Assembly (NCBI GenBank): GCA_037043015.1
Contig: CM073325.1
Coordinates: forward strand, 9,093,001-9,157,000
From: Bryum argenteum
Lineage: Eukaryota > Streptophyta > Bryopsida > Bryales > Bryaceae
Length of the DNA stretch: 64,000 bases
Direction of reading: 5' to 3'
Positions 1 through 64,000 of the stretch are shown piece by piece. Each line of letters begins with the position of its first letter. Position 1 is the stretch's first letter. The notes below the pieces were generated by a model. That model saw only the letters and a list, made by a program, of their open reading frames with translations, was not told the origin of the DNA and made no database searches. The translations under genes were made by a program, and so were the position numbers.

Positions 1-1252
1 CATCTAAAGGAGCATTTGCATACCGATTAGTTTCTTGAACAATAGTGGCCAACATGTGTGGAGTCCAAAAGAGGCCAAATAAATCCATAAAACTTGGCAT
101 ACCACGATGATGACGAGAAGGACCCATGGGTTTCCCCAAAAATGATATCGGCATTGGATTATACATAATACTTGGGTTTCCCCAAGTCTCATTCCTAAAT
201 TGCCACCTAATATCCTCTTGTTGATGGGGTAACCCATCGTTACGATTATCTCCATCACTATCAGAGGCACTTTCAAAATTGGGTAAGTCCTCACTATCAT
301 TCCCACCCAAATCATCCCTCACACCATTGCGTGTCATTCTCCTTCTTATTATATGTTCTTCCTCAACATCATCATCCCACTCCATATTATTATTACCGCC
401 CTCAGTATCATTGCCATAGAATTCTCCAGGCCCAATACCAGTACTTCTCTCCCCAATAAAAATATTTGGCTGCAATGTGAATTGACCAATATTTTCTTCT
501 GAAGTCACAACTACTGGTTGCCCTTGTAGCCCAAGCGTATGGCCTGTAAGGGGAAGGCCAGAAGGCGATGCACCCGCCACAGGAAGGCCCTGGTGCCCGG
601 GTAAGCAGGCGTGCCGGCCGTTGCTGCTGTTCGGCTGGAGATGCCCCGCTGCGCTCGGCGCCGGACCCCAGCTGGCAGCCGACGCGCTTGACTCGCCGAC
701 GTGGCCCGACCTCGTGGCCGCGGCGCTGTGCCAGCCCGCAGTCCGCCGGCTTGAGTCCCATACTAGTCGCAACGCCGTTGCATCACCGCAATCTTGGTCG
801 ACGCCTAGCTGCAGCGCTGGTCCGTGCATCTCACCACTCCCGCTTGCTTCTTCGGGATCAGGTCCAGCATTGTAGATCTCACCACCTCTCTTCCGTCCTC
901 TTCGGCCAAAGTTTATTGCTGCAAGCAAGACTTCAGGTGGCCAGAGGATATCCTCAAGACTTGCAGCTCTCTCCATACCACTATCATCTTCTCCTTCTTC
1001 ATTACACAATTCTTCTGAGCTTGGGTAATACGCATGCACTGGAGATTGCGAATTCAAGTACTCGCCGTTGAAGCCAACATCTGTATCAGGGAAGGTCATG
1101 AGCTCAACTCCAGGTCCTAGATCTGGCAATTCTTGATGTTGAGGAGGTAATATTGCTTCAGGACTAGATGGTGGGCTTGGAGGAACCGTAGTTGGTTCCG
1201 GTTGTGTCTGTAGACGTGAACTCCTTCTCATTGGAATATTGTCCCACTCCAT
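1..1252 (-). CDS. piggyBac transposase, N-terminal part (partial)
   Basis: A continuous open frame starts at an ATG at 1252-1250 and reaches the window edge without a stop (about 417 codons). It begins with a proline/serine-rich, low-complexity leader, passes an acidic stretch (EEDDSG; SASDSDGD near 250) and enters the start of the DDE_Tnp_1_7 (piggyBac) region, with MDLFGLFWTPHMLATIVQET followed by NRYA near 1-90. That matches the F-x2-F...ETNRYA signature found in element B as well. The catalytic aspartates lie beyond the window. A splice acceptor (AATACAG) directly precedes the ATG, so this may be an internal exon rather than the true start. GC content rises sharply at 540-760, unlike its surroundings, which could mark a low-complexity insertion or captured sequence. 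Confidence 0.72.
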   Translation of the reverse strand, partial: MEWDNIPMRRSSRLQTQPEPTTVPPSPPSSPEAILPPQHQELPDLGPGVELMTFPDTDVGFNGEYLNSQSPVHAYYPSSEELCNEEGEDDSGMERAASLEDILWPPEVLLAAINFGRRGRKRGGEIYNAGPDPEEASGSGEMHGPALQLGVDQDCGDATALRLVWDSSRRTAGWHSAAATRSGHVGESSASAASWGPAPSAAGHLQPNSSNGRHACLPGHQGLPVAGASPSGLPLTGHTLGLQGQPVVVTSEENIGQFTLQPNIFIGERSTGIGPGEFYGNDTEGGNNNMEWDDDVEEEHIIRRRMTRNGVRDDLGGNDSEDLPNFESASDSDGDNRNDGLPHQQEDIRWQFRNETWGNPSIMYNPMPISFLGKPMGPSRHHRGMPSFMDLFGLFWTPHMLATIVQETNRYANAPLD

Positions 1253-1329
1253 CTGTATTCTCCAAGTTAGACATTACTCATAACTCTCAACTATGAAATT
1301 TAGGTACATGTTACACAAGAGATACTCAC

Positions 1330-1714
1330 CTCCTTTGACTTCTTCCATGATCGACGTGGAGGCATTGCTTGTATCGGGCCAAGTAGATTTGACAATATCA
1401 AGAAATTCTTGCTCAAAAGCGTGTTGATCAACCCACCCTAGAATATGTGCGGCTTGCCTGTAGAAATGGTGTCGGAAATTATTTGCTTGTGGATTTCTTG
1501 GCCAAGCTTTGGACTTCTTACGAACGCGTAAACTGCGCAAATGTTTTTGATCAAGCAGTGAAAGGAGGTCATGAATCTGATGTGCTCGAAGGTGTTTGCG
1601 TACAGCCCAGGAACGAAGGCGAGCTTCTGGATCGGCAGATGGAGGCGGCAATGTCGAAATAAGAAGTGGCTGCAAGTTTCCGACACTCACAACCGCAGTA
1701 TTGGGTTCCTGCAT
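1330..1714 (-). CDS. accessory ORF of piggyBac element A (unknown family)
   Basis: Open frame of about 128 codons ending at a good splice donor (GGAG|GTGAGT at 1330/1329), preceded by a possible acceptor (ATATGCAG at 1709). The predicted product is basic and helical-looking. Its most notable segment has LLSLLDQKHL (residues 50-59), RHHFY (81-85), ILGW (91-94) and a later TWP (111-113). An ORF in the same relative place in element B (41170-41655) has LLD, RHLFY, GICGW and IWP with identical RHxFY-x7-GW spacing. I recognise no domain. It may be a separate accessory protein or 5' exons of the transposase transcript; the phase with the 1252 exon does not join simply, so the gene model is unresolved. 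Confidence 0.5.
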
Positions 1715-1747
1715 ATGGTCATATTAGTCAGTTGATGTGATGTCAGT

Positions 1748-2242
1748 TTACCATGCAAGTTCCACATGCAAACCAAGTTCATGTTCATGTATTCGAACCC
1801 GTTGATGTGATCGCTCCTCGATCTGTGCAATCATCTGATCGCTCACTGGCGCATGGGCTGCCGAAGTTGGTGATGATCTGCAGGCTGCCGAACTTGATGC
1901 AGCGGCGACCTTGAAGCTGGACGGTCGGAGGCAGCTGCAGTACGCCTCCGAAGGAACTCGTCGACCTCCCTGGCACGTACAGTTCGCCGCCGATTCCTCT
2001 CGCTGAAGCTCAACCTCGGCGGCAAGTACAGTTGGACCACGAAGGAGCTGTTCGATCTCCCTGGCCGAAGACTCTACTGCGTAATCACCATTTTCAGTGC
2101 TCTGATCATTTTCGGTCCATACTGGCACCTCGATGAATCCTTCTCCTACTGTTGCACTCGCCTCTCTCGAATCGGTAGTTGCTAGTGAAATGATGGCAGC
2201 AGTCACAGGAACCCCGTCCAAAGAATTTGCAAAACTAGCCAT
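1748..2242 (-). CDS. first ORF of piggyBac element A, unrecognised
   Basis: ATG at 2242, 164 codons, the ORF nearest to the element terminus. The product is Ala/Ser/Glu-rich with a short Cys-containing patch (NCTCQGG; AYCSCLRP) and an acidic N-terminal half; no family is recognised. The frame closes at a TGG-TAA that overlaps a possible GTAAAC donor, about 40 bp before the acceptor at 1709. That would be an unusually short plant intron, and the phases do not match, so a splice to the next ORF is not supported. It could be a non-functional ORF in the element leader. Confidence 0.3.
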   Translation of the reverse strand: MASFANSLDGVPVTAAIISLATTDSREASATVGEGFIEVPVWTENDQSTENGDYAVESSAREIEQLLRGPTVLAAEVELQREESAANCTCQGGRRVPSEAYCSCLRPSSFKVAAASSSAACRSSPTSAAHAPVSDQMIAQIEERSHQRVRIHEHELGLHVELAW

Positions 2243-2783
2243 AATGGATTTTTGTTACTTTTGAAATATGCTTTGGATTTGATGTATGCTGTTTGTTGTT
2301 CCCAACATCTTTCCATGAGTTTCTCATTCAAATTCTGAAATTTGAATCGCCCCATGTCAGTGTGTTCTCAGCCGCCAGTTTCACGAAGTTTGTAGTTATG
2401 ACATGTATTTGGAGGGGGCGTCAATCTTTGGCCAGTCCCAAAGCATTCAATTCTGCCGAATGTTGGGTCCTCCAAAACCCTGCTTGGAACCCCTGCCCCT
2501 CTGGAGTTTTCTCGAGTGACCCTCGCAACTGCCCCCATTTCCACCTTGTTCCTTAGTGGCCACAACAACAACCCGTTCTGCCCTTTCTCAACTCCAAATC
2601 AAAAATTTGCTCTACAAGGCACTAAAATTGGAATCTTACTTTGCAAATTTTACCACACACAATTACTATGTTTCCCGACACACACACCAAATTACAGCCC
2701 AAAACACCAAAATTTGACCTCTCATCTAAGGTGCCCAAAACTGCAAAACGCCGATTCGGCTTTCCTGGGCCTTTAGGGGTTAA

Positions 2784-3566
2784 ATCCTACGTGACATACC
2801 TTTTGGTATAGAAAGGTTCTCAATTTTGAGCACGGGAAATCTATAGGGATGTTATAAGTATAGATCAACAGTATACATAGTGCATGTATTCTTGTGTATG
2901 AGGAAAATTAGCAGAAAGTCTGAGTAAGTGGAATCATCGCTTTTGAAAATATAGGTATTCTTAAATGGGTGCCCTAAAGTGACACCCCATAATGTATGCA
3001 GTGAGTACATAACATTGTTATATGGAGAAGCTATTATGTACCTATGAGTGAAGCTTACTCTGGAAACTGCTCCATTAAAAACCCACTCTACTACATAGCA
3101 ATTTAGCTTTGATGCGCAAATCCGTGGTGCAGTTTCCCAGGAGTATATTACGAAGAAAAAAAAGGGTTGTTATTTTATTTATTTTATTTATTTTTTATTT
3201 TTTTGACAATGGGAATTTTAAAAATTGGGGTATAAAAGGAGGCCATGGGGAGGGGGACTCGTGAAGCATGTGAGCATAGCCACTCACACTTTCATCTTTA
3301 TTCATATATTTATATATTTGTTTTGAACGATGGGGTACGCAAGTTGGCTAATAATGGCCCACTCACTATTATTATTTACTACTACATCATCACTCGTGGT
3401 TCTGTAGCTCTTTCATTCACAGACTGCTGCCCTCAGAAAAAAAAATATATATATAAAAGTTATTTGCTGCATAAAGTCTATGGTCCATCATCCATTTTGT
3501 CTTTTTTTGTCACACTATTTCCGTTGCATACTATTGCTAAACTTGCTTGAGACCTCATTGCCAGCA
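2784..3566. other. intergenic, AT-rich, nothing assigned
   Basis: No coding region or element boundary is convincing. There is a T/A-rich simple-sequence patch at about 3165-3205. A short stretch (2990-3060) shares the string AGAAGCTATTATGTACCTATG-like wording with the opposite strand near 9990-10020, suggesting an old dispersed repeat. Confidence 0.4.
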
Positions 3567-3577
3567 TTAACCCTTAA

Positions 3578-3938
3578 CCCTTAAACGTCTAAGGTGACCC
3601 GAGGGGTCCGATTCCAACAGAATCTTCTCTGTAGCACTCAATGTACTCAACTTTTCACTTATATTTTGATGTCAAACTGGTCACCTTCTTGTGATGCATT
3701 CAAAAAGTGAAATTTTAGAATTCAAATCACAATTTTTATGAGTGATTTTGTGCTTTGAAAGGATTGTGGTAGGTAGGTTGGGGTTGTACAATACTTGTAG
3801 GAGGTTGCAAGCTCATCATTGATTGGATCATTCATGATGCCCAAGTTCAAAAAGTGCACTATTCATGATGCCCAAGTCCAAAAGATGCTATGATCCAATA
3901 CCGGGCTGCCCAAATCCGTATAGCTAGACGTTTAAGAG
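3578..3938. mobile_element. piggyBac-type MITE, 361-bp family, copy 1
   Basis: Flanked by TTAA (3574-3577 and 3939-3942). Termini CCCTTAAACGTCTA / TAGACGTTTAAGAG are inverted repeats. The terminus itself contains a second TTAA, and an extra TTAACCC unit precedes it (3567-3573), as if another end had been inserted into and lost. No coding capacity. Internal sequence (ATCAATGATGAGCTTGCAAC and its complement) is shared with copies at 3943, 4872, 6118 and 15077. The end matches the left end of the transposase-bearing element B at 35693 (CCCTTAAACG). Confidence 0.8.
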
Positions 3939-3942
3939 TTAA

Positions 3943-4279
3943 ACACCCATGGGGTCTGAAACGGGCAGCGTGAAATTGGATCATAGCATCTTTTGGACTT
4001 GGGCATCATGAATAGTGCCTTTTTTGAACTTGAGTATCCAATCAATGATGAGCTTGCAACCTCCTACAAGGTTGTGTACAACACCAACTTGTCTACCATA
4101 ATCCTTTCAAAGCACAAAATTGTGATTCGTAATTGTGATTTGAATTGTAACATTTCACTTTCTGGATGCATCATAAGGAGGTGACTAGTTTAATAACAAA
4201 ATATAAGTGAGTATGGTGAGAGCTCCAGAGCGGATTTTGTTGGGAAAAAGTCCCTTGAGTTTGCTTGGGCGTTTGAGGG
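3943..4279. mobile_element. piggyBac-type MITE, 361-bp family, copy 2 (inverted, stacked on copy 1)
   Basis: Same family as copy 1 in the opposite orientation; the two share the TTAA at 3939-3942. The right end GGGCGTTTGAGGG meets TTAA at 4280-4283. Together copies 1 and 2 form an imperfect inverted pair about 700 bp long. The left end reads GAG-TTAA-ACACCCATGGGG, so the element boundary may be 3936, within the end of copy 1. Confidence 0.75.
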
Positions 4280-4283
4280 TTAA

Positions 4284-4543
4284 CCCCTAAATCTCCTTGT
4301 TGCAAAAAGGTCTAAGTCACAGAATTTGACCTTCCTTTAGATTAAGCTCTAAACATCTCAATCTAAGCATTATTTAAAGGATTCAACCGTAAGATCTCAA
4401 AGTTCACTTGACATTCTTCTCACATACCAAATTTGAACCGTTCATTCTTCCTCATTTGTGAGATTATAATGGTCAAAGTTGACTGAATTTTTCTCCTGCA
4501 GGAACCTCCAAAACCCGTTTTGGGTTTCAAATAAAGTCAGGGG
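4284..4543. mobile_element. TTAA-flanked MITE, 260-bp family, copy 1
   Basis: Starts CCCCTAAATCTCC after TTAA 4280-4283 and ends AAAGTCAGGGG before TTAA 4544-4547, so it abuts the previous MITE through a shared TTAA. A relative of the same length lies at 34366-34625 in the opposite orientation, and a third, interrupted by another element, at about 18290-19490. The uninterrupted TTAA at 4374-4377 is the paralogous empty site for that insertion. Confidence 0.72.
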
Positions 4544-4871
4544 TTAAGGTATTTACAAAACTCTTCAATACAAGATTCAATAATACAACTATTGTCAATC
4601 ACAATACACAAATTTATTTTGTATTCTTAATCGACAACTTTTCAAACAAAATCAATAGAGTATTCTTATTATTACTTTTTACTTTCTTAGTATTATGCTT
4701 CTTAATTCTAAAAATGTGTGTAAGGGCGTATCCTCACACTTGGGCCGCCGACCCGCTATTTTACAAGGTTCTTCCTAAAGCAAATCTCCATGAGGGAGGA
4801 AAGATAATGGAATGTTCTTATTAGGGTTGTCTTACATGACAGACTTTCAGTAATGTTTGTTTAACCCTTAA

Positions 4872-5225
4872 CCCTTAAACGTCTAGCTATACGGATTTGG
4901 GCAGCCCGGTATTGGATCATAGCATCTTTTGGACTTGGGCATCATGAATAGTGCACTTTTTGAACTTGGGCATCATGAATGATCCAATCAATGATGAGCT
5001 TGCAACCTCCTACAAGTATTGTACAACCCCAACCTACCTACCACAATCCTTTCAAAGCACAAAATCACTCATAAAAATTGTGATTTGAATTCTAAAATTT
5101 CACTTTTTGAATGCATCACAAGAAGGTGACCAGTTTGACATCAAAATATAAGTGAAAAGTTGAGTACATTGAGTGCTACAGAGAAAATTCTGTTGGAATC
5201 GGACCCCTCGGGTCACCTTAGACGT
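4872..5225. mobile_element. piggyBac-type MITE, 361-bp family, copy 3
   Basis: Begins CCCTTAAACGTCTAGC after stacked TTAACCC units (4861-4871). Its right end (GGTCACCTTAGACGTTTAA) is interrupted at the terminal TTAA (5226-5229) by the foldback element 5230-6113; the lost GGG of its end reappears at 6118-6120. Nearly a reverse complement of copy 1. Confidence 0.75.
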
Positions 5226-5229
5226 TTAA

Positions 5230-6113
5230 CCCCTAACTCTCCTTGAAGCCCGAAATGGGTTTTTGCAATTCCGGGCAGCCTAGATGAAGGGATTAAAAGT
5301 AATATTTTTGCCTAAGAATTTTATCGGGTCCTCCTTATACTGCAAAGTGTATGTGGTAAAATTTGCAAAGTCAAATTCCAATTTTTGAGTCTTCTAGGAC
5401 GATCCTTGGGTTGCGAGCCGAGATGGGGCAGCTCAAAAAAGTAACATTTTTGAATTTTTTTTTTGGAAACATGATCATTACTAAATCACTACTCAAATTT
5501 CAGAGTGACTCAAGTCAAAAAGTTTACCAATTTTACAAGGGCAGCCTCCAAAACAATTTTGGGAGCTTGAAACCTCAAAACTGAAATTCTCTACCTCTTA
5601 GGACTCGTGGGGGTGTAAACCGATTTCTTTTCTTTTTTTAAAACTTCCAACGGTAAGATCTTGTACCAAAGAATATGCTTGATTACTCTTCAAAAAATTG
5701 ACCGTTGGATGTTTACCATTTGAGAGATCATAACATCCAAAGTTTGTCTCCCAAGTTTTTTTGGGTATTGCGAAGATTGGTTTTAAAATTTTTGGAGGCT
5801 GCCCTTGTAAAATTGGTAAACTTTTTGACTTGAGTCACTCTGAAATTTGAGTAGTGATTTAGTAATGATCATGTTTCCAAAAAAAAAATTCAAAAGTGTT
5901 ACTTTTTTGAGCTGCCCCATCTCGGCTCACAACCCAAGGATCATCCTAGAAGACTCAAAAATTGGAATTTGACTTTGCAAATTTTACCACATACACTTTG
6001 CAGTATAAGGAGGACCCGATAAAATTCTTAGGCAAAAATATTACTTTTAATCCCTTCATCTAGGCTGCCCGAAATTGCAAAAACCCATTTTGGGCTTCAA
6101 GGAGAGTTAGGGG
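5230..6113. mobile_element. foldback MITE with ~320-bp inverted arms
   Basis: TTAA-flanked (5226-5229; 6114-6117). The first ~320 bp and the last ~320 bp are almost perfect inverted repeats starting CCCCTAACTCTCCTTGAAGC, with a ~240-bp spacer. A transcript through it would form a long hairpin, a typical source of small RNAs. The arm sequence resembles the 5' end of piggyBac element A (2590-2779), not that of element B. No ORF of note. Confidence 0.85.
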
Positions 6114-6117
6114 TTAA

Positions 6118-6550
6118 GGGCTAAAGCCGTTAAACGCCCAAGCAAGCCCGAAGGGCTTGATTCCAACAGAATCTGCTCTGTAGCTTTCACTGTAATCAAC
6201 TTTTCACTTATATTTTGATATCAAACTGGTCACCGTCTTGTGATGCATTCAAAAAGTGAAATTTTAGAATTCAAATCACAATTTGTATGTATGATTCTAT
6301 GGTTTGAAAGGATTGTGGTAGGTAGGTTGGGGTTGTACATAACCTTGTAGGAGGTTGCAAGCTCATCATTGATTGGTTCATTCATGGTGCCCAAGTTCCA
6401 AAAGTGCACTATTCATGATGCCCAAGTTCAAAAAGTGCACTATTCATGATGCCCAAGTTCAAAAAGTGCACTATTCATGATGCCCAAGTCCAAAAGATGT
6501 TGTGATTCAATTTTGGGCTGCCCGTTTTAGACCCCATGGGCGTTTAAGGG
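6118..6550. mobile_element. piggyBac-type MITE, 361-bp family, copy 4 with internal triplication
   Basis: The left end is degenerate (CTAAAGCCGTTAAACGCCC); the right end GGGCGTTTAAGGG meets TTAA 6551-6554. It is longer than its relatives because a ~31-bp internal segment (CCCAAGTTCAAAAAGTGCAC...) occurs three to four times in tandem at about 6387-6495, a local expansion absent from the other copies. Confidence 0.75.
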
Positions 6551-6996
6551 TTAAATTGTTGTCTTTGACATGTCCGTTTGACGTCAAGTTGGACGGGAAT
6601 GTCAGATCATACTAGAAAATGCATAGTAAAAACATGAACATTTGCCTCTTCGATGTCGTTTGCCTCCTCCGAGGGCGAATGTCTGTCTAACTGTCGTGTG
6701 TGTCTCGTTCGACAGTGTTGCATAAGACAACCCTCGTCCTCATGTGTGGACCGCACTTTGAAACCCTTCCACTTAGTTTAGGTAAAAGACATAAAGTCAT
6801 CTAATGTGAGCTCACCAAACGAAGGAGTTTCAAAAAGCATGCGACTATGAGGGGAGTATCATTCAAGATAAGGAATGAGGGTTATCTGTATTATCAAGAG
6901 GGCTTGCCAAGCGGGAATTCTAAAGAAGAAATTACCGCTTTTATTATGAAGGGTTAGGTGTCCTCAAATTGCATGGGAGCCACCTTCACGCCACTA

Positions 6997-7128
6997 TTGT
7001 CTTATCACACCAAATTCCTATATATTTGTCAAACACAATTTAGATGAAATGTACATATGATACATCCAAGACGTCTTAGATGTATATCTCATCTGACAAA
7101 TGAATAAGAACTTTGTTTGATAAGACAA
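6997..7128. mobile_element. small inverted-repeat element, hAT-like ends
   Basis: TTGTCTTATCA at the left and TGATAAGACAA at the right, about 130 bp apart, with an internally palindromic centre (CCAAGACGTCTTAGATG). The ends resemble those of the 9493-9678 element. A target duplication was not found, so the boundary is approximate. Confidence 0.45.
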
Positions 7129-7567
7129 CCCTGCCTCAGGCTCAAATAAAAGCAGCTCGGTTGGAACATGGGGAGAGGCTCTTAGTATATTTTACAGACT
7201 TCATGTTAGACCAAATTTCTTGCACTTTTATTTCTTCTAAGGTAGAATGACCTTAAACCGCACGGCCCCCCAGAAGCGCAAGGCAGACCGCCCCTGAAGC
7301 TGCCCATGGCGTGGACCTAATTGCACGCATAGCAATTTCATAAATAGTTACTCGATATGGACATGTGTAGGGAGGTGGTTGGTTCATGGTTCATCAACTC
7401 TATTTTGCACAGTTTTAGCTACATGCGTGAGCGCCACTGTAAGGTAACTTACATTGATAGATGGATGAATGAAATCTTCTAACCACATTGGACAGTGTGT
7501 AAGCAGAGGATGAAAGGAGTCAGACAACTCCCAGTTGAGGATGGATGGACCGAGTCGATAACCTGCA

Positions 7568-7745
7568 TTGAGAACATGTGCACCGGAGTTAGACAAACTC
7601 TATATTTAGTGCATTGGAGTCAGACCACTCCAAGATTGAGAACATGTGCACTAGAGTTAGACAGCTCTATATTTAGTGCATTGGAGTCAGACCACTCCAA
7701 GATTGAGAACATGTGTACAAGAGTTAGACAACTCAAGATGAGGTA
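7568..7745. repeat. tandem repeat, ~68-bp unit, 2.6 copies
   Basis: The phrase TTGAGAACATGTG recurs at 7568, 7636 and 7703, each followed by an AGTTAGACA-type segment. It happens to leave a short open frame on the plus strand, but this codes for repeat-derived peptide only and is not taken as a gene. Confidence 0.75.
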
Positions 7746-7961
7746 CACTAGAATTAGACTACTGATAGTAGTCAATTAGCTTTACTCTAAATATAAGAGT
7801 AAAGATCTAGAATGATCTATGAATAGGCTAGACTCTGGAACATAGCCTAAGATAGACTGTAGTTCCTTTTGGGAAGGAACTCATATATAAGCTCGGGGGT
7901 GAGAAGGTAGAGGCTCTTTTTGGTAGTGAGCTCTTCTCTATGGTTGGGAGGTTGAGCTTAA

Positions 7962-8568
7962 CCCTTAAGCGGGCCGAATGTCGAAAAACGACATTTTGGA
8001 TGACACCAACTTTGGAGAGCCATAACTTCTTCATCCGGACTCCGTTTTGGACGAAATCACTTGGGTTGGGTCCCAAATCAAGTCTAGTTCATGTAATGAA
8101 AATCTCAGACCCATACAATGAAGTATGAATTAATGGCATGCATTTCAGTGACAGCAGCCTAGTTTTAGACATTTTTTCCTTTGTAAAATTTAGGGCAGTT
8201 TTCACCATTGCAGGGCCATAATTTGCACAAAGAAATTTTTCTCATGGTTTTTTTTTGTTCAAGGATGCTACTGAGATGAAGGTGAACAACATTCTAATTG
8301 GTGACTTTTTCATTGCAATAAGTCTAATGGTAGCATTTTCACTTTAAAGTGAAAATGATGAAATTATGTGATCATTTTTGAGTATTAATACATTATGATC
8401 TCGCAATCTATGAAGCCTCATGACTCAAAATTTGACCCACATGATGTTCAATATGTCTACGACAAGATTGTACGGTTGAGATTTGGATAACACACTTTTA
8501 CCTCCACCTATGACAATGCTTTTGAGGATGTGTTCATTTTACTACAAATGAGTCAAACCATTTAGGGG
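7962..8568. mobile_element. piggyBac-type MITE, family B, copy 1 (607 bp)
   Basis: Between TTAA 7958-7961 and TTAA 8569-8572; ends CCCTTAAGCGGGCC and CCATTTAGGGG. The left subterminus contains GTCGAAAAACGACATT, which matches the subterminus of transposase-bearing element B at its 42161 end (GTCGAAAAACGACACT). Related sequence occurs at 14666-15657, 15761-16057, 19600-20517 (inverted) and 59825-60319. No coding capacity. Confidence 0.75.
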
Positions 8569-8572
8569 TTAA

Positions 8573-9484
8573 TAAAGTTCTGGGTTTTGTCTTCCTAGCC
8601 AAATTGTGTTGTGAGTTGGTAATAAACCTATTAGAGGGTTGTTACAGCCACAAAGTACTAGTCTGACGGATAAAAAGAAGAGTCTACTGATCACTTTAAG
8701 GTCATGTACACTTTTGACTTCAAAAATTCGTAGTAAATTCAATTTTTGCTATTTTATTTTCGAAATTTTTGCATTCACTCTCCCTCCTGTTTTCCCATCC
8801 AAGAAAAATTACAAACAGTACACACGAGGTCCACAACCATGTTGAATCTCTTATTTGCGCGGTTTAAGGTCATTCTACCTTAATTCATCGATTCCAACAA
8901 TAGTATCGTATCACACAACATCATGATAGAGTACAACATAGACAAGGCATGAAACTATAGGTTGTTTGTTTTCTTATAGCCGACCATTCCGTCCTTTAAT
9001 TGTACAAATGCAAAATAAGGCTGAGATTCATGGAGGCGTTCACATCAACATTATTATTCTTTTTTATAGCATCACAATAGCATGGCTCCACCTTTAGATG
9101 CAATTTCTTTGAGCTTTCTTACTACAAAACAAAATGTTTTTGGAAATCATTGAAATGTTCCATAAAAGAGAAGTGCATTAGAAAATATCATTCTCCAGCA
9201 ATTAAAATTAAATTTAAAATTAAAATGTTACTACTTCTCATTTATTACCAGAATTTCAAAACATTTGTTGGGTGTTACAAAACTCCCCCCGGGGGTGCAA
9301 TTCTTTTGTTGCCAGAAGTTCTTTAATCCTAAATTTTTAAACTACATTAGAAGTTTAGAATTGCCCAAACAAACTTTTTGATTACACACAATGTCTTGGT
9401 GGATGGGGAGATGGAAACTTTTGTTTTGTTACGTTCTTGTTGTGGGGGTAAGTTTGTTAATGGGTATTGAACACAATTGAATCA
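8573..9484. other. intergenic, nothing assigned
   Basis: AT-rich DNA with no ORF that shows codon structure or a recognisable family. A C/G run (CCCCCCGGGGG, about 9287-9297) is the only compositional oddity. Confidence 0.35.
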
Positions 9485-9492
9485 TTCTCTAC

Positions 9493-9678
9493 AAGGGTTG
9501 TCTTTTGCGACGGTGTCGAATGTTATACATGCACGACGGTCAGACAGACATTCACCCTCGGAGGAGGCAGATGACATCGAAGAGGCAAATGTTCCAGTTT
9601 TACTATGCATCTTCTGGTATGGTGGAACATTTCCGTCGAAAAGACATTACGGAAAGTGTGTCATGTAAGACAACCATG
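9493..9678. mobile_element. hAT-like MITE with 8-bp target duplication
   Basis: Ends AAGGGTTGTC / GACAACCATG are inverted repeats and are flanked on both sides by TTCTCTAC (9485-9492; 9679-9686). An 8-bp duplication and a GGGTTG-type terminus are characteristic of the hAT superfamily. The short ORFs inside (9477-9690) are incidental. The element is an inverted relative of the interrupted copy at 4834-6734. Confidence 0.65.
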
Positions 9679-9689
9679 TTCTCTACTTG

Positions 9690-10580
9690 ATACAATGCCT
9701 AGTTGAACTCTTTAAAATTGTCACTTGAAGCAAGGTCTCTCTCAGCAGTTGGATCAGCTAGACGATTGTCTGATAAGTGGCTCAAAAACCATTCAAATTT
9801 TGAATTAGCAAGCTCCTTGATTAGTTACAAAGGGAGTTATTTTTGAAAGATGTGCATAGTATGTACAAAACGAGACCAACTAGATTTTTTTTTTTTTTAT
9901 CAATATTGGATTGATTATAATTTTTGGAAGGAAAAACCATAGGTGTACTCAAAATTGCTAAACGTGAAATGTACCCATGAGTGCACCAAATTTTGAAGGT
10001 AGAAGCTATAATGTACCTCATGCTTGGATAGGCCTAGTGAGCGCTTTGTAGTGATGTGTGCGTTTGAGCCACCTACCACAATTGTTTCATTGTCAAGTCT
10101 GATCAAAATAACATCTTTGATCTTCAAGCTTTCAAACTATACATAATTCTTGAACATGAAGTTCTGTAAAGTCCTATTATTCCCTATGAAGTAATATGGT
10201 AATCTAGGCATGTGACTACGTTCTCATTTTTTATCCAAGTTTCTTGAAACTTTTTCGGTAGATGAGGATTAATACAAGCTTCAATGGGTTCAACTTTTGC
10301 TCAAATCAAACAATGCCAAAACCATGGGCACTTGTTTGCAATTTTGGAGAGAAGAGACAACTTTGGCACATGAACTATGTTGACTTTCAAAGAATAATCT
10401 TAAGTTACTCATTTAGAATATAGAAAAGATATAATAAATATCCTCTTCTATATTTCAATAGAGTCAAGATTTGGAATACTGTTGATAGTCAAAACAAAAT
10501 TCTCCCACTATTCCAGGAGAATGTAATCATAAATATTGAGAAAGGCATAAAAATTACATTTAGCCAATAAAGAACAAGCT
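9690..10580. other. intergenic, nothing assigned
   Basis: AT-rich, with a T-run near 9888-9900. No gene or bounded element recognised. Confidence 0.35.
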
Positions 10581-10584
10581 AATG

Positions 10585-10935
10585 TAAAGGGGGAGGCCCC
10601 CATCGGAGGGACTCCCGGCCTGTGAGGGACCCGACCCGAGGAGGGTGGGAGCCCGACGAGGGAGGGTCACGAACTGGCCGGGAGTCCCAACGATGGGGAC
10701 CTCCCCCGGCGTAACTACTCCCTGTAAATGAAACCCTGGGCAGGGCGGACAGAATCGGCACTTCAGCTGACGTACGCTTCTCTCACAGCTTAGTCAATGC
10801 TACAATGCAGTCAAGTTTTCTATAGGCTCACAGGGAATTCCCTGTGAGCCTATATGAAGCTACAATGCTCAAAGTCGTTCCACGAAGGGAGAGCCTCCCA
10901 GACATCAAAGGTTAATTTACAGGGAGTAGTTACGT
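10585..10935. repeat. GC-rich palindromic block, copy 1, with 20-bp inverted-repeat element
   Basis: The left half (10590-10709) is a GC-rich hairpin: CATCGGAGGGACTCCCGGCC is answered by GGCCGGGAGTCCCAACGATG. The right half (10710-10934) is bounded by perfect 20-bp inverted repeats, CGTAACTACTCCCTGTAAAT and its complement, and encloses a perfect 34-bp palindrome at 10821-10854 centred on GAATTC. A second copy of the whole block is at 32558-32907, with the 34-bp palindrome reduced to one arm. It is probably a non-autonomous DNA transposon. The superfamily is not clear. Confidence 0.65.
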
Positions 10936-11348
10936 ATATAGTCAAATTTTAGTATCCCTACACACTCACTGCAAGGTGTTATTCTACATAATCCACACCT
11001 TCACTACTTTCAAAATTTGGTGACTATGGAGGTACCCAACATCATGATAATAATTAGTGTGGAGATTGTTTTGACTCACAAGCTCCAGTGCAAAGAAAAA
11101 GCACTAAGGGTGGTCACATTGAACTGAAGCCCTTGAGCAAGAGCCACAATTACTATGCCCCCAACAAATCATACGTTCAAATGATACAAGACTTCTTCCA
11201 CACATTCTTATACGAATGAAACCACAGGGTCCTACATTTGAAAAATACAAAACTCATCCTAATAATTGTTCTACTCGATGTACTCGAAACAGCAATTTTG
11301 AGAGTTTCCTGGAGAAGGATTGACTACTTATTCAATGTTACATCATCA

Positions 11349-13550
11349 TCATGTACCTTGTGGTAACATGGCTGCAGCCACTATTCGGCCTTCTTCATTC
11401 AAGATGTTGAATGTTGAGGTTGCATTAGCCTGCATACAACACCAATACACAAATGCACTATCAAAGACCTGTTACTTAAGAATCCAAGTCATCTTACATT
11501 AATGAAAATGCAAACCACTTGTGTAAATCCAATCCAGCATTGCGTTTTACCAAAACATGCAAAACAAATCAATACGATTCACCCGAGTACTCGAGTCGTT
11601 TATCCACTTCTACAAGAGCCTACTCATTTGACATGAGAGGAATATGAGCAGCTCAGGATATAAATGCTTAGAAGATGCCTTAATTGATCCAATTCGAGAT
11701 GTTCTCTTTGCGCAAAAGTTCAGATTCATCATTTTTTTATGGTAGTTAATTGTACAATGCGAAGTGAGAGTTTTTGTAAGGATAGAAATTGATGTCGTTA
11801 GAATTCATGAAAGCAAGCCATAGCTCGAAAATAAATACTACATTCGTCTCAGGAAAAACACTGGTTGATTTTTTTAAAATGGTCTAGATTGCTCATTGAT
11901 ATGGTTTGGATGGTCTGAATTACTCATTAATATCAAATCTGGGTATTATTATGAGACAGGTCAAAACAGAACATAACAGAGATTAGTATGATTCTTGACT
12001 GTATTATTTGTAAACTGGAGAATTGGTCTCTAGACGTTATAGTTTGAGGTGCGTACCGTGTCTACTGCTTCCAGCTTGATGCCATTCTTTCGGAGGTAGT
12101 CGCGCAATTCTTGACTAACACGGCCCATCCTTCTCCCGCACCCCAGTATCAATATTTCTGGCACCCCATCAATCAATCACTATGTATTCAGTATCGACAA
12201 AAAGCCGTGAGCAATCTTAGATCGATAGATCAATCCGAGAGCGAAACTCCTAGCTAAACACAAAAGCAACACACAAAATAAAAATTCATCTGAATCGAAT
12301 GCATACCGGGTGCAGGTCTGAGAAGCTCAAATATGGCCAAACTGTGCAAATCCAACCCCAAGACGAGTTAGCATGTCTCCACAATGATCAGTTTTTTTCG
12401 TATTTCGAATCGATTCTGATTTCAAGTCAAGGCTTGAACCTCGAGTCTGTCTTTAAGTTGCAATATTCTGCAATAATGGCACTTCTATGGGGCAATATTC
12501 TGCATTAGAGGTGCCATTTTGGAACCATGATCAAATATGCCACCAGATTTTGACAAGATGGCAATTGTGGTATGTCAAAATGGACCTTTGAATAGTGCCA
12601 TTGAAACGGAATTGCCCAGAGCATGAGAGCACATTCACATGAAGGCCAGACAGACATACTTGCCTTTCAGGTGTGACGTCCTCGAACGATTTGGGAGTCC
12701 ATTTCAATGCTAGTCTGCTAAGGCATATGATTGAGCCCTCTATCTCCACTCCATTAGCATAAAACTTGCTCTCATCGTACCTGAAAAAAATTCCACGAAC
12801 TCAGATAAATGGCAATCAAAATCCGAATGAGAGCAAGGGTTAGAATCCATGAAGTTCGTCCTTCTTAGAAACTTAATCCAATCAAAACAGCTCCATCCAT
12901 GCTCTACATGCATATTACAAACCAGCAACAATTAGATTCATGAAGATTATCCGAACAATCATCTAAAAAAAGAATGTAATGGCATTGTTAGAATGATTGA
13001 TAAGATGGAGGTACTGTACCCATTGATGCGAATTTTCTCTGCAGTGTCCGCTCCAGCAAAGACATCGTAATCTTCATAATTTCCATAAGCACGTCTGCGA
13101 TCACCCAAATGCACACCAAAGGCGCCATAATCATTAGATACTGATCTGCAAAAGTAATCTGGTGAACTTAGTTGTGCGTGGATGGGCAAAGTAGGTAGAT
13201 TTGCAGAATGATCAGACCTGAAACTTCTAAAATTTGTTATAATTGCTGTGCATTTTTGAAGTTGGAATTGTAGCTAAATTGACGCATTACGTTCTAGAAT
13301 GTTGGGATGTTCAGGTGGAGTACATAAAAAACCAGCCCTTGAAGCTATTATGCGCCATATTCACCCATTTACAATAATGCGCCAATACCGAGCAGGATGA
13401 CTTGTGTGAGGAGCGATGCCCTACAACCCTACAACCCTAAAAAACTGACCGGCTAAAACCCTAAACCCCAGAAACAAACCTGAGAAGGGGTTCCCACGAT
13501 CGTCCTCGCGACAGCATCCCTCGCACAAGAGCGCCTCCAAATCTCGCCAT
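11349..13550 (-). CDS. NDUFAF3-type mitochondrial complex I assembly factor (Mth938/DUF498 domain)
   Basis: Six coding exons give a 176-residue protein: 13550-13480, 13145-13020, 12780-12664, 12341-12307, 12157-12057 and 11429-11349. All junctions keep frame. The product starts MARFGGALVRGML with a basic, Ser/Arg-rich leader suitable for mitochondrial import, then has RINGYDESKFYANGVEIEGS, PAPEILILGCG (residues 114-124) and FNILNEEGRIVAAAML, the signature blocks of the NDUFAF3/Mth938 family. The length fits the family. NDUFAF3 homologues help assemble complex I at the inner membrane. The intron after exon 3 uses a GC donor (AG|GCAAGT), the textbook GC-AG form. Intron 1 starts with several ACCCTAA/AAACCCTA telo-box-like motifs (13430-13470), common near plant housekeeping promoters. 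Confidence 0.88.
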
Positions 13551-14660
13551 CGAACCACCGAATGTCACTATCTCGAAGTAGACCCTAAATTGTCTGGGCC
13601 ACGACCTCTCTCACTCTCTTTGCGAAGCGAGCATTCTAATCTAAGCTCCAGCGATCCAAATTCGATGCAGGTTGCCTATCTCTTCTAATCAAACGCGGTT
13701 TGAAGGATCTGAAATGGAATACGAGCTACTCTCACTCTCATTCACATGCTCTGGAGCTAAACTTCCAACTACATTCTGGAGAAATTGGTAGAGAGTGCAA
13801 AGGTATCCAACTCTGGTCGAAGGAATTGTGGAGCATGCGTGCCCATTCATCGTCTTGGACCTCCACGAACTGGTGTGGTTTTATGCTTTACACTTGGCAT
13901 CCCTCCATGTTCTATTGTAGCATGCTCCCAGAGCACCCACAAAGCACTCAAGAAGAAGAACAGCAAGAGGAGTTAGCATGAATAAGGGTCGGTTCACACT
14001 ATGCTGCCCAAGTCAGAGGGTGTCGCCCAAACTCCTCTCATTCTTTAGCAAGAGGTGGAGAGAAAAGTCCATCAGAATTTAGTATTGGTGACATCTGAGT
14101 ATTTTGTTGCAAAAAAGTTTAGTCTCTCAACCAAAGTTTGAGTTTCCATTGTCATTGTGTCCAAACTCTTAGTTGAGCCGCTAAACTCTTGGCGCCAAAA
14201 CTATCAAAATTTGTTGTCATGTGGGCACTTTGGGCACCTTTCACCTCTGGACTTTGGGCTCTAATGTGATGATCAAGAGGCCGAACTTTTGCTCTCCACC
14301 AATCAAATTATTGGATTTACTTGACCTCTCGACTGATGGGCATAGTGTGAATTGCCCTTAATATGGAATGCTCCCAAAGTACCCACGAAGAAGAACAACA
14401 AGACCAAACCTCTAGCAGAGTTAGCATGACTAAATTGTTTATTTGACCTTCCCTTGAAGATATGTCTACATGCCATAACACTAGGGTGTAGGACTAAAAT
14501 CAGTCACCTCCTAAATATATTTTTAGGGATTTTTTTTACATGTTACAGAGAGAATTGTTGTGATTAAATAATCATCCGTGATAAAGTACTTATAAGACGA
14601 GTGGCCGAACAAAATTGGCCAAATTATGTGTAAAGCTCATGCAAAATGAAGTGAAAAATC
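13551..14660. other. upstream region of the complex I factor gene; no second gene seen
   Basis: The first ~150 bp will hold the promoter and 5' UTR of the minus-strand gene. On the plus strand a 93-codon ORF (13700-13981) has no recognisable domain and overlaps another ORF in a second frame, so it is not taken as a gene. A short phrase (CACCCACAAAGCACTCAAGAAG) recurs in altered form at 14370-14395, suggesting a diverged duplication. Confidence 0.35.
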
Positions 14661-14665
14661 ATTGT

Positions 14666-15657
14666 TAATTCAATATTTGAATATCGAGAAACAACATTTT
14701 GGATGGAAGGCAACAACTTTAAAGAGCCATAGCTTCTTTATCTGAGGTCCGTTTTGGATGAAACCACGAGGGTGCACGTCCCATTTAAAGTTTAGTTTAG
14801 TTTGTGTAGTCAAATTTGCACACCTATACAATAAATTATGAATTTATGGCAAGCAATTTAGTGAATGCAACTCTTGTTTTAAGGCTTTTAAGCATTGGGC
14901 ATGTTTTACCATTGCAAGTCAATCATGTGAATCCAATTTAGTTTTATTTTTATTTTTCTTGCGTAAGTATGATCTTAGGATGCAAGATTTTGCGGTGTTA
15001 TTGAGATGGAGATGAACATCTTTCTAGTTGGTGAATTTTCAATGCAATAGGTATATTGATAGTATTTCTACCTTAACCCTTAAAGGTCCTTGAGGTCTGA
15101 AATGGGCAGCCCAAAATTGGATCACAACATCTTTTGGACTTGGGTATCATGAATAGTGCACTTTTAAAACTTGGGAATCATGAATGGACCAATCAATGAT
15201 GAGCTTGCAACCTTCTACAAGTTTATGTACAACCCAACCTACCTACCACAATCCTTTCAAAGCACAAAATCACTCATACAAATTGTGATTTGAATTGTAA
15301 AATTTCATTTTTTGAATGCATCATAAGAAGGTGACCAGTTTGACATCAAAACATAAGTGAAAAGTTGAGTACAATGAGAGCTACAAGGCATATTCTGTTG
15401 GAAAATAACCCCTCGGGCTTGCTTGAGCGTCTAAGGGTTAAAATGAAAATGATGAATTTTTTGTTCATTTGAGTATTGATACCTTATAATCTCTCAATCT
15501 ATGAGGTCCCATGACTTATATTTTGACCTACAACGAGTCTATTACAAGTTTATACAACTAATATCCAAATAGCCTAACTTCTTTTTCATCTATGACACTT
15601 TTTTGAAAATGTGTTTTTTTGGAATTTGTTTTTAAAATAGATTGGGTCGTTTAGGGG
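14666..15657. mobile_element. piggyBac-type MITE, family B, copy 2, interrupted
   Basis: Alignable to the 7962-8568 element over its length (ACATTTTGGATGG...AAAGAGCCATAGCTTC; ...TCGTTTAGGGG). A 361-bp-family MITE (15077-15437) sits at the TTAA that corresponds to the intact TTAA at 8344-8347 in copy 1. The right flank is TCAA rather than TTAA, consistent with age. Confidence 0.6.
15077..15437. mobile_element. piggyBac-type MITE, 361-bp family, copy 5
   Basis: TTAA-flanked (15073-15076; 15438-15441), the same length as copy 1. Ends CCCTTAAAGGTCC and GAGCGTCTAAGGG. Inserted in a family B element. Confidence 0.8.
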
Positions 15658-15760
15658 TCAAGTTTACGTTTGTTGGATAGCAACTTACTATAATATTTCT
15701 CATTGTTTGATGCAAACCCACGCCATGAGCCCTTCCACTCATGTGTAAGAGCAATAGAAA

Positions 15761-16057
15761 TTAACCTCAAAGTGCCGACAATTGTCAAAATTCAACATTT
15801 TGGATGGCAGCATGAAACTTTGAAAAGCCATAACTTCTTTATCCAAAGTCCCTTTTTGACAAAATTTGTTGAGTTGGAACCTAAATCAAGTTTAGTTTTA
15901 GAAGTAAAAACTGCACATCCATCCAAGGTGATACAAATTTATGACATGCATTCTAATGCACACAGATTTCGTTTCAAAATCTTAAAACATGGAGCATGTT
16001 CTACCTTTGCAAATCAATCACTTGGATCATTTTGAGTTTTCCATTAATCTCTATTGT
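15761..16057. mobile_element. piggyBac-type MITE, family B, copy 3 (5' fragment)
   Basis: Begins at a TTAA (15761-15764) and follows copy 1 through CAACATTTTGGATGGCAG and AAAAGCCATAACTTC. Similarity is lost where the SINE at 16069 begins. Confidence 0.5.
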
Positions 16058-16068
16058 CTACCTTGTAA

Positions 16069-16426
16069 AGGCACCACAAGCCTTGGCTTGGTGGTTAGGA
16101 CTTAGGCCCCCAATGAGGAGGTCGTGGGTTCTATTCCCCATGCCGGCGTGGTGCTCACCACTATAGTCCACCCAACTATTGTGGGGGGTCTTTGGACCTT
16201 GTTGTATGGGTACCTCAAAGCCCTTTGGGGGGATACTATGTCAAGTATCTTCAAGGCACTTCTAATTAGCTAGAAACTAGCGTAGTTATAGTGTCCACCC
16301 TCGAAAGGGGGAAGTAGTATTGTTCCAATTTCCCCTTGTCCGGTGGCCATCGGGATATTAGCATTACGAACGGACACTTCATTCACGCCGGCCCCTAGAA
16401 AGGGACCGGAGTTTCTATCTATCTAT
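16069..16426 (+). mobile_element. tRNA-derived SINE, full length
   Basis: Internal RNA polymerase III promoter: box A TGGCTTGGTGG (16084-16094) and box B GGTTCTATTCC (16127-16137). The 3' end is a (TATC)n tail, and an 11-bp target duplication CTACCTTGTAA flanks it (16058-16068; 16427-16437). A second full-length copy is at 33024-33387 on the minus strand and a 3' fragment at 51121-51296. SINEs do not code and need a LINE partner; the tail type may identify it. Confidence 0.88.
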
Positions 16427-16439
16427 CTACCTTGTAATT

Positions 16440-17625
16440 GTCCTCGTTGTGCAGAAATTACCAATCCTTAGTGCTTCAAAGAGGAATGGGCAAATTCTAT
16501 CATTGGTGCCAAGTAGCAATAACATATTCACAATTGTCCTTGAAATGTCATTGTAATCATAGATCGTGCCAAAATGAAGTGGAAGTCGTGCTCGTATATG
16601 TCGGACTCATATTCAACAACATTCACTTGCACATGTTTGCTCCATTGGAGGTCGCTTTACACAATGGACCATGAAGATTGACCACGTCCTTCTATTACTT
16701 GGGATTGGAGAGTAAAGTGCTCTTGGTCACATTTGGCTTTACACTACCTCGAAAGAAGGAGAATGATTGCTTACTTTGAGGTCCCCAAAATATGCTAAAT
16801 TTTGCATAATAGATAATGTTTACATAGTCTCCTTGATTATAGTTGAGTCAAAGCAAATGCCTCAACTCAACTACGCAAAGGAGACTATGAGGCTCAATTT
16901 TTTTTTATTGGCTAGTGTTCAATTATTTAAAGAGAAAGAAGGAAAAAATAGGAGAGTAAAAGAGAGAATGATGAGGAATTACATTAGAGAATTGAGAGCT
17001 CTGATTGTGCTGCTTTGGCCAATATATCGTGTTTTTTGTGTATTTGCATGATTGTCTCCCAGTTTGTACCTTGGAGTCTAATGTAAAAAAATAAATTGTA
17101 TTCAAACAAATAGCTTACTATTGATACCTTGCTCGCCCCATTCTGTGACATACCTTGTGATCTACAAGGATTTTAGTGTGGAAGTAGATACGCTGTACGG
17201 AAATACGTCTGAGATGCCAGACCCAGACTGCAGTCATTTGGCACAAAGATTTGCTCCACATCTTTTTCTAAAGACTATTGGAATTGACTCGTGATGTCAC
17301 TAGTGTTTTATTTAAATTGCAAAGAGCATGCAACTATTGTGAACTAATTGTCTTCTGGTTTCTTCACCAAAACCTTGAGAATGATCACTTCCCAAAAACA
17401 TTCTCTCGATATAGTGCACAGTAATTGTCACATCCATACACTTGGATTCCCAAAACATGCCTTTAAATATCTTGCATAATTTCAAGAGCAAGACGTATTG
17501 CATGCTTACAATCACTAATCCACACCTCCCATGGGACCTGCAAGGGTTATAGCCTTAAACTTGTCTAAGTCCAAATCTACTTTACACTACAAGAGTGACC
17601 AAGCCACTGAAAATTTCATTGTGAT
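16440..17625. other. intergenic; shared fragment and small palindrome
   Basis: 16640-16840 resembles 46432-46560 (GTCGCTTTACACAATGG..., AAAGAAGGAGAATGA...), so both belong to an unnamed dispersed repeat. CATAGTCTCCTT and AAGGAGACTATG (about 16825-16893) form a small hairpin. No gene was found; the 94-codon ORF at 16767 shows no family resemblance. Confidence 0.4.
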
Positions 17626-17629
17626 TTAA

Positions 17630-18020
17630 CATGGTCAAGATTCTTGGCGAGGAACCATGACCATCAAAATGATTTTAATTTCTTGATTAAGGCTCTTGTT
17701 GAGGAGCCATGACCATCAAAATGATTTTTAATCTTCTCGATCAAGGCTCTTGACCAAGAGCCATGACCATCAAAATGAGTTTAATTTTTTTGGTCAAGGC
17801 TCTTGTCCAGGAGCCATGACCATCAAAATGGTTATAATTTTCTTGATCAAGGCTCTTGGCAAGGTGCCATGACCATCAAAATGAGTCTAATTTTTCTGGT
17901 CAAGGCTCTTGGCAAGGTGCCATGACCATCAAAATGAGTCTAATTTTTCTGGTCAAGGCTCTTACACACTAGTCATGGTTATCAAAATGATTTTAATTTT
18001 CTTGGTCATGGCTCTTAGTC
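17630..18020. repeat. tandem repeat, ~53-bp unit, ~7 copies
   Basis: The unit contains CCATGACCATCAAAATGA and TCAAGGCTCTTG, at about 17655, 17710, 17763, 17816, 17869, 17923 and 17976. The two halves of the unit are partly complementary (CAAGGCTCTTG is near-palindromic). Non-coding minisatellite. Confidence 0.85.
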
Positions 18021-18386
18021 CATAGTGTAAATGGACCTTAAATTGCACTTCACAGTACTGTACTGGAGCCGTATTGATAATTGAAGAACCTGAAGGAGTG
18101 TGAACCATGTGCAAAGACTTGGTTGCTTTGTTGGTATGGGGAGCACTTTACTCCAACTATCCAATTGCCAACATGAGCATATTAAATCCATTTGTAGATC
18201 AACTAGATTTGAGACGCTTTGTTTTCAGAAGATTATATTATCTCATAAATGATGCTATGTGATTTGATAGCTTTTCAAGATTTTTACCTTTGACTTTTAA
18301 ATTTCCTCAATGCAAAATTGTCTAAATTTTAGAAATTGACTTTTGTCTACGTCATGTCTACACAAGCTCAATCTAAGCATTATTAA

Positions 18387-19313
18387 CCCCTAAAAATCTA
18401 GGAAAAACCAATTCGGTTTTCTGAGATTTCGGGCAGCTCATTTTAAGGAATTATATTGATATTATTGCCTAAGATTTTCACATGATGCTCCCCATACTGT
18501 AATGTGTATGTGGTAAAATTTGCAAAGCCAAATTTTTATTTTATAACCTTCATCTAGAAATTCTAGGTTTCAAGTCCAAAACGGGCAGTTTAAAATAATT
18601 TTTTTTAAGTTTTTTTTTTTGGAATTATGTTCATTACCAAAATACTATTCAAATTCCAAAGTATCTGAATTCAAAAATTTAACCAATTTTACAAGGGCAG
18701 CCTCCAAAACTTTCAAAAACAATCTTCACAATTTCTAGTAATTTTACAATTCTTTCTTTAAAAAATTGCCAAAATTTGAGATTTTGGATTTTTTCCAAGA
18801 TTTTTTTTTTCAAAATTCAAGTTCTCATAAATGCACCTACTCACCGTCCAGATTCTTCTCAAAATAAACATATCATATGTGGTGCTTGTTTTACTATATG
18901 GTTGTTTTTAGACCTTCTTTCATAAAATAATTTACATTAAGGTCAAAAAGTGGAATTGGTCTCTAAAATTTTGCATGAGCGTATCCAACTTGATTACCTA
19001 CATGAAAAAAAATGACGGAAAAATGTTTGGAGTAACAATCATCAAGTTGCCCTAGGCACCATTTAGACAATGCCTGTCACGCAGCGGCAAAAAAAAGTCT
19101 TGGTCAAACTTTGATTGTTATGATCTCACAAATGACAAACATCCAACGGTTGAAATTTTGACCAGTTCTTTGTATACAAGTTAGGTACAAGATCTCACGG
19201 TTCAAAGTCTAAAATAATAATAAAAAGTTTCTCTATTTCCCCATTTCCCAACGAAGGTGAAAAATGGCAGTTTTTGGTTTTGGAGGTCGAGGAAATGCCT
19301 GTATTTTTAGGGG
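18387..19313. mobile_element. TTAA-flanked element related to the foldback family (927 bp)
   Basis: TTAA at 18383-18386 and 19314-19317; ends CCCCTAAAAATC and GTATTTTTAGGGG. The left ~170 bp follows the arm of the foldback element (GTGTATGTGGTAAAATTTGC). The right part is unrelated to that arm, so this version does not fold back. It is inserted in a 260-bp-family MITE (about 18290-19490) at the TTAA matching 4374-4377. Confidence 0.72.
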
Positions 19314-19599
19314 TTAAGAAGGTCCAATTGTATAATCTCAAAGTTAGCTTGATATTCTACTCACATGTTAGATTTGATTTGTTAATTTATCTTTATTTGT
19401 GAGATCATAATGGTGAAAGTTGGCTGGATTTTTCTCTTGGGGGAATCTCCGAACCCATTTTTATTTGGACTAAAGTTAGGGGTTAGTGTGATGAGGCCTT
19501 CATTTGTGAAGTGCTCTATCCCTTGAATGTCCCTATTTGTTTATAGAAAAAAAACACAATTTCCTTTTAAAAGTCATATATAGAAATGAATGTAAGAAA

Positions 19600-20517
19600 T
19601 TTAGATTTCTATTGTGCAATTTGGTCAAAGACTCCTTAAAGATGATGCGGAGCAAATTTTGGTGTCATGAGACCTTGTGGATTGTGAGATCATAGTGTAT
19701 TTGTACTCAAATAAAATTCTCGAAAATCCAAAATTTTCACCATAATGATTATCGTTGTACTATAAAGATCATCAAAAAAATATCTCGGCTCAAAAAACAG
19801 CCTTGCAATGGTGAAAAATGCCAAAATCCCTTGCACTAAATCTATATCGTATCTAGAAAACATCTTTAATTTGGTTTAGATTTGTAATACTGAGATTAGA
19901 CTCCAATGGAATCCATCCCAAAAGATGAAGTTGAAATCTAATGGTGGATAAAGAAGATATAACACTTCAAAAAACGTCCATCTTTTCACATTTTTTCATT
20001 GTGGAAGCATCATTGCAAATCTAATACCAAAAGTATTTGGTCGAAAAATCTTCCAACTAAAAATTTGTTAAATTTCATCTTAGGATCACTTTTGCGTAAA
20101 TAAATTTGTCAAAACTCTTTTGGATTTTCATAATTGGCTTGCAATGGTAAAGGATGCATATTGTTTAAAAACTCAAAACCAGAAGCTGCCTTTACCAAAA
20201 TGCATGCCATCAATCCATACTTCTCTGCAAATTCTACCATGGAAACAAGACTCAATTTCATTCAAGAAAATATTTGGATGAAGGACTTATGGCTCTTCAA
20301 AATTTCTCCCCTTCGTCCAAAATTTAGAAAAACAACATCGGGGACATGTATGGGTTAGAACATCTTCGATTAGAGAAAGCTTTCTACCACAAGAACAAGA
20401 CTTGAATCAAATTCCAACTCAAAAAATAAAGTTGAAATCCAACAGTGAATCAAGGACACACGACTCTCCATGTGCATTCTTAGAGTTCACTTTTGTGGAC
20501 CCAAGGACACTTAGAGG
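19600..20517. mobile_element. family B-type element, inverted, diverged
   Basis: Around 20270-20345 it reads as the reverse complement of the family B left part (GGATGAAGGACTTATGGCTC...). It ends ACTTAGAGG before TTAA 20518-20521, followed at once by CCCCTACAAATCCC, the start of another TTAA-type end whose partner was not found. Left boundary uncertain. Confidence 0.45.
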
Positions 20518-20947
20518 TTAACCCCTACAAATCCCTTGAAAACAAAAGTACCCTCATAGGATTTCGGTCACCTAAAAGTAGAAAATTCACAAGCTTTGTG
20601 GAAAATTGATAATAAAAGTGGGCTTATTTGGTTCAAAGAATGAATCAACTTGTCTTTACAAAAAGTCTTTAAAAACTCGGTTCGTCCCATCTCTTTGCAA
20701 TTATTCTCTTTTTTTTTAAAAGTATTTAAATAGTGTTTTCCCGAATTAGAATGATGAGGTACAGTAGTGACTGATTATCAAGGAGGTGGTGACCAGCCTG
20801 TCCTTGAAGACCCCCCCCTGGGGGTCTTCCCTCGTGCGAAGACCTGAAGTACAGGATTCCCTCGTGCGCCCGCTCTTCCGTCCTCGTGCAGGATCTCGGC
20901 TCATGCATTCATTGTCGTTATTCAAGTACGCATGTTGTCGTGTAAGG

Positions 20948-21304
20948 TAGCGACACCCATTCCCGTGGCTTTAAGCTAATTATCATACTTCTGAATGAGG
21001 AGTATGAGAAATTATTATACCAGGGGAAAGGCAATTAGATTTTAATCTGAAATGTATCGAAAAAGTCATGTTATTGGAAAATTTGTGTTCGTTCTTGATA
21101 ATCAAAGTCAAAAATTGATTTGCACATTTTGACTGTGTCTAAATGGCCTTGATTCCGTGACTTGGAGAAGCAAATTCTGCCACTATACTTTTACTGCATT
21201 TAGTAATATTTGTTCTCAACAAATGATCAAAGTCACTCAGATTGAGGTGCCCTGTATGCTGACGCAAATGGGTACAATAACGGGAATGGGTGTCGCTACC
21301 TTAA
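20948..21304. mobile_element. inverted-repeat element, 23-bp arms
   Basis: AAGGTAGCGACACCCATTCC at about 20946-20965 is answered by its exact complement near 21280-21303. Interior is non-coding and AT-rich. No clear target duplication; superfamily unknown. Just upstream is a 10-bp-arm C/G hairpin (GAAGACCCCC / GGGGGTCTTC, near 20807-20830). Confidence 0.5.
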
Positions 21305-21309
21305 AGGAC

Positions 21310-23880
21310 TTGAAAGTAGAGCCACCAACAAACCTACACTAGAAGTTGATGTTGTTGGTACATGGAACGTCGTTTTTTATACTTTTCTCTTTCCTTAGAG
21401 TATAAGATGAACTGTACGACAAAATACCTTGTAAAACTAGAAGTTAAGACGAACTATAAGACAAAAACCCTTGTAAAACTAAAAGTTGAGACGAACTATG
21501 CATTCAATTAATTTTTATTTAATTTGGACTTACTTCTATTTTGCCTATAATTATGTGGTTTATAAATCCACATGGTTCCATGGTTGCTAACGCGAGAGCA
21601 TTTGGCTTTACAATGGATGAGAAAACATATGATAAATTAAGCACATACTTTATGTTCGAAAGCGGCATTAGATTTTGTACTAAGAGCAATGTGCAAAAAA
21701 CTCTAAAGTAGAGGTCGTGGAGTGGGGCTTCCAAATAATTTCCTAGGAATACTCTCTTGAAAGCTCTGAGGACTATCCAATTGGGAGGGTTGTTTGGTGG
21801 GCTTGCGTTGCCGATGCTCTTAGGGCATGGCCACTCATACTCGCAATCCAACAACTATATACAACAAATTATATTTGCTCGCACTCGAAATCAAGAGCTC
21901 CGAATCCTCACCACACTCCCATCCTTGCACAAGTTCTCATCGTTTGTTCCAACAATTTGTTGACATTTCATGCATCTCCATGACCTCCATGACGCTTTTG
22001 AGAGCCGGAAGAAAAGCTTGTATAGTTGTATTTTGTGCACGCCAGAGAAAGGGCAAGAGGTGAGTTTGAGCATCTACAGAAGGCAATATTACGTTCTGTA
22101 CGTGAACAGTGGCCCTCCCTCATGAAGGCAAACCCGCAATAGTAGCACTCCACTTGTAGCCATCCTCTTAGAACATAAAAGTAATTTCTATGATGTAAAA
22201 TTAGAGCACAATTGAGACTATAGTAAGTGCTATCACCTTTTGATATAAATCGATCAATTATTGAATAGATCAAGCATGGGAGATTCCTAACACAAATATG
22301 GAATTTTCTTTGTCTTCTACTTACCATGCTATAAAGACTATACTAGTTTTACTTCAAAGGTATTTGCAAATGGCTTCTTGTCTCTCTAAGTAATGATATC
22401 CCTCATGGAACTCTCCAACATAGTTTTTAATATTCCTTTATAACTAACATAGGTGTTCTTACAACTTATTTTGCAATAATTCTTTTTAAAACTTGTTGTA
22501 GTTTATTTGAGGATACTAATTATCATAAACATGACCAAAGTTGTTATTTGTACTCTAATTGTACTCCATTGAATCAAAAAGTAATAATAATCAATGAATG
22601 TTTGGCTTAAAACTTGTGTTGGGAGGGTATTGACCTAAGATATTATTGAACTTATACTAGTGAGAGAAAATATACCTTAAGTCCAAGTCTATTACACTTC
22701 ACAACATCCTTGGCCAACAAAAGAAAAACTCCAAACCCGTTTGAAGCTAGCGTGAATAGAGTGCTCGTTTAACCAACTCTTGAATGCATTCCAGCGTGAA
22801 TAGAGTGTTTGTTTTAATAACCAATTTTTTAAAGTGTTTTCTAGCGTGAATAGAGTGTTCGTTTAACCAATTCTCAAATGTATTTGCGGAGGTCATAACA
22901 CCAATGACAACCCAAATTTCATTAACTAAAAGAAGTTGTATGGTAAATTTCATTGAAATTTCATGTGAAAATTCACCGAACAGGAGGCCTTCGTGGGAAT
23001 CACTCCACAGCCTACTAAGACAAACCACTTATTATTCTTTAGTGACACCAACCCTTATTTGGCCTGATTTCAAGGTCCTTCTAAAATTTTAAAAAGTTCT
23101 CAAGCTAATGGTTAATCCTTCTTTTTTCCAATATTTCTTTCCCAAAAGAATTTTCATTTGAAAGTAGTATAATTTCATAATTCATCGAACGTCATCTTCA
23201 CCCTCATCAAAATATTTCATTATCAACAAGCAAAAAGTATAGAATATTACACAATTGGTTCCATGGCACTCTTTTTTCTTTCACAAAAAAGTTCCAAGGG
23301 TTTTACACATGAAGATATTGGCCCCCACTTTAGTATATTCTCCAAGCATCCCCTTAAACCACTTGGGCTCAAAAGTGAAGGAAATGGCAAGGACATTTGT
23401 TAACATAGATTCTGGTTTACAAACAACTCAAATATCATCTTTATAACTTTACAAGCCCAAGTTTGGTATATCCGAGCACAAAAATAATAATATAAACCGT
23501 CCGCACCAACTTTACAAAAGTTGAAACATGACACACTCTTGAACTCTTCCCCTAATGGAAGAAGCTCTACACTAACCTCTAAGACAACCATATCTGAAAT
23601 CCGTGAACAAAATTCTTTTGCATTTGATTTTGAGAGATTCTATCGTAGGATCTTGTTCATAACTATCTAATTAGTCTTCCCACCAATTTTCAGATCTTGA
23701 GTTATATGCAGTCAAAGTTTGAATCTTTGCAAAAAGAGCAAACTTTTTTTTAAGGCAAATCGGCCACCGAATGTGGTAGAGTTCGACTTTAGCTCTAAAG
23801 CTACCATGCTACGGACAAAAGAAAGAAAAAATCATCACCACGTTGCCACCGCTATCCATAATATTGTAAGGTGATGATAT
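21310..23880. other. intergenic, two short tandem repeats, no gene
   Basis: A ~50-bp unit (AGACGAACTATAAGACAAA type) occurs about three times at 21405-21500, and a ~57-bp unit (TAGCGTGAATAGAGTGTTCG) three times at 22748-22870. The ORFs of 60-119 codons in this stretch overlap one another on both strands and lack any domain signal; I do not count them as genes. Confidence 0.4.
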
Positions 23881-25166
23881 CAATCAAAGAATGAAATCCA
23901 ACACTTTCATTGACTCGCAACGCCATCATCGAAACTCGAACAATACTAAAGAACTCCAGCTCAAATCGAATCTGATAAATCTCATAAGAGAAAAGAGGGA
24001 GTTCACAAGGTTCCTGGAGTTGCAATCACTCGCTCTCCACCGAAAAATTAGGGTTCGGAGAGTTGTCTGTACGATTGTAGCAAGTGTGCAAGTGGGGTCG
24101 TCATTTGTCTGTGTCGGCAACTCTCCCACTCAAATTGCAGGAATCTGAAGTACGACTTTGAGCTTTACCATTTATCTTACCGATTTGTTTTGTTTGCTTT
24201 TGTTATGGACATCTGACTTTCTTTAGGTTTGGTTACCACCAGTTTGATGTTGATAGTTGTTATGTTGTTGTGGAATTCACAGTCTTCGAAGGTTTGAGCA
24301 AAAGAGAAGTAAAGCATTGTGTAGCGGAATGGTCCTCATCAGCTCATGCCGCTTCGTCTCGAGCGCAAGGTATGAGCTCCCGATCGCTCGCCATAGCCTG
24401 AATGTGACCATTTTGGTATAGAAAAGTGCCACTGTTGATGATCAATCCTTCGTCAGTCAGTGACGTGCACATTGGAAACTGCTAACATGATATTGATAGT
24501 CTTTGCATTGCTACCTTGAAGTAGACTGTCGGTGTCAGATCGATGATTTGTTCAACTAGTGAGTGGCTGCCATAGAAACTAGTCACCTTTCGAGCATTTT
24601 GCTAGAAATCGAGATTGTTCGTGTGTTGGAGCTTCTGCGAACTGTTATCGAAGTTCGAATCAAGAATCGAACTTGTCTGGGTTCGAATCAAGAATCGAGC
24701 TTTTTGCTACTTATCTAACTTGTCTGCGAGTTTGAATAAGATATATCGCGTTTTCGTTAGTAATCGAACTTGTCTGTGGGTTCAAATCAAAAATCGAGCT
24801 TTTCGCTAGTAATCGAACTTGCGTTCGAGCATTTGTTAGTTATTGTAGTTCTTTGCGTGTTCGAATCACTTAGTATCGAGCTAATGGTAGTCATCGAACT
24901 TGTCTGTAAGTTCGAAATTTGCTAGTAACCGACATTCTTTTTGGGTTTGAATCATCATGTCAACCCCGAAGAAACCCTGTCAATGAATAATGTGTAACAA
25001 ACGAACTTGTCTGTGGGTCCGATGCAAGTATCGAGCTCTTGCTAGTAATCGAATCTGGTTCTATTCATTTTAGGTTCGAATCATGTCATTGTGTGTGTGT
25101 TACAAGAACTTTGTCAATGGAAAAGCTGAGCAAGAGCGAGGGTGGGGGTGGGGGGATGCAAGATAG
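23880..25166 (+). promoter_or_regulatory. upstream/5' UTR region of the F-box gene with degenerate repeats
   Basis: 23880-24160 has the look of a plant 5' leader (contains ATTAGGGTTCGG, the complement of a telo-box-like motif). 24640-25080 carries six or more diverged copies of a ~60-bp unit built on TCGAATCAAGAATCGAGCTT and GTAATCGAACTTGTCTGTGG. A GT-rich run precedes the start codon (25140-25156). Whether this is transcribed leader or promoter cannot be told from sequence alone. Confidence 0.4.
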
Positions 25167-27572
25167 ATGCAGGAAGTTAATAGTAGTGAGCCATCAACAT
25201 CGAATTATGCGCTCACAGAATCAACACTCCTGGAGGTTCTCTCCCAAGCGCTTCTGGAGGAGATTTTCAATCGATTGGAGAACGCAAGCTTCATCGCGAG
25301 TGCAAGTTGTGTGTGCAAGGCGTTCTACGAGGCCGGGCAGAGAGTTCGCTCCGCTCGCTTAATTTGCCTAAACAAGTACCATGAGGCTGCTCGACAAGGC
25401 AGCGGGTTACATGACACGAAAACCACCACCACCGGCGAGGGTTCTTCGAATCCCGCTCCCGCTCCTGCTCCTCCTCAGGGGGGATTCGGGAGCGATGAGG
25501 AGGGGTCGAGCTCCGGAGACGAGAGCACCATGGTTGTGTTCCGCGATGTGGTGGTGGATTTTCTGCGAACCAAGCCGTACTTGATGCAATTGCGGATTGA
25601 GATTGAAAGCAGCCTCCAATCGAAGCCTGTTCCCGTTCCGGAACGAAGACGCACGGATTTCTGGTTGAGTGATCCGTTTCATCTCCCCCGTTGGGTTCCG
25701 TCTGTGCAGGCTACTTTGCTCCATCTCTGCATTGTCGATTATGGCCAGCAGGCCATCATGCGCCGCACCTCCATCCTCAAAATCTTATCTCAAACCTGTG
25801 AGTGCTCTTTCACTCCGCTTTAAACTCGCTAATTCAAACATGAATCAGGATACTCATTTTTGATGAATTTGGAAAAGCTAAGCAAGCAAAAGCTTTCCAA
25901 GAAACGATTTGAGAAGTATAAAGTATATACTTGGTGTAATAAGACATGCAGATATTCATGCAGGTAACATCGTGTGCAAGATTAGGAAGAGGGACTCGTT
26001 ATGAGCATTTCTTTGTCATAAGTGGGACTTCGGAACTTCGGAACTCATCAAATATGGTGTTACATGAATTTGTTGGTGTTTAGACGGTGCAATAAGCAAC
26101 CTAGTCAACACTCTAACTTTTTGATAAAGAGGGTGGAAGATGCCGTCTCTGCTTTCAACAAACTAAAGAACTAACCCATTGAGTCCAATTTGCCCCATAT
26201 TGGTTATGGCAAAGTACCCCGTGGGAATGAGATTGACCTTATTTCCTCTTGTTTCACTAATGTTGTAAGCAACTTTGACCCAATTTGCACCCTAGAGTTT
26301 GATCCGAGTAAGGGTGCAAAGTTACTCATCTGTGCATTAATGAACTGATATTGATTGTACGTTTTTATGCAAATTTTCAATCATTTAGTTGTTCAATCGT
26401 CTTTCCATTAAGTACATAAGGCTGACTCCTCAATGCATAAACTCAGAGAGTATCTCTTTAAAGTCTTCAAAGTAGTTGAGATATGACCTACTTAGAATGG
26501 GACTCTCGCAGAGCAAAAAATGCAGAATGCAAAACTGATGTTGAATAGACAGCCTAGATCCTCAAACTTAGTGTCGGTGTGCTTTCCTGCTCCAGACCTT
26601 CTTTCGAAAAGTGAGTTACTGACTGATTTATTTGTGGCTATGGCTATGGCAGGCAAGCTACTGAAAACATTAGATCTAAGAAACATGTTCATAGACGCAA
26701 CAGAGATGGAGGAGATGCCAAAACTGACCAACTTCACACTCCGGTGCGTCAAAGTGATCGGCGACTCTCTAAACTACATCAACGCGAAGATGCGAAACCT
26801 CACAACACTAGCATTACTCGGCGTCTTCGGAGTAACCCAGGCCACGCTCGACTTTCCAGCAATGAAAGTGCTCTGCCTAGGACTCTCCACAATAGCCAAG
26901 GACGTAAGCATGCAGCTTCCGAGCCTCGTCAAGTTACAGCTCAAAATCCTCTGCCCGGAGAAACTCACGATCTCCGCTCCCTCCTTAAAATTCATGGCCT
27001 TCAATCTCGAGGTTCGAGAGACCTCCACAGTGGAGTTTCGGAGCCTGAGACAAGTCGAGGAGGTGCTCTACGGCGCTTCCAGCTTCGCTACTTTCTGGAG
27101 CCTCGTGGCCTCGAATACTGAGCTTCAGAAGCTCTTCCTCGACATTCCTTGCATGGCGCTCGGAGAAGATGGCAAATGGCTTGGTGTTGTGAATGGAGTT
27201 CCACCTTCGTTGCCGAATCTGAGCCACCTCTGTGCCGCGAGGAGCCTGGGTGTGGTCAATATCGGACCTGGGCTTTGGCACGCCATGGAGATGAACTTGC
27301 AGGAGTTGCTTCCGGCGATCGATGCCGACCAGTGGCCTCCTTTCCATCATCTCATTGTGCACATGATTCCGCACTGCCTTGAATCGTGTTTGGCGATTCT
27401 GCAGCTCTTGGTTAAGCCTAGTCTTGATTCTCTTGAGATTTATGTTCATACCAGTAGCCCTGTGCAGTTTGACACCATTGTGCCGGAAGTGGCTAAAGGG
27501 GTGAATCCCAGTACTAGTTTTATACCGAAGCTGTGGACTAAGAGTCTCGACTTCTCTTGTTTCAGCTTTTAA
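25167..27572 (+). CDS. F-box/LRR-repeat protein
   Basis: Two exons, 25167-25797 and 26653-27572, give 516 residues. Donor ACCT|GTGAGT and acceptor GGCAG|GC were chosen because they rejoin KILSQTC to KLLKTLDLRNMF without a stop; the open frame upstream of 26653 is then intronic. An F-box-like helix (LLEEIFNRLENASF, CVCKAFYEAG; residues ~20-60) would bind SKP1 in an SCF ubiquitin ligase. The C-terminal half has leucine-rich strands (LTNFTLRCVKV, LTTLALLGVFGV, MKVLCLGLST, LVKLQLKI) followed by PCMALGEDGKWLG and NIGPGLWH, as in plant F-box/LRR proteins of the At4g29420 type (family placement from memory). A Pro/Ser-rich insert (residues ~85-115) with PAPAPAP is probably disordered. Substrate unknown. 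Confidence 0.82.
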
Positions 27573-28117
27573 ACAGACATTCTGTTTAGAAAAAACTACA
27601 TTTTTTTGGAGTCCTATCAGCTCACTTCGTTTGGTTATGGATTTTCTATTGGTGTGTCAAGATTCCATCAATTTTTTATTCCACTGGGCTTTTTGATAGA
27701 AAGTGACCAACTTTCGTGTTGTGGTATTGAAAACACGAAGTAACATGGTATGAGTGAAGAGTGTTGATGGGAATGATTGCAAGTCTTTGTACTTTTAGTA
27801 TGGAAGGAAAAATGAAGATCTGACGTGCTAGACTGATTCTGGTGGTTCATAAGGACTAGGGGAGATGGCCTACCATTTCAAATGAGTGTCCTACTCATGA
27901 AGTGTATTGGAAAGGATACTTGTAATATGCAATAACGTTGGATTTCGATAGATTTTGTTTGACAATCAAGATCATGCATAAGTGCAAAGTTATGCATGCA
28001 ACTACGTCACATGTTAAAAAAGAAGCATGCATGCAAGATGAGAATAGTCATCACGTGAGGTGAACTTACTTCCTTGATTTTAGCAAATGACGATCATTTG
28101 TTGAGCCTACACCTTTA
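27573..28117. other. 3' flank of the F-box gene, nothing else assigned
   Basis: Contains the likely 3' UTR. No ORF with family resemblance. Confidence 0.35.
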
Positions 28118-29290
28118 TTAACCCCTATACGTCCCTAGGATAAAATTGCATGAATATTTTTTTTTTAAAGTCTTTATTTTTGACAGTTTGTAAAATCAAA
28201 TCAAAGAAGGTAGTTGGAAATTGAACTGTAGGATGTTGAAGAGTGGGTGGTGTAGATCATGTGGGCTAGTTTTAGGCTTTGGTGATGAGTAGGATGTGAA
28301 AGATTTATCAAAAAGTCCCAAAAATGGGGGCTGAAAATGTTTGGGCAAATGTTATTTTTTAAGTTTATTTTTTGACAAATCATAAATAGGTGTTACTTTC
28401 CTTAGCAATTAAGGTGGGCTTTCCACTAGCCCAATAAAATTCACATTGTTTGTCATAAGAGTACTTATGTCGTTGTTTGTCCCAATATAGTTCTCTTAAC
28501 GTTGCTTGAAAGTTGGGTTGCTCTCCCAACATACTAGAGCTCGATCTATTACGATTCGCTCTCCGTGCTCTTCTTGTCATAACCCATCCTCCACGAGTAA
28601 CTCCCCGACCCTGCGTACCTTGTAATTGAAATATATTGTTGGATGAAAGGGATTCACCCTCCGATAAATTAGCTCTATCATGATAAGATTCATGCTTCCC
28701 TCCACTATTGCAATCCTCACCTTCCAAACTTGGCAACAATTTAGTGATATTATTATTCTCTCGCTCCACATGGTCGTCGATGTAGCCTTGAACTCCACAC
28801 TAACCTGCACCCACATATTCAAAGCTGTTGTTAATGTCCGATGGGCTTGGAAAGCTTTGTTGGACCTCGTTACAGGGTTGTGATGGCCATTCCTCCTCTT
28901 GGAACAACTTGTCTCCGTCCATGGTCCTGGGTGCCAATGCTGTCTTCTACTCCGCCGACCGGATTCAACAAAGCCGCTGAGCCTTGTTGACAAGTGCCGT
29001 TGGCGTCTAGCTAAGCCAACCCTTGTCGCTACAACCTTGTCTTCGGCTGACAGGCGCCATTGGCAGAGTGCTTTTCGAGAATACCCCTTCCTCAGTGGCC
29101 ATGCATGCCGAGCCATCCTTTGAGGTTGCCGATGAAGACAGGACCCCCTCCTCAGCTGCCAGACTCCGACGTTGCGCTCCCCAAGTTCTTCCATGTACTA
29201 CAGCAGGTCCCTCACTTCTCCAACTTGCCAATTGTGACCTTTTGTGTATTGAATCCATATTGGTATAGTTGCCAAGTAGTTGTTGAGCAT
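28118..29290 (-). other. possible decayed transposon coding region
   Basis: Starts at TTAA (28118-28121) followed by CCCCTATACGTCC, a piggyBac-type end, but no partner end was found. On the minus strand a 129-codon ORF (28769-28380) has a Ser/Asn-rich, basic middle (RRARRANRNRSSSS) and a C-terminal piece with LRELYWDKQRHKYSYDKQ. Upstream lies GC-rich sequence open in two minus frames (28577-29258). No domain is recognised; this may be a remnant of an element leader like that of piggyBac A or B. Confidence 0.3.
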
Positions 29291-29294
29291 TAAT

Positions 29295-30470
29295 TGTTGT
29301 TGATTTGGTGGTGAAAGTTTTGTATCTCGGGTTGGTAAGTTAAGTATGTGTTTGGTGATGTATTTCTTTATACCAATTGCTTCACATGGGTATGTATATG
29401 TGGGTTGATAGGACTAAAATGCTAGAATTAGGGTTAGTATGAATGTCAAAGTACCTACTGAATAGCTCTTAGAGCACTCCTCAACCTTTTTCAAAATGTC
29501 TCAATTGGAATAAGGATAGGGTTGAATTAGAGTTTATCTAACCAACCATGGCATTGTTTTTAGCTATTCAATCAATGGATTCTTTCCAAATAAGCCTTGT
29601 TTGAGAAAAGCCTATCTTTCCTAAAATCCTTCTTTGTCTACAGCCCGAAATTGGTTTGTTGCCCCAACTACTTACCCCAACTCAAAATTTTCACAGGAAA
29701 ATTTTCAAAGCTCACAAAAACAAAAGTGATACTAACCAAAAGCTCTCCACAAAATTTTGAATAACCCCCATACTCATGCATTCACACTCATGTACAAAAG
29801 TTGATGCCATCTTTCCAAGTTGGATCTTTTGAACCTCATCAGGTATACTCGTTCCCTCTACTCACACCACATATGCACTACACAAGAGTTGTTGATTAGT
29901 GTTAGAAACCTTAATTGCAAAACGGAACACTAAATGCCACACCTCACCATAGTGTTCCAACACTAATTGTCAAACCATAACACTAATTGTGAACACGAAA
30001 TGAGAACCTAATGAAAGTGGTGCAATTGGTGGTTTGAAGGGAAGACAAGGGACATTGATTGCAATGGCGGCCCAAAGTGAACACTAATCTTAACAGAGCT
30101 GAGAAATAGTGTTGTTGATCAAAAGTAACCCGCTACACTAATCTCCACATAACACTAATTAACAACTCTTGTATAACTCTTGTATAGTGATCTTTAAGCA
30201 CTGATGATGAAGAATCATGGACTTCCATAACACCACAAAAATTAACATAGTTTATGCAACTACGCACCAAGCCATAACACAAGTCTTCCGTGCTAAAAGC
30301 ACCTACAGTGTAGTAAATTGAAACATTCGAATCTAATATAAATCTCAAAAATGCACTTCAGAAGAAAAAAAAAAATCATCAGAGATGGTAAAACGTTTCC
30401 ACTTATTTCTACCACTTGAGTGATATTCCTACACAAATAAAGGAATGTGAAAGAATCTCATGAACTTCCC
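29295..30470. other. intergenic, nothing assigned
   Basis: AT-rich. A phrase on AACACTAATTGT recurs several times at 29940-30000 as a short irregular repeat. No gene seen. Confidence 0.35.
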
Positions 30471-30477
30471 TACATTG

Positions 30478-30680
30478 TCATAGCTCCGAAACTGCCTTAA
30501 AATAGCATGCAAGATGATCAAAGGGAAGAAATAGATTAGCAAACGCAAGCTCTGCCTTTCGACCTTCACCTTCCATTCGAATAACACAAAATGCCATACG
30601 AAGATGATCATTCATCATTGACGAGGCAAAATCTACACCAGGAAGCCCAAAACTCTTCTTTAACACCTGCGAAAATGTCA
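30478..30680 (-). CDS. possible exon, unrecognised
   Basis: Minus-strand open stretch preceded by a good acceptor (TTTTCGCAG before GTGTTAAAG, about 30670) and reading LKKSFGLPGVDFASSMMNDH and onward to a stop at 30478. It lies ~200 bp past the TOP6A stop on the same strand, so it may be a spliced 3' exon of that transcript or of a small separate gene. I cannot name it. It would be real only if a transcript crosses it. Confidence 0.25.
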
Positions 30681-30874
30681 ACACAGAATTCAATGAGTTT
30701 CTCTGACTCGTTTCATAGATAATCGTGTGAAATTAGAGTCAGAAAATTTAAGAAGGCTGGAACAAGAATGCTTACAACGCCTGATTCCTATGATATATGT
30801 AAAGAGTCTCCTGTAAACATCTAAAAATCAAATCGCTTGAATATGCTTCCTTGGAACAAGCACTCACCGAATTG

Positions 30875-32176
30875 TTAGATCCAGTCTTCCTGCTGCAGCT
30901 TAAGGGGAAGATAAACCTCGGATAGGTACTGAAACCCAAAGGAGCTGAGCGCTTGAATCTCAGCTTTCTCCTTCGTCTTCACCATGAGCTCCAACTCCTT
31001 CACCCAGTTCTTATCCTTTTTGATAAAATCCTCCTCCAACATGTCCTTGCCAGTTTTAATATCCTGATCCGACATGGGAAGTCGGCACTGCTCGGGAATC
31101 TTATACTTATCCAAGTCGCTAGGCCGCACTCCGAGCCACTTGATATCCGGAGTGGTCAAGTTCGAGCTATCATACGACATGTTCTTAGAACCCGACATGT
31201 ACACAGACAGAATTTTAAGCCCATACGGATCGCTGTCTACAAGCCCCAGCACTGGCAGCTTCAAGTCCGTCTTCATCTTCCTCAGAAACAACCTTGTGGC
31301 CACATCAGGCTGCCCTTTCGCTGTGATAATCACACAAGGAAAGCGGTTGTAGAATCGATCTTCTGCCAAGCGCATGAAAGCAGCATCTTTTTCCACGAGT
31401 AAAATAAAGAGTGCATCGCTTTCCATGCTCTGTACTTTGTCGATGTTGGGAGGAATGGCTTTTCCTCCCACTCCCATCTTCGTGCAGTCAATGCGATCAC
31501 CGTCCTCCACGAACACCAAGCGTCCTACTACAACTCCTTTCTCACTTGCCACAACATTCAAGCTTGACCGAGTGCATCCCAACATGCAAGAGACGTCATC
31601 GAGTATGGTGTCACTCTGGCCCTGCTCCTGGAACAGCTTCACATCAGTATAGAAGAGGTCTCGCTTTGTGACGTGAATCCGCTTCGTGCAGAGCTGATGC
31701 ACGAGCTGCAGAATGCGAGTGGTGATGGCTGTTTTGCGAACGCTGGCTATGTTGGCGAACTGTCGGAATGAGGCTTTGTCCTTGAGGACGATGCGGTCCA
31801 ACTCTGGTACGTAGAGCTGATTTGCACTGGACCGGCCAGGTATCAAGTAGCCGAAGCCATTGCCGCTGAGAATGGACTTCGCAATGGCCAGGATGCTCTT
31901 CTCGATCTCGAAGATGACGCTGGTCGTGTTCAGGTCGACCACTTCCTTGCATGTGTTGGCGAGATTCAAGTCTGCTAGAGTGCGTGTCTCCGTTTGTGTG
32001 TCTTTTGAAGTTTGGCAAAACTTCGTCACGGATGCTAGGATCTTGTCGTCGGTCTTCAGCTTCTTCTTGAATGCCAGCGCTGCCTTCGCTTGCTGCTTTG
32101 GTCCTTCTGCTGATGTTCCTGGTTCGTCGTCATAATCGTCTTCCACTACCTCTCGCGCTTTGCGCTTGTCCGCCAT
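30875..32176 (-). CDS. TOP6A: DNA topoisomerase VI subunit A (SPO11-3/TOP6A type)
   Basis: Intronless frame of 433 residues, close to the ~430 of plant TOP6A proteins. The N-terminus is acidic and disordered (residues 1-45). The catalytic tyrosine is Y176 in [10 protein letters not shown], in the winged-helix 5Y-CAP region. The Toprim fold follows, with the metal-binding glutamate E262 (LLVEKDAAF) and the acidic pair D314/D316 (GLVDSDPYG). All key residues are present. With subunit B it forms a type IIB topoisomerase that in plants drives endoreduplication and cell growth (the SPO11-3/BIN5/RHL2 role), rather than meiotic breaks. The upstream DNA is shared with that of the NIPP1 gene (see 32225 and 58370), so its promoter has probably been rearranged by transposons. 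Confidence 0.95.
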
Positions 32177-32224
32177 CGCTCAATGCCGAATCCCTGAAAC
32201 ATCAACGTACTCAACTCAAAATCC

Positions 32225-32522
32225 TAAAACATCTCAAATCCTGAAGCTCGAAAAGAACAGGAAGAACACTTTGCTTAGAACTTCCAAGTGGTACTTCCAC
32301 CAATGCTCCAGCTGAAGATACCACAAAAAGCACAGGCATTGCACATCCTTTGGTCCACCTGCTACTGAACCCTAACTTCCACTCATCGGGTAGAATGTGG
32401 TATCGGCGACCTCCTGCCATCGCCGGTGCACAGGCATTGCACATCCTTTGGTCCACCTGCTACTGAACCCTAACTTCCACTCATCGGGTAGAATGTAGTA
32501 TCGGCGACCTCCTGCCATCGCC
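32225..32522 (-). repeat. TOP6A upstream segment, similar to NIPP1 upstream, partly tandem-duplicated
   Basis: 32230-32400 resembles 58378-58520 (TGAAGCTCGAAAAGAACAGG versus TGAAGCTCAAAAAGAACAAG; both continue to ACTGAACCCTAACTT). A ~102-bp segment then repeats in tandem (about 32325-32420 and 32427-32522), identical but for a base or two, so the duplication is recent. It starts ~50 bp before the TOP6A ATG. Confidence 0.65.
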
Positions 32523-32557
32523 GGGGATATCACCGGGTGACCCTGCAGGAGACGATT

Positions 32558-32907
32558 GATGGTAAAGGGGAAGGCCCCCATCGGAGGGACTCCCGGCCTG
32601 TGAGGGACCCGACCCGAGGAGGGCGGGAGCCCGACGAGGGAGGGTCACGAACTGGCCGGGAGTCCCAACGATGGGACCTCCCCGGCGTAACTACTCCCTG
32701 TAAATGAAACCCTGGGTAGGTTCGGGCAGGGCGGGCAGAATCGGCACTTCGGCTGACGTACGCTTCCAAAATTTTATAATTATATTATTATTAAATGAAA
32801 TGTGAAAAGTTTTCTATGAGCCTATATGAAGCTACAATGCTCAAGGTCGTTCCACGAAGGGAGAGCCTCCCAGACATCAAAGGTTAATTTACAAGGAGTA
32901 GTTACGG
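32558..32907. repeat. GC-rich palindromic block, copy 2
   Basis: Nearly identical to 10585-10935 over the GC-rich hairpin and the inverted-repeat element (ends at 32686-32705 and 32887-32906). The perfect 34-bp palindrome of copy 1 has collapsed to one arm here. High identity between the copies points to recent mobility. Confidence 0.65.
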
Positions 32908-33023
32908 GATGGCGAAGCCTTGGATGGGGATGGCAAAGCCTTGGATGGAGATGGTTCGCTATCGATGGGGACGGATGGAGAAGACCATCGGAGCGAATGG
33001 AGCCAGATTCAAGCTGGTATCGA

Positions 33024-33387
33024 GATAGATAGATAGATAGAAATTCCGGTCCTTTTTAAGGGGCCGGCGTGAATGAAGTGTCCATTCGTAATGCTAATAT
33101 CACAATGGCGACCGGACAAGGGGAAATTGGAACAATACTACTTCCCCCTCTCGAGGGTGGACACTATGACTACGCTAGTTTCTAGCCTAGTTACTAGTGC
33201 CTTGAAGATACTTGACATAGTATCCCCCCAAAGGGCTTTGAGGTACTCATACAACAAGGTCCAAGGACCTCCCACAATAGTTGGGTGGACTATAGTGGTG
33301 AGCACCACGCCGTCATAGGGAATAGAACCCATCACCTCCTCATTGGGGGCCTAAGCCCTAACCACCAAGCCAAGGCTTGTGGTGCCT
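33024..33387 (-). mobile_element. tRNA-derived SINE, full length, minus strand
   Basis: Same family as 16069-16426, starting on the plus strand with the complement of the (TATC)n tail. A 12-bp target duplication AGCTGGTATCGA flanks it (33012-33023; 33388-33399). Intact duplication and high similarity suggest fairly recent insertion. Confidence 0.88.
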
Positions 33388-33399
33388 AGCTGGTATCGA

Positions 33400-34361
33400 A
33401 TGTTACCCGGATAGATAAGGTAACCGGAGTTACCGAGACCAGTAATGTACAAGTAATTTATATTGATTTCAAGACTCCCCTATCTTAATTTCATTGAAAA
33501 TACAAAGGTCGTATTCTTAAAGATTGAACTATATTGATTCAATCTATGTATTAAAGATGTATGATTGTATATTGGTTATTGAGTAAAACTTTATAAAAGA
33601 TAAAAGTTGCAAAGTGTACATTGTATATTACATCAAATTTTTCTTCTAATTTCTTATGTTTTTAGGGGTTGATAGTAATTAGGATAAAACCCAATCAAAT
33701 TAAAATTAGATCACAAGATTCTATAACCATTTCCATATCATTATGAAAAAAATTCAATGGTTTTGTTATTCCTCATTTTAGAAATTCTTGCATTTAGAGC
33801 ATAACACAGTGAATAGTCACTTTAAACACATAGCAACCAGTTGAACAAATTTTCTTCTTTTTTTTCTTTTTTTTTCTTTTTCTTTTTTCTTTTTTAACTT
33901 ATAAGTGTAGAATCTTGTACCTATGACTATTTTTTGTTACTTTTGTAAAAATAACCGTTGGATGTTTACCATTTCAGAGATCATAACAAATAAAGTTCAA
34001 AATTGGTACACGTTTTCACATGGGTAACTTTGGTACTTAAGTTGTGATTTGGTTAAAAACATATTTTTAGAAGAATTTAAAATAGACTAAATTTAAACTT
34101 CTTTTCTTGGACTTGAAAGTTGAAATTTCTATATGAAGGTTTCAAAATTGGATATTGACTTTCCAATTTTACCGCATGCAATTGCATATTGCGGTAACCC
34201 CTATAAAATAGTATACTGAATGTTAGGAGGCTTACTCTAAAATAAACCTTTGTTTCTATTAAGTTTGAAATTTTAAAAAATTAAAAATAAAAAGATTTCA
34301 AATTTCCCGTAAAATTGTTCATCAATATTAAAGGGTAATTCTCAAATATAATTTTTCATGT
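33400..34361. other. TE-derived AT-rich DNA
   Basis: A TTTTTAGGGGTTGA end at about 33660 and the phrase ACCGTTGGATGTTTACCATTT (33954-33974), which also occurs in the foldback element spacer (5700-5722), show this is diverged TTAA-element material. Polypyrimidine run at 33855-33895. No gene. Confidence 0.4.
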
Positions 34362-34365
34362 TTAA

Positions 34366-34625
34366 CCCCTAAAAATCCAATAAACCCGAAATGGCTTGTA
34401 GGGGTTACCGCAAGAAGAAAATTTAGCTTAACTTTGTCCATTATAATCTCACAAATGAAGAAAATCAATGGTTCAAATGTGGAAGGTGTATAAAACGTCA
34501 TGTTGAGTTATAGATCCTACGGTTGGATCTATTGTATGATCCTTAGATTGGAATTTCTTGAGCCCAAAATAGGAGGAGGTCAATTTCAATAATTGATGCA
34601 ATTTTTCATCATAGATCCTCAGGGG
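34366..34625. mobile_element. TTAA-flanked MITE, 260-bp family, copy 2 (inverted)
   Basis: TTAA at 34362-34365 and 34626-34629; ends CCCCTAAAAATCC and GATCCTCAGGGG. Same length as the 4284-4543 copy and reverse-complement to it (CTTAACTTTGTCCATTATAATC region). Confidence 0.72.
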
Positions 34626-36357
34626 TTAATTATTGTAAAACTTCTTTGTTTTGTTATATAATTATTTTTATTTCAGAGTTGAATTGGTATTGAATGAAAT
34701 TTAAAACTAATAAAATTGGTAAAGTTGATAAGTTTTATACCGTAACTATAAAGGTTACAAATACTACATTAAAATTTTCAAACTTAGTTTGGTCAATAGT
34801 GGTTAGGGTATATTGATTCAAAATTCATTGAACTCTAGTAAAATAATAAAATTTCATTAATATTTTTTAATTTCCTATTTATTATATATGTGTGAATTAC
34901 AATCTTGCAATCTATGTGATTGATTGTAGTAGCGATTTATCAAATGTATAATACATATTATTGAATTGAACTATATATTTTTAAATTTTTAACCAATTTG
35001 GATGAAAATTGATGTTTCAAGTTATAATATATTGTATTTTATCCAATTGTACCAAGAAGTGGGTGATATTGTATAATATGCTCAACTAGAATAGAAAATG
35101 CACAACCAACATTTTGTACATATTTCCGTCGCCATATATATTCGGCAAAATAACTATCGTAATGTTTTTTTACTGTACCATACCATGGCAAAGAACGTTT
35201 TATAGCACTCCATGTCACTTCAATAGTATTAGTATGTGTTCCTGTATTTGGATCGCGAAGATATAAAGAGTGATTTACCGTTTCGTGAAAATAGCCCAAA
35301 TAACCCAAACGTTCCGTATTATAACCACGCCAACAATCACTAATAATAGTACCAGGTTCAAAAAAATTCACAATTATTTCCTCTAACATGTTTGCCGTTC
35401 GATTTAGAACACATGTTAAAAAAATGTTATCCAAGCCACGCTCGACACCTTCAAAAACCCATTGCCCTTCTACTCGCCTCCCGCGGTTATATTTTCTTTT
35501 ACCGAATTTACTTTCATCAATCTCTACAATTTTACCTACTTCTCTAATTCATTCTACATCTTCATCATTCATTACTAAGACACAAATATCTTTACAATAA
35601 TTATACCAATCTACGGTGGTATGATTATCGCCAATCTCACCATGCATACGAGCTACCATTTGACTAGTTTGGGTAGCCCAACAATACATTAACCCTTAAA
35701 CGCCCAAGGGGGGGGTAAAGCTCCAAAAAAACTTGTAAAAACGCTGATTTTTTCAAAACTGCGTACAGAAAAAAAGAAGATGAAATAGATAATCCAACCG
35801 TGGGATCTTCTTTGGAGCATAGCAATTAGTATGTCTACAAATTTACATGCTATTTGGAGCTATGGATTCCAAGATCCTTGCAAAAAAAGGGTGAAAAACG
35901 CCCCCAAAAAAGGAGGGGCAGCAAGCATCACCCCACTTTAGGGGTGTAATACTTTTTTTGAGAGCCTCGGATAGAAATAATTCCTTCTAAAGAAAGGAAG
36001 GTAGGAGAACATAGAAGAAGAATCCGAAAACGGATTGTGAAAAAAAATAATTAAATAGCGGCAATCTACCTTGCAAGGCAAGGTGGTGAAATTGTGGCCA
36101 AAAGGAGGGCAGCCCTATGGAAGGAAAAGAAAGTAGACTCCGAAAGATTTCTGTTTTTGCTCAAAGAGGTGCTGGCCCGTAAGAAACTACATGTTTTAGC
36201 CCAAATATCTCAAAATCTACCAAACGAATGTTGCTAAATCTTGGCGGGTTGACTAATTGGACGGCTATGAATTCAAATTTACTATTAGATTTCAGAAATT
36301 AGACTCCCAAAGATAATTTACATTGAATTCAAGCTAGAGGGTTTGAGAGTGACACGC

Positions 36358-38946
36358 CTACTTGGCGCGTGCAAAATGGGCCTTGCGATAGCATTCGCCC
36401 AAGTGAAACCACGCATTGTCACAATCTCGGCACATGAGATTAGTGCGAGGCGTCTTGGCCTTGCACTGGCGACAGATGTGGCGGGTTCCGGAGAACTTCT
36501 CCAACGAATGCACGCCCGGTTTGGCGTTGTAAACCGACACCACTCCACCACGACGTATCTCTCAATTCTCCATGACAGAGAACTCGAGTTCGGTGACAAA
36601 TTCCAAATGGGACTTAGGCCTCACCCCGAACTTCGTGCTCAAATCACGATGCACGATGTAGGAGTTCGTCATCGACAGGTCCATCAAAAACATGAAGATC
36701 CGGTGCCACCACTTATGGCTCTTGGTCAACACGCTGTAAACACCTCGGAGTTGATCATTCACATCAACTCCACGCATCTGATGCGTATACTCCAAATGAA
36801 TGGGTGAGGTGGGTACGTGAACCGTCCGGCCATTAGTATACCGTGGCACCGTGAGAGGGAACTCCGGGTCCGGCGAGAGCGGCTCTGCATGGGTAGATAG
36901 CAAAAGAACGGGTTTTTTATCAACCCAGACCAATGCACACAACTCACCGGTGGAGTGCATACGCCAGTCCATCGCGCCTTGCGGCTCCTTCGCCCACCGT
37001 CGCTTGTCGATCAAAGCCGACGGTAATCCGATACGATTGGCGCGCACTGCACTGCGTGCCGTGCGTCGTCCCCAACTCCAACATGTCCACCAAAAGCCGT
37101 GGCGAGGTGAAGAAGTTGTCGGTGACCGCGACGTGGTCTCGCCCATGTAGCCCCTTCATCAAATCCATGACGACCTCATAACCTGTCCTCGCCTCCCCTG
37201 GCTTCGCCCGCGCCAAGTTCTTCTTCAAGTCGGCACCGGTGTACATCTGGAATTTATACAAATACAATAAACCTCTTAGAACAACTTGGATTTCACTTAG
37301 AACAACTTCTAACAAACTTAGAACAACTTGGCTAACCTATTAGAACATTTTGGATTTCACTTAGAACAACTTCTAACAAACTTAGAACAACTTGGCTACC
37401 CACTTAGAACAATTTTGATTTCACTTAGAACAACTTCTAACAAACTTAGAACAACATGGCTAACCTATTAGAACAATTTGGATATCACTTAGAACAACTT
37501 CTAACAAACTTAGAACAACTTGGCTAACCTATTAGAACATTTTGGATTTCACTTAGAACAACTTCTAACAAACTTAGAACAACTTGGCTACCCACTTAGA
37601 ACAATTTTGATTTCACTTAGAACAACTTCTAACAAACTTAGAACAACATGGCTAACCTATTAGAACAATTTGGATATCACTTAGAACAACTTCTAACAAA
37701 CTTAGAACAACTTGGCTAACCTATTAGAACAATTTGGATTTCACTTAGAAGAAATTCTGAAAAACTTAGAACAACTTGGCTACCCACTTAGAACAATTTG
37801 GATTTCACTTAGAAGAAATTGTGAAAAAATTTAGAACAATTCGCATAACAATCTAAATAGAACTTTGCCCTAGTTCTAGCAACAATTACCTGAAAATTGT
37901 ACAAGTACTTTGACGCCGCGTCCGCTGCTGCCCACACCTTGAAACCAAACTTCACGGGCTTATTTGGCATATATTGTTTCATGCCATGGCCGTATATCCC
38001 TTTGTACCTCACCATCATTTCATCTATGGTAACGAATTGACCTAAATTCCAATTCGCCATGCAACGGTCCTGAAGCTCATCTAACAACCACCGGAGTTTG
38101 ACTAATTTGTCAAACTTGGGATGGTCACGTTAAAATGGGTGCCTCCGAATCGTTCACAATATGCAAACACTTGCTAATGGCCTCAAATCTATTCCTAGAC
38201 ATGCAACCCGCAATTTTGCTACAATAAAAAAACGGCTCTCTCTTCCAATAAGCCCTTCTATGAGGCAAAACCTTCAACCCCATCAATATACAAATCCCAA
38301 GCCACGCCTCTAACTCAACCCTCCCTAACCTCCACCATGCACTTGGTCCCCTCGGGCAGTTTGTGGAGGGGTCAATCGAGGCGGCATACCTATTAGTCTC
38401 CCTACAAATTTTTAATAGAGTCCGTTTGGTGAAAAACAAGTGGAAAACGTCCTTCACACTAGGAAGATCCTTTGGCACATGTGTCGGGCCCGGCATTCGC
38501 CCATTGCAATTACCCTCACCATGGTTATACTTGGGCCTTCCATTCAACCAAAAAGCATCATCGTAACACTCTTTCAATGTAGGGGGCTCGTCCCGATTTC
38601 GGAGCCCCCTCACCCGCTGGAACTTACGCTCTTCCATTCGGCGTAAATTTTCCACTAAAGGGATGTTGTGGGGCTGTGGAGCTGCTGGAGTTGGTTGATG
38701 TTGACGCTGGCTGTCACCGCTATCTTCGTATTCGCCACGATGTACACTTTCTGCTGATTCCGATGTGCCGTTGAAAAGATCTGTTGGGTGGTCTCTGCGG
38801 CTCCCCTTGCCAGACTCTCCTCTATTTTCGTGGCATCCACTTGCGCACCCAGCCATGGCCTCCCGCCCTTCCCCCATGTTCTGATCTGAAGACAAAACCC
38901 AGAGAAGATATCCCGGCAGATGATTCTTCAAGTTCCAAATCCACAA
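36358..38946 (-). pseudogene. piggyBac transposase (DDE_Tnp_1_7), decayed
   Basis: Order on the minus strand: acidic leader; F-x-LFFTKRTLLKICRETNRY; LGICILMGLKVLPHR; TIDEMMVRYKG with the first catalytic D; VKFGFKVW; YNFQ, then an intron (37890-37247), MYTGADL; HVAVTDNFFTSPRLL with the second D; MRGVDVNDQLRG with the later acidic residues; and a C-terminal Cys-rich zinc finger (CRQCKAKT, CRDCDNAWFH). Breaks: a one-base frameshift near 38127 (before HPKFDKLVKL), a second near 37065 (between LELGTT and VRANRIGLP), and an in-frame TGA at 36562-36564 before the zinc finger. It would not make a full transposase as written. Catalytic motifs remain readable, so decay is recent or partly an assembly error. 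Confidence 0.88.
37247..37890. repeat. transposase intron filled with ~64-bp tandem repeat
   Basis: The donor (CAG|GTAATT) and acceptor (ATTCCAG|ATG) enclose 644 bp, most of it (37270-37835) an array of ~9 units containing TTAGAACAACTTCTAACAAA. Units alternate in a higher-order pattern of about three (GGCTAACCTATTAG, GGCTACCCACTTAG, ACATGGCTAACC), a period near 193 bp, as in young satellites. Confidence 0.85.
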
Positions 38947-39061
38947 AATAATTCAATATCTATCACACACATCTCAGGCAAACTTTTCGCAAGTTTTTTA
39001 CATCCCTAATTGTGACGCTACAATATTATGCCAGAGAATCTTGCTCAAAACGGGTGCCATG

Positions 39062-40195
39062 TCAAATCGCTTGAATTTCTAAACTTGCCCACCGCGGATA
39101 TATGAGTTGAGAAGAGGAGAAAGGGACGAGGCAGCATATACTGTTCAAGAGAAAAGAAAAGAAAAGAAAAGAAAAAAAAAAAGAGAGATAAGAGGGAGGA
39201 CGAGGCATACCTGCAAGCGCATGATCCGCTACAGCCAGCTGTGCCAGCTGATCGGTACCAGCTCTACACCGAGCCATGGGCTCCTCCCCTTTCCCGCGCC
39301 AGTTCGGTAACGTGCATGCAGCAGCAGCTCTCCCCTCTTCTCCCGCGCCAGCAGGTCTCCCCTCCTCTCCCGCGCCAGCAGCTCTCCCGCCCTCTCCCGC
39401 TAGTTGCCCCTCCCGCCTGCGCCCCTCTCGAAGTCGTGCAGCAGCATTGGCCACCAATGGCTCAGAACAGGGATCGCCGAAGGCGCTTCGATCGCAAGCC
39501 TCTCCGCTTCTGTACGAGCCGCTACCGGAGCTCATGGCGCTTGCGCTTAGGGTTTTCTCCCAATCCTCATTTCCAGGTTCAGTAGCAATCCCGATTCTTC
39601 CAATATCGTCGTTTAGCAAGAAGAAATCTAATTCTTTCTCGCTTTCGCTTTCAGATCCAGAGGAGGAGTTAGAAATCAAGTCAAACTCGGAGGGCCAGAT
39701 AGAATTCACTTCCTCCTCTTTTGTTTTGCAATGTGTGTGGATGGTATGAATCTCCCCAAATGGTACGTTTTGCATTTCTCCCAATACATCAACTGAATAC
39801 ATTAATCTGTGAGTATTATCACATACAAAACTCCGGACGGCTGTGCCACGAATCCACTCATCAACATCTAGATCAGTATCGTCTATCGTTTCTTCTCCTA
39901 CTTGTCGCAAGAATTTTACTTCCACAGGGTTCGTGATGACGGTGGGCAGTAACTTCTCTAGCTTCAAAGCTTTGTTGATGATTCTGGCATTAGGAGCCCT
40001 GTCTGTCGCTTGCAGCACTGATGAAGGTACTCGATGTGCTCTTGGTGCCTCCCCTGGAGGACCTCCACCATGTATCCTCATCGGTAGTCTCCCTCCCCAC
40101 GGTGGATGCTGCAGTTGTTGGACTCCCTTGCTTGCTGATCTGATCTCAAAAACATGGTACACATCAATCTCTTTTGACAACAACAACGAGGCCAT
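39062..40195 (-). CDS. leader ORF of piggyBac element B, unrecognised
   Basis: Open frame of 377 codons just upstream of the transposase. The central part reads as a plausible protein (KLEKLLPTVITNPVEVKFL, DDTDLDVDEWIRGTAVRSF, SSSGSESESEKELDFF), an acidic segment like those at the N-termini of piggyBac proteins. The C-terminal third is Gly/Ala/Glu low complexity over a GAAAAG simple repeat (39150-39185) and is probably not coding. It may hold a 5' exon of the transposase. No known domain. Confidence 0.35.
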   Translation of the reverse strand: MASLLLSKEIDVYHVFEIRSASKGVQQLQHPPWGGRLPMRIHGGGPPGEAPRAHRVPSSVLQATDRAPNARIINKALKLEKLLPTVITNPVEVKFLRQVGEETIDDTDLDVDEWIRGTAVRSFVCDNTHRLMYSVDVLGEMQNVPFGEIHTIHTHCKTKEEEVNSIWPSEFDLISNSSSGSESESEKELDFFLLNDDIGRIGIATEPGNEDWEKTLSASAMSSGSGSYRSGEACDRSAFGDPCSEPLVANAAARLREGRRREGQLAGEGGRAAGAGEEGRPAGAGEEGRAAAACTLPNWRGKGEEPMARCRAGTDQLAQLAVADHALAGMPRPPSYLSFFFSFLFFSFLLNSICCLVPFSSSQLIYPRWASLEIQAI

Positions 40196-41169
40196 GAGCT
40201 TCTACTTCGTGCACAAATACTAGCCATCTGTTTGATTGAATGTCTGCTAACATTCGATTTCTGTTTGCAGCAAGTCGATACCACAGTCTTGGGTCTCTCC
40301 CCCGCCGCAGCTGCTGAGATGCCTTATATGGCATAGATGGGTATTTACGTGTTTCGACGACGACAATGCAAAAAATCCTCATCAGGGCAGTGGAGAGCTG
40401 CCTTCTTCGTCATGGGTACCCCTTCTCTACCAAATCTGGACGGGTCATCGAATGGAAGTTGCACAGATTGTATGATGATTGACTGAGTTTGGGTTTTGGT
40501 GTAGCAGGAGTGCAACTGCTGGAGAGAGTTGCGTACTACGGCATCGCGCTGAACTTAGTGACGTACCTGGTGGTCGAGCTTCACCAGGGGACACAAGAGC
40601 CCAGCTCCACCATCTTCAACTAGGCGGGCGTGGCATGGCTGTTGCCGTTGCTTGGCGGCTTACATGAACGATTACAGAAGGTGAGAGTATAAAGTGTTGT
40701 ACCTTGTGGAAGCTGACACGGTTGTCGTTGTCGCTCTTGAAGGCTGCTTCCGGCGGGTCAATCCAGCTACTGGACTTCGGGGCTCTAGTCGGGAGGTGGA
40801 GTTGACCACCTGCTTCCTCCGATCCGGTGCCAACCGTGTAGCGTGCTCTCGACTTGATTCCTCGTGGCCGCCAGGAGAGGAGCTGGATCCCAACGACGGA
40901 GTTACTGATCTCAAGGGTTGGCTCCTTCTTGTCCGGATCGACGCTGACTTCAGGCTTAGTACTGGTGTATCTGGCGAAGATTGTACAGGTAACATAACAT
41001 TTTCATGACATTGCCCCCATTACATGATCAGAAAATGCATGCACTCTATCCAAATTCCACCGTTACATCACTCTTAGTGTCTCATTAGAAATGAAAGTAA
41101 CCAGTGTAAAGGAGAAATTTGAATTGTGAAGATTGGAATGTGAAAATTGCAAGACTGTATTGTGTAAAC

Positions 41170-41655
41170 TTACATGGCATTGCTTGTTGTGTTCTTGACA
41201 GTGATTGGTGTGATCTTGCCTTCTCCATCCTCCTCAGATGATGCTGAAGAGCATCTTGGCTTCTTCCTTCTCCCACCTTGAACTCTAAGCCGCTTCTTGT
41301 GCCCATGGCTAGAGGGCCAGATTTGCCTAATTAGAGTATAGAGAAGGGGTGAAATCCCACCCTTGTCACCCTCTTCCACTCTCTCCCTCCACCCACAAAT
41401 CCCACTAAGGTGGTGGTAAAAGAGGTGTCTCAAACCCTCATGTGTGTCCCTCTTCTCAACTTTGTTAGAGCATGGCAAAGCAAGAAGTATGTTTCTATCT
41501 AAGAGGTTCTTGAGGAGCTGGATCTCTCCTTCACCCAAGCCCTTCTCCTCTCTCCCCCATCTCTCTATCTCCCTCCTAGCATTCTCCAATAACTCAATGT
41601 TTGGTGCCATTGTGGGTGGCAATTGTTCTAATTTATGCAAGAAATATTGGCCCAA
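41170..41655 (-). CDS. accessory ORF of piggyBac element B (unknown family)
   Basis: 161 codons, about 500 bp inside the 42161 terminus. Predicted product basic, helical; contains LPPTMAP (12-18), LLKNLLDRN (47-55), LRHLFY (75-80), GICGW (85-89) and IWP (112-114). The corresponding ORF of element A (1330-1714) has LPPPSAD, LLSLLDQK, FRHHFY, ILGW and TWP in the same order. The last codons overlap a strong donor (CAT|GTAAGT at about 41174); a matching acceptor near 40970 opens a further frame with IKSRARYTVGTG that ends at another donor (CACAAG|GTACAA, ~40700). Either an accessory protein or 5' exons of the transposase gene. Low global identity, so the relation rests on motif order. Confidence 0.5.
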   Translation of the reverse strand: MGQYFLHKLEQLPPTMAPNIELLENARREIERWGREEKGLGEGEIQLLKNLLDRNILLALPCSNKVEKRDTHEGLRHLFYHHLSGICGWRERVEEGDKGGISPLLYTLIRQIWPSSHGHKKRLRVQGGRRKKPRCSSASSEEDGEGKITPITVKNTTSNAM

Positions 41656-42465
41656 TGAAATGCCAAAGTTGGTGGAAATGGTGGAAAGGGCTGTTGGATT
41701 AGGTATAAGGTGAAATTCAAATGTTCAAATTGAGGCCATGTAAGTAGTGGCCTCTAATTGCAATTAGGGTGGTTGATATGGTGGCTGGGCCACCAAAGAG
41801 GTGGCTGCCCTCATAATGGCCACTAATCCCAACACTTTGCCACTTTCTTTTGCTCAAGTAACCTCCCTCCCAAAATTCTTTACTATTGTTTCTTTTGGGC
41901 TTTCTTCTCTGCCTGCCCAATTTCAAGCAAAATTTTACATTCCAATGCAAAACTTTCATGCAAAATGTCAAATGCTCCCTCTCACAACTTGGAAAATGCA
42001 ATTTTTAGTATTTACCCAACTGCCCAGCAGAGTAAACCCGACGAGGAGGCGGGTAAAAAAAACCCCGGATGAAAAAACGATCGGATGAAAGCACGACATC
42101 AGTTCAAAGATGAAGGTGTACATCCAGAAGGTCGAAAAACGACACTCTGGGCGCTTAAGGGTTAATGTAAGTGCTTGCTATAGAGTTAGTTTAGAATTTT
42201 CAAACCAAGTCCTCGATCTTGAACATTTTGTTTTCCTACAACCAACTCGTCCACATCGCCAAATGAAACCATCTAATCTCCTCCTCTCATTAACCTTACC
42301 CATAACTGTACCACAAACTTCACAGTTCATTCTAATCGGAATTAGTTGTAAATCTTTAGCAGACCCTATACAAGATTCTAAATTCTTTGTTCTTTCTGTG
42401 ACCTCATGCATTAGAATGATAGCCATTTATTGTTTTACCTTTTTAGCAAAGGGAAAACTTTGCGT

Positions 42466-42510
42466 TTGAGAATAAAAAAATAAAAAAATAAAAAAATAAA
42501 AAATCTAAAA
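42466..42510. repeat. A-rich (AATAAAA)n simple repeat
   Basis: Four to five units of AATAAAA just beyond the Merlin N-terminal piece; possibly a tail or random microsatellite. Confidence 0.6.
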
Positions 42511-42639
42511 CAAACAAATAGTAAAGTAGAGAAAATAACTCAACAATTCAAATCAAATAAGAAATTAGAATAGATAAAAAGAAATTAGCCGAGCCGAGCC
42601 TCCACAGCCACTCTTGCAATTGCGGTACCTTGGTGGATT

Positions 42640-42990
42640 CAGGCGTGTCGCCATTGACGCCCACAACCTCTGCACTTGCCCTCTTAAATTTCTCGTAGGA
42701 ATTGCGAAAGGTACACGCTTGCTTGGTGCAGTCAGGCGTCTCGTCGGTTGGGTAAAATGCGCTCGTAGAAATTGCGAAAGCCACAGTCACGCTTGCTTGG
42801 TGCAGCCAGACGTCTCGTTGGCTTGGTAAAATGCACTCGTAGGAATTGCGAAAGCTACAGTCACGCTTGCTTGGTGCAGTCAGGCGTCTCGTTGGCTGGG
42901 TAAAATGCGCTCTTGAATTTCTCAAGGCACACGCTTGCTTGGTGCAGCGAGACGCTCACAAGTCCCTCGCGCGCTCGTACGAGCCGAGCC
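42640..42990. repeat. tandem repeat, ~80-bp unit, ~4 copies
   Basis: The unit contains CACGCTTGCTTGGTGCAG, GCGTCTCGTTGGCTGGGTAA and CTCGTAGGAATTGCGAAAG. GC-rich compared with the surroundings. Short ORFs across it on both strands are repeat-derived. Confidence 0.8.
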
Positions 42991-43399
42991 TCTCCACATC
43001 CTCTCTCAAACTGCTCACAAGAATGTCGCTCACAAGTCCCTCGAAGCCTCGGCAATTGGTGGCAGCAGCTCAAGCGAAAGGGATTGTTATGCGATTGTGA
43101 TTTTGCCGTTACTCTCATGTCCGCTGGAGCTTGGTAGGTGTGCATGGAAAGAATTTGTCGTTTCCAATCAATTTTTTGATTTTACCAAGGACTCTGGGAA
43201 ACGGCGAAACGGATGAATCTGCGAATGAAGTATGAAAAGGATGCGTGGACGACGGCGGTGGATGACTGCTTCTGTCGAGGGCGTGGGGCAACCCGATGAT
43301 TCTCTCGGTTGTGGCGACCGAGGTCGTTCTTTCTACATGTGTCCCCTACTCATCTCTACCTTCAAGTCATAATAAAGATGACAACGCTAGAGCTGACCA

Positions 43400-45620
43400 T
43401 TAACATCCCAATCAGCAAAACCTACGATATCCATGTTGACGATGGGGGCAGAATTAAAGAAGAATCCTTCTCGGAGGATGTGAGGCTAAATTCCGGTTGT
43501 CCGGTTCTAGCTCACAAGTTGGGCCGTGGTAGGGGTGCAACCATTACAACCTTCCAGATATTGGACACCTCAGCCAATCATTCCAACATGAACCCTCAAG
43601 TTCGGGAGTGAATTAGGCACCGCTTCCGCGCTTGATCCCAAATTCCCGATTTTTTAACCTAAATTCATAAATTTAGCCTAAAATTTGGGCAGGGCTTCCG
43701 CACTACCCTTACACATGGTCCACACTAACTACTCAAAACAACAATTCAACAAGGCACAATCATCCCACAAAACAAACATCAACACAAGTATAATGCAAGA
43801 TTAACTAAATCCAAACAATCATGTTTTTGGGCAGTGAATTTGCCATTTTTTAGGATAAAGTTCACAAATCTTACCGTGTTCAACCCACACAACCTAACAA
43901 CACAAAACTACGAACAATTGAACAAAAAAAAAAGAAGAGGGGGCTCCCTCTTTAATGTCACCCTGTCCACCCTCCGTATTGTCACGACAGGAGACAAGGC
44001 GCTGAATCCTTCGGACTACTGTTGCTCGGCCGATCGAGGGACTGCCGGTGACCACCGAATTGCCGTCTTCGGCGCTGCTGCGGTGCCGGATGTTGTCGTT
44101 GCCTCGGTGCCCTAGAGCTGTTGGCTTCTCGTCTCAGTTGTTGGTGCTCTTTGTGCGGATCTGGTCTCCTTCGGAATGCTCTAGGTCGCTGCTGTTGGTA
44201 GGAGCCGGTGCCGTTGCAAGGCGCCGACCTCCGTTGCCGAGCTGCCGTATTGCCGGCACTCATTTGACCTTGATCAGTGCTGCCGTGCGCTCGTGCTGTT
44301 TACCCGATTCGGTGCTGCTCTCCCCCTTCGATACTGGCGCCGCTTCCGAGCTGCTCGGTGCGCCTCCTCCCGATCGCTCTACTGATCGCCATCCTCACGG
44401 CGCTGTCGGCCGCCCTCGTCCTGCACGTGTCGGTGCTGGTCGCACCCGCCTTCGATGTCGACAAGGGTGGCCGTTCCGGCTGCCTACGGCGCTGGCGTTC
44501 CTTTCCCGATCGACTCCTCCACTCCGATCGCGGAGGCGCCAACCTCCTGCTGCTGACCTGTGTCCGACCATTGCTGGCTCCGGCCGATGACTCCGCCGCT
44601 CCTGATCGTCGTTGTCTTGTTGATCTCCGCTCCACGTGCTGGCTTCGGTGCTGCACGGTGTCGGTCGTCAAGCAGCTCCGTCGTCGTTCCGTCCCTGGCC
44701 GATCACGTGCTGATGGTCACGGTACTGCTCGTGATCGCAGGCGCCAACCTTCGAATCTCCGGCCGACGATGCCTTCCGATTTGCCTTGCTGAACTGTGGC
44801 GGCCCTCTGACTCTCCGCAAATGTCACCCTGCCGTGTCGGTGCTGGATTTCGAGCCGCCGCCGATCCTCTTCGATGGTGAGGCTCTGTTCTCTTCCTCGT
44901 TCCGTCCTCAGATCTAGCCTCACAAAAAATAGTCACATGCAAAAAAAACTCTCTCTCCCTCCTAATAATTCATGAAAAAAACCCATAAGACTAACTATCC
45001 AAAAAACACCCACACACACATCTACAATCACACGCACACTATGCCAAAAAAATCCAAACCCTCGAAAACGTGACAAAAACAACTTAGATCTCGATCTCAC
45101 CATGCACACATACTCCCAAAAAACATAGAACCCTCTAACCTAACTCTCATCCTCTCTCCCTAGTTAGATATTTGGATGGGGTAAAGCTTCATCCGTTCCA
45201 AATGGATGAAACTTTGTTCATCCGGCAAATTCATCCCCAGAGTTTACTTAAGTTCTTTTATTATGATTATTAATTAGGATGAATCTAAGTAATCACATGT
45301 ACATTTGCTAATTTATGAATAATAATAGAGTCATAAAACATAACCAAAAACATGTCCTAATACTTTGACACCACTCAAAATTACTAATTTAGAATAAACG
45401 AAATAAACGCCGGGGCCTTTAGGCAATACCCCTCCAAATATCATAGATTTTCCGGAAACCGGAAGAATTAGCTTAAAAATCTCAATTAGAGAATTTGAAT
45501 ATGAATATATTAAACTAAAGCTTATAGAAAGTAATTCGTACAAGCATGAACCGTCTCGGCGGTTCACAGAAGATAATGGCAAGAACTGACATTAGAAAAG
45601 AGGTCAATGCCTGAGGAGCT
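43400..45620. other. GC-rich insertion in the TOP6A upstream region, unassigned
   Basis: 43980-44900 is strikingly GC-rich and open in several frames on both strands, with products rich in Arg, Ser, Pro and Cys and no domain: a compositional effect rather than a gene. A 100-codon plus ORF (43309-43611) begins with MTTLELTINIPISKTYD-like sequence but has no recognised family. The segment interrupts the alignment between the TOP6A and NIPP1 upstream regions. Confidence 0.4.
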
Positions 45621-45629
45621 CAAGATACA

Positions 45630-46390
45630 AAACTAACATGAGCTCAGCAATTAGCACGTCGTATTATAACCAATCGGAAAGCAATCGTATAATTCACTAC
45701 TTATCGTCAACGACAAGCGATTAGCAAGAAAAGCACCGCATTGAACTGAAAAAATCTTTATTGCCAACATTCACGATCAACAGAAATATACACCTTCTCT
45801 CACAAACCACTCCTTCTTCACACTACCTACTGCACTCAGTCTCTGATCGGACTATGACCTAAAAGTCGGAAAATCATCCCATTTGTTTGACCGTAAATTA
45901 AGCATCACAGATTCAATTTAGAACTCCTACGCAGTAAAAGCGAAGTCAATAATCCATATTTTCAAGAACAAAGTCTCACCAGACAGACTCTAATTCGTAA
46001 TCGATATCAGATTTGCGTAAGATCTTGTTTTCATCCTTGTGTTCTTTGCGGTCTTCATCATCCTTATCACAAGCTTCAGTTTTGCAAAGAATAAAACTAT
46101 GTGTCCTCAACCGCAGCTATCTAAAGTTACGCCATTGCAAATCATACGCATTCCCAGAGATAAAGAAAATAGCAGCATCTCGGTAATGTCGTGCTTCAGA
46201 CTTTCCATTCCATATGAGCTAAAGTTGTTCCTTCTCTACTCCTTTGGCCGTAACCGCAGCTATGGCGAGGCTGAGCAGTAACAGCAGTGCTCGCAGGCTC
46301 GAATTTGAGACGGCGAAGATGATCCCATCCCCGCGCAGAACAATTCTTAATCGTCGATTCTTCCCGCTTCTTCTATCGGACGATTAGTTT
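45630..46390 (-). repeat. diverged duplicate of the NIPP1 upstream region
   Basis: Runs parallel to 58650-59385: GAGCTCAGCAAT..., TCTCTCACAAACCACTCCTT, AAGTCTCACC-GACA-ACTCTAATTCG, GCGTAAGATCT, then TGATCCCATCCCCGCGCAGA. Similarity continues in the same order and orientation as the segments next to TOP6A (32230-32400; 43350-43390). A 80-codon plus ORF (46039) is not conserved in the other copy and is rejected. Confidence 0.65.
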
Positions 46391-46591
46391 ATTTTATTTT
46401 CTTATTCAATTCTATAAGTCATAATTTTGTTAGCTACTTGGGGTCGCTTCACATTGTGTACCATGAAGATTGCCATTTGGCTTTACATCACCTTGAAAAA
46501 AAGGAGAATGACGATTAAGTTTGAAGTTTCCAAAAACTACTGAAATCCGTGAATTGTATAATGTGTCATCGTCTCACGGGTTTTCTTTTAA

Positions 46592-47186
46592 CCCTTAAAG
46601 GTCCTTATGAGCCCATGAGGCTCTTTCCAAAACTTTTGGTAGTCTTCTTGACATCACTAGTGCATAGAATATTCTCATATTGAAGTCGTACTGATCAGGA
46701 CCAACTACTGCATCAAATCCGATAATCGTCACTTCGATTGTTATTGTATCGATTTTGTAATTGTTGTTCCAAGCTAATCAGAGGCCCAAGTGTGGTAATC
46801 GCCATTCTCCGTCTAGTTTTGAAAGAGTCAACCTCCTTTTCAATCACCGTTGTCAAAAAGTATTTGTATTTTTGGGTCATGGGAGGAAGACCCTTTCTTT
46901 GGACCTTTGTGCATTGGTCATTGCAAGTACAAACATTGAAACGGTTATCGATTGGGTTCACGGTCGTCGCGAGCAACACCCTACAAGATTTTTTAATGAA
47001 TTTGAGAATTGGTTGCGTACTTTTCAAGGACAAGGTCATTTCGTTGTCACTGAGTGTTTCCGCTTACTTGATGAAACCTACCGGCTTTCTCTCCTGCTTT
47101 ACAGAGGTGTAGTACTTCCTGAGAATTTTGGACCTAGAAATTTTAGATTTTTATTTAGAAGAAACATCGCTACTTTGTTGCGTTGA
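46592..47186 (+). other. TTAA-type end and an unrecognised 141-codon ORF
   Basis: A piggyBac-type end (TTAA 46588-46591 then CCCTTAAAGGTCC) opens this stretch; its partner was not found. The plus-strand ORF 46761-47186 reads IETVIDWVHGRREQHPTRF and onward to RFLFRRNIATLLR and looks more protein-like than most here, but overlaps a 108-codon minus ORF and matches no family I know. Possibly a transposon-borne reading frame. Confidence 0.3.
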
Positions 47187-47189
47187 AAG

Positions 47190-48793
47190 GAATGAATAAG
47201 TGAATGAAATAGCAATGGATTCTCTGATCCTCATTATGAATGAGAATATAAAGCTAGTATCTTAATTAAAATATTTATCTGATATACACGTATGGTAGAA
47301 TTTTAATAGGTTGTGTATTCTATTCAATCTGTTTATTGTTAGTAAAATAGATAACCAAAAACCAATTTGATAATTATTGACTAATCGACACAATTCAATT
47401 AGATCCTTCAGAACTTAGATCTTTAGCTTCGTCGTATACTTAAATTTCTGTAACTCAGTTTTAACTTTTGCTTTGATGTAGATTACTTCGAATTAGGCCT
47501 AATTGCTCTAACTAAGTTTTAACTCTTACTTCAATGTAGATTAATTTGCAACTTTGTATTGTGTTTATCAAAGCAGCTATAGGATATATGTTCTGTAAGT
47601 TAGAACGTCAAGGTCAATCTCAGGTCTAGTGCTTTTAAAGGATGGAACTCACATGAAGATTGTTTTTAGTCTAGAATGCGTTGATTTGCATGACACCCAT
47701 GTGGAATTGATAATGTCCTTTGTGGACACCGATTTGCATTATGATGTTGGCAAATAAACTTGTTTAACAGCAGTTTTCTGAAAGTGCTCGTTTAAGTCGT
47801 TTACGCAGCCCTTCTTACTTACAGCATACTAATCTAGACAATCGATGTTCATGGAGCCTTGAAGCTACTTAGTCTAGTTGGGGTCATTACAGGCGAACGC
47901 TAGAGCTGCATCGTTCATTGCAGATCTCATGCCCGACCTTACAGGTTCAAGTCGCGCCCTTTATTTATGTGTCTGGTCGCATATTTCATCACCTTATTAA
48001 AAGCAGACCTCTCCGTCGCAGTCGGACGCTGTTCCGGAACTGCCCCAACTCTAAATTTGTAGCTCTCCGAATCCAGGTTGTTCGCCCTATGGTGGAAGAA
48101 CCTTAAAGATTTAAGTCGAAGCAAAAATGTTTGATTCAACAGAAGCAAGAGGATCGTTAGGCTCTATTTCAGCCATTGGTCGAAAAAAAAATTACATTAT
48201 AATATTTTGAACCTAATTTTGCCGTTATTGTAGATCGTTGGATAGACATTTTTGTACATAATTGTTCAAGATTGTTGAAGTGTAAAGATACAAATAAAGT
48301 GAATTTGTTCATCAATCCTCACTCTCTCTCTAGTTTGTTCTTTATGGACAAATTTTTGTTGTTTTTTGCGAGTTTATTATTTTTTGTTTATTTTATTTTA
48401 TTTTTTATTCTTTTACAATTTTTACATCAATGTAAATATAAACGGAAAAACTGGATATTTTGTAAGACAAATTAAGTCTCAAAATCAAAGTGGATGAAAT
48501 TTTTAATGCCTTTAAAACATGTATTTGCTGAAATTCTTTAATTGCAATTTTATTATGCTTCAAATATATTTACTTCTGATTATAGTAAATCTCTCTCTTT
48601 TCATCTCCTCATCAAAGAATCTCTCATATTGAGAAAGTATTAGAGGATATTGAAACTCAAATTCTATATAATGAATTTACAAGAATAAAGAAAATTTGAG
48701 ATGAGACAAGAAGAAGAAGAAACATTCAAATATGCTTCTAAAAAGAGAGGCTATCTACCAATAAAGACAACTCTCGCATCGAAAACAAAAAAT

Positions 48794-48828
<35 letters not shown>

Positions 48829-50100
48829 AAGACATGGAGGTTGATGAGAATATGAAAACAAAGAGGACAGATTTTGAAGTGAACACCTAGATTGCCTTTA
48901 GAGGAGAAATAGATGAAGGGTTTGGTAGAACAGCAAATAAACAACGCATACGATTCATTTTTTTTATATTTTTCCTAATGCATGGTAAAATTTTGCAAAA
49001 AAATAAATAAATCAGCAAATGAGGCCAATTAGACAGTACATAGGACGTATGATGAGGCTAATGAGGTTTCATGAGGTTGTATGTAGGCCTTATGATGAGG
49101 CTAATGAGGTTGCACGAGGTTGTATATAGGCCGTATGATAAGGCCTTCGCTTTAGTCCGCTAGCTTGGTGTCCACCTTTTTCCTCAAAATGCAAGCAGTT
49201 GTTTTTGGTCTAAATCGGGAGAGGAATATAAATAAATGATAAATTTCAGATATCAGATGAAAAAATATTCATTCACCAATAAATTAGAGATTAGGATAAA
49301 AAAATTTAAAAAAATTATTCACTTGTTAGATTATATAAGCTTCTAAAGATTTTTCTTAAAGTTATTAATAATCTCATTAAAAATGTGAGATGAAGTTTGA
49401 CAAGGAATGTAGATGTTAATCGGATGAATTATTACTGAAAGAACTTGAAATATTAATATTATACTCCCAAATTATACCTATGTTCATATTTTCATTGGTA
49501 TATTTACCACCGTTTTAGAAACGTTGAATGTTTCTCATACTCTAAATAACCTCAACTTAAAATTGCTATAATTGAATTAAATAATTCACTTATAATAATT
49601 CTCAAGATAACTTTGAATATTTAGTTTCACCAATTAATGAAATAATCGAATAAAACAATTCACCTTTAGACACACTATAATTTTGATCAATACATAAAGT
49701 ATATATGGCAATAATAAGAATTCTAAGTAAATCACTTCTGAAGAACACATTTTTCTACGTGGACTTTAAGTAACTGCTTTCATAATCTAATTTTACAGTA
49801 GATTAAGTTTTTAATTGTTTAATACTTTATTAAATATAAAATATTTAAATTAAAATAGTTATGAGTAATAAGATAGTTTTGAGTTTTTTATATTGTGTGT
49901 AACATATATACAATTTATCAAATAAAAACTTCCGTTATAAGACTTTGAATTATGCTAGCATTGGTTTTGATACAATGAATATTGGTATTAAAGTTGTTAC
50001 TCAAATACATGTTTTCCTGAAAACTTAAATAAATACAAAAAGCTCTTCTTTTAAATATAAAGTCTAGGATTTTTATTTCAATAATTCAAATCTCATTATA
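47190..50100. other. AT-rich intergenic, simple repeats only
   Basis: A run of about 38 T at 48793-48830 and a ~50-bp unit (GATGAGGCTAATGAGGTT) repeated twice at 49048-49140. 47930-47965 contains GGTTCAAGTCGCGCC, which resembles a pol III B box, but no tRNA cloverleaf can be built around it. No gene. Confidence 0.4.
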
Positions 50101-50105
50101 TAGGT

Positions 50106-50915
50106 ATGCAAATGTTATCAGACAAACTAGACTTGATTTGGAACCTAACCCATATAATTTTATTTGATACGGACTTCATAGGAAGACAAGACTCTTCAAA
50201 GTTGCTGGAGTCATTCAGAGAAGCATATCCGTCAATATCATGCTCTATATGCAATTCCCAAGATGCAGACACATGGTTACACGTTCTTCTCAAATGCAAT
50301 CAACACCATATACATGCACTTAGAACAAAAAGGCACAACAAAGCTGTTTGGGAAATCAGAAAATTATTAGTTTCATCAAAAAAATCAAGATGCTATACTC
50401 TTATGAATGCCGGCACATTCAATGAAAATTCATCGGAGAATACAGTCCCATCATGGTTACTCCCATGCACATGCACGCAAGGCAGATGCCATTGCAACGC
50501 TAGACTTAAACCAGACTTATTATGTATCAAGGGACATCCTTATCAATCAAACCCCCCTACAACTCCTAATAATAACCTGACTATACAATTTATAGAATTC
50601 ACATATTGTAACGATAGATTTTCACCAGAAAGTATAAATAGAAAAGTAGAAAAATAGCAACCTCTCATTGATGACATTAAAAATAAAGGATGGATGGTAG
50701 AGCCACTAATAGTTATTACAGCAGGAGCTAGAGCATCCACATACATCCCATCTATGAAGATTTTTCACGACAAATTCAAAATACTGAAAACAATTATAAG
50801 AAACACCTTCAAAGAAATCAACACTATTGCCATACACTATGCTATGTCTATTATACTCCACAATAGAAAAATAGAAAACAATGAACCACTACCACTAGAC
50901 ACGCAACTCCCATAA
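50106..50915 (+). pseudogene. non-LTR retrotransposon 3' coding end (zinc knuckle + endonuclease-like)
   Basis: An open frame with a CCHC-like finger (CSICNSQDADTWLHVLLKC), then RHNKAVWEI, KPDLLCIKGHP and IQFIEFTYCND. This CxxC...HxxxxC followed by a (K/R)PD...E-x-T/V pattern is the layout of the restriction-like endonuclease at the C-terminus of early-branching LINEs (R2-like groups). A TAG (about 50655) breaks the frame, which resumes QPLIDDIKNKGWMVEPLIVI and ends near 50915, followed by an A-rich tail (50919-50957). The reverse transcriptase part is missing, a usual 5'-truncated LINE. Clade assignment is inference. Confidence 0.6.
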
Positions 50916-51120
50916 GACAAAAAAATTAAAAAATATAAAAAAAAATAAAAAATAATGATCATCAACCACCTTTATAAAGAAAGTAATCTTGTCACACAAG
51001 GGGTACATGGACCCAAGCTTATGTAAATTTAATCTAGCTCAACTGGATCAACATCCTACAGTTATACCAATATGTGGTAAACGAACAAACAAACCGTAAG
51101 TTATATAACAAAATATTTAG

Positions 51121-51296
51121 CTACTAGTTCAACGGTTACTGGTTACTACTTGTGGTTATAGTGTCCACCCTGAGAGGGGTTAGTAGTCCTACATCATTGT
51201 TGTTATGTCCCGTGGGCATATCATCAAGGGTAGGTCGAACGGGCATTTTATTCACGCCAGACCTACAAGGGTTTGGTGTTCTTATTTATTTATTTG
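51121..51296 (+). mobile_element. tRNA-SINE 3' fragment
   Basis: TTATAGTGTCCACCCT, GGGGTTAGTAGT..., GGGCATATCATCA, and CATTTTATTCACGCC follow the 3' half of the SINE at 16069-16426. The tail is (TTTA)n rather than (TATC)n. The tRNA-derived head is missing, so this is an older 5'-truncated or related subfamily copy. Confidence 0.6.
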
Positions 51297-51299
51297 CTG

Positions 51300-52262
51300 G
51301 AGTCATCCAAAATGTCGATTTTTGGTGTTCAGTCGAGTTAATGGTCAAGGCCAATGTTACTTTATAATTTCCAAAATTTTCCCTCTAAGCTCAAAATACA
51401 CTTAGAGACTCTAAAAAAACCCAATCAAAAGAACATTGTGAGATCTCTTTTCAAGTTTTAAACACACATTTATTAAGCTTTTTATTAAAATTTAAATATT
51501 TTCAATGTGTTATTTTTATAACAAAGTTATGACACAATAAGTTCTAGAAAGCTTTATATAATATATCAAATTTTAATATTATTAATCATATTTGTTATCC
51601 ACTTTTGCTTATATCTACGTAAGAATATTAATGACAATTTGTAACTTCCACATCATTTTTTAGAGGTGTTTGGCGAAGCACTTGTGGAATAACTCTTATA
51701 AACAAAATATATGTATACCACACGCTAGAAATTCTTTTACCATAGAATCTATCAAATTGAAAAAGGAAGAACATTCCACAACCGTTAGCACGGCCAATGA
51801 TGACTCAAATGATGACTCAAATTGGATTCCTAGCTCAATAATAAGGCGCCACCACCAATAAAAATTGCTTGCCCAGCTCAATAATAAGCGACGGTCCGAA
51901 GTGCCCAGCACTCAATCGTTTGTCACCTCGATTGGGTCTCAAAGCGTGTGGGCAGCAACCAATAATTACGAACCCGCCCGGCGCACGACATCCGGAACAT
52001 ACCCGGGGCCCAGAGCCCGGCGGCTAAAGCGCGTAGGTGTTAGGCGGAGCAACTATCGCCCGTCTCGCATTCCGAGAGCTCGGGCTTATTTGCTCCCGGA
52101 TCGATACTAGTCGATCAGTGGAGTTTCGTTTGCGAGGAGGACGAGGAGGGAGGGTTTGAGCAGGGGTTTGCTTGCCTGACTTCTTTCGTTTCATTTCCTT
52201 GCGCGTACAGGCGCTGATCGTTAGTTGTGTTGTTGTTAGTCCCCGCGGGGGTTGTTTCCGCC
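51300..52262. promoter_or_regulatory. intergenic and ARF promoter region
   Basis: 51300-51880 is AT-rich without a gene. From about 51960 to the ARF start the DNA becomes GC-rich (GGGGCCCAGAGCCCGGCGGC), as expected for a strongly expressed housekeeping promoter and leader. No TATA box is evident. Confidence 0.45.
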
Positions 52263-53717
<1,455 letters not shown>

Positions 53718-54240
53718 GCGAAGAACTCCCCTTTTCTTTCTAGAAGATTATCAATCCACACGGATGCGGCACCATTTCACCTTAGCACTTAGCTTTCTTA
53801 GTGCCATAATTATACCTTTTCCCGGATAGGAATATTTTCTTAATGAAATTGTGTGCCTTGTACACGTGGCTCTTCATTGATTGCATTACGAGGTTCAGTT
53901 GATTGATCGCCATGCAGCTACTCTACGTCCAAGTCCGGGTATCTCCATTACATGTGTGCACTATTTTCTGGTTTGATTCTTTCTCGTAAAGTGAGCTAAT
54001 TTTAGAAAATATTCCACTAGCTTGTCTTCTCCTATTTTTGATCGTTAAGCTGTTTTGAAGCTATATTTACAATGTAAGCACCCGAATCTTTCAGACTTTC
54101 CCGCGTTTCGATTTGTTCCTGCGAGATACAATCGACCAATATTACACACCTCTCTGCAAACTGCCTGATACTTCGTTTTTGAAACCTTTCCAACCCTTTC
54201 TGTCAAAGAATACTAATGACTAAGTGGTTGACAAATACTG
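53718..54240. other. 3' UTR of ARF and intergenic
   Basis: Probable 3' UTR to roughly 53950; no other feature recognised. Confidence 0.35.
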
Positions 54241-54244
54241 TTAA

Positions 54245-54771
54245 CCCCTAATGTCGAAAAGAGCCCAGAACCTATTTGGGGTCTGGTCAGCCAGTCATTT
54301 CATGTACTTCAGGACATTTTCATGGTCAAAGTTTGAAAACACGATTTGAAATCAGCCCAAAACTGCTCAAAGTCCGGTATAAGCTAGTTAATTCTCAAAA
54401 TCTGCCCAATATTAATTTTATAGGTTGCATGAGGGTAAAAATGGCATAGGCATGTTCCTAACTCACTTCGGAACAAGAATTTGAAGAGCCACAAGTCAAA
54501 TTTACTCTTCAGATTGGCTTTTTGGGCTCACAAAAAACTTCGAATCCAATTTGCAGAAAGGAAATAACCTTCTTTTACAACTTTGAATGTTACAATCTCA
54601 CAATTGGTAAGGAATTTGAAACTAAGTTTTATACACATACGTGGACAGGTGAGGTATGAGATTGTACAGTTACATATACTTGACAATACATGAACAATTG
54701 AAAATTTTCATCCTGCATTGAAAGAGGGTGGTTCTGAGAAGTATAAGCAGTTTTGGGAACTTTCGACTTAA
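54245..54771. mobile_element. TTAA-type MITE, diverged
   Basis: TTAA 54241-54244 then CCCCTAATGTCGAAAAGAGCCC; near 54757-54772 the complement GGGAACTTTCGACTTAAGGAG appears, followed by TAAT instead of TTAA. Old copy of a piggyBac-type MITE. Confidence 0.5.
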
Positions 54772-54779
54772 GGAGTAAT

Positions 54780-56190
54780 GATAAAGTGGTCTACAGATAG
54801 TGTGTGAAGATGCAATATAGAGTATAAGTCAACAGTAATCAACCACTCAGCAGGACTATAACGATGTGAAAGCAAGTCACACTCGCACCATTCTCGTCAG
54901 AGCAGAAGTTTCCTCGATTTTGCTCGCCTACGACGTGATTGTGGAAAGGATGGCGCAGTGAAGAGGCTAGGACGTATCATAAACGCAAGGAGGACTTCGA
55001 TTGGAGACTCTGATTGAAAATACAGTAAGCGTGGAATTTCAGTAGGCATCATCAGTCAAGATTGGATGGAGATTCTGTGACCCTACTTGTTGAGCCCTCG
55101 AAGACTGTGAGACTATCTGAAGCTCGTGCCAGGGCCACACTGGTAACTGTTCCTCACGCCCAACCTCCGTTTCGAACTGAGCAGACCGGAATACAACTTC
55201 TTTTACCAATATTACAATTTCCTTTGTAAGATGAACCTTTTGATGCCTGTACTCATCATGCATATCGTAAATGAGCAAGGACGTGACAACATCCTCTACC
55301 TGATAAGAGTACGCCATGAAGAAATATACGAGGGTCTATGAGAGGAGAGGGTATATTTCTTAATTTGAGTTTGAATTTGTGAAACTTTCCTCCACTTAAG
55401 GATATTTATGTCCTTGATGTCCTTTCCATTGATTCACCCTCTAACATACATGAGCATGCATCAATGATTCAAGACTTTTCAAAGTGCACTCACTCATCTT
55501 GTTTGTGATCAGGAAGCGCTTCTCTTCCATCAAAACTGTCATCGTAAATGAGCCAAACGATGCTTCATGACATGACATATCCCTACTATGTTGGTTCATC
55601 TTTGGTGCAAATTCATCAGATAATCGAAGTTCCAACAAGCCTGTCGTAACTCAAAATCCATACAATAAGATGAACCAAGTAAATTATATGGGAATTTAAG
55701 TCACCAAAGAATTTAAGTACGTGCACCGGACCACCTCCGAAATCTTGACCATAGATACGAAAACTCACAAATCATGTGTATTCACGTGAATCAAATGACA
55801 ATCTAAACCACGTACTGAAGAGCAAAGGATTGGTCCATCTACATACAACACCAACGAACTAGTACCTTATCCACACAACCAAGATAAATTCATCAACGTC
55901 CCGTTCCGGCTGAGAAGAGTCTAAAAGCTTTACTCAAGACACATTACAGGAAGCTTATACTCTTTGGGTGCTCTTCACCTGTCGAAACACTGCCAGAAGA
56001 CCTCCTCCATTCCTATAATCTGATCTACAGTGTCTCCTGAATTGCCAGCCCACAAGAAAGGAAGAGGAGTACTCATCATCTTGATTCAAATAACTAAATC
56101 ATTGATATGGATAAGGGTCCGAAAAGAAACCAGCGATTTCATGCGGATTCCCAAGTTCCCCATGAAACGGTTGTATCAAAATTGTACACT
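54780..56190. other. intergenic, nothing assigned
   Basis: No ORF with family resemblance. Includes the likely 3' UTR of the NIPP1 gene at its right edge. Confidence 0.35.
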
Positions 56191-56192
56191 AC

Positions 56193-58080
56193 CTAGGAGG
56201 ATGATTTTAAGACAAGTGGTGCAGCAGTGATGGACCTGTCATCAGCAGCGTCACCAAACAGGTCATCGACGTTGTCATCTTTGATCAACGCTGCAGGCCT
56301 TGTTCCGGGGTTCAAGCTCCTGGGATTCATCCTTTCATCCCTGATGATTCCAGGTGAGGTACCTTCCACATTTTCGGTGGAGCCTGCCCATGAGCCGCCG
56401 ACTAATCCTGATACCGAGTCACCGTACAAGTCGCCATACAAACCACCACCACCTTTGTTAGGAGACTTTACCTTGTCCAAGTACTGTTGAAGCCTCTGTG
56501 TGACACCAGGTATTGATTTACTCTGCGATTTACTCTTGGAGTCACCCTGTCCCTTGGGGATGACAGTCACTTGTACCAGTGACTCGTACTTGCCCACTAG
56601 ACTACCTTCCCTTACACCTATCGGTCCTGGCTCTGTGCTCACATCTGCACCGTCTGAGATTCCTACCACCTCCGCGAGAATCCCCCCATACTCATCCCGA
56701 AACGATACCCCTGCCCTCTTCGCCCTTTTCGTGGGCCTAGACTCAGATGCATTTCCTTCCCCTCTTGCTGTTCCGTCTGTAGAAGCCTCTCTCTTGTGCC
56801 TGCACATGCCCAGGTCTGTGATTCTGCGGTGGGTGGAGCGAACGAGAATTTGTTATCTTATGCTTATGCTTATAAGTTATTGATATATGATAGATGCATT
56901 ATTGGATATGTTGTACAGCTCAAAGTCATTGATACACGATATATGTAATCTTGGGTATGTTGTTTAGCTTCAGAGTCATTGATATATGATAAATATAGTA
57001 TTGGATATGTTGTATTTCAGATTGATGCAGGTGTAGGAGGTGATACCTTTGATATGTGTATGTTGGAACAGGGTTTGGACTTGGAACTCCTAGCCTGTTG
57101 AGGCTTGTGTTGTAAGCCACTACTGCTTCCTCATCGGTAGCATCTGGGGCTGGCGGGTAAACGAATTTTGCAGGGAGCTCACTCGAAGCTTTGGCTGGTT
57201 CTGGAACGTTTTTCCTGAGAACATAGGTCCGTGTTGAAGCTGCGAATTTGAGTGATTGACCCACTTCAAGCTCCACGGGATTATCTTTGGAAAGACGCTC
57301 GTTTGCCACAAACGTCCCATGAACAGAACCCAAATCAATCACATATACACTGCCACATATCCACCACAGCATGAGGTCATTGTCATCCAAAGAAAAAAAT
57401 ATAAAACGCAGTTGTTTACGTTCATTTGATGAATCACGCTTTAAGGAAGACTTGAGTTCAGGTGCCCATAGTAACATTTGATTCAACTTAAGACCGCCCA
57501 TTGAATTGTGACATGATTGAATCTGCTATAACATTGACAACAAAAAATACACAAATGGAGTTTAAGGAAATGCATAACAGTAAAGGGAGTTATACCTTCC
57601 ATTCTTGTGTTGTACAACAACAGCGTGCTGGCGAGATACTGAGGGATGATCTAGAACGTAGTCGCACATAACAGCTTGACGCCCAAACAGTGCCCGTCGT
57701 TTTTCAAGAGAGATTTTGTCCACCACCGTCCCATCTTTAACTACCTCGAGAACGTGAACCCCGTTCTTAAACTCCACAGCCCATTCGGGAGGCTGCCAGT
57801 TCGATCCACCTTGTCCCAATGACGTACTTGAAGTCTGCAAGCACAATGAAACAACCCTTGAACTTCATAAGCACATTCTTTGAGGGGCACCAGTTCATTT
57901 AAAACAGGATGAACAAGGACAGCCTACCACAGCAACTTGCGCTTCTGTTGGGGGTGGAGGTGGTGGAGGAAGTCGGGATTGAAGTTGAGCAGGCGATTGC
58001 TTGATAGCCCCAGGATTTACAGAGAAAGGTTCAATAGATTCTGCCTTCTTGAATCTGTCCATGCCATATCTGTTCAACAT
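56193..58080 (-). CDS. FHA-domain NIPP1/PPP1R8 homologue (nuclear inhibitor of PP1)
   Basis: Four exons, 58080-57928, 57834-57596, 57349-57047 and 56799-56193, give 433 residues; all phases agree. Starts MLNRYGMDRFKKAESIEPF, as in plant homologues, then a PPPPPPP linker. The FHA domain spans about residues 58-165: LFGRQ, VLDHPSVSRQHAVV, VYVIDLGSVHGTFVANERL, all the phosphopeptide-binding positions (GR, SRQH, GS-HGT). After it comes FVYPPAPDATDEEAVVAYN and a basic patch with KRAKRAGVSF, which looks like a PP1-docking RVxF motif with wider spacing than in human NIPP1 (RVTF). The C-terminus has GLYGDLYGD and DDLFGD repeats shared in plant members. Role: nuclear PP1 regulation and pre-mRNA splicing. 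It is longer than the ~370 residues I recall for Arabidopsis. Confidence 0.9.
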
Positions 58081-59400
58081 CTTGTCCAATCCTTCGAGAC
58101 TTCGCAGCAGTCTGACGAAGAATCCTCGAGTAGCCTAAAACTCAGTAGCCTCCACTACCGTTACAGAACATCATGAACCATGGTGTCCCTCCGATATTAC
58201 AGAACTGCTGCCTTAAAAGGAACTGCATTCAAATTGCAAATTTAATATGCTGACCAGGAAACCTAAAAGGAGGACAAAGAGCGTGCTGAATGCACAATGC
58301 ACCCTGCTTTGACCTCCGAAAACAAGAGAATAGAATCTTAGAACCATACAGCGTATCTAACTTAACATTGCTAGATCTCCTTCAAATACTGAAGCTCAAA
58401 AAGAACAAGAAGAAGCTTGATAGTACTCCCAGCTAAAGACGCCACAAAAACCACAGCCATTCCGAATACTTTCTAGGGTGCACACGCCACTGAACCCTAA
58501 CTTACACTAATTGACATCGTATCTATACCTTCAAGTCATAGAAAGGATGACATTGCAATCAACATCCATATCTCAGCAGGCCGTGTGAAATCTATTTCCT
58601 CAACTGTAAACAATTGGGCAGTTCAATGTGAACCTCACGATACTAATTTACAGGAGCTCAGCAATCAACAAGTCGTCGATCGACTACTTCAACCATGACA
58701 ACCCTAAAATGCACTATTCATCGCCAAAGACCGGCGATCAGCGAGAAATATATCGCATTGAGGAAGAGAATGCTTGAACAAGACTCCATACCTCACTGTT
58801 CACGATCCAGCTTCTCTCACAAACCACTCCTTATTCACACTTTCCATCTCCACTCTGTCGCTAAATATATTCAACCTCCGAACCATGACCTAAAATTCGA
58901 AGAAATCATCTCGTTCTTTCAATTATTCGAATCCAAATTAAGCATCGCACATACAATTTGCGATCAGCAACCCCTAATTCGAAGAAGAAAGTCTCACCCG
59001 ACAAACTCTAATTCGAATGTGCGTAAGATCTCGAAGCCGTCCTCATCTTCCTTACGGACTTCATCCACCTTACAATAAGCTTCACTCATGTACAAATTCA
59101 AACAATATGTCTTGAACCGCAGCAATCAAAAGTGATACCATGGCAAATCAATCGCAGTTTCGAGCATGGAGAAATCGCTGCACCAACGCTAATATTGTAG
59201 TTCGGGTTCGCTTTCCTTACGAACTGAAGCGTTTCTTTTCTTCTGAATTCCTTTTAGCTATGGCCGTGGCTATGGCGAAACAGGGCAGCGCTCCCGAAAC
59301 CGTAAAGACGAAGACCTGAAGTTCAGAAGAGGAAGATGATCCCATCCCCGCGCAGAATCATTCGAAATCGTCGATGATCCGGATTCTTGAATCGGATGGT
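58081..59400 (-). promoter_or_regulatory. NIPP1 upstream region, the uninterrupted counterpart of TOP6A upstream
   Basis: 58370-59385 contains, in order, the segments that are scattered over 32230-46390 upstream of TOP6A. No gene; ORF 58695-59078 is not conserved in the other copy. The shared GATCCCATCCCCGCGCAGAA block (59338-59357) is the best conserved and might be a core promoter or leader. Confidence 0.55.
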
Positions 59401-59820
59401 GGGCACGAGACCAGCTAGGATGAGATCTCCACCGTTGGTGATCGGATTTTCCGACGGTTGTGGATTATCGAGATTTCATGTGCTATTGACATGAAGGTTG
59501 ATTAATACTTAATATATTGTCCAATTATGGACATGTATCATATTCTAATTCGTAATATAATACAAAATTAATTGTTTGAATTATAGAATGACCCATCGTT
59601 TGAATTATAGAATGTAAATGAACTATTTTGTTTTGGAAGATTTAGAATTTATAAAAAAACCATACATAACTCCTATATATTATATTAACGATGATTTATT
59701 TAATTTTCTATATTCATATAACCCCCAAAAGCCTAAAGGGTTTGGAGCAAAACTTAGATGTGTTCTAAGATATGCGTTTAGTAAGTCTTAGAAGTTGTGC
59801 TCAAGCGAGAGTATGAAGCC
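59401..59820. other. AT-rich intergenic, nothing assigned
   Basis: A duplicated phrase CCCATCGTTTGAATTATAGAATG-like occurs twice near 59570-59610. No gene. Confidence 0.35.
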
Positions 59821-59824
59821 TTAA

Positions 59825-60319
59825 CCCTTAAACTCACCAGATGCTGAATTTATTCATTTTGGATGTCAACCCAAAACTTTGAAGAGCCATATCATCTTCA
59901 TCCAAACTCTGTTTTGGATGAAATTTGTTGGGTTGGATTGGGTAAGCATTCTGTTTTGGATGAAATTTGTTGGGTTGGATTGGGTAAGCGTTCGAAGCAG
60001 CTACCAAGGAGGATGGAGGAGGGGTAATGAGCCCCCTAATTTTTTTGATGTAAAGACATTAAATGCCAAGGAGTAGGTTTCCAAGGGTAATTTGGGGTCG
60101 CAGACCTCAAATTTGAATTCAAAATTATCAAAAACAGCCTTGGGAGGTCCCCACGGATTCTAGGGTGCCTTCTTGGTAGCTGCTACGAACCATTGCCCGG
60201 TTGGATTCCAAATGAAGTCTACTTTCTTGTGGTGAAAACTTATCCAAATTCAACATATTTAAAGTATATGGCATGAATTCAACATGTTTAGAGTAAGAAG
60301 ACCTCCAAGCATTTAGGAG
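59825..60319. mobile_element. piggyBac-type MITE, family B, copy 4 (rearranged)
   Basis: TTAA 59821-59824 and 60320-60323; ends CCCTTAAACTCACC and AGCATTTAGGAG. Left part follows family B (TTCATTTTGGATG..., TTTGAAGAGCCATA). A ~48-bp segment (TCTGTTTTGGATGAAATTTG) is duplicated in tandem at about 59908-59990. The interior differs from copy 1. Confidence 0.65.
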
Positions 60320-60323
60320 TTAA

Positions 60324-61001
60324 AAATATCCCAACTTGTTTAACTCTAAAAAAACACATAATTGAAACTATCATCAACATGAATTTGTATAAGTTGGAAC
60401 ATCACTACTACACTATTTAGTATCATAAATATTTTAACATTGTAGCCTCATCCACTTATAGCCTTTAGAAGATGGCCCAAATTCACATATCTCCAATCAC
60501 CCTAAACACGTCATCCATATGCAATACAACTATCGTAATACACGCCCCAAGCATTGTTGAACATGAAGGAATGAATTGTGCAAAACAAGCACACTAAATT
60601 ACACATGGGGAGGAAGTATTAAGAACTCAAACTTAGAGCAGCCAGCTTCACACATTAGAAAGAAAAAGTATCAATCCAAGAAAGCATCCGTCTGTACCAG
60701 AAAAACAAGCTGTGGTTTGATTTGTAATATACACCCGAAAAGCAACGGAGGCCTCCTGAAGCTAGAGAGCTTCCGGACATACCCAAAAGCGTTATGACAG
60801 TCTACTACAAGATGCTCATACCATTCTTCAATAAGAATAGCAAATCACTTGTTGCAGAAGAACCAGAATGGGAAAGAGGAAATAGCAGCCAACTTACAGA
60901 AGTAGAATGAATGCAAGAAAGCATTTTTGTACCAGAAAAGCAAGGAGGTGTGCATTGTGATACACACCCTAAAAAGCAAAATAGGTGTTTGATCGAGCTA
61001 G
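60324..61001. other. 3' flank of the small membrane-protein gene
   Basis: A phrase AAGAAAGCAT...GTACCAGAAAA...GC occurs at 60676-60712 and again at 60913-60945, a local duplication of about 230-bp spacing. No gene; the 73-codon plus ORF is rejected. Confidence 0.35.
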
Positions 61002-61541
61002 CTAGCTAGGGAGCTTCGGAGGATCGGCGGCATTCGGCTTCATCAAGTCGTCGTTACCGTCTTCGTGGACGACTTTCTTGCGTGTGAAGGTGCGAGTGAT
61101 CTTGCGCTTCACTCCAGGCTTGACTTGGCGCTTAAACAGGTGCCAGTTAGGGTCCTCTTTCTTCTTCTTCTCCGTCATGATACAAAAGAGGAGACACAGA
61201 ACCACGATGGAGATGAAGCACGCCACGGCGATCACGGAGCCCCAGGTCATTTGTTGGGCTTTCGACCAGTTCGCCCCCTTCCTTTTCTTCTTCTTCTTCA
61301 ACTTCGGCTTACCACCAGTGCTCTTCTTCTTCGACGATTTCGTCTTCAACAACGATCTGCGGTGACTAAACTCAACCATTTCAACCGCTGCAGAGCTTAC
61401 CAAATCTCCTGCCTGTACCACCACCAGGGCATGGTCCGCCTCATCGACAACAACTAACCCCGGTTGCCTCCGCGCAACGCACGGTTCTAGAACTGCTAGA
61501 CATATCAGTAGCACTGCAATTACTGCAACTACATTCCTCAT
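61002..61541 (-). CDS. small secreted/type I membrane protein, unknown family
   Basis: Single exon, 179 residues. An N-terminal signal peptide (MRNVVAVIAVLLICLAVLEP, cleavage likely after CVA at 23). A short extracellular part of ~70 residues is rich in Val/Ala and ends in a lysine-rich stretch (KLKKKKKRKG, 81-89). One transmembrane helix spans ~99-122 (GSVIAVACFISIVVLCLLFC), then TEKKKKEDPNW and a very basic cytoplasmic tail (KPGVKRKITRTFTRKK). RRSLLKT (61-67) could be a basic processing site. I recognise no family. Having lysine clusters on both sides of the membrane is unusual. The gene has its own TATA box; it is not related to its neighbours. Confidence 0.75.
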   Translation of the reverse strand: MRNVVAVIAVLLICLAVLEPCVARRQPGLVVVDEADHALVVVQAGDLVSSAAVEMVEFSHRRSLLKTKSSKKKSTGGKPKLKKKKKRKGANWSKAQQMTWGSVIAVACFISIVVLCLLFCIMTEKKKKEDPNWHLFKRQVKPGVKRKITRTFTRKKVVHEDGNDDLMKPNAADPPKLPS

Positions 61542-61728
61542 GACTTCGCACTAGCTACTGCTAAGGGTGGTCCGGAGTGTCCTGCACTCACATTCAAACT
61601 TGAGAGTGCACTCGAGATGCTCTGTCTAGTGATGGTTCGAATGTGGGTACAATGCGGTACCACGGCAAGGGTAACGAGGATACTGTAGTGAGCATGCGGA
61701 GATGGATGTGGCTTTTGTGGGTATATGC

Positions 61729-61736
61729 TTATATAG
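61729..61736 (-). promoter_or_regulatory. TATA box of the small membrane-protein gene
   Basis: Minus strand reads CTATATAAGC about 190 bp before the ATG. This predicts a start site near 61700 and a leader of ~160 nt. Confidence 0.6.
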
Positions 61737-62285
61737 GGTAGCTAGAACGGGTCTGGATGGATGCAGCCAGGGTGGAGGTGCGAGAAAGGGGGTGCAAGTT
61801 GATGCGGGATTTATTCGTCGGTAACCAGAAAAGCGAGCTCGGCCGGCCGGTGGATAATCAACGATTCTTCTTGTCCGTAAATGTGTGAGTCTTCACGAGC
61901 AGGCCAACTTTTGGCAGCAGGACAGCAGTTGGCATTCGAAACTAGTATCCTCTACAGACTAATCAGTAACTGAAGTAGCTTCTAAGTTACTAGTTTATTT
62001 AGTACCAAATCCCTCTGCTCGATCTTGATCTCCCCTGCATGGGTGGCGTAACTTTCTCTTACTTAACTTTCCGAAAAGGGCTGTAAATGCAAGTGTATGA
62101 GGAATTTAATCGAGGGTGATGACACATTCCGGCGCGGCGCACGCATTGTCGGTGGCGCGGATTGATTGACTTTGCTCAGAATGGAGTCTTGGTGGGTGGC
62201 GAATTTGACATCGGCATGTGCAAGTCAACGCTCTCTACAGTATATGGTAACGAACTCAGGTTCTTTTTAAGTGGGGACATGACAG
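61737..62285. other. upstream region, nothing further assigned
   Basis: Distal promoter of the minus-strand gene; no other feature recognised. Confidence 0.35.
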
Positions 62286-62289
62286 TGCA

Positions 62290-62335
62290 ATTTATTATTT
62301 TTTTTTTATTTTTTTATTTTTTTATTTTTTTTTAA
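62290..62335. repeat. T-rich simple repeat
   Basis: Irregular (T)n/(TTTTTTA)n tract, 62292-62333. May be the reverse of a retroelement A-tail, but no element body is seen on either side. Confidence 0.6.
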
Positions 62336-62339
62336 AAAC

Positions 62340-64000
62340 ATATTGACGAGAATCAATAGCAAGAAAAAAAGTTACATAACGGTGACCCCAGCCGGCATCG
62401 GCGAGGGCAGACCACACGACAACTAGACTAGATTGAGACTGCTTTCAAATTCGTTCAGACTCTAACTAGAAAGGAGGGGAGGTCAAGTAAGAAGCTATGA
62501 CAGTGCAATTTTGATGTGAAGGGTTGGAGTGAAGGGCCACCTTATATTACGGCCTACTTGGTCTCAAGTCCATTTGGATTTGAGCCATTAATTTGGATTT
62601 GAGCCCATATGGAGTTGAAGTGGACCTCAACTAAGGTGCACTTTACATGGGGAGTCAAGGGCAACAAATCTTCAAGCCAATTCACTCACATTTTGAGCCC
62701 AATCGGCTCCATGGATCACTTGGAGAACTCATTCGACAATTAATGAAGTGGGGGCCATTTACCTCATGTGTAAAGCCCATGGGGCCTATTTGAAAAAGGA
62801 AAAACAAGGCCATGGGGCCAATTCGTATTATTAACTACATTCCATGCTTTTGATTTGTTGACACTAAAATATTTTAGTGATATAATGATTTTGTGTTGAA
62901 ATCAAGCAACGGCCTCTAGGCCATGAATTGGCCTTCCATTCTTGTATCTGTCAAGGTTTGGAGCGTGGGCTGTGTTAGAACTTGTCCCCCACCTATTATA
63001 ATGTAATTTCAAAAAATTGGCCTTGACTCCCCATGTAAAGCCTTTTGGGACAATTGCAAGAATTTGACCTATTACAAGAGAGGATTTGGCTATGAATTGG
63101 CCCCAACAATGGCTTGGCACCTCATGAGAAGCGGCCCTTACAAAGTGGGTTGTTGACTGGGCCTTGTAATATAAAGTCCATAGACCCACTGAGAAGGCCC
63201 AAATTCAAACTTTTATTCAAGATGGGGCCTACTAGAAGGACTAGGTAACTTCATATTAAAGCCACTCTCTAAGGCCTATCTCTAAGGCCTATCTCTAAGG
63301 CCCATCTCTAAAGCCCATTTCCAAACCCAAGCATTTACCAATCAAAGTGCTTAGATTGCCTGAATGAGCCGGAGAGGAGAAGTGGGTTGCTATCCCATAA
63401 GAACACTTTCTCTTGGGCTAAGCTCATAACCTTCCCTCCAAAATGTTGCCATGTCATCCCCCACATAAGCTTTAGGAGAAGTGGGACTACTCTCACTTTC
63501 AGAATAAAGCCCCTTCGGCCCTTTTGGGCAATTTGAGCACTCTTGCTACCTAGAGATTGGAAAGGGGCCGTAAAAAAAGCGGCCTTGAGATTGAATAATT
63601 ATTGTAATGTATTAGGAATTTCATTCTTTAGAGTTTCTTATTGTCGTATGGTTCAATGTTACATGGCCTTTAGAAGTTGAACATTCATTTACACTCCAAT
63701 CTTGGCCATGGTGAGGCAAAAAAATTGAGCAGGTTTAGCCATTTTACTTAATGAAAAAGAATGTGTACCTTGTGAGTCTCGGCCAAGCCATCGAAATTAT
63801 GTGAGCTAGATAATTTCTTTATCCACATATACACTTTTTCTTGAAACTATATGATCAATACTGAACAAAGGATCGGCTTATATTTAGCTAGCATGTTCAT
63901 TGTGAAGCCATTAGGTTTTCATCATGGGAAAATAGGAATTATTATTTGAAGTCCCCAAGTGATTTTTGGAGGTTTTTAATCAAATAATGGGGCTTGTTTC
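62340..64000. other. GGCC-rich intergenic sequence with 14-bp tandem repeat
   Basis: No gene. From about 62530 to 63750 the tetramer GGCC and the phrases GGGGCC, AAGGCC and TTGGCC recur far more often than elsewhere in this AT-rich window. AAGGCCTATCTCT (13-14 bp) is repeated four times at 63260-63310. The single ORF at 62902-63189 shows no family. Probably one or more unclassified repeats. Confidence 0.4.

Follow-up and report, generated by a model that had tools for sequence, protein, structure and literature searches.

The window analysed here, a stretch of 64,000 nucleotides from Bryum argenteum (GCA_037043015.1, contig CM073325.1, positions 9,093,001 to 9,157,000 of the forward strand), contains two piggyBac elements, A and B, each with an open reading frame upstream of its transposase. 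This raises the question of whether the upstream frame encodes a selected protein of the elements and, if so, whether that protein is made separately or forms an N-terminal part of the transposase. A sequence-only reading had placed the two ORFs at 1330-1714 and 41170-41655 inside piggyBac elements; both positions hold, on the minus strand, and both ORFs lie in TTAA-flanked elements. The features of element A are as follows, in window coordinates.

1..2779, minus strand: 5' part of element A (TTAA sites, TIR CCCCTAAAGGCCCA)
2780..2783: TTAA target site at the 5' end of element A
1330..1714, minus strand: ORF1 exon (ATG, 1712-1714; first base of the predicted donor GTGAGT, 1329)
1379..1621, minus strand: conserved domain of ~90 amino acids, type A
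1363..1365, minus strand: putative start codon of the transposase frame ORF2, in the +1 frame inside ORF1 (MPPRRSWKKSKE)
1253..1329, minus strand: predicted 77-nt intron, in phase 0 of the ORF2 frame, joining KSKE to MEWDN
1164..1166, minus strand: ORF1 stop if the 77-nt intron is spliced, giving a 125-nt ORF1/ORF2 overlap
1..1252, minus strand: ORF2 exon 2, running past the window edge (L015)

Coordinate 1330 is the final base ahead of the GTGAGT donor, and ORF 1748-2254 might represent a further exon upstream. The whole of element A (G000:C5:9090079-9095779) measures 5,701 bp between its TTAA sites, and most of its match to DDE_Tnp_1_7 lies beyond the window edge (L015). Judged from 58 exact copies of its ORF1, element A has moved recently. 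Element B and a third copy of the domain lie further along the window.

35693..42161, minus strand: element B (TTAA sites at 35689-35692 and 42162-42165; TIR CCCTTAA[AG]CGCCCA)
41174..41610, minus strand: ORF1 of element B, starting with its ATG and reaching a predicted GTAAGT donor whose intron would open at 41173 (putative splice)
41317..41574, minus strand: conserved domain, type B
41304..41306, minus strand: putative ORF2 start codon, +1 frame, MGTRSG
36442..38598, minus strand: transposase core (DDE_Tnp_1_7), in pieces and interrupted in this copy
46998..47183, plus strand: type C domain, the third copy in the window, cut short by a stop

Element B has a 14-bp inverted repeat, with one mismatch, and a TTAA at both ends. 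Its ORF1 contains a basic stretch, KKRLRVQGGRRKKPRC, and the acidic SSASSEEDGE; several B-type elements carry a basic, NLS-like stretch after the domain. A TTAA with a piggyBac-like terminus accompanies the type C copy, at 46588.

Sequence comparison places the ORFs of A and B in one domain family of ~90 amino acids with the pattern W...LLD..LL.LP...RHxFY-x7-GW...R..WP. The homology proposed by the sequence-only reading was borne out by comparison of subfamily profiles (A-B, P 1.8e-15), and resemblance among all three types supports it (A-C, P 5e-14; B-C, P 1.7e-20; the type C copy of the window itself was kept out of the C profile). A single pairwise BLASTP comparison of ORF A with ORF B gave E 3e-5 at 24% identity. 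This is further supported by a divergent member (L053), which as a query matches A, B, C and D copies genome-wide at E < 1e-4. The exact spacing of RHxFY-x7-GW is confirmed as well, with RHHFY-RQAAHIL-GW in A and RHLFY-HHLSGIC-GW in B. Two further motifs had been described as shared, which was not borne out: LL-x-LLD reads LLSLLD in A but LLKNLLD in B, and LPP is absent from the consensus of 42 domain sequences (near-duplicates excluded, as was L062, which has a stop codon in the extended stretch). The LPP of B is probably not protein, because the probable ORF1 start in type B, the ATG at 41610, comes after it.

The domain is undescribed. None of the 42 sequences matched any Pfam family at E < 0.03, with Myb absent from the list, and a PDB search with the domain gave nothing significant. 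In viral contigs, the domain profile produced 36 pattern matches and no confirmed relatives. Searches of one open literature library listed no piggyBac element with such an ORF, which does not by itself prove absence.

Membership of the elements in the piggyBac group is apparent from both their ends and their transposases. Both ends of A and B carry TTAA, as do the 5' ends of all 30 A copies read and those of 7 of 8 B-copy loci, the scan of the remaining one (L007) showing no terminus; the short TIRs begin with CCC. DDE_Tnp_1_7 (PF13843) matched the transposase of A at E 6.8e-60 (L015), the pieces of B at E 7.9e-20, 4.6e-17 and 1.1e-13, and that of L009 at E 1.5e-75. The stretches DEMM, DNYFTS and GVDVADQL, which we take to correspond to the catalytic DDD triad, are visible in the transposase sequences. 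Cys-rich tails are visible at the C-terminus, where no Pfam zinc domain matched above the cut-off.

The domain is closely linked to these transposases. Of the 116 scored transposase matches, 95 have a listed domain on the same strand at an upstream distance of 1.4-6.5 kb, 3 have one downstream and none has one on the opposite strand. This count rests on 338 of ~450 listed rows, from which repeats, fragments and lower rows had been dropped by eye, and on 28 more places picked by eye as new. The other 21 transposases have no listed upstream domain, which counts against the explanation we prefer below. A transposase was present at all of the first ten 10-kb loci, which are not a random sample because they were chosen partly for long open frames, and at two of three later loci (L093 is the exception).

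Selection on the domain, as the sequence-only reading had suggested, is evident from dN/dS values below 1. After identical domain DNA was merged and matches shorter than about 60 profile positions were dropped, 72 sequences were kept; the median dN/dS was 0.18 in type A (12 pairs), 0.14 in type B (50 pairs) and the value for type C was 0.46, although the sampling favours low values because protein similarity was used to find the copies and open frames were in part a criterion for choosing them. The same A and B domain DNA gave 1.2-2.5 in its other two frames. By this measure, the domain is under purifying selection. An absence of other copies, a lack of profile similarity and a dN/dS near 1 had all been named as observations that would speak against the reading, and none of them occurred.

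The transposase frame of the A and B types seems to start at a +1 ATG that overlaps the end of the domain ORF. Within the 27 nt after the domain, a +1-frame ATG is found in 19 of 21 A copies and 31 of 33 B copies, whereas a frame-0 ATG occurs in 5 A copies and 1 B copy, and a +2 ATG in no A copy and 1 B copy. A purine occupies position -3 of the ORF2 ATG in 19/20 A and 18/21 B copies. The codon phase switches at this ATG in both types. Inside the domain, the third position of frame 0 is the most variable (.205/.154/.554 in 15 A copies;.241/.132/.509 in 14 B copies), while in the four codons just after the ATG it is the third position of the +1 frame (.645 vs.231/.345 in A;.462 vs.245/.269 in B). 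In type C, the +1 ATG is present in 8 of 17 copies, which, like the dN/dS of this type, counts against our preferred explanation. Conserved out-of-frame ATGs also come from codon constraint alone, as the B lineages illustrate: a +1 ATG at offset +19, accounted for by the peptide YHHV, is found in 18 of 23 of them, more than the 13 of 23 at +127. This comparison counts against our preferred explanation.

The predicted intron of the A type is consistent with this frame relation. By pattern, an acceptor AG followed by ATGGA[AG]TGG was found in 8 of 10 intron-type copies examined, and it joins where intronless copies continue, at the same place and in the same frame. The predicted A-type introns are 77-94 nt long, and just one is a multiple of three. 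The 125-nt overlap predicted for spliced A equals that in the intronless copies L072, L074, L076 and L078, which form two near-identical pairs.

The D type is arranged differently. Here, domain and transposase form an in-frame fusion (L108, L109), and three places have one shared frame of 994-1059 aa together with a transposase match, so that a joined reading frame has been kept in some elements. The sequence-only reading had left open whether the ORF is an accessory protein or an extra N-terminal domain. The latter describes the D type; for A and B, an accessory ORF fits better, because their transposase frame starts in +1.

The explanation that we favour, with somewhat more confidence than doubt, is that the domain is an accessory protein encoded by an overlapping cistron and fused in frame in some relatives. 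The upstream ORF would then be a component of piggyBac elements in the B. argenteum genome. In A and B, the domain would form its own cistron, ORF1, with ORF2 starting at the +1 ATG that overlaps the end of ORF1 and translated separately from an alternative transcript or by internal initiation. Most likely, the ORF1 protein would enter the nucleus and act with the transposase, for instance through binding of the transposon ends or through assembly or regulation of the transpososome; the partnership is suggested by the comparison of fused relatives with separate ones. Leaky scanning is not favoured in B, because the ORF1 start context is strong and 1-7 AUGs precede the ORF2 AUG (typically 4, where about 6 would be expected). 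Leaky scanning through loss of AUGs was rejected, the depletion being weak only.

An alternative explanation, which we consider rather unlikely, might be that the domain is an N-terminal transposase domain in all elements, with programmed +1 ribosomal frameshifting or a frame-changing alternative splice linking the two frames in A and B. The plain in-frame fusions of the D type agree with this, as does the offset, which is +1 in A and B alike with the +1 frame open slightly upstream of the ATG. Frameshifting, however, needs no conserved ATG with a purine at -3, reading the sites by eye revealed no shared slippery sequence, and the intronless A copies have no room for an intron between the domain and the ATG. 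Two copies, L009 and L010, are open through the predicted intron and, if their introns are kept, have a single frame (1290 and 1331 aa, respectively) that covers both domain and transposase, which weighs against a separate cistron; yet they were selected for long frames and are the only two above 1000 aa among the matches listed. A simple spliced N-terminal exon, proposed from these two frames, was rejected when L013 and a comparison with the A type pointed to introns within them and to a transposase start in +1.

ORF1 could also be a translated upstream ORF that limits transposase synthesis, with the domain acting alone, for instance as an element-encoded repressor. An overlapping 5' ORF with a good start context generally lowers downstream initiation, and ORF1 has this position, overlap and context. 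We nevertheless regard this as improbable: amino-acid conservation across deep groups and a dN/dS of about 0.15 indicate a selected protein, not merely a selected ORF, and in D the domain belongs to the transposase frame. That the resemblance arose by chance, or that the ORF is a captured fragment without a role, might be argued from the low direct identity between A and B, but is contradicted by profile statistics, linkage and selection to the point that we give it almost no credence.

PiggyBac, a main genome-engineering tool, has been regarded as a one-protein system. Our results suggest that piggyBac elements can be two-component systems. We see an even chance that a large, recently active piggyBac group is of this kind, with an accessory-domain cistron overlapping the transposase start, dual coding over as much as ~125 nt of mRNA, and, in relatives, fusion or fission with the transposase that marks the domain as transposition machinery. 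If so, a second conserved, element-encoded component would mean that two proteins can share the work of end recognition, regulation or targeting, and a new domain would become available for testing. A ready comparison is offered by natural copies in which the domain is either separate and overlapping or fused, and the recently mobile element A could be studied in its host.

DNA transposons with a second ORF beside the transposase are known from PIF/Harbinger, CACTA and MuDR. By analogy with their accessory ORFs, the ORF1 protein might help with nuclear import or with the binding of ends. In contrast to these systems, the elements described here belong to another transposase superfamily, their ORF1 and ORF2 overlap in different frames, and no Myb or other Pfam domain was found in ORF1. 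In PGBD1, the added domain is a SCAN domain, to which neither ORF1 nor its domain showed a match in Pfam. PGBD1 and CSB-PGBD3 (PMC9499001, PMC3459987) combine a piggyBac transposase with an added N-terminal part, the arrangement also seen in our D type; these are host genes, whereas the present domain occurs in TTAA-flanked multicopy elements and has no Pfam match. The elements resemble T. ni piggyBac (PMC7351741, PMC9499001) in their TTAA targets, short TIRs starting with CCC and DDE_Tnp_1_7 catalytic domain, and, by eye, in a long low-complexity-looking stretch upstream of the catalytic domain. The described piggyBac transposase has a mainly acidic, predicted-disordered N-terminus of ~100 aa (PMC9499001). 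Compared to T. ni piggyBac, the B. argenteum elements have an extra conserved domain, either on a separate overlapping ORF or fused to the transposase.

ORFs A and B, the upstream ORFs of the two diverged piggyBac elements A and B, lie on the minus strand at window positions 1330-1714 and 41170-41655, where the sequence-only reading had placed them, with the RHxFY-x7-GW spacing exact in both. The surveyed genome comprises 258.8 Mb in 25 contigs, and the window is G000:C5:9093001-9157000. The two elements and a further copy of the ~90-aa domain marked by this motif are located as follows.

C5:9090079-9095779 (from window 2779 past the left edge): element A, 5,701 bp between TTAA sites, TIR CCCCTAAAGGCCCA
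Window 35693-42161: element B, TIR CCCTTAA[AG]CGCCCA
Window 46998-47183, plus strand: third domain copy (type C), truncated, 0.4 kb in from a terminus at 46588 that is flanked by TTAA

The proposed homology of the two ORFs is borne out by pairwise BLASTP (E 3e-5) and by comparison of profiles built for the subfamilies A, B and C (from 21, 17 and 17 sequences), which matched with P 1.8e-15 (A-B), 5e-14 (A-C) and 1.7e-20 (B-C). Genome searches with either window ORF gave at least ~150 scored places each, and with the divergent member L053 as query all groups were recovered at E below 1e-4. W12, L36, L39 and F58 are invariant in an alignment of 42 domain sequences. No Pfam family matched any of these sequences at E below 0.03. 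In the PDB, the top-scoring chain reached only E 0.3. Median dN/dS in the domain (Nei-Gojobori, only pairs with dS 0.05-1.5) was 0.18, 0.14 and 0.46 for types A, B and C (12, 50 and 21 pairs), and the identical DNA read in the +1 / +2 frames gave 1.30 / 2.26, 1.22 / 2.45 and 0.81 / 2.20, respectively; these values come from non-independent pairs of copies that were found via protein similarity, some of them picked for open frames.

Both transposases match PF13843, and both are interrupted in the window copies. The piggyBac-type terminus and truncated type C domain at 46588-47183 were absent from the sequence-only finding. Just beyond the 3' end of element B, at 35039-35548, lies an IS1595/ISXO2-type transposase fragment, which we take to resemble Merlin elements. 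A decayed piece at 28380-28799 (minus strand), near a TOP6A/Spo11-type gene at 30875-32179, looks by eye like the region preceding the catalytic core of B-type transposases (compare copy L016), and a Pfam search with it gave no match. Further TTAA-CCCTTAA-like termini, in both orientations, occur at 3574, 4868, 6541, 7958, 15073, 15425 and 59821; perhaps these are non-autonomous piggyBac derivatives.

The domain is closely linked to piggyBac transposases. Among the 116 PF13843 matches scored out of 775 candidate places, 85 are preceded on the same strand, at a distance of 1.4-6.5 kb (between listed start coordinates), by one of 338 listed domain places. The corresponding controls were 0 (upstream, opposite strand) and 3 (downstream, same strand). 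Adding 28 further domain places, which contributed 0 to both controls, raised the linkage to at least 95 of 116 when the domain types known here are counted, leaving 21 matches with no listed domain upstream.

At first we took the domain for a part joined to the transposase by splicing or fusion, since copies L009 and L010 hold both in one frame (1290 and 1331 aa). Three-frame reading past the domain in many copies led us to revise this, and we attribute these long frames to probable introns that are open by chance. In most A types, a methionine in the +1 frame relative to the domain ORF (ORF1) directly follows the domain, typically as MPPRR(R)S..K(R)xK(E/Q). In seven A-type copies (L072, L074, L076, L078, L079, L086 and L087, with L072/L076 and L074/L078 nearly identical) this reading continues, intron-free, to MEW..., where the long transposase ORF (ORF2) begins. 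Other A types, including element A, have a donor-like site and then an acceptor, AG|ATGGA[AG]TGG, which restores the same ORF2 reading exactly. Of 10 intron-type A copies examined, 8 show this pattern; L077 and L085 do not. The predicted introns of these eight measure 77-94 nt, and just one is a multiple of three; thus, the ORF2 frame fits through the positions of the sites. With the predicted intron of element A removed, ORF1 extends 125 nt past the start of the ORF2 ATG, the same overlap as in the intronless L072, L074, L076 and L078.

In the B types, 14 copies share a +1 ATG at offset 127, which reads M-x-T-T-[RK] in 13. A +1 ATG falls within 27 nt after the domain in 19/21 A, 31/33 B and 8/17 C copies, the B count including close copies of window B (21/23 for the largest +1 window count without near-duplicates). 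In the same 27 nt, frame 0 has 5 (A) and 1 (B) ATGs, and +2 has 0 and 1. Offset +19 carries a +1 ATG in 18/23 B lineages, against 13/23 at +127. Peptide constraint alone can conserve out-of-frame ATGs, and the case therefore rests on two other observations: the codon-phase switch, read over the four codons after the ATG (15 A copies, 14 B copies), and the exon joint that the A types share.

The main rival to a separate cistron is +1 frameshifting, which would join ORF1 to the ORF2 frame. A purine stands at -3 of the ORF2 ATG in 19/20 A and 18/21 B copies. Leaky scanning to this ATG seems unlikely, and we prefer translation from alternative transcripts. We regard ORF1 as a putative accessory protein partnering the transposase. 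The domain is strongly basic in type A (median net charge +8) and near neutral in B and C, and ORF1 of window B and several relatives extends into basic sequence resembling a nuclear localisation signal. The protein could act in nuclear import, in the binding of transposon ends, in assembly or in regulation.

Element A is present in many nearly identical copies. Exact full-length ORF A was found at least 58 times among the 150 scored of 323 candidates. The 5' end has TTAA and the TIR in 30/30 copies examined, which over 3 kb differ by three substitutions in all, one variable spot excluded; at this spot, ~1456 nt past the ORF1 ATG, 9/30 deviate from the common form. At least five places next to ORF A copies have a transposase frame that stays open for 831 or 916 aa, and hence intact-looking copies exist. 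Copies L019-L048 and L089-L091 are almost substitution-free, but 1-3 nt indels cluster in their transposase half; their ORF1 is free of indels. The indels may be real damage, or else errors of assembly where the DNA is methylated or forms homopolymers. Contig C1 (44.1 Mb), larger than any other seen, has a fragment only and none of the 58 listed exact ORF A copies, with ~10 expected by length; a recent burst may have skipped this chromosome. Two copies, L031 (C2:1911416) and L042 (C2:1913987), abut 5' to 5' with one TTAA between them.

The D-type group, with ~40-49% identity to most of the C-type places listed and 80-88% among its nearly complete copies, shows another arrangement. At three places a single frame (1056, 994 and 1059 aa) is common to the domain and transposase matches, whose positions are frame-consistent. 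In L108 no stop interrupts the fused frame between codon 51 and the end, codon 1033. In L108 and L109 it stays open beyond the domain through a common VRVETVxEV-like stretch, with many stops in the other two frames; L110 keeps this reading and then has a stop. Other listed D-type places have shorter frames. Hence, some elements carry the domain on an overlapping ORF of its own, and in others it is fused to the transposase at the N-terminus.

The literature listings searched showed no recognisable report of a piggyBac element with a second, overlapping ORF. The domain layout of the piggyBac transposase has been described (PMC7351741), and its N-terminal region of ~100 aa is, according to PMC9499001, disordered and of little-known function.
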